NCBI GenBank assembly: GCA_026874595.1
Contig: CM049307.1
Span: 74,686,643 to 74,750,642, forward strand
Length of the DNA: 64,000 bases
Direction of reading: 5' to 3'
DNA from: Sipunculus nudus
Taxonomy: Eukaryota; Annelida; Sipuncula; Golfingiida; Sipunculidae
The position numbers were made by a program, and so were the translations under genes. Below the pieces are notes generated by a model. That model saw nothing but the letters and a program-made list of their open reading frames with translations. It was not told where the DNA came from and ran no database searches. Numbering within the stretch: position 1 is the first letter of the stretch; the number at the start of each line of letters is the position of its first letter. This document shows positions 1-64,000 of this stretch, in pieces.

Positions 1-269
1 TTATGGTAGGATTTTGGTAATTTAACAATATTTTCAAATCAAAGGTAATAAAATGAAATTATGTGAACTTATCACAGGTATGTGTTATACATGATTGACA
101 GTTACTATTTTAAAAGCCCATGTACATCTCTACATTTTTAGTAATTAATCAAAACTGCACGAGTTCTCTTTCTTATGAAATACTACAAAGCAAGCACATT
201 TCATCAGTGGAATCATTTTATTATTTTTTTTTTCATATATTTTCTCTCATAAATCATAAATCTGAAGTC
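1..269. other. AT-rich sequence, possible 3' UTR of the minus-strand ORF at 270-554
   Basis: No coding signal is visible. On the minus strand an AATAAA hexamer lies about 55 bases past the stop codon of the 270-554 ORF, near 211-217, followed by AT-rich sequence. This would suit a short 3' UTR, but such hexamers are common by chance in AT-rich DNA. Confidence 0.3.
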
Positions 270-554
270 TCAGAGTAAATACATCCTACTGGCCATGTAT
301 TTCAAAGACAGTTTCATATGACTATAAACCACACCAAAGGTGAGAAACATAACTCTGAGGAGCACTGGGATCCTTTCCTCAAAAAACCCTTTGCCTACTG
401 TGCCTGCTGGGCTCAAAGCTGAAAATGCAATACCCATGAGACCGGAAAAAAATACCACCCCATGACAGACAGTCCTCTGTGGCTTGGCAAAAGCATGATT
501 TTTGCTTGGCATTTGCCTCTGCCAGGAGTGTGTGTTTGTTACAACATAACTCAT
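270..554 (-). CDS. hypothetical small membrane-like protein (94 aa), uncertain
   Basis: An uninterrupted minus-strand ORF opens with ATG-AGT, ends in TGA, and has an in-frame TAA five codons upstream of the ATG. The protein has two hydrophobic stretches. One lies at about residues 31-51 (a VVFFSGLMGIAF-type segment) and one at about 67-81 (an IPVLLRVMFLTFGVVY-type segment). Basic residues lie between and after them, so a two-pass or re-entrant membrane protein is possible. The ORF is less AT-rich than its flanks and an AATAAA lies about 55 bases past the stop. I do not recognise a family. It could be a single-exon gene, a terminal exon, a retrocopy or chance. It sits next to a dispersed repeat at 619-752, which weakens the case. 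Confidence 0.3.
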   Translation of the reverse strand: MSYVVTNTHSWQRQMPSKNHAFAKPQRTVCHGVVFFSGLMGIAFSALSPAGTVGKGFFEERIPVLLRVMFLTFGVVYSHMKLSLKYMASRMYLL

Positions 555-618
555 GGAATCATGAATGGATTAACATGAAATTTTCAGAGCAATTCAGGTT
601 GGGCCAATGAAGAATAGA

Positions 619-752
619 TTAGATTTTCATGTAGATCTGGCACATGACTCGGATCCAGGAAGATCAAAGAATAGTCACAAACCTACAGTCACTTGTGTAC
701 AAATAAACCTGGAAATATGGACCAAATTAGTCAATGCCAAGGCTTGCATTCA
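619..752. repeat. dispersed repeat, copy 1 (partner at 8321-8457)
   Basis: About 135 bases align with 8321-8457 in the same orientation. Both carry the blocks GGCACATGA, then CAGGAA, TCACA, and AACCTGG(A/G)AATATGGACC followed by AGTNAATGC. Divergence is substantial, so the copies are old. No termini were identified. Confidence 0.6.
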
Positions 753-790
753 TTAGAATACAAATTTCCAGTCTTTTATAGACAGCAACT

Positions 791-3128
791 CATCAAGTGT
801 CTAAAATCATACACAACTTGTTGAGAGTCTTTCACATGACAAGTCAGGCATATAGACAGACAAATCAACTAAAAGACAGACAGAGAGACAGACTTGGATT
901 TAAAGACAGATTCAGTCTAAGTTTAGACTTGCAAGATCTTAACTCAAAATATGGGGGAAAAACAGTTGAGTCCACAAGAACATTAGGGAGGTGAGATGTC
1001 CCTTTTACAATGTACTTTGTGCTACAACCCACTATTCCATAACCGTAACTTGTGTGTGTGATGTCTCTGTTAGCTCATCCTGTTGTTATATATGCTATTT
1101 GAAATTGTCAATCATAATGAAATAACTCAAACTTGCTATATATAAATATATTTCATCAAATCAAATCCAGGTCCATGTGCATCCAGACTTGTTGGCTGTG
1201 AATAATGCGTGAATGTATACAAAAAGATTTTATGGAATCTGTTAAATAAAAAATTTTTAAGTGTCGTTTAAAATAAAATACAGCAGTGAAACATCAGATA
1301 GTGAAGACACAAGCCCTGTGTGAGAAAATATAGACAAATATTGAATCATTAAACCATGTGACATCATAAATAACTTTAAAGCCTGGATAAACTGCTACTT
1401 ATGGGTTATTTCAATCTCCATAAACAGCAAGACAGAGAGCTAAATAAAGTCACAAAATTCATTATCATGAGATCATTTATGGTCAATTTCTTTCTCTTAT
1501 AATCCACAGTGCAATGCCCTCAGCAATACAGTGCTCTCCCTGCAAAAAATCATTTATGCTGTGGTATTACTTATAAATTTACTAATATCACTACTCAAGT
1601 AACTAATTCATTCACACATACAAGACACCCTGGATAGTGTAAAAAGAATAAAGTGATAGGGTAGTGATTATATTTATATGGTTCAGTTACTGTAGACATG
1701 TTAATAATGACATTAGTACTGTGGGCTATAAAAAGCAAATCATGCACACTTGAGCATTGTACCATGTGCTGTAAATTAAATTAAGCATTGGCAAATGCAT
1801 AAATGCATTTGATCTTAATGCCCCAACTGTTATTAACATAAACCATAATTATATAACACACAAAATATTTATAAGGTGTTTTGTTAGTAATACAAGTCAA
1901 GTATCAAGACTGAATTAATGAGCTAATAATATGGTGGATACTAGTTGTTTAAAAAGGAAAATAACAGGCAAAGTAATAAGCTTATTTATAAGTAAATATA
2001 CAAGGAGTAAAATAATATATACTTTTTTTCATACATATGTAACACATTATACAACTATGACACCAGTTCTACTAGAAATACAAATTTAAATATCACTACC
2101 TTACCTATATCCCTGGCCCGGGTATTATATACCTCTTTTATCTTTAACTGTAAGTAGTATTTAAGTAGAGGACACTTAAGCTGTGACTACAGTAGCCCAA
2201 TAGGTCACACATACTTAACTGACATATGTGAGTGAACTATGGTTGTAGTACAGTTATCCAACAAAAACTTTTCTGTGTTTACCAACATACAAATTCTGCA
2301 GTTTTAATTATCAATGTAAAAAGAAAAAATATATATATATTTTTATCATATTTATATTTTTATTTATAATTGTATTTTATTAAATTTTTAGCTTTATTTA
2401 TCTGAAAACCTTAAAAATCAAAACACATTTTTAATAGGAATATATATTCAAATAGCAGTCTAACACCACTTATAAATCTATATTTAAGCACTGGACCATT
2501 ATATAAATCATTATCAATTCAATTTACATGAAACCTCTCCTAACAATGCATGGTTGCTCAAGCATGAGACTGAAACTGAGCTTAAGCTTTTAACTCACCA
2601 TGTGTTTCCATAGCGATGACAATATCATATTTCTTCAAAGCTCATGTGGATTCACATGGTCTTCATGTATATTGATTCAAAAATGGAAATTTTATCTTTT
2701 GGAAAATGCACATCACTCAAATTCAGGGTTGTAATGATGTTGTTACAAATGTTACCATGCAGAGTAACAATAGTTTTTCATGGTTTCTGTTCAACTGAAC
2801 CTACTGACTGCAATAAGATTATTTATCAGATTGTTAAAATGTATGGAATTATATGAACTGGTTCCCCTTTTCAACTGTGATATTTAACATAAATAGTTTG
2901 AAACACAGCCTGTAACACATTTCATTTTTAATACTGACCAATTAGCTAAAACAGCTGATTTTATATCCTATCAAGGTGCATCAATGAGTATTATTAGTTT
3001 TTCACTCTGCATCCCAGGTTATTCTGGTCTGTACAGATATTCTTTCTAAGCCTATAGCACACTAACTCAGTTAGAGAACATACAACATACAAGTCTATTT
3101 CTATATTGAAATTTGGATCAAGGAGGGA
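791..3128. other. AT-rich sequence without recognised features
   Basis: No conserved protein, tRNA-like sequence or terminal repeat was recognised. It contains short A/T runs, for example an AT-rich block around 2320-2400. The short ORFs here lack features and look like chance. Confidence 0.5.
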
Positions 3129-3198
3129 ACAAGTGACCCATGGGTCATGACGCTCAGCTGACTGGGAAGACATTTGCAAAAGGAAATTTTATCATCTA

Positions 3199-4237
3199 CA
3201 GTCAAGCCCACTTTGTATCATATCGGTTAATACAAAATCCCGTTTATTGTCACATAAATATGAAATCCCAAACCATTTCCTATATGAACAATGGTAAATC
3301 TGACCGTTTAATATCATTGAATATTGTAATAATCCCGTTTATTGTCATGCTTGGAACCCTTGGCAGTGATACCATTTCGCAGTTAATATCACATCAAAGG
3401 CCGACATGGCAATCAAAGAGACCAAGAGCGTGTAATCGGTCAGGCATGTCTAACGATCGCATCTCCCACCTGTGTGCGGTAGGCAAGTGCAGTGATGTAT
3501 GCAGGTCACTCCCCGTCACTTAGCTAATTAACGTCTTAAGATACCAAGGTAATTCAGATCACTGCGTTTCATCGTACGCGATGTTTGCGATCACATATCA
3601 AACATAATAAACTCCTGGCCTTTGAAAGGCCGCGGTTTACACCTCAGTGACGTTTCGCCGAGATGATATGAAGCAAGAGCTCTAAACGAGGGGATACAAG
3701 GTCCAAAACCTCAATCGTGGCGAAACTTCAGAAAGTTGACAATGACATGACGATGCCCGCTCCCTGGTCGGTCCTATCATAAAGACGATAATGGAAGTTT
3801 AAGTCATTAATAAGATATCCGGAAAATAAGGCACAATACTCGGGGAAAGAATTATCTAGTACAATAGTTTGCCTACGCATAACATTATAACTGTGCTGCA
3901 TATTTCCAGATATTTGACCTCATGACCCAGACGCTACGTCTCTTTCTGTTTGCAAGTCGGATTTTGTGTCAGTTATTACGGCATGCGGCACAAAACTTAC
4001 AGGAAATAAATTGTTAGGTGCCCAGAACCGTCATTTGATGTGCCGTTGTGCAACAGAAGTATTCGTAAACGTTTCTGTATTCTGTTTTATTGAAGATTTA
4101 TTTAATATCATTTGAGACATAACGCTTCTTCTAAGACTCGAAAGGACATCAATGTTGAAGCCCGCATAATGTCACATCCCGGTTATTATCATAATTTATG
4201 CATGCTAAACCGACATGACAATAAGCGGGCTTGACTG
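3199..4237. mobile_element. TA-flanked TIR element nested in A1 (Tc1/mariner-like, non-autonomous)
   Basis: Terminal inverted repeats start TA|CAGTCAAGCCC at the left and end GGGCTTGACTG|TA at the right. Similarity continues inward around TTATTGTCAT and TCGGTT. The TA dinucleotide on both sides fits Tc1/mariner/pogo-type target duplication. The 1039-bp interior repeats parts of the terminal sequence (around 3325-3350) and encodes no recognisable transposase. The 127-aa ORF at 3140-3523 crosses the element boundary and is not credible as a gene. Confidence 0.7.
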
Positions 4238-4347
4238 TAAATGGTAGTATATAACCACTGAACTGATTAACCAACAGGCTGAGATTGTGTCTGTATTAAT
4301 ATATCTCAAGAATAGAGAAAAAATGTGTAAACTTAAAAAAAAATACA

Positions 4348-6650
4348 GGTGGCTCCACCAGTCTGCAGAAACTAATAAAAACACTTAATGGTCAATACCC
4401 ATGCAAAGAAGCATGGTGGTCTCTGGATTAGTTGTTCAGATACTTCAGCCTTTGTATCAGATTTTCCATTATTCTGAGGGATACTTTGGAGTCCTATAGC
4501 TTGAAGGATATGGGTAACAGAGACCTAATTTCAGGTTTCCACAGACACTTTTCATGGGCCTACTTGCATGACAAGAATGAAGATTCTAGGTCCAGTTGTT
4601 ACAATTTGGACCCTGTTGACAGATAACCACATCTTTAAAGGTCTCAAAAATAGAGAAAATAATTCTTAAAAATTTGAAAAAAAATAGAGGTGGCGCACCC
4701 AGTCTGCTGAAACTGATGGAACACGTCATGATCAATATGTATGCCAAAAATCATGAGCATCAGTGTTGTAGTTATTTGTTGGAGTTTTTGTATCTAATTT
4801 TTCATTATTCTGGGGGGTACTTTGGAGCCATACAGCTTAATGGACATGGGTAACAGAGACCTTATTTCAGGTTTCCATGGAGATTTTCCATGGGTCTCCC
4901 TGTGTGTAAAGAATGAAGATTCTAGGTCCAGTTGTTATGATTTGTGCCCTATGAACAGATGTTCATATCTTTAAAGGTCTCAAAAATAGAGAAAAAAATT
5001 TAAAAAAAGCCCGAACAAATACATGTGGTGCCACCAGGCTGCAGAAACTGATGAAATACTCCATGACCAATATCCATACAAACAATTATGGTGATCTCTG
5101 CATTAGTTGTTCAGATACTTCAGCTTTTGTATCAATTTTCCATTATTCTGAGCTGCACTTTTGAGTGCCATAGCTCAAAGGATATGGGTAACAGAGACCT
5201 AATTTCAGGTTTCCATGGAGAATTTTCATGGGTCTCCCTGTGTGTCAAGAATGACGATTCTAGGTCCAGTCGTTACAATTTGAACCCTGTTGACAAAATA
5301 ACTACATCCTTAAAGGTCTCAAAAATTGAGAAAAAAATTGTAAAAATTTGAAAAATACAGGTGGTGCCACCAGTCTGCAGAAACTAATGAAACATCTCAT
5401 GATCAATATGTATGCCAAAAATCATGACCATCAGTGATGTAGTTAATGAGATATTGAAGTTTTTTTGTGAAATTTTTGACTATTCTGGGGGGTACTTTGG
5501 GGCCCCATAGCTCAAAGGATATGGGTAACAGAGACCTAATTTCTGGTTTCCATGGAGACTTTTCATAGGTCTTTCAGAAGGTCAAGAATGAAGATTCTAG
5601 GTATAGTCCTTACGATTTGTGCCCTGTTAACAGATGTTCACATTTTTAAAGGTCTCAAATATAGAGAAAACAATTCTTAAAAAAAAAAAATAGAGGTGGC
5701 GCACCCAGGCTGCAGAAACTGATGACACACTCCATGATCAATATCCATGCAAACAATTATGGTGATCTCTGCATTCGTTGTTCAGATACTTCAGCTTTTG
5801 CATCAAATTTTCCATTAATCTGAGCTGTACTTTGGGAGTGCCACAGCTCAAAGGATATGGGTAACAGAGACCTAATTTCATGTTTCCATGGAGACTTTAC
5901 ATGGATCTCCCTGTGTGTCAAGAATGAAGATTCTAGGTCAAGTCATTACAATTTGAACCCTGTTAACAGATGTCTACATTTTTAAAGGTCTCAAAAATAG
6001 AGAAAAAAATTCGTAAAAAATCGAAAAATACAGATGGCGCCACCAGTCTGCAGAAACTGATGAAACATCTCATGATTAATATGTATGCCAAAAATCATGA
6101 CCATCAGTGATGTAGTTAATGAGATATTGAAGTTTTTGTATGAAATTTTTCACTATTCTGGGGGGTGCTTTGGGGCCCCATAGCTCGAAGGATATGGGTA
6201 ACAGAGACCTAATTTCTGGTTTCCATGGAGACTTTTCATAGTTCTCTCAGAATATCAAGAATGAAGATTCTCGGTCCAGTCTTTACGATTTGTGCCCTGT
6301 TAACATATGTCCACATTTTTAAAGGTCTCAAAAATAGAGACAAAAATTCATTAAAAAATTGAAAAATACAGGTGGCGCCACCAGTCTGCAGGAACTGATG
6401 AAACATCTCATGATTAATATGTATGCCAAAAATCATGACCATCAGTGATGTAGTTAATGAGATATTGAAGTTTTTGTATGAAATTTTTTACTATTCTGGG
6501 GGGGTACTTTGGGGCCCTATAGCTCGAAGGATATGGGTAACAAAGACCTAATTCCAGGTATTCAAGGAGATTTTTCATGGACCTCTCTGGATGTAAAGTA
6601 AGAAGATTCCAGGTCCTGCAGTTACGATTTGTGCCCTGCTAACGGCCGGA
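4348..6650. repeat. tandem array, seven units of about 335-341 bp, in ABABABB order
   Basis: Units begin with a GGTGGCGCCACC-like block followed by AGTCTGCAGAAACT, at 4348, 4689, 5025, 5360, 5695, 6033 and 6371. Each contains GATATGGGTAACAGAGACC, TCCATGGAGA, and AAAGGTCTCAAAAATAGAGA. Units 1, 3 and 5 share a GGT(G)ATCTCTG...TTGTTCAGATACTTCAGC version; units 2, 4, 6 and 7 share an AATCATGA(C)CATCAGTG...GTAGTTAATGAG version. The array therefore grew as dimers of about 672 bp, with a final B duplication. Confidence 0.85.
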
Positions 6651-6733
6651 CGGCCGGACGGACAGACGGAAGGACGACGGACAAAGACCCATTGCTATAG
6701 CCCAGCATGACTGAAAGTCAGCTGAGCTAAAAA

Positions 6734-8320
6734 TGCTCTTATGTTCCCAAGAAGTGCAAAAACATCAATGGGAATTACATTTACATTTTATTTTTTCCTT
6801 TTTTTTCACTAAATCTCTTATATGGCTGATTTTCCATAACCCATCTTAGGTCAGATTAACAGTTAGAGGACACAGATTTGCAACTGATATTTATTTTTGA
6901 CCTTGACCTTATTTTTAAGGTGGTAACTGGGGGAAAACCTCCTAAGAGCACTCTTCAATTGCAGACCTCTGGTTTGTGCTATATTTGTCTCCCCTCCAAT
7001 TTATACCATGCTAACAAATGTTACTACTGAACCGAATGCATTCTTTTATTATATTATTTGCACACTGCACTGACTGTTGTATTTTGAAACACAAAACATA
7101 TTGTACAACTGTCTGATTTATACAAATAAATATTATTATTATTATTATTACTACTTGTTGAAGTGCAGACATCTTTGTGCTGAAGTCCTTGGCAGGGAGT
7201 CTGATTAAACAGCCCTAACCATTTTATCACTATAAGCTCCATTAAACAAGCTTAGACCACCAGACAACCTTCCTTCCTGTCAACTTCCTGTTCTCTTTGT
7301 TCTGCTTTGGTTATGTAACCCGCCTGACCCCACCTGGAGTACCTCTAGAAGAGAACCACACCATGAGTGCCCCAGGTCAACACAGTGTATGACAGGTCAC
7401 ATCTGACATACAGTACTCACTGTTCTAATGTTCTAATGTTACTGTGGTGTCTGGACACAGTGTCACATAACAAAAGGTCATATGGTGTATACACAGAAAG
7501 GTGACATTATGTATTTTGACACTTGTTTTGACTGGACATGTGGCTATATGAAACTGATAGATTTTCTTATACCAGTACTGACTTCACTGTCATATGTGAA
7601 AGGTTGATTTTTCATGATTCCCCCACCCCCTTTTTTCCATGCTTCTTTTCATTTTGTGATATAACCACCCAAGAACTATAATCAGAGTATAATGGTATTT
7701 GAATTATATTATGGACAGGTCAAAGGACAATTTTTATACCGATGGTGTAAGCCTAAAGTATTATGTGTTTCCCTTGGTTTGTTGGTTGGTTTGTCTGTCA
7801 CCAACTTTACCCAAAAAGTAATCAGCAGATTTTGGTTTCTCAGCAGAGGAAGGTTAACTTAGGGTAACACCCAATGAACAACGTATTTAACTTGGATGAT
7901 TATCATGTTTTTTTTATAAAAACTTTCCGTCTTTCGTGATGGCTAATCATTTGTCCCAGATTCAAGCTGCCCATAGATAGGAATTAGTGTCAGTGCTTGC
8001 TCTGCCACTACTTAGATAACCTGTGTTACTGAAGTTTGGCACTGTCCGCCCATGAATGTTTGATTCAGGCAGAGGTTTCTTACGCTCCAAAACAAACAAT
8101 TGCTTGCGGTTTCATTTTTTTAATATGCATGCAAATTTTATAAAAACTGAGGAGGGTACAAGAGAACACTGAAATAGCAGAAATTCTTTCTCATTATTGA
8201 CAGATAATATAAAAGATCTTTCATTACAGATAATATTAATGCTTTGCCTTTTGATGCCACATGCTCGGACAAATTCAATGAGATATCAATGAAGCTACGG
8301 CAGGAACAACTGTTTGCTGG
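6734..8320. other. spacer; short ATT microsatellite near 7129-7152
   Basis: No gene recognised. It includes an ATT run around 7129-7152. Two short pyrimidine-rich tracts (about 7618-7640 and 7905) are ordinary simple sequence. Confidence 0.45.
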
Positions 8321-8457
8321 GAAATCTTATATTGGATTTGGCACATGATCCAGAGTCAGGAATGTTATCATGGAAAACTGAAATATATATACATGTTCAG
8401 TCACATATCATAAAAATGAACCTGGGAATATGGACCAATTAAGTGAATGCAAACATG
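8321..8457. repeat. dispersed repeat, copy 2 (partner at 619-752)
   Basis: Same family and orientation as 619-752, sharing GGCACATGA, CAGGAA and AACCTGGGAATATGGACC. It lies just left of a 17-base C run (8481-8497) and the TA-flanked element starting at 8568. Confidence 0.6.
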
Positions 8458-8480
8458 GGTTTGGCATCCCACATTAGCCT

Positions 8481-8497
8481 CCCCCCCCCCCCCCCCT
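8481..8497. repeat. poly-C tract (17 C)
   Basis: An uninterrupted run of 17 C, one of several C or G homopolymers in the window (others near 32189-32208, 43339, 44995 and 48400). Length is likely to be error-prone in an assembly. Confidence 0.9.
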
Positions 8498-8567
8498 ACA
8501 TGGCGAAGGCTTGTATTCAACAGAAAGGAGATTTTAAGTTGTCGTGATAACTTCCCATTCATGTATA

Positions 8568-10471
8568 CCGTATTTATTCGTGTACAGGACGACAAATTTT
8601 ATCCTAAAAATATTTGGCAAAGAAGGGGGGCCGTCTCATACAAGGGTACAAGTTTTTCAGCATCCTCAGGGCCGCCAAGGATAATTTACGGCAATCAGTA
8701 TTAATACGTCGGTCGAACTGGACGGCGTGATCATGTCCGCATGGTGGTAATGTTCACTCAAAAAAGAACACTACAGTGCTTTGTTTTCGTTTATATTTAT
8801 CATTTATACACAGATTTACATGCGCACATAGTTAAATAATTGATAAGAAAAGGTTTGCCCTTGTCGCATTGACACAGGAATTTCAACGGAATCAATATAT
8901 GAGAGCCCTTCTGACAGTAGAGCCAGTAATTTCCCGCGATCACGGACGGAATCGCGGAAATGACAGACCGAAACGGAATTCCCAATCCTGAAAATATATG
9001 TTTTAAAGTATATTTTGCCAAAAATATCTTGTCAATTCACTTTTAAACAGGTACACAGTGATATAATTGTCGATGCCGCTATCAGTGTGCGGGGCTTACC
9101 CATGTACTCAAGATCCGAGAGTACAGCGCTCGCACAAGGGATGCTGGGAACCTGCTTATGCCATCCAGTAGCAAGTAAAATGCATATTAATACAAGGATG
9201 ATTTTTTCATATGGTGCCGTATTTACCGCGTAAAATGTTCACGAGTCCAGTGAATGCGGACGCTGTCAGCTGGCTTGCACATTGACATACACGGAGGCTC
9301 GCACATGCCACTTCGATTACAAGACAACCAGTAGCTCTTTATAATCATAAATATGAAGCACCCTTACCTCAGGTGACACGAAATTCAATGTTTGTCAAGC
9401 TTGTTTTATTGGACTACTTCAAGAAATGAATGTATTATAACGGGTTAACAAAGTTCAAGAAAGGAACCGAGTTTCCGCGGGTTATAAATATGACAAATTT
9501 CCTCACAATCTTATAATGAAACCCAGAATCTGGTGCATATATCCTCTTGGGAAATGATCTGTTAAATAGTGACTGAATGGAAACCCTGATTTCTACAAGG
9601 TAGCATTGAACTTGCACAGTTAAATGTCGTAAAATAATGTAGTTCACGAAAGTCCTACTGGGTCATTACCTAATCACGTTTTTCCTTCCTGACTGGTACA
9701 ACAGAATAAATTCTAACCTGGCCGACGTCGTTTACGCAAACGTGATATATTTTGTGGGAAAATTATGGTAACTGTGACATGGTTGTGGACAGGCCAGGAA
9801 AATGTAATTTTCGATAGTTTAAGGTTAACACGGAATAATAAATGAGGAAGCTTAGTTTAGTAGAGCATTTTTGAAGCCTTGGTTTTGTGCGCTGTCACTT
9901 GTCTACCTTAAGCCACTTGTGGATGTGGACACTGATATGCAGTTGGTGTTTGTGGTGATCTCCTTCAAAATATGCAGAAGACTGACATTTCTTTGAAATA
10001 AAATTATCTTTTTCAAAGAGGAAGGTGTCAATGCCCTGTAATGCACACTCTCTTGACATGTTAATTCTTAGCGGGTGCCATCTCATTGATAATAATTTAT
10101 TACCCAAATTTTGGCCCTAAAATTGACCCTTAGAAGTGTCTTATAATATTAATTTGAATTGTTGCATAATCCTCATTCTTTGATATGTTTAATTAATTCC
10201 GTTTTGGTCTGCTCCATACCTTTCTATATTACTTTCCTGTATTTACTTGTAGCATCATAAAAAAAATATACCACTGACCATTTTAAGAATAAAAAATTAT
10301 AAAATCCCATTTCAATCATCAGTGTTAAAGTGATCATTATGCTAATAAAGTTATACTCAGTAGCTGGCAGCTCCAACTTAAGATGCTGAAAAATAATTTG
10401 AATCAAAATTTGAGGTTCAAAATTGGGGGTCGTCTTATACACGGGGTCGTCTTATACACGCATAAATACGG
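8568..10471. mobile_element. TA-flanked TIR element of 1.9 kb (Tc1/mariner-like relic)
   Basis: The left end reads TA|CCGTATTTATTCGTGTA and the right end is its near inverse, TACACGCATAAATACGG|TA. Inverted similarity continues to a GACGAC block, and the right end carries that block twice (10428-10454). TA flanks both ends, as for Tc1/mariner/pogo-type insertions. The 1904-bp interior has only short ORFs and no recognisable DDE transposase, so it is either non-autonomous or heavily decayed. Confidence 0.7.
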
Positions 10472-11568
10472 TACCAAAAATTTAAAATATCTGCAGGCAT
10501 TAAGTTCACCACAGTATTTAATACAACTGCTTCATGGTGTTAACATGATTAGTTTAACATTAACAGAAATTAGTAAATCCCTGTTAAAACATTGCAGTCC
10601 CATTCATCTGACTTGTCTCTTACTACTTCAAGGTGCGGAAGGAACCATAACTTAAGCCTATGAGTATTAGGAACCCCTGGACCATGTGTTACATCCATCT
10701 AAATGTGAGGTAACAAGTTAACCACACACGCTGGATCTGTAAAAGTATGCTTAATGTCATTCAAACTCACACAATCTGTAATGTCTTCAAAACCGCAGAG
10801 GGAAATGTCAAGCCTGATAAAAAGACTGCACAGATGAACTCCGAAAACATTAAGTCTCAGGCACCTAACTACTATATGGTTAAAGGGATTCTTTTGAAAT
10901 TATAATTGCATTATGTTGGGAACTAAAGATGTTAACTGGTTTCTCAGCCAGTTGATCAGGTGATCTCTTGAAGTATCAAAGAGATCTGAGTATCTCACTC
11001 CAAACAGAGCATGAACATCATCAGTGAGATTAAACTTTCTCACTCACACCAAGTCATGATCACCTTCAAAGAAATTAATGTCTCAAGATTTCACCATTTT
11101 TCCTTTGGGGCTGTGGCAGGGTTTGATCTGGCGACCTTCCATTGTTTAATGTGGCACTTTAACCACTACTCTAATCTGCCCCACCCAAATTAAAATCAAA
11201 CTAGGATCAATTCTGAATTGAATTGGAACTGAATTGGAATTGAAGGTAAAATTGTATGACTTGAAATTGTATTGGAAAAATAATCTTCATGAAATTTATT
11301 GGATTTGTATTGGAAATGAAGTCAACAGGTTCAGATGAATTGAACTGAACTGATGAATTGGGGAGTTAGGAACTGCTCACGGGAAGTGTTTATTTTTGGA
11401 ATTTTGAATAGTTCACAGTCCAGTATGGTGTAACAAATAAAAAGACAGACTAAGTGAAATAATAGCTGTAGCTGTATTTTTATGTGATTTTGAAATAATT
11501 TCTCATGCAGATTTCAATTTTCATCAATTATCTCGGACTGAATCTTGTGTAACTGAACAGTTACAAAT
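10472..11568. other. spacer with one SINE-like segment
   Basis: Apart from the tRNA-like segment at 11100-11190 nothing is recognised. The 11195-11345 part is low-complexity sequence rich in GAATTG/GAATTGAA-type words. Confidence 0.45.
11100..11190 (-). repeat. tRNA-derived SINE head
   Basis: Read on the minus strand it has GTAGTGGTTAAAGTGCCAC, resembling a pol III A box, then GGTCGCCAGATCAAACCC, resembling a B box, at tRNA-like spacing and followed by CCACAGCCCCAAAGG. The boxes are degenerate and no cloverleaf closes, so this is a SINE and not a tRNA gene. Confidence 0.55.
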
Positions 11569-13994
11569 ACAAGTGACCCATAGGTCATGACGCTCAGCTG
11601 CCAAGCATGACCTGTGACATCATGGACTGAGATTCACATCTTCCAGTCAAATTTTGAAGAACCAATTTGCCAATTTGTTGAAAATTTTCTATGACAACAG
11701 AAATATATATCACCTATGTCTGGTTAAAACACAGTGAATTGATGGTCTGAGGAAAATGCATAATTGTTAAGCTATCAGGAACTATTCCAACAGCTTGCTT
11801 GAAACCTGTCAGTCTCAAAAGGAACACCACAAGGGCAAATATCAGATCAAAATATATAGCAAAAATCAAGGAAATACATGTTAGAATTATTGAGAAACAG
11901 GTGCTTCTGTATGAATTTTTATTCAATACAAGCCAACTGTACTGCACTTTTATAAATGATGGTAATATTTATTCAGAAATATTTGACCCAATCCTTTACA
12001 AGATTACATAAATATACATCCAACTGCATTCACTTTAACTGTTCTTGAGATAATATGATCAAAAGGAATTGCCTGGTGGCCATATTGGACTTCTGACAAG
12101 TCTGAAATCAGACAACAAACATTCTCTAAATCGGACCAAACATTAAAGAAAAATTACTGAAACTGCCCTGAAGAAAGAATTTCTAAGGTGGCTAACTGGC
12201 AGACATAATGGATTTCTGACAAGTATGACATTTGATATCCCACATTCTCCAATAAGAGACCAAACTTGGGGCAAATTATCCAGTAATAAATGCCCAAAAT
12301 AATTCAAAAGGCATGTCCAGGCCCTCATATCAGATTTATAGATATGCAATTGTAAAAAGTGCAAGTCCAATATTTTTTATTATCACTCTGGTTTTCAATG
12401 GGGTCAGCATGGTAGGTAAACTGCCAAACCTGAAAGAAAAAGAAATGCAGAAAGCATGACTAAGAGTCTTGAAATAAAACAAAAAGCCATCCTAAATCAA
12501 GGTACACATCCACATATTATGAGAACAAACACTTGCTTTTATATGTGGTGATATATATTAAAATATTCAGATATCTAGGAAACTAAGTTTATTGCTAGGA
12601 TTCCATAAAATAAACTGCAAAATGTTCCCATCATCTTATAAATCAGTAGCTAAACCTTAATACTATACTCTCATAGTCTTAATGCCTGGCTGAAGCATTC
12701 TGACAACAGTGTTTTTGTTATGAAGTAACGAGGTACTTATCACTGAGCCTTATCACTTAATAGGCTGATACAAAAGGGAGTCATATGTCACCAGTGTCAC
12801 TCATAATTACAGCCACACAGGGAGATGTACCAGCTGGAGTGGGATGGTTATATATACAAGAAAAATAGAGATGGTCTATAAAATAAGTAATTGTGAACAT
12901 CCCTGACCTATGACCTTGGCCTTTTGCCCATATATCAACTGGATTCTTTCTAAATGATGGGTAACTACTGACCACTTAAATCTGGTGTAATTACTTGGCA
13001 ACCAATGGGTGAATAACTTTGACCTGCAACCTTTAACCTGCTGACCAGCTGACCCCAAAATCAATAAGTTATTTATTCAAGCAAAAAGACCCATAAATAT
13101 GAAGTTTGAGTCAAACTGAGTGATGCATAGATGTGGCATATGTGAAAGCCTGAAGGTTTAGGTTGAACAGTTACACTTGAAATATGCTCACAAGCATTTA
13201 GAACAATTAAAAATTTGACCTTGACCTTTGACTTTTTGACCTCAACATCAAAAGGCGTCTTCCCTTATTGGTAGGTAAGCCATATATGACAGATGGAAGG
13301 TACAGATTGAAAAGTTTGCCTGAAAATGACTCCACGCAAGAAGTGGGTGCTGTGAACTTGACCTTTGACCTCAAAATCAACAGGTCTTTTCCCCTGTTGG
13401 CAGAGAAGCGATATCAGTGCTGGAAGGTTTGAAATGAAAAGTCTTGCTTAAAATGTGTCCACTACCTTTTCAAAGAAGTGGATCCTGTGACCCTGACCTT
13501 TGACCTTGTGACCTCAAAATCTATAGGATTCTTCTCCAACTTAGTAGGTGAGCTATATGTGAAAGATCAAAGAATTGGGATGAAAGGGTTGGCTTAAAAT
13601 GCATCCACAGGCTTTTCAAAGAAGAGGCTCCTGTGACCTTGACCTTTGACCTTTTGACCTAAAAAAAATTATGGTTCTTCCCCTGTTGGTAGGTGAGCTG
13701 TATGTGAAAGATGGAAGGTTTGGGATGAAAATTTTGTCTCAAAGAGTTATTTCTGGGGGGTGCAAACACACCCCATAACTTCGAGAATATAGGTCGCAGT
13801 GACCTAATTTCAGGTTTGCAAGGAGATCTTTTTATAACCTCTAAGACTGCATAGGGTTCATGGCCCTAGCCCCTACGGTTACGATGTGTGCCCTGCTAAC
13901 GGACGGACGGCCGGCCAGACTGACAGACGGAAGGACGCCGGACAAAGACCCATCGCTATAGCCCAGCATGACTGAAAGTCAGCTGAGCTAAAAA
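11569..13994 (-). mobile_element. Family A element, copy A2
   Basis: The left end ACAAGTGACCCATAGGTCATG then ACGCTCAGCTG matches A1, with one change breaking the palindrome. The right end has GGACGGACGGCCGG, a GACAAAGACCCATCGCTATA block, and the AGTCAGCTGAGCTAAAA hairpin end, nearly identical to A1. The interior is unrelated to A1's roughly 338-bp array except near the right end, and includes TGACCT-rich repeats. No transposition protein is seen. Confidence 0.7.
12880..13700. repeat. TGACCT-rich tandem repeats (DR1-like) inside A2
   Basis: Units of about 140-150 bp each carry a cluster of TGACCT half-sites. The exact 13-mer TGACCTTTGACCT occurs at 13359-13371, 13494-13506 and 13640-13652, with degenerate versions at about 12900, 13020 and 13215. 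Its reverse complement AGGTCAAAGGTCA is the standard direct-repeat-1 nuclear receptor element. Function is not shown. Confidence 0.8.
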
Positions 13995-14546
13995 TCCTGT
14001 ACTCTGATGTTGTGCCCTTTTTTTAATTGTGAACTGAATTGAATTGAATGAACAAATTGGATTTTTTTTTTCAAACAATTGAAAAATTTGAACTGACCCC
14101 AGGTCTGATTCCTATGTTCAACAGTAACTGCTGGTGTGACCTTGTAACTCTTTTCAAGTGAACAAGCTGTGTGGTTTTTGTACTCATTTACAGTGGGCTA
14201 AGAGCTGAAGTCACCTGTTACTCAGACCTGCTGTCTCATTTCCAATTTCCTCCAATTCCCCTTTCTAGTCCACTTTCCACCCACACCCAAAGAACTCCTA
14301 ATTTCCACCTGGTCTGTAATTAACAAAATACTCCCACATACCAGGCATATTTTTTGGTGTACCTTGGCCTTTGTAATACCAGGTTCCTATGAAAATGGTA
14401 TACTGTGGTTGCCTTTTTTTTATTTGCGAGGGTTTTGTTTTTGTGATATTCCCTAATGTGTAATAAACCTGAATATGAATCCCTTGGGAATAAGATGTCC
14501 CATCAACTAAGATGAACAAAATGGCATGATGCTTCTGCACAAACAA

Positions 14547-16001
14547 ACTAGACATTTCTTGGCACCGCAGGTGCCAGAGTATCCCCAGACATAGTAGGCC
14601 CCCCCCCTTTAAGAACAGACCCCCATTTTTAGCAGCATATACTGACACTTGGCATATTTATTGTTTCTTCCATCTAACAATCCACAATCTTATTGAAGAT
14701 GTTGGTCCTGTGACCTTGATCTTTTTAAAGATGTCCTGTGACCTTGCCCTTTGACCTCATGACCCCAAAATCACTTTGGGTCTTGCTTTTCAAATGGGAC
14801 ATATGCAAGTCAAGTTTGAAATCTATACATCAATAAAGCAGGAATTATCATCCAGAAACTAATTTTTTTTTGACAGGTGGCTCCTGTGACCTTCACCTTT
14901 GACCTTGTGACCTCAAAATTGATAGTGTTCTTCCTCTCTTGGCAGGAGAACTATATGTGCAAGATGAAAGATCTGAGATGAAATGTTTGGCTGAAAATGC
15001 ATCCACATCTTTTTAAAAATGTGTCCTGTGACCTTGACCTTTGACCTCATGACCCCAAAATCAATTTTGGTCTTGCTTTTCCCATGGGACATATACAAGT
15101 CAAGTTTGAAAACCATACATCAATAAAAACAGGAATTATCATCCAGAAACTAATTTTTGGACAGATGGCTCCTGTGACCTTCACCTTTGACCTTGTGACC
15201 TCAAAATTGATAGGGGTTTTCCACTATTGGCAAGTGAGCTATATATTCAAGATGGAAGACCTGGGATGAAAGTTTGGCTTAAAATGCATCCACAGTATCT
15301 ATTAAGATGCCAGTCCAGTGACCTTGACCTTTGACCTCATGACCCTAGAACCTACAGGGTTCTTACTTTAGTGGTGGGCCACACATAAGTCATGTTTGAA
15401 ATCCATATGGCTGTCAACACTGGAGATATCATAAGAGGTGTGTGATTTTCACCATATATGGCAATATTCAAGGTCAAGGCCACTATCATAGGAAAGGTCA
15501 TGACCCCAATTTAAATAAACATCATCTTATAACCCATACCTATGTATATGCATAATATAAAAGAAATCTGTCCATTAGTTTTTGACTTATAATGCTCACA
15601 GTACTGTAAGGTGGCAATTTTGGGGGTATTAAACGGCATGAAAACAAGTAAAGAATAATAGGTGGCGCCACCAGTTTTGGGAACATGACAACCCTATACA
15701 TGATCTTCCATCAAGTTGATTTTGGGATAAATCCATCCAAGATTTCTTGAGATATTAAAGAATTTGTGTGATTTTCCCCAAAATTGGACCTATTCAAGGT
15801 CAAGGACACTCTCCTAGTAAAGGTCATGACCTCATTTTAAATAGGCGTCGTCCTCTTACCCATATCTATACATATACCAAGTTTGGTAAAGTTCCGTGAA
15901 ATATTTTTTGGGTTATCGCGCCAACACAATTTATATGCGGCGGCGGCGGCGGCGGGACCGGTATGAAAACATAGTATCCCCCGACTTTGTCTGGGGATAC
16001 A
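14547..16001 (-). mobile_element. Family E element, copy E1 (Helitron/Helentron-like, non-autonomous)
   Basis: On the minus strand the 5' end reads TGTATCCCCAGACA, forming a small hairpin with GGGGGATAC, followed by ATGTTTTC and a (CCG)n run (15939-15956 on plus). The 3' end reads TGTCTGGGGATAC, then the hairpin GGCACC-TGC-GGTGCC, then AAGAAATGT and CTAG followed by T. The 5' end and the sequence before the 3' hairpin are inverse over 12 bases. There is no evident target duplication. The interior is TGACCT-rich tandem repeats plus one GGTGGCGCCACC at 15661. No protein is encoded. Confidence 0.7.
14700..15450. repeat. TGACCT-rich tandem repeats inside E1
   Basis: Units of about 145 bp carry GTGACCTTGACCTTTGACCT-like clusters alternately followed by CATGACCCC or TGTGACCTC. 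Exact TGACCTTTGACCT occurs at 15035-15047 and 15325-15337; one-mismatch forms are at about 14889 and 15179. The same unit type occurs in A2 and at 16800-17240. Confidence 0.8.
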
Positions 16002-16540
16002 ATGATTACTTATCACTCCCCTGGAAACAACTTTTTCAGAAATCTATATATTCATGGTATCAAACTGGCCCATGCATACAAGCATTAATTATTGCAAAAA
16101 ACGAGGTATTCGCAGGGGATATATAACACAAATCATAAGTGAACATTGAATGAACTCGAAATGAATGAGGAAGTGAAGGTATCATCTTAAATTTACAATC
16201 AATACAAATACTGCTGTACTCAAAAGAGTACAATAGATTCTGGTGCCATCGTGAAAATGAAACCCTTGCGAAACTTTCAATGTGAAGAAATTGCGAAATT
16301 TCAGCCTCGCGAATATAAAGGCGACCAAGGTATATAGGATTTCCTCTCTCTGTATACATGGTGTCTTGGATATACTGGTGGTAACAAATATAACAGTACT
16401 TATAATTAATTTAGTCAATAAGTGCTATAATCTGTATATGACAGAATTATTTAATGAATATTAATTTCTTTATTTGATATGTCAGCAAATCTTTAATATA
16501 AAGGCTAAATAAAAGTAACATATTATATGTAATATAAATT
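16002..16540. other. spacer without recognised features
   Basis: AT-rich sequence between E1 and the SINE. Overlapping short ORFs on both strands show no conserved motif. Confidence 0.4.
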
Positions 16541-16760
16541 GTGGAGCCTGGTGGCATAATGGGTAGTGCCCTGGGTCGACCGCAAGGTTGTGGATTCCCA
16601 TCCCTATATGACAGCCTTGCACGCCACATCTCTTAGCCAAAGTCTTTACCACAAGGGTGCGCCCTCTCCACCAAAGAGTAAATGGGTACCTGTTAGCATT
16701 GGCGGCAGGCTAAATGTAGAACAACTAGGGACCCATGGGTCTCTTTGCTTGGCTGAATTT
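16541..16760 (+). repeat. tRNA-derived SINE
   Basis: It begins GAGCCTGGTGGCATAATGGG (A-box-like TGGCATAATGG), followed about 30 bases later by a degraded B box (AAGGTTGTGGATTCCC). A body with GAGTAAATGGGTACCTGTTA, of a type common in invertebrate SINEs, follows. The B box has lost the invariant GTTCGA core, so it is not an active tRNA gene. Confidence 0.6.
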
Positions 16761-16799
16761 GTCTATAAGGATATGTTCATGAGCTTTTCAAAATATGGG

Positions 16800-17250
16800 T
16801 CCTGTAAAGTTTGAAGCCGACCTGTGTAACCCGAACAAGATTTATTATCTGGAAACTAATATGTGGACAGACGACCCTGTGACCATGACCTCTGACCTTG
16901 TGACCCCAAAGGCCACAAGTTTTTTCCGCAATTGGCAAGTTAGCAATTTCTGGAATATGGAAGGTTTGGAATGAAAAGTTTGGCTTAAAATACGTCCACA
17001 AACTTTTTTTAAGAACAAGGGTCCTGTGACCTTGACCTTTGACCTCATGACCCCAAAATCAAAAGTGTTCTTACATTATTGGTGGGTCCTACATAAGTCA
17101 AGATTGAAACCAATATGTCAATCTAAACTGGAGTTATCGTCGGGAAACAAATATGTGGACAGATGGTCCCCTTTGACCTTGACCTTTGACCTTGTGAACC
17201 CAAAATCAATCAGGTTCTTTCCTTTTTGGCAGGTTAGCTATATGTGCTGT
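16800..17250. repeat. TGACCT-rich tandem repeat fragment
   Basis: Three units like those in E1. Exact TGACCTTTGACCT occurs at 17033-17045 and 17180-17192, with a one-mismatch form at about 16887. No element termini were found here, so this is probably a broken copy. Confidence 0.75.
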
Positions 17251-17283
17251 GTGGTACTTGGCTGTAGCTCCAAGGTTAGCTGA

Positions 17284-20200
17284 GAAAAGGTACAAGAATA
17301 AACCAGGCTGACCCATTAAGGCAAAATGAAAAGTCAGATGAGAGTCAGGTCAATGATATCAGACTATAAACCCCCTACCTTTACTTTTATATATGTGATT
17401 ATGTGCAAAAAAAAAATAATAGTATCAGTCTGGTAAATACATACAGACTTTAACTGATGTTCAACCTAGTGGAGCTTAATTATACATAAATTCCCCACGT
17501 TCCATCTACCCTTTATGAAGACTTCATGTAGTTTTTATGTTGGAGATGATACATGAAACAGAATAACTTTGCAGGGAGGGGAACGGTGCATTCTTTGAGT
17601 GCATGGAAGGGTGTGTTTGACTGACTGTACCATTTTTCTAACATGTGGTAATCATCAGTTACTCACAGCACAGTGTTTTACATATCACTGGGTATGATTA
17701 ACTGTACAGTGTAGATTATTTACATACTATCATACATCAAGACACCTCTGGTATGTATCAGTATAATCTCCATGTCTTGTGTTATAGTGTCAAGTACTAA
17801 GTCAGGCACTCTGATCATAAGCTTAATAAAAAATACACTAGTTTAACCAAACATTATTATGAAATGTCATAAATAAAAAGATAAGAGCTCCTTCTGTTCA
17901 CAACTAATTTTTCTTTATTTGCAAGTCACATCAATAATATACATCAATACTGTATATTTTTTTCTATTATTTGATCTTTTATATATTCTTTCTCCTTAAC
18001 TCATGTTTCTTTTTTTTTCCCTGTTATATCTTTACCTTTGTGTTATAGGGTTATGATCATACACTGAAATAAGTGTGTGTTTGTGTGTATGTGGGGGGAG
18101 GGGTTGCACAGTTATTATCTTTTAAAGAAAAAAACATTTAAAAAATGCACCACTCACATATATGCTTTATATCTATAAGTCTAATTTTCAATTTGTTAAA
18201 CTAGTTGAATGAAAATGCGGTTAGATGCCTGCTAAAAAACCAGCCTTCTGCAAACAGTGGTCAAAATGGCTGTTACAACAAGAGGAATATTGTGAAGTAA
18301 TTCTTTGTGTAATAACTGTTATCTTTCAAGTTTTGTGATGGCTATCATAGACTAGTAGAAATAGAGTTTGCAGCTGTACCTGTTGTACCTATAATGTATA
18401 TTGGAATATGTCCTTTGTTTCGGTGGAAACTATGTTGACAAGAAGCATGCAGCAGAAGCATACATAAAACAAGGGCTATACTTCTAATGTTGCATTGGGA
18501 TAAAGCCTATAGATGACATCTAGCAAGGGTGATCCATAAAAATATATCTATGAATACCATGAGTATTCACACAGACTTCTGGTCATCTAGCCTAATAAAC
18601 TTTCAGAAGATGTTCCCTTGGAATCTTTCCCTTTGTTTTTGCAAATAAAGCTATGACAATTAGCCTGCATCATTTATATATGCAATTAAATCATAATACT
18701 GAATTTACATCTTACACCTTATTTTCTGTCACTTTTTGTGAAATGTAGTCAAAGCAAGCAATGCACCCTGGCGAAGGGTGTGTTCTTAAGCTCAAAGCGA
18801 TATAAGACTTATGAACTAGAGCTTTCAAGTAACTCCAAGTGCATTACACAAATACAGCCTTTGGCACAATACAGAAAGTTTGAACTTGGTAAGATATCAC
18901 CCATTTTGACAACTTAAGCTATCATAAACAATACAATGATGAAGAGTGAGTAAGCAGAGTAACTACTGACTGATTATGACGCTTAAGTCTTTTCATCTGG
19001 TCATGTGCCTATATATACTTCTCATGTACACATTGATGTATAAATAGATCTGCTTGGGCCTGCACTATATATCCTTTGATTGATCTGGCCTCAGTGAGTT
19101 CAGCTGGGGCCATGCACTAAAAGCAGTGGCACAGAGTGGGCAATATGTCAATATCACCAGTCTATGGTCAAGGGAACCTGGACTTCCAACCCTGGCCACC
19201 TCACAGCTCCCCAATCAATAGAAGTGCAGAGGTCACACCAGGTCACTGAGGAGGCAAAGAGACCTTATTATCAGGCTTAACCTGCCTAACAATAACTGTT
19301 AATAACGCATTTAAATATACCACACTAATTTCAACTAATCCGGCCCCTACAATACTATGAACTTATTCCCAGTGTTTCTTGCCTTGCTGACTGCACTGGC
19401 TTTCATCATGTGGTTTCTGTGTGGAGGCCTCTTACCCCCACGGGCCACAGATTCCTGCTGCTTCCACAGATACTCAATGCTGCTACTTATTTACTAACCA
19501 ATAGTACTACACTGTTATCACTAGTGCTCTAACCCCAAGGATTTCTAGTTAACTGTATCACAGGCTATCTAATTCTGATAATAAATTAGACAAAACATAA
19601 ATATAAATCATCCCAATCAGGAAAGTGCATGACTTGCTTTTATATAAATAACAAGAACTGTAAAATCATGATGCATGAATTTTGTTTTCCCTTATTTATA
19701 TCTGCCAATGTCAGGCATCGAAGAACAGATGTCAAACCAGTGTTACACAAACTATAATCTTTTTGAAGTTTTTGATACTTTAAGACTTTTGCACCAGTCA
19801 CCAAAAAAAGTAATTGAGGGGTCCATTCATATGGGCAAACAAGGAGGTTGAAGTGTAATGGAGCAAGGTGAGGGCAAGGTCCAAGTAACAGAGGGCTATA
19901 TAACATATATAAAGACACAATGGGGCACAACAGATATCTTGCATAAATACAAAAAGAGTACTTGTCAATTTCCATATGAATTAAAAAAATTCAGGATGCA
20001 ATAGCTATTTAAATGTTTAACATTACAAAGTAGCCTAATGAACTAAGCACCCACATCTAGATGGCATCTATTTCAAGATACCTCAATTGACCACTCCATG
20101 ACCTGACTTTGTTGAGTGACCACTTGTGGTCGGCCAGTCAAAGCCCCTGTCAACCCAGGTCAAACACTTTAGGATGCAATGAAGCAAAACGCCCAACAGC

Positions 20201-20953
20201 TGGTCAGTCTCAAAACTCTCCACAATTCATAGTAACCTAAAACGAGTTCTCTCCTCCTCTTTCATTCTTCTATATCATCTTTTTTCTCTTTTAAAGAGTG
20301 TCGAATAAAACTTGCATCCTTATCATTTTAATTTTGGAAATGAACCACTGTATTTCTTGTATAACCACTTCAGTGCCATAACTCGTCTCAAGACTCTCCA
20401 ACTTACAGTATGCCAAAACAAGATGTTTCCTCCTTCATTTTTTCTCTCTATCACTTTTTCTCTAAGTAGTATCTAATGAAACTCATCCATATCATTTAAA
20501 TCATGGAAATGAACCATTGTATTACTTGTATAACCACTCGGGTCTCATAAATAGTCTATTATAAATTAATTATCTTCACTGTACAATGTACGTCAAATAT
20601 ATATCAAAAGCCCTGTGATATAAACTAACAATGCAATATTATGGTAAGCAAACATCCATCATCACACAACCTAAGCTAACACGGTATCACCTTTTATATT
20701 AACGTATGCTACAGGTGTCTTGACTTGAAGACATGAGGAAAATAGATGATGAGGTTCCAACTGTCAGAAAATGCAATTAAAAACTGGTGGTCCTAAATCT
20801 AACCTTAGCCAGATATAAGTGTTCTGACAGTTTTAACCTTCATATGTAATTTTGAAGATTGAGTTCAATCCTGCTTTCCATATTTTATATAGCAAGTGTT
20901 AAAGTATGGAAAACCAGGGTGGTTGATAATGAAGCCCCACTGTCTAAAACTTG
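17284..20953. other. 3.7 kb with no recognised gene
   Basis: Mostly AT-rich single-copy-looking sequence. A block at 18770-18810 (CACCCTGGCGAAGGGTGTGT, self-complementary around GGCGAAGGG) followed by CGATATAAG resembles a SINE tail in reverse. It may lie in ZSWIM8 introns if that gene extends leftward, but no exon was found. Confidence 0.4.
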
Positions 20954-21122
20954 GGTAAAAGTGCATTATAGCGGGTTTTTCCAATAAGCCTTATTTCACA
21001 ACCTCTCATCCAGATTTGTGACATCATGCGAATGTTTATTTTTATAAAATTCATTCGAACATCTGGATGAGAGGTTGTGAAATAAGGCTTATTAGAAAAA
21101 CCCGCTAAAATGCACTTTTACC
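20954..21122. mobile_element. fold-back MITE, 169 bp
   Basis: Two arms of about 60 bases are almost perfect inverse copies: GGTAAAAGTGCATTATAGCG...CATCCAGAT at the left and ATCTGGATG...GCACTTTTACC at the right, around a centre of about 40 bases. Arms differ at a few positions (for example CCAATAAG versus CTTATTAG). CTAAAA occurs on both flanks but not adjacent to the ends, so target duplication is unclear. The superfamily is not assigned. Confidence 0.8.
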
Positions 21123-22654
21123 TCTAAAAGTATGAAAAACAAATATTATTTCCTGAATTCCATTAGTCAAAAGTGATTCTACAAAAGAATATCAGTTTCA
21201 TCTTGGTGATAAACTTCTTGAAACACAAATAATCTTGCTGTTACGTGTATCTTCTTTTTATCAATGCATAATCTACTCTTCCAAGATTTCATAAGAGAGC
21301 CTCCATTATCATAAGATTACTTGCATCCTTAATCAAGAAAGGCAGTGCCACCTATTGGCCACAGCAAGCAAAAGAACATGTAACTGAAACGCTCCTTTTA
21401 ATTGTTAGGATCCCTTTTAGTTTCCCATACCTACACACATTCAAATATATTTTATGCAAACACAGCATCAGTGAAGTCTTGCTGAATGCTCTGGCTTGTA
21501 AATAAATAAATGCCAGATCAGATAACACGGGTCTTTCAGAGTCTGATCAACACACAATGTTAAGTGGAGTAGGTGCTCCGAAATATCTATGGGCCACTAA
21601 AAACTAGAATAGCAGCAAACACTCCTTTGATAAGACAGAAAAATCCCACCATGTTTTGGATAATGGCATTTATAGAGCTAGCACTTGGTTATATCTTCCA
21701 AAGAGACACAACGTAATAGGGACTCACGGTATGAAAAGCTGCAGTTACAATGTCCATGTAGGGGTCTTGATGTCCATGATTACTGGGGTTTATCTGATGT
21801 TTATTGTAAGCAGATGAGGCAGCTGCTTCCGAACAAAACAAAGATGGCACAAGGTATCATTGATAGATCTTCAATGTTCACACACACCAAGGTACATGGA
21901 AACAACTGCACAGATGGAACGTCTCCAAAAATGCACAGAAAAACTCTGTATTTTAATATCAGTTGTTACATAATAATATATATTTTATACAAAATTGTGG
22001 AAATTTAATCAGATTTGGTTTTAAAATCACATAACCTTTAATTCTGAATACCAAAAATGATTAATGAAAATAATTTTTTTTGCTGATAGCTGTCACAATC
22101 TGGTTCATAAACTGAACTTGATGAAGTATCAATTAAAACAGAAAATATAATAAATGTGTAAAGAACATTAAAATTATATCATGGAACTCAACGATTACTC
22201 ACTTTTGCCATAAAAAAACCCAAAGAAAACATATCACATCCAGTACAAGATGAAAAAGTATAATCATGCCGAGATGCATGCTTCAGAGATGGTGGCCAAA
22301 TTAATGACCACAAATTTCCCACTTTAAATTTAATTATATCACACATTTTAACATTAAATTTATAATGAAAAAAAGCAATATACCCCAAGCATAATTTGAG
22401 AATAAGGAACCTACTACAACTACTTTTCTCTACATTAACCTGAACCGTTTAGTTGGCTCAACTAAAATTTGATTCTTTCATTTCATTTTTAGGAATCTAT
22501 GAAATTTACTTGTTTAAAAATGGTTAAAAGCCTTGTAAACATCTTTGGCCCTTAGGACTAACTTTAATAAGAAAACAGTGACTAAATTAATGATAATTTC
22601 TATTAGGTATAATAAATGTAAAGGTGAAGTTTCACCCAGAAGCATTTACATACA
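21123..22654. other. spacer without recognised features
   Basis: No conserved coding sequence. A 107-aa ORF at 21685-22008 has no recognisable motif and biased low-complexity ends, so I do not call it a gene. Confidence 0.4.
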
Positions 22655-22662
22655 CTTGCTAA

Positions 22663-23065
22663 TAGGGGTGAAAGGAGTACTCGAGTACTCGAGTCCGGGT
22701 AATACTTACCGAGTACTCGAGTCCAACATTTGGACTCGAGTACTCTTGTATGTACATGCATATATGTATATTACTTCAAATTTTAGGACAGTCTGTAGGA
22801 TTATTTATCCATTGTCGTAGCCTGGCGTAGGGCTCTAAACATATGCTAGTCAAATTAATCGAGGTCTTGTTATGACATGATATATCTATTCCCTCGTTGA
22901 GATAAAGTTAAGCCGTCACTAAGTCAAATTTATGCATATTTTGCATCGGTAAACAGATGTCCATTTTATCTTCACAGCGTTGCCATGGTAACGAGTACTC
23001 GAGTCCAAGTCGGGTAATGCCTATCGGTTAGTCGAGACCAAAATTTTGTACCCGTTTCAGCCCTA
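22663..23065. mobile_element. hAT-type MITE, 403 bp, with perfect 8-bp target duplication
   Basis: Ends are TAGGGGTGAAAGGAGTAC (left) and the inverse of TAGGGCTGAAACGGGTAC (right), 18 bases with three mismatches. CTTGCTAA flanks both sides exactly (22655-22662 and 23066-23073). Eight-base duplications and short TAGGG/CAGGG ends are typical of hAT elements. Subterminal regions repeat GAGTACTCGAGT, itself palindromic. No transposase is present. Confidence 0.88.
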
Positions 23066-23073
23066 CTTGCTAA

Positions 23074-24065
23074 CATTGTGCCCAGTATGTGACATGACTG
23101 CCTTAAAACAACTGTACCCAACTGTTTGATTCACTAAAACAGACAGCTCAGGTTTCAGGATCAGGGTAACTTGAGTAATAAGGTAAACCTGCTCTGGCTG
23201 TGGAAATCTACCCTATCACCCTCCGTTCTTATCTAGATTAATTGCAGAGTAAACATAAAGGCCTACAAGTACTCATTACTGTGTAATTAGAGCCCTTGTC
23301 TTGACCTGATTTTGGATGACACTGCACACAGAGCTACATTCATTAATTATTTATGGACGATTATCACTGCATAAATTACTCATATTAAATTTACTGTAAA
23401 TAATGTATATATATTTAAGGATAGGCCCCTCTCTCAAAGTCCCTATTATGCATGCTGACATTAGCAATGTTACGTAACCTATATAGAGGAACCAGTAAAA
23501 ATAGTGCAAGAAACAGAAGAAATTATGAAGAAGAATGTTAGAGTTTGATTGATGCAACTGCACTATTTTAATTACCAGTACATCTGAAGTTACTAATTAA
23601 AGCTCTATCTTCTTACAATAAATAAATATTAGGATGAGGAAACAAATTTTGATCTTCTAAATACACTGCTGTTTTATCAAAGGGAATAAAAGTTTTGTTA
23701 ACAACAATGGTGGTTAATCTGGTTTAGAGTTTTTTTCTGGTTATTACCTCAGGTTTCCAACACCAGTGACAAATACTTTCAAACCATACCAATGGTACCA
23801 TGTATATCCATTGTTGCAGACTGAACCCTTGGCTATCTTATAAACTTCATTGGCAACTGCAGTACCATAGTAGTGTAATTTCTACCCCTGTCATTCCTTA
23901 TAAGTATATATATATTATTATATATGGTTTTAATTCATATTCCTAATTGCCTCTACAAGTTTACAAATCATACTGTGTAATTCTATAAGAAAGCAAGACT
24001 GTATATAACAATTTATGAAAACACCAATAATACAGAACAAAATATTGAGAATCAAAACTGCAATA

Positions 24066-24132
<67 letters not shown>

Positions 24133-24868
24133 ACCTGATTATTACTAGTTGAAACATGTGGAACAAAAATACTTGGCCACTTGTTTTAAGTAGCTTTGGG
24201 GAAACATCACAAAACATCCTCTCAGCTTACAGTTACAGCCATACATCAAATACTGATAACAATAGATTAAAAATCCCTGCCTGACTATTATATATAGTGA
24301 CTAATGACTTAATTGTATATCTCAGGAGTATTTTCATACAAATATATGTGAGGTTCCATGCAAGTGTTACTTAAAAGGCTTGCTGCTGAAATCAAACAAC
24401 TGATATGAAGCTGCCACCTGGTGGCTTAAGCAAATCTTTCAATGTTGGCATGTAATTTAAAATTTTTGTGTGTCCATGAAACATATGTATTTATTGTATA
24501 ATTTGATATATTATAATATTCCAAAGATCTATATATATACTCAACAGTAGCCTCCAACGACGGCGCAACAGGTTTAAGAATTCAGTCACAAAAAAAAGAT
24601 GTTGAGAAGTCCATTCTTATAGGTTAACTTAATAGATGATTATTAATCTATTGATAATGGATGCCTAGTTCTGGGCTTTTAATTATTTAAATTAATATTA
24701 CTTGAAGTTGAGTCCTGTTTTGTGCCATTTCACTGATTACACTGATTTTGATCAATCGGATCAAAGTATATTGATCATATTATGGTTTCATCCAATATTA
24801 GACCCATAATATAAAATTTCATTTAATAATGATACGCTGAATCTCTTTGCTGCTCTACATAATAAATC
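23074..24868. other. spacer; long (TA)n microsatellite at 24069-24127
   Basis: No gene recognised. An almost pure TA run of about 58 bases occupies 24069-24127. The 95-aa ORF across it (23930-24217) is an artefact of the repeat, giving alternating Y and I. Confidence 0.7.
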
Positions 24869-25052
24869 CAGTGAAACCTCGCTGTGTCGAACTCATGTAA
24901 GTCGAATACCCCGCTTACATCAAAGTTACAGACTCGATATTCCGGACAAATCTAGGTAAACTATAACCAAATAAAACCCACTTGTGTCAAACCTTGGATG
25001 TGTCGAAGTTTTCTGAGGGTCCCTTCAACTTTGACACAACAAGGTTTCACTG
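24869..25052. mobile_element. pogo/Tigger-like MITE, 184 bp
   Basis: Ends CAGTGAAACCTCGCTGTGTC (left) and the inverse of CAGTGAAACCTTGTTGTGTC (right) are terminal inverted repeats with two mismatches over 20 bases. TA follows the right end; the left flank is TC, presumably a mutated TA. The interior repeats TGTCGAA-type words. No coding capacity. Confidence 0.75.
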
Positions 25053-25498
25053 TATATCAGTTGTGGTTTCCACAGCAAATCACATGAAAGTTCAGTATGG
25101 GCTTGAAAAAATTTTTGTCCATTTAAAATAATGAAGATGGAAATTTGATAAACAGAAAAGCTTAAACAGGTTGGTTCCATAATAAACATAATGGGCCACA
25201 ACTGATACAAATTACAATACTCAATAGTTTTTCTCTGTGTGTAAAATGGTTTCAACACGACAACAGTATCACTATGCACTATCAACTATCATACTTCAAT
25301 TTTCACAGGTGGGCCTTATAATGGGCACATCCCCTTGTTTCAGACCAATTTTAGGTAATTTTATCAACCAAAACGCATATACTTTGTTATCTTGGTGGAA
25401 AAATTATAACTGGTGATTCTGAAAACCCAAAATTCAACAGCCTCAGTACAAAGTGACAATGACATGTCAGTGTCAGCTGGGTTGACAGTTGGTCTTAC
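25053..25498 (-). other. start of ZSWIM8-like intron 1
   Basis: The 5' splice site GTAAGACC begins at 25498 on the minus strand. No second exon is visible here. Confidence 0.6.
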
Positions 25499-25676
25499 CT
25501 TTTGCTTTCAAAGGCCCGGAACCAGGAACTCCATTGGGTTTTCTCCAACCTCTCCAATTATTACAAAGACTCTCTGGTTCACTGATCCAAGAACACAGGG
25601 AATCTTCTTCAAATCTGTCGCTGTCTTCGAAGGATAACCGATCCGCGTCAGCCTCCCAATCAAACATAAAATCCAT
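25499..25676 (-). CDS. ZSWIM8: ZSWIM8-like, N-terminal coding exon (59 codons plus 1 nt)
   Basis: ZSWIM8 (EBAX-1 in worm, Dora in fly) is the substrate receptor of a cullin-RING ubiquitin ligase that degrades Argonaute in target-directed microRNA decay. The exon encodes residues 1-59. The core FEDSDRFEEDSLCS at 16-29 and the NWRGWRK block at 40-46 match the N terminus of animal ZSWIM8 proteins as I know them. The start MDFMF aligns with vertebrate MELMF, so ATG 25676 is preferred over the upstream in-frame ATG at 25703; its context (AGAATGG) is good. It ends AAAAG|GTAAGACC, a good donor. The SWIM zinc finger and all later parts lie on exons I could not find within the 25 kb to the left. A single exon leaves a small chance of a gene fragment. 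Confidence 0.85.
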
Positions 25677-27954
25677 TCTTGACAGACCCTGGGCTGATCT
25701 CATACGCCTGTCGAGTCGGGGCCTCGGGACCAAGCGATTTTCGCGACCCGATTTCCACGAGCTTATTCCAGTATGAGATCTATGTGAGCTATGTTGCCAT
25801 CTTTACTATTTGAAAATAAATGTGCAAAACAAAACGGAGCCGAGCGAGCCGAAAATCTGTAGTTTCTGAATAAAATTTTGACGATGTACAGATCTGGTCA
25901 AACCTGCCTACATAACAAAAACACGGGCTCGGTCATCTCCGGGAATAACCGGGATTGGTCGTCCTCTCGTCGAATCTCGTTCAACCGGCCTTGACCTCTA
26001 CATTGTCCACCATAACACAAGCAGGTTCGTGATAATCGAACAGAAAGTTAAATCTGCCACCATCTCCTCCAAAACAAATAATATTACTATTTGACGAAAG
26101 CCTAAAGACACAAGAAATTATGAACTATTGTATGGACCTTGTATTTAATGCCACAACTCAAGAAAGGCTTCGATGTGAGGCTTTAAAGTAGAGGGTTGCC
26201 CAGTATATTTTAGTTTCACGCCTGCGTCAAAATGCTTAGGGATTTTTCCTCGTGTCATAGCAAGTCGGCTGTCACATATTCAAAGCATGACGGAGGAGCT
26301 GATGTACGGTTACTGCCATTTTCATCCTGAAAGCACCGGGTAACGACAAACTTAAAACGCACCTGTGATAAATTGAAAATGAAATCTTGTGACATGGTAG
26401 CCAAGTAAATTAATAATATAATACTACTATTACTAGTAAAGACTTAGGTAGTATGGGCTATGAACAGATCACTCATTCAGATATATAATGTATTATTTTG
26501 GAACAAAACCAATTTCCCAAGAAATTGTCCATTGTAAACCTCCCACAACTAAGACTCTCCCCAATCTTTCCATTAGTAGGCATTACTGTCCGCTCCATAA
26601 AGCCTTAAGTTGCAATAAAGACACCAAAAGGCGAAACAAATGCTTGTTAAAGTTGTTGCGTGGCAGATAGCAGCCAGATAGAGGACAGGCACATCCTGCT
26701 TACCTTTCAAGAATAGGTGAAAGTTTGGATGCCAGGATGGGTCTTTTGAAAATAAATAAACAGGCTACCCACAAGTGCACAACTGGCCTGGTTCACCTGT
26801 CTGGCAATGTTGATGTCTGCCATAAACAGCGCATGTCAGTGACACTGATTGGCTGATGACCACATTTTAAGGGAATCCTCGTAAACAATTGTGAAGTAAA
26901 TTCTTGACTGACATCATGCAGTCAAATAAATAGTGGTTTACAAAAATGAAAACTGGCCTGTCCCCACTGGTAAACGAAGCTTACCTTCTGATCGACCATT
27001 CAGAGGCACCCTTTAAGAGCTATTTAGGTATGTTCTTATGGTTCTTGACTGGCAAAAGTGATGGAGAAGGCCAGCCTTGGTGACTTGTTTCCAGATAAAA
27101 CAGTAGGGCCATAATAGATATATATACACCATACACCACCCAGGCAACAGTAGCAGTGGCCATGGGTGACCATGCCCACAAGAACTGCTATAAAAACAAA
27201 ACATCTGATGGGGCCTTTTGTGTAGGTCTCTTATATTGCACTTTTACCCTTATATCCTGTACCAAGGCTGTCCAGCAATTCTGAGTTGGTGCATGGGAAT
27301 CCTGGTCAAACAGTGTAGAAACATTGAGAAGACACTGTACACACTTTGCAATGTGACAGTTTTCTTTGCAACTGACATTTAAAGAATAAAGACTAGCAGA
27401 GGAAGATAAGGGACTCTTGAGACAGTCCGTTTTAAAGCATGTTGCCGAGAAATGATAGTCTTGTAATAATAGACATTCCTGTGACAGGTATTGTGGTGTA
27501 CACAAACACTGTACACCCTGCAAAATTGAAATCTGTCTGTATTTGGCCCAGTTATCTCCCTTCCCCTTTTGTGAATTGTGAATCAAGCATATTTTGGTTC
27601 CCATGGTGTCTGTGCTTCATGTCATGACTTATGTGGCAGCTAAGTATACTTTAAAGTGGTTGTGGTATGAAATAACCATCACAAATTTTGCAGGTTTAAT
27701 TAAGCAATTGTGTTATGCACTTAAAATTTTTCAGACCAGCAAGCTCGGATAGGAATTTGCTGTTTTGGAAAAAAAAATAAAAATTCACAAAACACAAATT
27801 TGACTGTTCAGAGACAATAAATAACAGAAAAGAATTATTTAACAGATTATTTTGACTGATGTTTGTTGTGTACCAAAAATTTGGTAATGTATACACAGAA
27901 TTTATAATACTTGTATTGGGATGAGTGATCAGTGTGTTTTACTTACTTTTGCAG
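25677..27954. promoter_or_regulatory. divergent promoter region between ZSWIM8 and RPS14
   Basis: About 2.3 kb separates the two start codons. The ZSWIM8-proximal part (25700-26350) is more CpG-rich than the rest of the window (for example CGAGCGAGCCG and TCGTCCTCTCGTCG), as at an unmethylated promoter. RPS14 coding begins just inside an exon whose acceptor ends at 27954, so a non-coding first exon must lie upstream, as in vertebrate RPS14. A pyrimidine stretch near 26240 (GATTTTTCCTCGTG) could be a 5'-TOP start, but I could not fix that exon. The 26700-27650 part looks like unclassified spacer. Confidence 0.5.
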
Positions 27955-27956
27955 GC

Positions 27957-37599
<9,643 letters not shown>

Positions 37600-37627
37600 A
37601 TTTCTGTTATATTCATCTGTATGGCTG

Positions 37628-37633
37628 AATAAA
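37628..37633 (+). terminator. RPS14 polyadenylation signal AATAAA
   Basis: The canonical hexamer lies 29 bases after the stop codon, within GGCTGAATAAAAATGCC. This gives a very short 3' UTR, as usual for ribosomal protein genes. Confidence 0.9.
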
Positions 37634-40396
37634 AATGCCTGCCAAGTAAACATGACTTAGTCTTCTATATAACCAGTGTAGAAGTGGCATTGTCAGGAAT
37701 GACTGCTGAGTGGACATCTATTGTTAATGCTAGGTTTTCCTTTATAAAAACCCTACGACACCCTACTTCTGGCAAGGAAGGTTCAATTCTAAAGTTTTAA
37801 AATGACTAGTTGGTTTTCCAGTTGGAATTGATTTTACAAGTAATTAGCAAAAGATTTATACTCAACCCCCCACCCCATTCTCATTCACACCAACTTAAAT
37901 TTTGAGTTACTTGGAAGTCCATGAATTTGCCTGCATTTCCACAACTCTTAAAATCTGCCATAGAACCTTGTCAGGAGAATTTATCAAATTTACCTCAATT
38001 ACTTTACACTTCATATTCTCTACATCACATATAAATGCTCTTCACTGAATTGTATATGTTCAGTATAAATTATTAATATAAACCTAAGCTTACTTGAAGT
38101 CTTCTATGGGTGACAAATTTCATTTAAATTTAAAAGCCATTTGTGTGTTTATTAGATTAGTCCAATACACCAGTATTAATCTGTATATCTGAAGGGTATT
38201 TTTGGTGTATCAGATGCAGTATTATGATAAAGTGGATGCCCCATTTGAGGTTAAAAACAAAGAGCTCTGATGTCACAGTCAAGTTTATTCAGATTTGAAC
38301 ATGAAAATGGTATCAAAATATTCTTAGCATGAAATGAACCTTTTTAAACAGATTTGGCGATTCATTAATATAAACCATATGAAGTAAACAAATTGTACTT
38401 TATCACATGCAGAGGAAATGCCTTCCAGGAGATGTCATCCCGTTTAGGCAGACAGCCCTGTTTTACAGGTCATAATCTCCAGTCTTGAGATACACAAAGT
38501 AAGATGAAACAAATGTGAAGGATTATTGGAAGTAACCACATAATAGGGATCAGTTTACATCAGATTTAGGGTATAATGTATTTTATGCAAGCAGCCTGGT
38601 GTAAATGTCTGCTGTGCTAATTTTTACCCCCATCACAACTGGTTTGGCAAGGATTTTGTAGCAAACTCGCCAGCCAATATATATATACACTGTACATTCA
38701 GTGTAGTTCTCAAGAAGAATAAGTACCTACAGGTTTGTCCAGTACCCTATCACATGCTTATGAATGGCCTCGGTGATTCTCATATGACCCCCAGTCCTCT
38801 GCAAGAAGCTGGAGTCATTTAATTCAAAATGGAAGATTCTAAAGACCATTCGCAGTTTAGTTTCCCTGTAGACATTATATGTTACTTGGTGTTGTGGGAA
38901 ATGTAAACTTTACAGATACGGACAAGAGACCTGTTGGTCTTATACTGACAGTTGGAAATATTGCATGATATGGGACAATAATGAAACAAAAGATACTGAA
39001 AAAGAACAAAAATCAGCATTGATATAAAATAGATCATTATTATGTCCATAGCCCTGCATCAAGTGTACCCCACTGAAGAAACAGATTTCTGCCACTCTTC
39101 TGAGGGCTTAGAATAAAAAAAGTAAGATTCAGTAATCATAATAAAAGAACTAAGTCTAGACATTTTCTGACTTTGCAAAGGATAAGTGAACACAGGGCTC
39201 TAAAGTTCACTGGGTACCATATTGTGATTGACAGGTTGAGTCATGAAATAAAACTGAAAATACTATGTCAGATGGAGTCTCAACACAGGTGAGGCCATCT
39301 ATAGCTTGCATCTGCTTACAATTAAGTTACAACCATTCCTGAGATATTTGCTGTCAGTATTACAGTATTTATGTGTTCACATGAAATCTTAAAAAGTTTA
39401 TTTGACAGAATTTTAAAAATAAGCAATCTGTATCCTTACACGATCAGTTTTGATTGCTCTGCAGAACTGATTTTGATAATATGACAGCAAGTGTCAACTA
39501 TTTCTGGCATATTAAGGAAATGTGGAAAAATCTTCAGATCGCAGAAAGTAGGTGAACGTGATGTCACATGCAGCTCAAAATGACCAAGCAGCCAACTTAT
39601 CAAAAATCCTCTTCCTCAAAGGATTGTTGACTTATAAGTATGACATGAAAGGCAAAATTTTAATTCTTTATGACTTCTCTTAGCAAAAAAGTAAAAAGAC
39701 CCTTTCAGCCTGCATAAAAACTAGGTCAGCATTGGCAATGCCACCAAAAGCTTGTTGTATATTAATCAAATTAAAATTATCAATATTTCTTCAAAGTTAA
39801 ATGATGGCTGCTGCAGCAGCTGTTGAGGTATTTGGTAAGACAGCAGATGCTGCACCATGGCAGTCCCATCAAGTCACATGATATGTCTCCAAAATTTGGT
39901 TATGATGGGTGGAGGGAATTGTTAGTTACTTATTTTTTAACAAATTTTGCATGTACCAGGCATGTGCACATGAAATCCTAAATATTTACAGTCAAATTTT
40001 AGAAAGACATGAAAACATTTTGAATATGATTCATAATCATTTTATTTCCCCTTGCTCTGTGGCAATGGTGCCAATTATTTGAAAGCCTCGGTGGTCATAT
40101 GCACCCCCATATCTGGAGGATAGATCACTTTGGATCACAGATTGTAGTTGAATGCAGGTGGCACCACCTGCTTATAATAATCAAATAACAGTAATGTGAT
40201 AAATACATCTGGTCATTTGGTCAGCTGTAGGATCCCTAAAAAATCTGATGAGACTTGGAAATAATCATGAAATTTCAAGATTCAATTTGTGAGGAGCTTA
40301 TTTGAAAAAAAAGTAACTTAATTCATCCTCATTTGGTCTTTCTTCCCATAGGATAAAGTTATCATGATATGAAAGCTAAGTGTTAACAGTTTCTAA
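37634..40396. other. intergenic spacer, no recognised gene
   Basis: A short ATG-led stretch at 39814 (MAAAAVEVFG followed by GTAAGAC) could be a mini-exon but is too short to support. A GGTGGCACCACC near-palindrome at 40149 marks repeat-derived sequence. Confidence 0.4.
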
Positions 40397-41445
40397 ACTA
40401 GATATTTCTTGGCACCGCAGGTGCCATGGTATCCCCAGACAATCCCCCTTCCCCCCTTTAAGAATAGGCCCCCCATCTTCAGCTGCATTTACTGACACTT
40501 TGGAAGCGACTATGGTTTCTTCTATCTATCAACTTGAGAAACAATATTTTTCACAAAATATGTGGGCCAATACTGTGAATCACTCTTGAGAAAGAGCATT
40601 ATTTTAGGAAAAGGGAAAGTAGATGGCGCCACCTGTCTGGTTTATGAGAAAATTTTTCCAAGATGGATAGACATGCCAAATTAAAGAACTATACTTTGAA
40701 TTACTCCAGAGATATGAGCAAATTTCACCTAAAGCACATGTACAGATGGATGCCACGCCAAAACAATTGCAGATGGTGCCACCAGTCTTGAGTACAAGAT
40801 TGGGGAGTCCAAGATCTATAGTAAAAAGCACAATTTCAGGCCAAAAGGGCAATTAACACCTCAGAAAAGAGCATTAATTTATTTGACAAAAACAGGAAGG
40901 TAGGTGGCACCACCTGTCTGGTTACAAAAAAAAAAACTTTCCAAGGTGGATGGACATGCCAAATTTCAGACTAATACCTTGCACCACTCTGGAGATATGA
41001 CCAATTTCCACTGAAAGCAAACATGGAATGGACGCCACACACTTGGGATTACAGATAGTGCCACCAGTCTTGAATACAAGGTATCCAAGATCATTAGACA
41101 TGTACAATTTCAGCCCAATCTGTTTATTAGTTTTAGACTTATAATACTCAGTACTGTCAAGTGGCAATGATGTGTAATTAAAAGGCCTGAAAACAAGAAA
41201 AGGACAGAAGGTGGCACCACACTATCCAAGATCTTTGGTCAAGTTTTATTTTTGGATCAATCCATGCAAGATTTATTAAGATATTTAAGAATTTGTGTGT
41301 TTTTCCCAAAAAATGGACCTATTCAAGGTCAAGGTCACTCTCCCAATAAAGCCCATTTTAAAAAGGCTTCGTCCCCTCATCTATATCTATGCACATCAAG
41401 TTTGGTAAAGAAACTCAGCAAAAATGTTCACTAAAGCTGCTGCAT
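40397..41445 (-). mobile_element. Family E element, copy E2, 5'-truncated
   Basis: On the minus strand the 3' end is GTCTGGGGATACC, the hairpin GGCACC-TGC-GGTGCC, AAGAAATAT, then CTAG and TTT, matching E1 nearly base for base. The interior at 41160-41430 matches E1 at 15600-15890 (GGACCTATTCAAGGTCAAGG is shared), and GGTGGCACCACC-type blocks recur. The TGTATCC 5' end is absent; the match fades about 70 bases before A4. Confidence 0.7.
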
Positions 41446-41511
41446 GCAGGGTGAAAATCATGTTAGTCCCACGATAAATGTCTGTAAATTGTTGTGATGT
41501 TTCAGCACTGG

Positions 41512-44500
41512 TTTTTTAGCTCAGCTGACTATAAGTCATCTGAGCTATAGTCGTGGTCCATTGTCCGTCGTCCGTCTGTCTGTCCGTCCGTAGATGTGGC
41601 ACGTTTCGAAACCGTAAGACCTAGGAATCCAAAATTTGGCATAATGTTAGATGTCCCCAAGATCTCCTACCAAGCAGAAAACTGGGTCTTTGCGACTTCG
41701 TTCCTTTGAGAAATTAAGGAAAAACCTCAATTTTTTATTAAAAACCTATTTTTACACTTCACGACTGCCTAATATCAAAACCACTTATTTGATTGTCCTT
41801 ATATGTACCATAAATAATCCTCTATATAGTTCCTATGTACATGTCAGAAATAAGGTCTGTATTATATAATTTAAAAAAGTTATGGGCCCAAACATAATGC
41901 ATTTTGTAAATAAACAGGAAAGAAATTTGATCACTTAACACAAAACTTGTTAAAGATAAGCACTTTTTTTCCAGTAATATAACTTTTATTATTCAAAATT
42001 AAATTGTATACCCAAAATTAGAACAAAATCTTTTAAATTTTTAAAAATATTAGCAAAAATAAATAATTGGTACTGGTACCTTAAATTTTGCCCAACTTTG
42101 ACCATGACACGTTTTTTTTCCTGTAACTGCTGTTGATTTCATTTTCAAAGCATGTTTTTGTTAGCATTTCAACTGTTAACATCAAAAATTTGAAACCAGT
42201 TGATCAAAAACTGTAGATTTTATTCAAGTTTCCAAGCACTACGTCACATATTGTTTACATCAAGCTAGTGTTATGCAGTTTGCTAGAGCTCAGCTCCCCA
42301 GCTTCAGCTCTTAGTTCCTTAAATTTGGCATACAGTTAGATGTCTCCGAAATTCCCTACAATGCCAAGAATTTGGTCACTAGGACTTAATTCCTTCAAGA
42401 TATTAATGAAAACTTCATTTTTCCCTTAAAAACCCATTGTCACACTTCAGGACTGCCTAATATTAAAACCACTGATCTGACTTTGATCATATATAATTTA
42501 CATATTTTTTCTATACATTCGCTATGCACATGCCAGAAATGATGTCAGTATTGTGTAATTGTTTTAAGTTATGGGCCCAAACATAATGGACTTTGAAAAA
42601 AATCAGGAAAAATATTTACTCGTGTTACATGAAAATTATTGAAAATAGAGAGTTTTTTTCAAGTATATAACTTTGTTTAATCAAGATTCAATTGTATACC
42701 AAAAATTAGATCTGTATTTTGTAAATTTATAAGTTATTAGCATAAACATAAAATCAGTACCTTTAATTTTACCCAACTTTGACCAAGGCATGTTTTTTTC
42801 CTGTGGGTACTGTTGATTTAATTTTCACAGCATGTTAACATAAGTATTTTATTTGTTTAAATCTGAAATTTGAAAATAAAAGGTTGAAAATTAGGCTAGT
42901 TATTGAATTTTGTCTTGAGGTTCTGTTGTAGTCACTTGCTTTGTTCCAGATGCAGGTAGGCCACTCCGGGTCACTAGAAGTCAGCTATGCCAGGGTTTCT
43001 GATCTGTTACAGTCACTGGGGGAGATCCCCTGATGTGACAGGTGTACAATTGTTCTCATATCACACCCTCTCCCCCCCAATGAATATATAAATATACATT
43101 TGTATACATGATGTGGTGTTATATGACAAGATTGAGATTTATGATGATGCAATTTAGAATTATGAATCAACATTTATATTCAGAAATATGTTATATTGGA
43201 AATGTATACAAATTGAACTTAAAATAAAAAAATGAGGATCTAATAGAAACATGTGTTCATTATTTTCGAGCCTCAGCAGAATTGGAGATCAGGCTTTGTT
43301 TGCCCTGAATGTATATGCAAAAGTGTTGTTAATCCCACCCCCCCCCCCCCCACCCCCCCACCCCGGATGTTATTGATCCTTTTCACCTCACTGTCACCTT
43401 TGCACTGGGACATTAGTTATTATTGTAAATATGTACAATTTTTTTAATTTGAAAAATAATTGGATTAGAAAAAATTAAGATTTAATTTAAACATATTGCC
43501 TCAGGAGAATGGAACAAAAGTGATCAGCTCTGTCTGTCCATATCTCTCGATTATCATTAAATATATATATTAATTATGAAATTTTTCCTTTAAGCACTGT
43601 TGAAGTAACTTTTATATGCTGTATGTGTATGGATTTAAGCTATTAAAGTCTGAAATTTGAAAGCAACTTATGTATTCAGATGTGTAATATTGCAGATGAA
43701 AAACTTTAAAATATTAAAATATATTATCAGCTTTGTTTGTCTAACAGTCTGTCTGTCCTTTTTTAAATATTATGTAATTGTGAATGTACTATTTAATCCT
43801 GTAAGTATTGTTGAATTAAGTAGAAATCCTATATGTATATACTCTATATTAATACAGAGATGTTGTAACGCCCATCATTCCAGCCCTCCCCCCCCCCACC
43901 CCCACCACCAAGTCCTTGCATCTCGGGACTGGGGACATCAGTTATATTTCAACTGTATACATTTTATAAAATAAAAAATACATATATTTAATAATATATA
44001 TTATGTAAAATAGATCCAATTGAGCAAATGTATAACTACTGAACTGTCAACAATTTGTCAAAAAGCAAGCCAGTGATCATGGTAATAATATACATCTTAT
44101 GTTCACAAACTGCTCACATGCTTCAATTTTGACATTAGAGAATGCATGGTTTGGTCACAAAATATTATTTGCCACAATTTCCTCTTAGACTTGATCTCCA
44201 TTTGATATTAGTTTTTATTTTTACCTTCAAAGTCAACTTCAGCTGAGCACAGTGACCCATAATTATAGCACAATGTCTTGAATGTTTACATCAAGTCATT
44301 GGTTAACAGTGTTCTAGGCTGTTACATAACACCTTCACTCCTTGCCTACTGCTTCTGTGAGTGTCTGGGTCAGGCTGGGTCAGGCAGTAATTACCAGAGA
44401 GCCTTTCTCCTCTCTCTCTTTCCCTTTCCCTCTTTCTCTGGCAGTGTAGCTCTCTTTCTCTCTCTCTTTCTCTCTCTCACCCCTGTGCCTCCCTTCCTCC

Positions 44501-45935
44501 CTCCACCCCATTCTGTCGACAGGTACTATAAACCTGATTTATTAGATATATATGTTGATGCAATTAAGAAATGTGAATCAACTGAAATATTCACATATAT
44601 ATGTTATACTCTAAATGCATAGTTACATTTTTGAACCTGGAAAAAAAATTATTTTATAAAAAAAGGAATTTATGTAAAACTTGTTCATAATTTCCTGGCT
44701 CAGAAGAATGGGAATTAAAATGATTTGCTTTGTTTCTCTAGCTTTCTGCCTGTTTTAAATATTTAATAATATTGAATAAACTTTTTTTCCCTGTAAGCAC
44801 TGATTAATTAAATTTCATATCCTGTACCTATATGCAAGGGTATTGTAACTCCCACCATCCCCTTCCCCCACCCCACTAAGTCCTTGCTCCTTGGCACTGT
44901 GAACAATAGTTCTATTGCTATAGCATAAAATTTAATAATTTGAAGAAAATATATACAGAGAGACAGAGGTATTGTAACTCCCATCACAACCCACCCCCCC
45001 CCCCCCCCATCAAGTCCTTCCGCTGGTGGAGTGGGGACTTTATAGCAACTGTATACATATCATAAAATAGAAAAAAAAGTTTATTAAAATAATTGGATCT
45101 CATTAGACAAATGTGTTGGTCAGATCTTAAAATATTATTTGCAACAATTTCTTCCATAATATCAACCAACCATGGCCTAGATTACCTCTTTCTCTCAGAC
45201 TTTATCTACATTTCATAATATTTTAGATTTTAACCTTCCAGGTGTTTAAGTACTGTTGAATGCTCCATCCCTCTCTCTCTATCTCCTTTTTTCTCTACAT
45301 CCAACCCTCCTTGCTGCCCACACTGTTTCCTTCTCCGAACCCCATCCCAATGTCAGCCTCAGTAAACGAGAACAAGATGAATCAGATATATTCATATTTT
45401 TATATATTGTATAACTATTTGTTACCTATGTACATGCCAGAAATTATGTCAATATTGTGTAATATGCAGACATGGTGGGCATATATATAATGTACCTTGT
45501 CAAGACCTAAGAGATATCATGTCATACAGTCACAATTCATAAATCCCCTCTTCAGCATAGTTAATCCTAACATTATATCTGTCAAATTAATCTTGCGGAC
45601 TTCCATACACTATAGATCCTTCAACAAATAGCCTTATCATCATTCTACCACTGCTTGGTGTACTGTCATTGCATTCATATTTGCTCAAATATATCCCTAT
45701 TTTCAACAGCTTCCAAATAAATAAAAAATAAACCACTATATTTACTCCATATTAATCCACCAGTCAGGTTATTTCATACATCATTTACTCACATATTACA
45801 TTATATTCCTTTATAATAGCCTAACATGTCCAAAATATTCATAAGGTTTGTCGACAAAATATAGTATCACAATGGTGATACATTTATAGTCCAATCATGA
45901 TCAGCTGAGCGCCGTGACCCATGGGTCCCTTGTTT
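41512..45935 (+). mobile_element. Family A element, copy A4
   Basis: The left end TTTTTTAGCTCAGCTGACT has the hairpin partner AGTCATCTGAGCTATAG and a CCGTCTGTCTGTCCGTCC tract. The right end is GATCAGCTGAGCGCCGTGAC, then the rest of the GACCCATGGGTC palindrome and CCTTGTTTTA. The left 370 bases and right 600 match A3. The interior has several diverged modules with C-rich tracts followed by AAGTCCTTG (about 43340, 43885, 44855, 44990). A second, worn 3' end (CAGCTGAGCACAGTGACCCA) at 44240 suggests a composite of two copies. No protein is encoded. Confidence 0.72.
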
Positions 45936-46273
45936 TAGATATTTGGCAACAGATTTGCACTGTATGCAAACATGTGAAATAGTTATATCAACAAACTGTA
46001 AAGTAAAACTGAATATGTAAATTCCTAAATTTATGAAAATTTGTAATAGGTTTAATTTATACAGCTGAGAAAACATCAATTTTGAAAACAATTTAATTTA
46101 TAATCAGTTAGTTCCCCTTGCTATGCAAGACATCATTGCTGCCCCTGATGTGCAACCCAGTGTCCACATTTTCTCACTTATTTGTGGAAAAGTGAAAAAG
46201 ACACCGAGTTGTTTAACACAGTTGGTGCCACCTGCAGGTGATAATCATATATCTGTTATGTGATAAATATGTA
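45936..46273. other. short spacer between A4 and A5
   Basis: It contains TTGGTGCCACCTGCAGGTGA at about 46222, followed by ATAATCATAT and a GATAAATAT block, similar to 40149-40215. No gene. Confidence 0.5.
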
Positions 46274-48363
46274 ACAAGGGACCCATGGGTCACGGCGCTC
46301 AGCTGAATGTGACAGATGTAATTGTATCAACATTGTTGTATTTAGGTCTGTAAGATTTCATTTTGACAGATGTAATTTTTTGTATTTATTATGTAGTTGA
46401 GCAGAATAGTAATATCGAAGTATCAGTTTTTCAAATATGTACAAGAATGTGTGTCTAAAATATTTCATTGGGAATGACCAGATGTTGTAATTTGCAGAGG
46501 AAGGAAGTGGAGATTTGCAAGTTTAAAATACACATTTAATAAATAAATAAATTATGGAAAAGTAGAAAACTGATATGTTTTGGGAAGCAGTTGTTGCTGA
46601 TGGGAGAGGAAACAGAATGTCTCAAAAACTATCTATTGATAAGAAATGGTACATTAAGCTAAAATAAGTTGCCATATTTGATCTGAATTGAAGAATAGGG
46701 GATTGTTGCCAATAATATCTTGTGATCTGACCATGTGTTCTCTAATGTTGAAACTGAAGCATTTAAACAGTTAGCAAAGACAAAATCTGATATTTCCATG
46801 GTCATTGGTTGGTTCTCTGACTGTCAATATTGAAATCGCCCATGATCACTATAGGCAGGTAGAAGTCAACTTGAGGGACTAAAACTTGGAGTTCAGAGAA
46901 GAAGTTACTGATGGGACATGCGGGTGACCTATAGAGGAAAACAATCCGAGTCTGACTGTGAATATAGAGAAGAGATGACTCAAAATCTGGTGTTGTGTGG
47001 TGGTGAAGGGTTACATGGGGACTCAGTTGTTCATGTATATAAATGGCTAAACTATGAGGTGGTCTTTTGTTGTTGTTCCTCTGAAAGCTATTTGACCATT
47101 TCTGATAAGTTTGTAATGAGGACAGAGAGATAAAAAAACAAAGCAAATCACTTTAATTCCCATTCTACTGAGGCAGAAAAATAATGAACGAATGTTTGCA
47201 TTATATCATTCTTTTAATACATCAATTTTTTGTTAAGGGAAATTTTGCACAAATTTTATAAATTTTACTATACATTTACAGTATGTATCAGTTATATTTG
47301 AAACTTTAAGATGATTAACAATTCTAAAATAGATCAACATTTATAGTTAATCTGCTCAGGCAACATCACATTATATACACAGATGTATTTATTTTTTCTT
47401 AAAATATATTTTTGAAATTTGCAAAATAATTAACATCTGAAAATAACACTTGATTCAGGAAAAGTTGTGTACATTTGATCCGAAACAACAATGCAATTAA
47501 AGAATGTAAATAATGCAACATATCTGGTTGGGCAGGAGGGGGGGGGTCAGGGTTGCCATGTGATTCTACATTTGTGACAGCCGTGTTGCATCACTAAAAA
47601 GTTAACCAAGGCAAGGGACCAGACATGGCTGGTCTGGAAGTTCAAAATGGAAATACATTAGAGCCTCAGAAAAACTTCAATAACTAGAACAATTTTAAAG
47701 CTTTTTCTTTCAAATTTCAGAATTTTACAGATTAAATATATATATACTAACTGTGAAAAGTATTCAAAGTTCAAATGTTTTTACAAGAAAGAAACATGCC
47801 ATGGTCAAACTTGGGCAAAATTTAAGGTACCAAATTTATATTTTTTGCTAATATTTAAAAAATTTAACAGATTTTGATCTAATTTTTGGTATACAATTTA
47901 ATTTTGATTAACTAAAGTTGTATTACTGAAAAAAAAGTCCCTAGGTTTAACATTTTTTGTCTTGAGAGACCATTGTGTTTGGGCCCATAACTTTTTTAAA
48001 TTATATAAAACAGACTTAATTTCTGGCATGTACATAGGAACTATATAGAGGAATATTTATGGTAAATATGAAGAAAACCAGATGAGTGGTATTGATATTA
48101 GGCAGCCCTGAAGTGTGAAAATAGATTTCTAATAAAAAATTGAGGTTTTTCCTTAATATCTCGAAGGAACGAAGTCCTATTGACCCAATTTTTGGCATAG
48201 TAGGAGATTTTAGGGACCTCTAACTGTATGCCGAATTTCAGATTTGTAGGTCCAATGGTGTTGGAACGTGCCAGTCTAATGGACGGACATCCGGGCGGAC
48301 GGACGGAAGACAGACAATAAACCACGATTATAGCTCAGATGACTTATAGTCAGCTGAGCTTAA
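46274..48363 (-). mobile_element. Family A element, copy A5, carrying an endonuclease relic
   Basis: The left end is AACAAGGGACCCATGGGTCA then CGGCGCTCAGCTGA. The right end is a GGACGGACGGAAGACAGAC tract, then CCACGATTATAGCTCAGATG, and the AGTCAGCTGAGCTTAAAA end. The right 600 bases match the left parts of A3 and A4 inverted. On the element's sense strand (minus) lies a decayed EEP-type endonuclease (46680-47146). It is the only copy with recognisable protein. Confidence 0.75.
46680..47146 (-). pseudogene. endonuclease/exonuclease/phosphatase (EEP/APE-like) domain relic
   Basis: A 114-aa minus-strand ORF (46802-47146) ends in IVIMGDFNID, the characteristic GDFN motif of the EEP fold, preceded at the expected distance by IVFLYRSP, the usual V-x-Y-R-x-P strand. 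It stops six codons after the GDFN block. In another frame about 60-100 bases on, ENTWSDHKILLATIP gives the (S)DH motif that closes the EEP domain, so a frameshift and a deletion have removed the linking part. EEP domains occur in non-LTR retrotransposons and in Helentron-type rolling-circle elements. Its place between family A ends favours the second. The N-terminal catalytic Asn/Glu parts are not visible. Confidence 0.7.
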
Positions 48364-49123
48364 AAAAAGTGGCAACTTTCATTGCAGGGTCCAAAGAAGG
48401 GGGGGGGGGGGGGGACCAATAGACTCAGTTAATCAGGATGTCTGACATATGGATGTGGAGTATTTTATCAGTCTACTTAATCTCCTACAGCTAGGGACTG
48501 TAGTCTTCCTGTAAGCTTGTGTGTAGGCAGAAAAAGCAAAAGTATAGCCAAACAAAAGTTTTATCAATATTTATTGAAAATATATGGAAATCACTAGTAC
48601 TGCAGTCCCATCAAGACTGAATTTTCAACCTTATATTTGGGAAAAACCTTTTTTTCAACTTTTTTGGGGGGAAAAAATTAAAAAATATCAGAAATTAGTA
48701 CAATTATTTGTAATCACAGAAAGATGCTTCTTTCCCTCTAGAGCAACTTAAAACAGGGCATTCATGCCACTGGAATAAAAGTATCCACAACAAATGACAA
48801 TGGAAAAATAGAAATGGAAGGATTTAAATGAAACATTCACATTTTACGATGAACAAATACTCTACATGTATATTAATCATAGTCCTTGAACAGCTGTTAA
48901 AATATAATGCACAGCAGGCACAATTATTTTAACCCTTCATCTACCATTTATGATGACTTATGGGACGTGACAGTATATGGACTTCCTAGATTTTTGCATG
49001 ATACACAAATCCATAATGTTACATGTTTCACTGAGTCCAACAGTGACCTCACTGAGTTTGTACAGGCAACATAATTTTTCCATTCATATACATGACAAGT
49101 AGAAACAGTATAAAATAAATGCT
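48364..49123 (-). other. region downstream of POLR2I
   Basis: Contains a G run at about 48401-48414. I could not fix the POLR2I poly(A) site; no good AATAAA lies within 300 bases of the stop on the minus strand, and the first clear one is near 48575-48582. Confidence 0.4.
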
Positions 49124-49186
49124 TCACTCCGTCCAGCGATGAGTACAGTCTGGTCGTGTACACACATAGTACAGCCTCATTCCCTC
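49124..49186 (-). CDS. POLR2I: POLR2I coding exon 5 (terminal)
   Basis: Acceptor TTTTGATTGCAG precedes it. It encodes the last 20 residues, [20 protein letters not shown], then TGA at 49126-49124. Confidence 0.95.
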   Translation of the reverse strand, partial: EGMRLYYVCTRPDCTHRWTE

Positions 49187-52100
49187 CTGCAATCAAAATA
49201 AAACATTCATAGTTAATGCGTGAACATCATACATTGTGTAATCCAGTGAAAGTCTTTTTTCACCTTAAATGTACAATAATTGACTAATTAATTGACTAAT
49301 TAACTCTTACTTTGGTTTATCCTTTCAATGGGCCACCATTGTACATATACAGAGCCTACACAGGGGAACCCCCCTGCCCTACTCTGTAAGAGTTCAGCCT
49401 TTGCATTGCAAGTGCATGGGATTCATGTTGAAAGCAGAGACTGATTTTGAAATAGGTGGATTTCCCATGCTTGTACACAAGATAAGACACATTTATGGGT
49501 GTGACCAAAAGGACATCAGCATTCAATGGCCTGATGTAATTCCCAAATAGTTTTCTATGATAAGTAGGAATCATAGCAAAGTGAAAGTGATAGTGTCTAT
49601 GACCGATTTCCATATAATTATATGATGAACATATTACATTCATGTCAGTTAAGAAAAAAAAAATATGTTCGCAGTGATTACAGTAATCTCTATTCGAAAT
49701 GTTCCTGTAACGAGATATTGGATGGGAAGGAACTGATGTTATCTCACCATATAATGTCAAAACCAAGTAAACATCTGTTCATTTCTCAAATTTTCTGCGA
49801 GATTTATGTGACAATAACTGAACAAAACTCATATAAAGCCACTGATATAAGAAGTATAAAATCAAATAAATGATGCAAATAAAATCATTTGGTCTACAAT
49901 GGTTCTTCATTTGGATATATTTTTATAATCCTTACATCAAGAAGTTTGATATAATATTTTATTCAGTGGGTGTTTTCAATAACCATAAACATTCATATGC
50001 ACAAACACTTCTACATGATATTATCTTCCATGATTAAATGAAGAATTATAAAATGTTGATTACCATATTAAAATTTGTATTTTATAAAATGTTGATTAAT
50101 CCTACCTCTGCCTTTGATGAATGAGACTGGAAGAAAACAGACTCTCTGTGGCCACATTTTGGACAAGGGTGGTCTTCTGTGCGGGGCAGTGTGGGGTCTG
50201 CTACAACGTCACCAATAATCTGTGTCAACTCACTGAAATATACAGGATGCAACTCTGTTAGAAACACCACAAACAGAAGAACTTAATGAACAACACTTTG
50301 TTCCCTATAGCTTGGACAGTATAATCTTGGTACATTACAATTATAAGCTTGTTGTGCATGTTGAGTGTAGCCATCTGATTTCACACTGACCAGGCGGTTG
50401 GGTAAACATATTAGCATGTGGGTTTGTTGTGTAGGATGTATTACATCCAGAACAAAGACTGGGCACTGATGTGATTAACTGGTGCAAGGTGTTACAACAC
50501 AGGCAAAATTTAGAAATGACTTAAATCTAGCAACACATGTTGTTTTATTCCTCCCTGAAAATTTGGGGCTGACAGTGTCAGAAATACTAAGTTTTTGATA
50601 AGATGTAAAATTTTAGTCACAGGGGTTTTCCCTCTATGGTGAGAGTATGGGACTCTGATAATCAAAGTGGTTGCATTTTTGAGCTGGTCATCTAAGAGCA
50701 AAAGAACTGGGACTGTGATCAAGTGGTGGTGATTTTGGGGTGGTCTTTAAACCAAGGTGGCCTTTAGTCAAGGTTTTACTGTATATTATTATCAGGACTG
50801 CTTTACAATTCCAAATCTGATGTACATGTGTTTAGAATATTCACATATGACTAAATAAAGAAAGAATTCCTTACTCAATGTCATGCTGGATTTTGTTGAC
50901 ATATACACAGCGGTTGTCTGCCTCTTGTTGATAATCACAGTTTCGGCACTGAAATAAATAAAAATAAATACAAGTAAAGTTGGTTTATAACTGCATCCTG
51001 ACATTAGCCTTTCCGAATGTTTATTATGTAACCATAAAACCATGTACTTTAATGAAATACCTAAATCAAGATATTACCAGACTTTACAGTATTCCTTAAT
51101 AATTAATTAGAAATAATTAATCAGAATTCATTATTTATAATATTAATTATTTACAAACTAAAATATGTTGACTACATGTATCTGCCAAAATCAGAGTGGA
51201 ACGGGTGAAGTGAGGCATGGATTGAGTAGCAACGGGAAAAGAGTGAAGTGTTGCATATTAGCATGGATGTCTGCAGCCGAAATGTGTATGTAGGTTGCAC
51301 CACCTACCACAAAATCCAGAAAGCTGTCCAAGTTGTATACATATGCAAAATAAGTCAATTGAACCACTACAAGTATATGAGTGATTTTAGCCCGTGGCAC
51401 ACAAACAGAGGGACACTGTGCAAAAATGGTTGCAGATGGTGCCACCAGTTTTGCGTATGATAAAGAGCTATGTGAGATCTATACACATGCAAAACTTTGG
51501 TCCAATTGGTTGCACGGTTCCCGAGATATGAGCTTGGATGTCTGCAGCGTAAACTAGAATGTAGGTGGCACCACCTGTCATAAAATCAAGAGAGCTGTCC
51601 AGGATGTATAAACCTGCAAAATTTTTGGCAGATATGTCAAACCACTGCCGAGATATGAGTGTTTTATCCCATGGCAGACAAACAGATGGACACTGTGCAA
51701 ATATGGTTGCAGGTGGCGCCACCATTTTTTGTGTATGTTTTAAAGCTATCCAAGGGCTACATTTATACCAAATTTTTTTCCTGATCGGTCAAACGTTCCT
51801 GAGTTATGTGGGTTTATGTGTGAATCAGATGCACAAATAGACGCTGGGCAGAGAGGAAAGGTCAGAGGTCAACAGCAATTAGTTAGGCACCAGTTCACAT
51901 GTGACCCGATAATTGGTGTAAGTTTCAGAAAAATCTGTCCAGTAGTCTCAGAGGAGTTCTCCGGAAACAAACTTCGTTTTGACGGATACAATAAATATTT
52001 TGCTTATTCACATAACTTTACAATGATAAATGTAAATAGGAATAGAGCTGGTTAATGTTGCAATGGTTTATGTTTAATTGTTTTAATCAGAAGGTTTAAA

Positions 52101-55100
52101 CTGAAAACATAATTGACAACAAGGATAGGCCTTTCAATAACTGTGTGCCAATGTTAAAGAGACTAATTAATTTGATGGGGGTCAAAAGACTGGCACGGAG
52201 AGTGCCTTGTGTCATTGCCATGGTAGTTTGTGCAAATGGTGTTCCACTGTAGTTGCAGGCATATGTATATATATGGAAAATTTAAATTTGGAATAATTAT
52301 ACAGTTAAATTACAGTTCTAGATATACCTGTCCATCTCTGACCCAGTGCTAACAAAAAGAATTTTGTGAATGCTTTTGTGATTTATAAATGTATTATATC
52401 TCTCTAAGGACAAAACTTAACTTTTCCATGAATGAATGTCACAAAAACAACTCAATTAATAATTAAAGAATTTTATTAAATCTTCTTAAGGATAGTTGCT
52501 TTTCCATTAAAGAATGCCAGATATACAGCTTAATTATTCATTGACGAAATTTATTATATCTTTTTAATGACAGTTACTTTTCTAAAAATGAATGTCACAA
52601 ATACAATTTAATTATTCATATAAGAGATTTATTAAATATCTTTAAGGATATTTAATTTTCCATGAATGAATGTTCTAAATACAACTTTAAAAGAAATAGT
52701 GAAGATATCTCTGCAGTCTGTGTAAGGAAAGCATGGTACAGTCCGTTCCAGTGCCCCTGTCCACCTGTTTTTTCACAATTATTCATTTGCGAATCAAAGA
52801 AAGCCAACACTTTTTGACCTGAGGGGAGAAAGAGGAAAAAGCGTAATTAACTATTATGGAAATAATAGCCTACCTCTATTAGGCTTATATCATTTTCCTG
52901 TAAACAATTTTAAACCATTTTTTGAGTAACTAGTCTATTCTGTAGCGACATCTTGCCACTAATCTGTGAAATGGGCATTTCAGGAAATAGTGATTACGTC
53001 ATAATAGACGTGACGTACTAACTAGGCACCGACATTCACGGGACCAATAGTCAAGAGCTGCATACCCCTGTTTACAGCGAGACTTGTATTCTCCACATGC
53101 ACATGCTTCACTGTTACGTCACATTACTTTATATCCATATCCAAGGAGGATGGACAATGGCCACTTATCAGGGACGCCATGAACCACGGATATATATGAA
53201 ACATGTCAACTAGGCTGTAAAGTAAATAATATTTTTTTTGTGAGTAGGAAAGGTACCAAAAATTTCACTTTTGCCTCTTTATGCCATCGGTGCAAATTTT
53301 GTTTGGCAAGTCTGTCTTATGTAGAGATAATCGCGAAAAATCAGGTGGACAGGGGGTACTGAACGGACTAAAGTCAAGTGTATACTTACTGCATACAGCA
53401 GAACTCTGTTTTCTTTGTCTTCTTTTGGATACAACATGTTGTTACTGTAAAACACAAAATATTGTTATATGTGAGAGGTATACATGTCTAATTAAATGTA
53501 GTGCTGGAGGATAAAATTATTTCCTAGAATATGTGTGAGTTTGGGGGGGGAGGGTATATTTAATGCCAAGTCAATCGAAATGTTAAAATTATAAGGTTTG
53601 TTTTATTCTGTCCCCACTTAAAGAGTTTCAGCACCAACAGATGATCCAAAGACAAATTATGCCTTTAGAGAGATGTTCAAGAAGACAGAACAACTTCATG
53701 AATGTGTTACACCGGTCTGGTTGGTGATCTGTTCTTATTTTGATGTAGATCGGAATATGGCTTCATAAAAGTAGCCTTAAAGTCGTAACAGGTTGATGAA
53801 GTGGAAACAAAATGGGAGCCTATTATAACATTTTAAAATTTTATTTAACAAGATGTTGTCAAGCCACCCACTAATACTGATCAAATGTGCTGTTATGGTA
53901 TACTGAATTAGCCATAACAATGGGACAGAATCCTTTGAATAGGAAGCTGTTTTTGTGGTGACCCAGATTACCTCCAGATTTGACCCAAAAATCAAACAGA
54001 ATCTTCCCCTAGTGACAGGTTAGCAATATCTTAAAGATGGAAGGTTTGCGATGAAAAGTTTGGCTTCAAATGCATACATATTCCTTTTAAAGAAATGTCC
54101 TGTGACCTTGACCTTTGCCCGTTTGACCCCAAAATCAACATGGTTCTTACTTTAGTGGTCAGCCATTTATAAGTTAAGTTTGAAACCAAAATATCAAACT
54201 TAACTGGAGTTATCATCTGGAAACTAATTTGTGTGGATGGACGGATTGACAGACAGACATACAAACAGACAGACAGACAGGGTGATTAGTATAGGGCATC
54301 GACTTGTGATCAATAAACACACCAGGTTTTGGGACACCAGATGTAATGACAGCTGAGAAACTGACATGATTGTTGTCATTTTATAGTAAGTAAATAGAAA
54401 AATATTTGTTAAAATAGGAAAAAATACAGGACGCGCCACCACATTTCAGGAACTGACAAAACTAGTCATGGTCAATATTCAAGGCAAGATTTATGACAAT
54501 GGCATGTGATCCCCTCATGGGTGACATGTGAACACCTCATGGGCACCATGTGATCACCTCATGGGTGTCATGCCCCTCAGGGCTGCATGTGGAGCCAATC
54601 TATTTATAGCTTTGGCAGACTGCCAACGGTATCAGATTTGGCAACAGGTCAAGAGTTCACTCAGTGCAGGCAGGTACAGATCAAAAGTTCACCCAGTCTA
54701 GCCAGGTGCAGGTCATGAGTTCACTCAGTGCAGTAGCCTGGGCCAGCAAATTTTTCACAGTTCACTTGTATACTTGTTGTATACAATAATTAAAATATGT
54801 TAGGTATAAATATGCCCAATTTCAGGTTGATATATCAAATTCTTCTATAGAAATAAGCAGGCACAAAAGTCACACACTGTGCAAATGTCATTGTAGGTGG
54901 TGACACTTGTCTTGTGAACGAGAAACCCATCAAAGACACATAGTCAGGTCAAAATATTAGGCCAAAACATTAAACTTACCTTAAGTCTGATGCATGGGGC
55001 TGACCACGCTTAGGTGAGAAAGGCAGTTGCCCCAAGTGAACTGTGAAAAATTTGCTGGCCCAGGCTACTGCACTGAGTGAACTCATGACCTGCACCTGGC

Positions 55101-58100
55101 TAGACTGGGTGAACTTTTGATCTGTACCTGGCTGCACTGAGTGAACTCTTGACCTGTTGCCAAATCTGATACCGTTGGCAGTCTGCCAAAGCTATAAATA
55201 GATTGGCTCCACATGCAGCCCTGAGGGGCATGACACCCATGAGGTGATCACATGGTGCCCATGAGGTGTTCACATGTCACCCATGAGGGGATCACATGCC
55301 TTGTGCTTGGCTGCACTGACTGAACTCTTGACCTATATCTGGCTGCACTGAATATACTCTCTTGATCTATTGCCAAATCTGAAACAGTTGGCAGTTTCTT
55401 AACCTATTTAAATATACAGACACAATCTTGGCCTGTTGGCAAATCTGTTTACACATACTGAAAGACTTTGGCTAAAATGCTTTTTTCAAGCTGAAATATT
55501 CATAAACTTTTTATCAAAATATCTAGAATAATAAAAGATTCAGTTCTTTCATTGTTAAAGGTCCAATAATTCTGCCAAAAATCATTCAAGTAAACTTGAA
55601 CAAAGGCCACCTATGAATAATTTTTGTGCCATGTAACAGAAGTTATAATTGAAACAATAATTTTGTAGAAGAACAGTTTTGCAGTCCTCAGTTTGAGTTA
55701 GACATAATAATGGCCATAAGACCAACTTAAGTTTTTCTGATATAATTGAAAGAACCATGTCCTAGAATAATTCTTTTGAAAAACTGAACAATTCAACTTG
55801 ACAGTTTCATCATAAACATTTTAAGCTGAAAGAGGCTAAAATTATGAGGTTTTTGCCCATAAAAACAGATCAATGTAGGTGGCACATCAAAATCTGCAAC
55901 TTCAAATATGAGTCATGTGACCAACATTTGCACAATACTTAGTTATGCTAGCTTCTGTCATTTCTGAGATAACTATGTCAGTATGCTTACTTGGACAAAT
56001 GACTGTTCAAATTCATTTACCTCCACTAAAATTCATCAAATGCAAACCATTTGAACAAACTAGAGAGTGCTTGCCTCTGGGATCATTTCTGTAAAATATT
56101 GAACAATCTGGCTGGACCTTTTACAAGAAGACTTTTAAAGGTTTTTCAGCTTTTCCCCTATAAAATCTAAGTAAATGCAGACAGCAAAAAAATAATCTGA
56201 ATCCCACAACATTTGATATTTGACAGGTAATTACATAAAATCTGGGGATGGTAGCTCCTTCTATTCCTGAGAAATTATGGGTTGATATACAGATGACCAA
56301 TGACCCCGTACAAAAAAAGTCAATGCAGGTGGCACCACCAAAACCTGAATTTCATATATGACTCATGTGACCAACACTGGCATAACATTTGGTGATGATA
56401 GCTCTGGCCGTTTCTGAGATTGTCATTTTAGTATTCTTTTTTGGAGAGATGACTAGGTTCAACTTCCTGTAATTCGGCCAAAATTCACCAAACTTGAACC
56501 ATTTGAACAAACTTGAGAGAGATGGTAAAAAAGATTATTTCTGTGAAATATTGAACAAATTGGCTAGACCATTTTGGAGGAGAAGATTTTTTAAGTTTTT
56601 TTAGCTTTTTCTCTATAAAATCTAAGAAAATGCAGATTTTTTTTCAGATGGCTAATTTTTTGCATTAAATTTCATGATGCTAGCTGCAGTTGTTTTCAAA
56701 ACAGTATGGGTTAACGTATATCTGTGATTGTAAACATTGCCTGGCATGAGGAATATCTAAAATCATAAATCTACATTTTTTAAAAGTTTTTAAAAAACAT
56801 TCTTGTCAATATTAACCAAAGATAACCTGAATCTAAATGTCTGGAGGCATGATGTAATAGGTGCTGATAAACTGGTTCCAGGCTAGATGTATCTGCTTCA
56901 CACAGCTAACATATATGGTAAAATGACTCAATTCAATCTTTATTATTCAGCAAAAATTCATTCTTTGGAATGATAAAAGACAATTATTATAAGAAATATT
57001 CAGGGGATTATTCTTGTAAAACATTAAACAAATTGGCCTTAGTGGCGTCAGTCAAAAAACATTTTGCAGGTTTATAACTCATATAGGAAAATAAAGCAAA
57101 ATGGCTAAGTTAAGCTTCCCATAACTCAGCCAAAAATCACTGAACCAAAACCATTTGAACAAACTTGAATTATCAACATCTAAGGATAATTAATATGTGA
57201 GATTTATGAATTTGACCCAGTGGTTTTTGAGAAGATCTTTGTAGCCACTGAGCTTAAATGGGCTGTTATGGCATATGACTAAATTCAGCTTCCCATAACT
57301 CAGCCAAAAGTCACTGAACTGAGACCATTTGAACAAACTTCAGAAAGCACTACCCTAGGATCATTCTTGTGCGATATTAAACAATTTGGCCAAATGGTTT
57401 CAGAGAAGAAATTTTTTGTAGCTGTCAGTATGATACGGGCACTGATGACCCCCGTTCAAAAAAGGCTTATGCAGGTGGCGCCACCAACACCTCAATTTCA
57501 GACATGACTCATGTGACCAAAATTGGCATAAAATTTGGTGATGACAGCTCCAGCAGTTTCTAAGATTGTAATTTTAGTATGCTTTTTTGGACAGATGACT
57601 AAGTTCAACTAGCTGTAACTCGGCCAAAAATCACCGAACTTAAACCATCCAAACAAACTTGAGAGAGATTTTTCCAGGGATCATTTCTGTGAAATACTGG
57701 ACAATTTGGCTGAACAGTTTCGGAGAAGGAGATTTTTAAAGCTTTTTTTAGCTTTTTCCCTATAAAATCTAAGAAAATGCAGTTAGCCAAAAAATAAGCA
57801 AAATCCGATAGAGTTTTTTAGATGACTAATTTTTTGCAGAAAATTTCTTGATGCTAACTCTTGCCCTTTTCAAGATAATATGGGTTAACTTACAGACCCC
57901 GGACGACGGACGACACCACACCATCGCATAAGCTCACAGGTTCGCTAAAAATTATATGTGATAATTTAGCGAGGAACACATATGTTGGTGCTCAAACATG
58001 GTTTGTAGCACACTGTACAGAATTATGTTGGTGAGCATCACTCCTACATGGTTGAGGATGTCCGGGTGTAATTATTTGGTTGTTTAAGCATTGAAGGGTC

Positions 58101-58312
58101 CTTAACAACAGCGTTATTGAGCTGTTCGTTCATCCACACCTGACGTTCCCGCAGAAAAGAAACCAAGAGCAGGGAAAGGGTACAGAAATTGTATCAGTCG
58201 CCCGTTTGCCACTCAACTGTAAACATTGCAGATTGTGTGTAGTTCAGGTACCATATTTTATTGAACTATTTGCAACTGGAACTTGTATAAAATCGAATAA
58301 AGCAAACTAAAA

Positions 58313-58386
<74 letters not shown>

Positions 58387-61300
58387 ACTTTAGTACACCG
58401 CTTGGAGATCGGAAACTTAAAACTATTTAATCCAGGCAATAAACAAGGTAGAGATAGAATTCTCGGTATTGTAAATACGAGTGAAGAGTCATACTGGCAC
58501 CGGGTATATGTAGAAGGTGTGGTGAGGGTAATGTTGTGGTGTTTGTTGTTTTGTTGTGCTGGTTTGGGGTATTGTTTGGTGGATGTAATAATTATTAGGA
58601 ACATGCTTTAATTTATTATTTGAGGAATATGTATAAATTTGAGGAATATGTATAACCTATGCTCTTCTGGATTATGTAAATTTAATATACACATGCACAC
58701 ACATACATTTGCACAAGTCTGTTAAATGTTGCCAAATGATTAATAGAATAAAATATTTTCTGTTATTTTTGTCTTGATGTTCTTTGCTTAATTAAGGTCA
58801 CATACAGTTCATGGATGGGTCAATAGAACCTACAATCTCCAGATCAGGGGTCAGTTGCAATAATGTGACTTACCGGTAGGTCATGCTAGTGACTTGAGCC
58901 CAGGGCCATATGTTTGTCACTATGGTAATCATTATGCCATCACAATTGTTACAATAATATAAAGGCCTGCTTAAGTCTAGTAAAATGAAATTGCATCAAA
59001 ACTACACACTACTGAGCCATAAAGACAAGATACAAACTTAGGTGGTTTGGATTTATGTATAGCTATGAGAAAAACCCATGTTTTGGGTACCTGTCGCTAA
59101 ATAGAATGCAACTCTCATTTAAATTTAAATTTGAAGACAAAAACTGGCATTGATTTATAAATTATTATCAGTTGAATACTGTGCTTGCCTTTATATCTGT
59201 GAGGCAGAAATTTTACAATGTCTTCAGTTCGAAAGTTTCAAGAGGGTTTCATTTTCGCGATCGCACGGGAACCTATAATAACTTTGTACAGCAGTATTTT
59301 TATTTATTATAATTTTTAATAAAAATTAATAAATCCCAAAATACCTCATTCATTTCTTTTACAGTCATTATATTATGCTCTGTGTCACAGTCAATATATG
59401 CAAATCATTATTGCATGTTTTACAATAATCAATGCTTGTTTGCATTATCCAAACCTAATATATTCACAGATTTGTGCAGATACATCACATCCTATTATTC
59501 ATCTAGGTCAGTGTGGCATCTAATTCCTAGTGATTTCATATTTGCAGTTATTTCTTATTCACAAATACGACAAAATGAAAAACCCTTGTAAAAAAAAAGA
59601 AAAAATGTAAATGAGTGCAAGTGTCCAGCTTAATTGCGCCACATGGGAGCAGCATCACAGCTGGCATAAATGGCTGTCATGTCCACCAGTGAACCGACTG
59701 CAACACAAAACACTCTTGTTCAACTTTATTTCACATTATTATGATACAATATTACATAGGCATATTCATCATATGATTGGTGTTACTTTTTGGCTTCAAA
59801 TTTGAAGTGAAGTGAGTGTTTCATTAAAGGTATACCCAAAACACCAGTGTTTTAGGCAGCCCCCACCTCACATTAAATGTTGCTGTTCAAATACAAAATA
59901 GTTCCCCGTTTATGCCAGAGATGGCGATCAGTCATAGCTATAAATAAATAAAAATCTCCCCCACTGGTATCTCGTCTTCATGGCTTAGTTAGTAGCTTGT
60001 GAGACACCTAATCTAGATATAGTTCATTCGATTGTACATTCTTGTAGGACTCCTAATCTAGAGATTGTACATTTGATTCCAGACTCAGTTGAACTCTATT
60101 ATTTACAAGTAGTTCATATCAGAATAGTTGAAGTGAATGTAGGGACATGTAGGAACAAGGAGGAGGTAAAAATGAGAAAGTGAGATGAGATGGTTTAGTT
60201 ATGTTTCCATGTTTCAGAATGTAGACCCAATTCTTAACACACTCCCATCACCCTTTGTTTGGAAACAACAACTTGTAAATGCGACACCTGTTTTGACCAA
60301 GCAGACACGTAGGCCCAATTCTGACCAAGTACCATAACCTGTACCTGTACATCCTAGTTTCCTGTAGGTGCAAAATTGTACTCCTATAGACCAGGGTAGC
60401 ATTTCAGCCACAGCTGCACTATGATATAAAGGAGTAAATATGCAGTTTGGGAGATCTGCTGAAAAGCTGCTCCCCAGGATTTGCCACGGGTGCCACCCTT
60501 CAGTGTTTAACCTCCCCAGGCTGGGGCGTTAGTCCTGTAGGCCTGCATGTGGTTTCTATTGAGAAATATGCTATAAATCTTTTAAATTGCCAAAAAACCA
60601 AAACAGGGGGCCTGCCAATCAGCGATTGCAACCAGTCATGCTGCAGGGGCAACTCCCTGACCCATCTGTGAAAAGGGACTCTGACTGGCTGGAGGGCCTG
60701 GCTGGCTTTTTTTCAGGGGATAGGCGAGTTTTTTTTTGCACTAAGACAACAACAGCATGTGATGTTGGCCTGTGTCTAGGCGGTGAAAATTATTCCCTGC
60801 CTCTGTCCCCTTGGTATGTGCCTGCCAGCCAACAGGGGCACTACAGTGGGAATTTCAGTGATATATAGGAGGGAGTTTACAATTCAGGCTGCTGTTTGAG
60901 ACAGTGAAAGGACTATTGGTGTCTATGTCTACGTGGTTATGGTGTTCTTAACCCGTTTGTATGTCTGCTGTGTGCATTTGTGGGTCCGTCTTGTGGCTAA
61001 CCTGTAGTGAGTGAGAGAGTCAATTAATATCACACATAACATGCAATTGTGGAGCTCTTTACCAGGTCTCGAACCAGCAACCATGTGTTAACAAGTCCTA
61101 CGCACTGCCATCTGCCCCATGCAAGACGAGTTGGGAAAGAGAGTTCAAGTGAGGATATTTATATCTACTATTGTGTGGAATTCAGTAGGAACTAAATGAC
61201 CTAATATGATGTTTGTTTGTGCGAGTGAGAATTGGTTGTAGTTGTTAAAATGATGGTTAATTTTTGTTAAGCCTTTGCGACCTCCTAGCACTTGCAAAAG

Positions 61301-62737
61301 CTTAAAAAAATTAACCCTCAGCCGTTTGGTAACTGCCTGCTTCTATAGCGTACTCCGTCTCGCGCTTCGCATGGAGAAGTTGGATTTACTGATATTGTGC
61401 ATACTGTGTTGTACATGCACGATATTGTGTGTATAGCCTCAGCCAAAGACATCTGCACAAGTTTGTCTGTCCCTTGTTTTTGAAAGTTGTGGCCCCTGAC
61501 ATGTATATTGTGGCCGTGTAATGGTGAAATTGTAGACAGAAAAACTCTTATAAGTGCTAAATATGCACATCAAAATACATCAGATCGTATCTTTGGTATA
61601 AAATGAGTCTTTCTGGCAACATTACCACATTCTATTTCAATGACACATTATCCCATATTATCCTTGCAAGCCTGCCATGATTTAAACATACCAAACTGTA
61701 GGAACTTGTTGCGAGGGGTTTGGTAACTGCCTGCTTCTATAGTGTACTCCGTCTCGCGCTATGCATGGAGAAGGTGGATTTACTGGTATTGTGGGAAGCG
61801 GATCTCCGGGCAATATGGTGGTCTCTGGATGATCTCAAGGTGAGGTTTCCTTGGATAACTCAATTAATACTTTGTGCACTTGCAAGTTAAGTATTATAAT
61901 TGATGCGGATGTCATCAAGAAGTGTATGGGGAAGGTTTAATACGAATTGCTGCCTTATTAAGATATTGCGATCTTTGGCGGGAGATCTCTGGGTTTTAGG
62001 TACTCTAGTGGCAGAACTATAGAAACCAGGCTGCAGCCTACCGCAGGTACCTTATGCACAATGGGTGTTGCATAATAAATTGTTTCCTGACACAGGCCCC
62101 GATATATATAATTTTCCTGAGAATTCCCGTATTTAATTTTGCTCATAACTGGAGTCTATAATATTAGAAGAGGAGGGGTCCGGGGAACCTAGGTTCCCCG
62201 CCTGAACGGGAATGAGGGGGCGGAGCTTCCACCTTAAGCTTAATTCTCCTGTTCAAATAGTAAATGGTTCCCCCTTTTTCAGATAGATGGGGCTTCAATC
62301 ACGGATATAAATGAACAAAACTCGCCCCTGCTGGTATCTCGTCTTCACGGCTCACTTAGTAGTGTGTAGGGCTCCTAGTCTAGAGATCGTAGGTTCGATT
62401 TCCGATTCAGGTGACTTCTGATGTTTAGTAGTTGTTTATGTTAGAAGAGTTGATATGAGTGTAGGGACATCTACAGGGAAAAGTAAGAGTTAAAATAGGG
62501 ATTGAGAGGAGACAGTTTTATTTATATTTTCATGTTCCTCAATACAAGCGTAGCCCGCGTTTTATAGTGGCTCACACCCCGTCTTGCATCTTAGTCTTAG
62601 GACGAGCCTGTCTGTCCCGTGCCTGTCTGTGGCTGTGCCGTGGATAATACTTACCATTCTTGACAAAACTTTATGCCAACAAAGCCAGGGCCGACACCAT
62701 GTTGTTCTGAACTGAGATCTTGTTCGTCGATATCCAT
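49124..62737 (-). CDS. POLR2I: RNA polymerase II subunit RPB9, whole spliced gene
   Basis: RPB9 is a small two-zinc-ribbon subunit on the jaw of RNA polymerase II, involved in elongation, start selection and fidelity. The CDS joins (minus) 62737-62655, 53444-53390, 50948-50875, 50232-50106 and 49186-49124: 402 nt, 133 aa; the human protein is 125 aa, the difference being in the variable N terminus. Zinc ribbon 1 uses Cys25, Cys28, Cys47 and Cys50. [12 protein letters not shown] at 83-94 is the family hallmark. Zinc ribbon 2 uses Cys94, Cys97, Cys122 and Cys127, ending HRWTE. All junctions are GT-AG and in phase. Intron 1 is 9.2 kb and full of repeats. It converges with RPS14. Confidence 0.96.
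49187..50105 (-). other. POLR2I intron 4
   Basis: About 0.9 kb. A 136-aa minus-strand ORF (49356-49766) lies inside it; I see no family motif and treat it as chance. Confidence 0.55.
50106..50232 (-). CDS. POLR2I: POLR2I coding exon 4
   Basis: Acceptor GTATATTTCAG precedes it. It encodes [10 protein letters not shown] through [17 protein letters not shown] to SSKAE and ends GAG|GTAGGA. Confidence 0.96.
50233..50874 (-). other. POLR2I intron 3
   Basis: About 640 bases. A block at 50735-50785 (GGTGGTCTTTAAACC, AGGTTTTACTGTAT) resembles one terminus of a pogo-like MITE, but I could not find its partner. Confidence 0.45.
50875..50948 (-). CDS. POLR2I: POLR2I coding exon 3
   Basis: Acceptor ATTTATTTCAG precedes it. 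It encodes [14 protein letters not shown] and on to ..NKIQHDI, closing the first zinc ribbon, and ends GA|GTAAGG. Confidence 0.95.
51158..51990 (-). mobile_element. Family B element, copy B2, worn and shortened
   Basis: On the minus strand the 5' end is TTGTATCCGTCAAAACGAAG and the 3' part has CTCTGATTTTGGCAGATACA, then a reduced hairpin (TAGTCAACATATTTTAG). The interior (51240-51830) is the inverse of the 280-bp unit of B1, about two units, including an exact GGTGGCGCCACC at 51712. The CCG run and one hairpin arm of B1 are missing. Lies in POLR2I intron 2. Confidence 0.68.
51991..52739. other. POLR2I intron 2 with a diffuse AT-rich repeat
   Basis: Between 52430 and 52690 the words CCATGAATGAATGT, CACAAATACA and ATTTATTAAAT recur three or four times at about 70-75 bp spacing, a weak tandem repeat. 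No gene. Confidence 0.45.
52740..53369. mobile_element. TIR element, 630 bp, abutting POLR2I exon 2
   Basis: The left end AGTCCGTTCCAGTGCCCCTG is inverse to the right end, which read inward is AGTCCGTTCAGTACCCCCTG. Similarity continues through TCCACCTG and TTTTTCNCNATTAT for about 43 bases. Flanks are GGTAC and AAAGT; no target duplication was recognised. The right end is 20 bases from the 5' splice site of POLR2I exon 2. No transposase. Confidence 0.7.
53390..53444 (-). CDS. POLR2I: POLR2I coding exon 2
   Basis: Acceptor TTTGTGTTTTACAG precedes it. It encodes [18 protein letters not shown] and ends GCA|GTAAGT. A TIR element begins only 20 bases into the following intron. Confidence 0.95.
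53445..54500. other. POLR2I intron 1, first part, with a TGACCT-type repeat end
   Basis: 54000-54300 carries one unit of the TGACCT-rich family (GTGACCTTGACCTTTGCCC at about 54105) followed by GGATGGACGGATTGACAGAC and a GACAGACAGACAGG run. This is another GGACGGAC-type element end. No intact partner end was found. Confidence 0.5.
54501..55300. repeat. near-perfect inverted repeat, 268-bp arms, 264-bp spacer
   Basis: Left arm 54501-54768 (GGCATGTGATCCCCTCATGG to CACAGTTCACTTG) and right arm 55033-55300 are inverse copies of equal length, with only a few differences seen (for example GCAGGCAGG against GCAGCCAGG). The arm itself contains internal repeats: four CCTCATGGG units and three GTTCAC...CAGT units. 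A diverged third copy of part of the arm follows at 55300-55395. It lies in POLR2I intron 1, so the transcript could form a long hairpin. Confidence 0.9.
55301..57955 (-). repeat. diverged repeat array with a third element-type terminus
   Basis: A unit containing CGGCCAAAATTCACC and CCATTTGAACAAACT recurs at about 56048, 56500, 57152, 57327 and 57646, with irregular spacing and interleaved GGTGGC(G/A)CCACC blocks (56329; exact at 57474). The right end, GGACGACGGACGACACC then ATCGCATAAGCTCAC and GTTCGCTAAAAA (about 57900-57955), parallels family A ends: GGACGGAC tract, CATNGC, hairpin region, AAAAA. The opposite end was not found. Confidence 0.6.
57956..59876. other. POLR2I intron 1; long (TA)n at 58314-58382
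   Basis: A pure TA run of about 68 bases lies at 58314-58382. A tRNA-like SINE head is at 58845-58950. No gene; the ORFs crossing the TA run are artefacts. Confidence 0.65.
58845..58950 (-). repeat. tRNA-derived SINE head
   Basis: On the minus strand, GATGGCATAATGATTACC (A-box-like) is followed by CTGGGCTCAAGTCACT (B-box-like) at tRNA spacing. Degenerate; not a functional tRNA. Confidence 0.5.
59877..60250 (+). repeat. SINE-like repeat, copy 1 (partner at 62245-62560)
   Basis: Shares TGTTCAAATA, the block CTGGTATCTCGTCTTCA, GGCT(T/C)A(G/C)TTAGTAG, CTAGAGAT, TGTAGGGACAT and a late TATNTTTCCATGTT(T/C)C with 62245-62560. Here the CTAATCTAGA segment is duplicated, suggesting internal replication of the tRNA-like part. 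Confidence 0.65.
60251..61323. other. POLR2I intron 1, spacer with one SINE head
   Basis: Moderately GC-rich, with no conserved coding sequence. Overlapping 74- and 93-aa ORFs at 60447-60868 have no recognisable motif. A tRNA-like repeat lies at 61030-61125. Confidence 0.4.
61030..61125 (-). repeat. tRNA-derived SINE head with intact B box
   Basis: The minus strand has GGCAGTGCGTAGGACTTGTT (A-box position) and GGTTCGAGACC, a full match to the pol III B-box consensus, followed by TGGTAAAGAGCTCC. The anticodon stem does not pair convincingly, so it is called a SINE. Confidence 0.6.
61324..61793. repeat. 76-bp direct repeat, 394 bp apart
   Basis: 61324-61399 and 61718-61793 both run GTTTGGTAACTGCCTGCTTC to TTTACTG(A/G)TATTGTG and include CGTCTCGCGCT and GCATGGAGAAG. 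About five differences were seen. Confidence 0.85.
62245..62560 (+). repeat. SINE-like repeat, copy 2
   Basis: Partner of 59877-60250. GGCTCACTTAGTAGTGTG (A-box-like) and GATCGTAGGTTCGATTTC (B box GGTTCGATT) make a tRNA-like head preceded by about 90 bases of unrelated sequence. Lies less than 100 bases from the donor of POLR2I exon 1. Confidence 0.65.
62655..62737 (-). CDS. POLR2I: POLR2I coding exon 1
   Basis: It starts at the only nearby ATG (CATCATCATGG), encodes residues 1-27 plus two bases of Cys28 (ending [10 protein letters not shown]), and closes GAATG|GTAAGT. Confidence 0.94.
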
Positions 62738-63340
62738 GATGATGGGGAAAACAGGTAAAATACTTCTTATGTCGTCACAACAGTGCCAGTCGAGTCGCAC
62801 AGTGCACCTAATTTCGCTCACGCAGCACTTATTAGTGTCACGGAAATTGTATAACCTTTTATATTTTCCCGTGTATTATTATTACACAAAACTGTAAATT
62901 CGAACTACACTCATAATAAACTTCCACATCACATTGGTTTTCAATTTCCATTAACTTATTAATTTTGTTTTTATAACAGAATAATTCAGTAATCCAAACA
63001 GGCCTGTTGAACAACTTAGGCTACATTAAGAAAATTTATCGCTTTATGGACCATGGGAACAAAATGTGGTGCGAGCGGGGGATATATTTAGTTAAGATGC
63101 AAAAGCACAGATTAGCGCTCAATATTACAAATGATCAGGTCCTCATTAACGAAAAAAGAGACACACATAAGAGGGTGGTGAATGCAAAGAATTTTTTTTT
63201 ATTTTTTGTTCAATCCATAACATTGAATATATATTTTAAACCAACTTGAAATGTAAAGTTTGTTAGGTCTGTTTTTGATTGACAGATAGAGATTTTATGG
63301 ATTTTAACCAGTTAGGCAAAAAAATTAATAATAAAAAGTA
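62738..63340 (-). promoter_or_regulatory. POLR2I upstream region
   Basis: The first 150 bases upstream of the ATG include TGACGACATAAG, CAGTCGAGTCGCAC and TTTCGCTCACG, CpG-bearing and plausible for a promoter. No TATA box at a convincing position. Beyond about 62900 it is AT-rich and unrecognised. Confidence 0.4.
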
Positions 63341-63588
63341 TGGTTCTCAGGCACCGCACGCATCAATTTTAACCCCCGCATCAAAAATTTTGATTTTAAT
63401 TTTTATCTTTCAAGAAGTTAAATAATATAATATATGTTGTGCTTTTACCTGTTTAGCACGAAAAAAAAATGTTTGTTTTTCATGCTTTTCCATGGTCATA
63501 TGACATTTTTATCGAAACATACAAAAAAGGTAAAAAATATAAAAATACCACCCGCCCGCACTGATTTCTGAAAAGTGCCTGAGAACCA
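63341..63588. mobile_element. TA-flanked MITE, 248 bp
   Basis: Ends TA|TGGTTCTCAGGCAC (left) and GTGCCTGAGAACCA|TA (right) are perfect 14-base inverted repeats, with further GCACGC / GCCCGCAC similarity inside. AT-rich centre with no coding capacity. Confidence 0.8.
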
Positions 63589-64000
63589 TATATACTTTAT
63601 TTTCCCTTATATTAATAGGTAGTTTACACTAGTAATAAGAGTTAATATAAGTATAGGCCTAAATTTTGTCTGATTGTTCTTATAAGAAATGTTAAAATAC
63701 CAAGAATATATTCATACAAGGGAGAGCTTTCCGTAAGGAAATACGATTCACAATGATATCTGCCTGGCGGTGTAATTGGAGCGTCAGGACTAATGGTCGT
63801 TGATGATGATGATGAATGTAATACATGCACCTCCCAAGCTGAAACAATCACGCGTGTCACCAGTGGTGCGGTCACTAGGACAGGCATCCAACACACAGGG
63901 TCAGCAGTACTCAACACAAGTGCTGCGTAGACCATTGACTTGTATGCGCTCCGCCCGCTAGATAAATGAAGGCAGAGGCCTGTGGCTCTGTATATACAAC
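63589..64000. other. window end, nothing firmly recognised
   Basis: Somewhat higher GC from 63760. A short GATGAT run lies at 63797-63815. The 97-aa minus ORF (63642-63935) shows no family motif. Confidence 0.4.

Follow-up and report, generated by a model that had tools for sequence, protein, structure and literature searches.

Helentron-type elements run with host-gene transcription in nearly all cases within four genes of mapped strand

Results

Genes and elements of the window

The window, a 64-kb stretch of DNA, contains the first coding exon of ZSWIM8, the RPS14 and POLR2I genes, and a series of HINE elements (Table 1). The next ZSWIM8 coding match was found at C2:74,660,751-74,660,909 (-), so that a 51 kb intron 1 spans window positions 1-25.5 kb. 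The last RPS14 coding match is short (E 0.026), and the POLR2I match at 62657-62689 comprises 11 residues (E 0.006).

Table 1. Coding matches and HINE-related features of the window.
Feature	Position	Strand	Context or details
A1, HINE family A; 336-bp array, 6.8 copies	3129..6728	-	ZSWIM8 intron 1, sense
A1 termini	right end 3129-3161; GGAC tract and hairpin within about 6640-6728	-	
A2, HINE family A; TGACCT-type repeats	11569..13989	-	ZSWIM8 intron 1, sense
B1, HINE of second family	14548..15999	-	ZSWIM8 intron 1, sense
HINE-derived fragment, TGACCT repeats	16727..17248	-	ZSWIM8 intron 1, sense
ZSWIM8 first coding exon	25536..25676	-	coding match
RPS14 gene	27957..37563	+	coding matches 27957-28118, 33982-34146, 36581-36658, 37531-37563
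A3, HINE family A	29088..33913	+	RPS14 intron, sense
B2, family-B HINE inside A3, in A3 orientation; bears 280-bp array	29463..31038	+	
A4, HINE family A	41518..45933	+	4 kb past RPS14 coding end, RPS14 strand
A5, HINE family A	46274..48360	-	0.8 kb past POLR2I coding end, POLR2I strand
POLR2I (RPB9) gene	49127..62689	-	coding matches 62657-62689, 53390-53443, 50874-50957, 50097-50234, 49127-49189
B3, degenerate family-B HINE	51158..51988	-	POLR2I intron, sense
HINE-like segment(s), third kind	about 53979..57957	-	POLR2I intron 1, sense

The sequence-only reading had described five family A copies with constant ends, and we recovered all five in place, with ends enriched over shuffled sequence. 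The left-end 14-mer had 14 matches in the window with up to 3 mismatches (3.7 expected), and the right palindrome GACCCATGGGTC had six with up to 2 mismatches (1.3 expected); no shuffle reached either count. Genome-wide, the 14-mer had 40,580 exact matches (20,134 on the + strand and 20,446 on the - strand; reversed control, 1), and the exact 34-base right end had 2,792 (control, 0). The left end contains the hairpin TAGCTCAGCTGACT, which was predicted to fold as DNA (z -5.1). The right palindrome is symmetric, yet its hairpin fold was not above that of shuffles (z +0.8); it is exact in A1, A3, A4 and A5 and has one mismatch in A2. The subterminal inverted repeats (subTIRs) GCTCAGCTGA and TCAGCTGAGC occur at the left and right ends of A1-A5, with a single change in the right-end copy of A2, and a GTCC-type tract is present in every copy.

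A3, A4 and A5 have long stretches in common. The array of A1 and the repeats of A2 are distinct, and these two copies match each other over 115 bp on the left and 32 bp on the right. For A1 against A3-A5, the corresponding lengths are 76-93 bp and 34-44 bp. The 280-bp array assigned to A3 exists, but it belongs to the nested B2 and not to the interior of A3 itself. A sixth, partial right end of family A lies at about 16727-16741, where the HINE-derived fragment carries a degenerate copy with GACCCATGGGTC at 16730-16741.

B1 has the subTIR TATCCCCAGAC, a hairpin, a CCG microsatellite, the palindrome GGCACCTGCGGTGCC and a terminal CTAG; B2 carries a hairpin, a CCG microsatellite and a 3' palindrome of its own. 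The left end of the third kind of segment, near 57946, reads TTTT-AGCGAACC and is followed by a GTCC tract. B1, B3 and this segment had been absent from the earlier reading.

Class of the elements and their target site

The two ends of family A had been expected to co-occur in one orientation, and they did so on contig 1. Among the pairs listed at less than 8 kb, all 22 lay on the same strand when one left pattern was used; with two left patterns, 32 of the 43 listed were on the same strand and in the right order, 10 were on the same strand in the wrong order, and one was on opposite strands. To characterize the target site, we compared 15 elements with paralogous sites and obtained intact sites in the sequence compared for four; the other 11 had none there. 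Target-site duplication was absent in all four intact-site comparisons. The T/T step was plain in two of them and blurred by base differences in the other two, and the base after the right end was T in 14 of the 15 elements. Thus, insertion occurs at a T-run without target duplication.

The lack of a duplication in the four intact-site comparisons does not fit a DDE cut-and-paste transposon. Nor does family A fit a canonical Helitron (5' TC, 3' CTRR, inserted between A and T), as its ends are AGCTC...CTTGT within a T-run. SubTIRs, a 3' palindrome, internal arrays and insertion without duplication support the proposed non-autonomous Helentron-type identity: the anatomy of family A matches that of HINEs, non-autonomous Helentrons of published type. 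Scoring of 150 among 195 candidates gave at least 143 Helitron_like_N matches in the genome. Their open frames reach 2,426 codons, and copies of 2,200-2,400 codons include one at C11:50,385,293.

Element direction within genes

All eight HINE-related segments detected within the window genes are in sense orientation: four in ZSWIM8 (-), A3 and the nested B2 in RPS14 (+), and two in POLR2I (-). An 80-bp piece at 60619-60699 also runs in the POLR2I direction. Element strand changes only between genes, and A4 and A5, which flank genes, have the strand of the gene that each follows.

The exons of the RAF gene on contig 1 (-) follow one another in order between C1:383.0 kb and 126.2 kb. In this gene, exact family A left ends were sense in 34 of 35 cases (about 29 independent sites once six pairs less than 400 bp apart were merged). 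The genome-wide list of exact left 14-mers was used only below 0.949 Mb, where it agrees with the sequence at 90-290 kb and includes the hits of a second search; at 1.2-2.2 Mb, that search gave - hits absent from the list. Homology to A1-A5 in C1:90-290 kb amounted to 63.3 kb on the - strand versus 1.9 kb on the + strand, and T-runs of at least 4 were nearly equal between strands (1,730 vs 1,998). Copies 96-97% identical to another compared copy were sense in 10 of 11 cases, and the five copies at 76-86% identity were all sense. Antisense copies do occur in RAF: an intact element lies at 216,690 (+) and a one-mismatch left end at 263,907 (+). Within C1:90-290 kb, 14 of 28 5' flanks matched another flank through nesting or composite copies, so the sites are not all independent. 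A LINE fragment lies antisense in RAF; its RVT_1 match (E 2e-4) falls short of the curated cut-off. A gag-like ORF at C1:214,392, also antisense to RAF, was judged by eye alone, and a Pfam search with it gave no match.

Six sampled kinase introns yielded one informative case, which was sense (74% identity). Elsewhere on contig 1, nearly all elements in C1:64 kb-1.15 Mb have one orientation, and orientations are mixed in C1:2.225-2.245 Mb. In the four mapped genes, nearly every HINE 5'-to-3' axis runs with transcription.

Strand agreement between neighbouring elements

We then counted how often neighbouring ends on contig 1 agree in strand, merging ends less than 8 kb from a kept end. Beyond 1.2 Mb, family A pairs agreed in 67/84 cases at 8-50 kb, 81/130 at 50-150 kb, 240/435 at 150-500 kb and 760/1679 at 0.5-2 Mb, reaching chance level by 0.5 Mb. 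A-B pairs agreed in 41/56 cases at 8-50 kb and 52/109 at 50-150 kb; none of the 94 distinct rotations of B's 95 strands reached 41 agreements (p about 0.01). Strand agreement between HINE neighbours therefore falls off across distances of tens to hundreds of kilobases. Agreement beyond 1.2 Mb was about 73-80%, versus 97% in RAF. Beyond 6 Mb it was 27/37 for A-A and 30/42 for A-B. A single end pattern showed little or no agreement: 10/20 for left ends lying beyond 6 Mb and 20-100 kb apart, and 11/18 for right ends beyond 4 Mb.

Repeat pairs, with those closer than 8 kb left out, fell on the same versus opposite strands in 1,684/188 cases for family A, 244/1 for mixed pairs and 108/0 for 'non-A' pairs; the 'non-A' set contains other HINE families and does not serve as a non-HINE control. 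Across 18 sampled stretches (a 2 kb piece at position 150 kb of each of 16 chromosome contigs, plus the starts of C1 and C20), the A1-A5 library matched two (C2 and C3), both via the array nested in A3. The splice-donor pattern CAGGTAAGT had no power as a strand marker (15,332 vs 12,946 in the reversed control). As a SINE control, TAAATGGGTACCTG was rejected: with 18 copies versus 24 in the control it is not a repeat, so the tRNA-like match at window position 16554 was not used as a control element.

Discussion

The new observation is that HINE orientation follows host-gene transcription in nearly all cases, for Helentron-type elements in four genes of mapped strand. The explanation we advance is that A and B are HINEs moved in trans, with an element strand joined at T/T of the transcription-displaced non-template strand, which would set the orientation; we hold the case for it to be evenly balanced. 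A RepHel-type protein would move both families, and a single element strand, from the 5' hairpin end to the 3' palindrome end, would be joined into T/T of a single-stranded target. In the germ line, this target may be the non-template strand displaced in transcribed genes by a transcription bubble or R-loop. If so, element orientation would record transcription direction. The wider proposal, that Helentrons of this animal integrate co-transcriptionally, that tens of thousands of their copies preserve past transcription direction as a fossil record and that intron growth is polarised, we put forward tentatively and with slightly less confidence. The accessible part of a rice study, in which no intronic TE family had a strong orientation bias (PMC7145194), counts against the insertion model.

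Selection could produce the same pattern if elements entered introns both ways and antisense copies, harming transcription or splicing, were later lost. Bivalves have large populations, so weak selection could suffice. L1 and LTR elements are known to be biased in orientation within introns, as the accessible part of PMC10030826 reports, and the antisense strand of the elements is somewhat richer in poly(A) hexamers (63 vs 48). However, a simple pattern count found 3' splice-site-like signals to be commoner on the sense strand (38 vs 16), so the simplest harm would fall on the wrong side. Moreover, copies at least 96% identical already show the bias, the LINE fragment persists antisense within RAF, and A and B agree in strand although they have no common ends. 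We consider selection a possible explanation, but a less probable one than transcription-directed insertion.

Replication could act instead if the transferred strand entered one strand of the fork, as in IS200/IS605, so that orientation would equal fork direction. Bacterial IS200/IS605 behave in this way according to the accessible part of PMC5371812, and the nearly uniform C1:64 kb-1.15 Mb region would fit. However, the window contains two strand switches, one between divergent and one between convergent genes, and agreement is gone by 0.5 Mb for A-A and by 50 kb for A-B. Megabase-scale replication domains were therefore rejected as the main cause, and we regard a replication origin of the pattern as unlikely. 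An artefact, in which copies duplicated together or elements nesting in a fixed direction create the agreement, is less likely still. Nested and composite copies are common, as the matching 5' flanks show, and B2 lies on the strand of A3; but the other 14 of the 28 flanks match none, three 2.6 kb copies among the longest dispersed matches stop no more than a few bases from the left end, families with unlike ends agree at 8-50 kb, and element strands in the window track three genes that run in two directions. On the unmatched flanks, the matches ending at the left end and the A-B agreement, we rejected segmental duplication as the principal cause.

The observation bears on how rolling-circle elements of eukaryotes select their targets and enter them: a strand rule this strong, coupled to transcription, points to target DNA made single-stranded by transcription. 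Any annotated bivalve genome would serve to check the rule. Should selection be responsible instead, a non-coding DNA element would show an unusually strong intronic orientation bias. In both cases, the strand of the elements could aid the prediction of gene strand and boundaries in such genomes.

Among known systems, the closest to family A is Cg_HINE of Crassostrea gigas (Sci Rep 2020, PMC7492417). In the accessible text of that report, it has a 5' subTIR with a complementary inverted repeat, followed in several elements by a GTCC/GTCY-type microsatellite, as well as central satellite-like arrays, a 3' subTIR with a palindrome, and a T-rich or TT target without duplication. The hairpin-plus-tract end, which the sequence-only reading had offered as a distinct, undescribed terminus class, is thus of a kind already described. 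The subTIR sequences of Cg_HINE appear to be other than ours, and both integration orientations are reported there; the accessible text gives no test against gene direction. HINE/DINE-1 elements and Helentrons of mite, mosquito and Drosophila (Mob DNA 2014, PMC4067079, in the part accessible) likewise have subTIRs, a palindrome near the 3' end, TT insertion, a boundary T string and non-autonomous copies that outnumber autonomous ones. An autonomous partner was found there, whereas none is linked to family A ends here; orientation relative to transcription is not addressed in that part of the paper. In the 'peel and paste' transposition of IS200/IS605 (IS608), as the accessible part of PMC5371812 describes it, orientation likewise marks the target strand exposed as single-stranded DNA, but this family is bacterial, is a different one and follows the replication fork rather than transcription. 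Co-transcriptional integration, if true, would be the eukaryotic counterpart of this replication-coupled single-strand transposition.

Ends, copy number and class of family A

Family A, a non-autonomous Helentron (HINE) family, is present in the window (C2:74,686,643-74,750,642) as five copies (A1-A5), each where a sequence-only reading had placed it. The left (5') end runs from a T-run through AGCTCAGCTGACT, a short loop and AGTCATCTGAGCTATAG to a GTCC tract, and folds into a strong DNA hairpin (z -5.1). The right (3') palindrome end is TCAGCTGAGCGCCGTGACCCATGGGTCCCTTGT; of 15 elements, 14 have T as the next base and A2 has A; these 15 were located with a pattern that includes this T, at up to 9 mismatches. 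The assembly searched comprises 1.43 Gb in 153 contigs, 17 of them of chromosome size. Genome-wide, the exact 14-mer of the left end occurred 40,580 times, against 1 for its control, the reversed pattern; two 46-base forms of this end gave 8,352 and 1,424 copies and the 34-base right end 2,792 (control 0 each), and an unrelated 14-mer gave 18 (control 24).

Pairing of ends was counted on contig 1, among the matches listed, at left-right distances below 8 kb. With one left pattern, the two ends lay on the same strand in 22/22 pairs. With two left patterns, 32 of 43 pairs were same-strand, convergent and correctly ordered, 10 shared a strand but were wrongly ordered, in dense neighbourhoods, and 1 was on opposite strands; the proposed co-occurrence of the two ends was thus borne out. 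Distances of 3.05-3.23 kb separated 14 of the 32 paired ends, so that one length class, perhaps a young one, seems to dominate. At three separate places the element is composite, carrying two left ends that face the same way, ~230-260 bp from each other.

In the available text of PMC7492417, oyster Cg_HINE contains a 5' subTIR, a complementary IR, a microsatellite (GTCY, GTCC and GTCK in several elements), satellite-like arrays, a 3' subTIR and a palindrome, with TT suggested as target and no duplication; that of PMC4067079 defines HINE/Helentron by the same features, with a T string at the boundary. Family A fits this plan, in agreement with its Helentron-type reading. The suggestion that it may be a new terminus class is not supported, because a GTCC/GGAC tract next to a hairpin has already been published for Cg_HINE (PMC7492417, same text).

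To compare insertion sites, 15 two-ended elements were excised in silico, and the joined flanks were compared with the stretches examined, among which uninterrupted copies matched 4 of the 15. Target duplication, of which no clear case had been noted from sequence alone, was absent in 4/4 comparisons. At two sites (R97949 and R221909) the element has T on either side, plus one or a few extra T; at the other two, bases beside the T-run vary between copies, blurring the exact insertion step. This is the Helentron insertion pattern. It is not the pattern of a DDE transposon (no duplication, 4/4 sites) nor, with family A at T-runs, of a canonical Helitron.

A second HINE family, B, shares the plan with other sequences: a subTIR of TATCCCCAGAC or TATCCGCC type, a CCG microsatellite, a palindrome and the end CTAG. 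Exact matches to one 22-base part of the family-B left end number 3,859 genome-wide (control 0), and one B copy is nested inside A3. Helitron_like_N gave at least 143 genome matches (150 of 195 candidates scored), and because several contain open frames of 2,200-2,426 codons, rolling-circle machinery is present in the genome. Many of the matches listed gather in a few parts of each chromosome, which may be pericentromeric. The 5' part of a histone H3 gene, truncated after ...REIRRY (55 codons, 96% identical to H3.3), is directly followed by CCCTTGTTT, which resembles a family-A right end; possibly, this is a gene capture.

Orientation relative to host genes

An element was called sense when its 5'-to-3' axis runs along host-gene transcription. 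Every intragenic HINE-related segment found in the window was sense to its host gene. Eleven window segments match contig 1 at 90-290 kb, where elements are nearly all on the minus strand, and their strand was called by the share of bases aligned to that region. A ZSWIM8 intron spans the left 25.5 kb of the window, as the position of the next coding match indicates. The strand switches twice, first between ZSWIM8 and RPS14, which are divergent, and then between RPS14 and POLR2I, which converge. The window further contains two 22-bp and two 32-bp tandem arrays, opposed to each other as a large inverted repeat.

Positions of genes, elements and related features (window positions unless a contig, C, is named)
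Feature	Position	Strand	Remark
ZSWIM8 start	25,676	-	coding match
ZSWIM8 next coding match	C2:74,660,751-74,660,909		
RPS14	27,957 to 37,563	+	coding matches
POLR2I	62,689 to 49,127	-	five coding matches, first only 11 residues
HINE-related segments, five	3.1-17.2 kb	-	99.5-100% of aligned bases
HINE-related segment	29.1-33.9 kb	+	96% of aligned bases
HINE-related segment	40.4-45.9 kb	+	90% of aligned bases
HINE-related segments, three	46.3-58.0 kb	-	94.6-100% of aligned bases
80-base segment	60.6 kb	-	
Inverted-repeat tandem arrays	54503-55298		inside HINE-like segment of POLR2I intron 1
RAF exons	C1:383.0 kb (cysteine-rich domain), 210.8, 200.3, 182.2, 167.3, 151.0, 145.0, 126.2 kb (C terminus)	-	
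Composite elements	C1:159.7/159.9k, 191.0/191.2k, 223.5/223.8k (L015, L019, L022)		inner end at same CCTCAA-T-run site
Histone H3 fragment	C1:92,206-92,370 (L009:2206-2370)	+	GC-rich DNA upstream
Helitron_like_N clusters	C1:63.9-71.8 Mb, C3:38-47 Mb, C7:46-50 Mb, C8:22-39 Mb, C14:41-42 Mb		

The matching region of contig 1 carries a RAF kinase gene on the minus strand, with its exons in order. At 90-290 kb, 27/28 exact left ends were on the minus strand, and A1-A5 homology spanned 63.3 kb on the minus versus 1.9 kb on the plus strand. Between the outer RAF coding exons found, 34/35 exact left ends were sense; six pairs lay <400 bp apart, composite or nested, leaving ~29 independent sites, and allowing 1 mismatch gave a second antisense left end, at 263,907. 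Among the matches listed, 73 of 75 exact left ends at 96-949 kb were on the minus strand. The region from 64 kb to 1.15 Mb is dense in family A (about three times the genome mean), and RAF coding exons account only for 126-383 kb of it.

Strand agreement between neighbours

Agreement was scored for contig-1 ends among the matches listed, merged at 8 kb. Beyond the first 1.2 Mb, A-A pairs shared a strand in 67/84 cases at 8-50 kb, 81/130 at 50-150 kb, 240/435 at 150-500 kb and 760/1679 at 0.5-2 Mb. A-B pairs agreed in 41/56 cases at 8-50 kb, a value reached by 0/94 distinct rotations of family-B strands (p about 0.01), in 52/109 at 50-150 kb and in 9/13 below 8 kb, where nesting enters; B-B pairs agreed in 8/12 at 8-50 kb (small numbers). 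This dependence of A-A and A-B agreement on distance indicated that a local orientation cue is common to both families, at the scale of genes. Agreement was nevertheless incomplete; among the matches listed it stood at 27/37 for A-A and 30/42 for A-B beyond 6 Mb. Single patterns gave little signal: left ends beyond 6 Mb agreed in 10/20 cases at 20-100 kb, and right ends beyond 4 Mb in 11/18 cases at 20-100 kb and in 28/44 at 100-300 kb. Orientations were mixed at 2.225-2.245 Mb of contig 1. The favoured transcription reading rests on the agreement among A-A pairs, on the four genes of known strand and on the strand switches within the window.

Insertion or selection

Our search of the open-access literature found no report of Helentron orientation following host transcription, an absence that is not proof. 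We found no treatment of it in the available text of PMC5371812 or PMC13286980 (wheat Helitron), and that of PMC10030826 names no Helitron. Intronic orientation bias is not a general rule, since no intronic TE family in rice has a strong bias, according to the accessible part of PMC7145194. A 2005 study on TE orientation bias in Drosophila, cited in the accessible part of PMC9099904, may be relevant to DINE-1.

The main rival to oriented insertion is removal of antisense copies by selection. The signals in the elements help this explanation little: 3' splice-like sites number 38 in sense and 16 in antisense, and poly(A) hexamers 48 and 63, respectively. Non-Helentron repeats are few in the region examined; RAF contains one piece of LINE reverse transcriptase, which lies antisense (RVT_1, E 2e-4, short of the curated threshold). 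Left ends 96-97% identical to their best other copy among the stretches compared (≥250 bp) were sense in 10/11 cases, and those at 76-86% in 5/5. T-runs of ≥4 in the part of RAF examined number 1,730 on the plus and 1,998 on the minus strand, far from 34:1. Half of the 5' flanks at 90-290 kb of contig 1 (14/28) match another flank, and 14/28 match none.

Rolling-circle transposition moves one element strand, and both transcription bubbles and R-loops leave the non-template strand unpaired. Thus exposed, the non-template strand would serve as a single-stranded target, and joining of the transferred element strand into it would yield a sense copy. The available text of PMC5371812 likewise models transfer of one element strand, and shows, with IS200/IS605, that entry into a single-strand target can determine orientation, there via the replication fork. 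Because the non-template strand is exposed and IS200/IS605 offers a precedent, we favour co-transcriptional entry of these elements as the candidate source of the orientation. The proposed entry would resemble IS200/IS605 in that a single-strand target sets orientation, whereas IS200/IS605 uses the replication fork.
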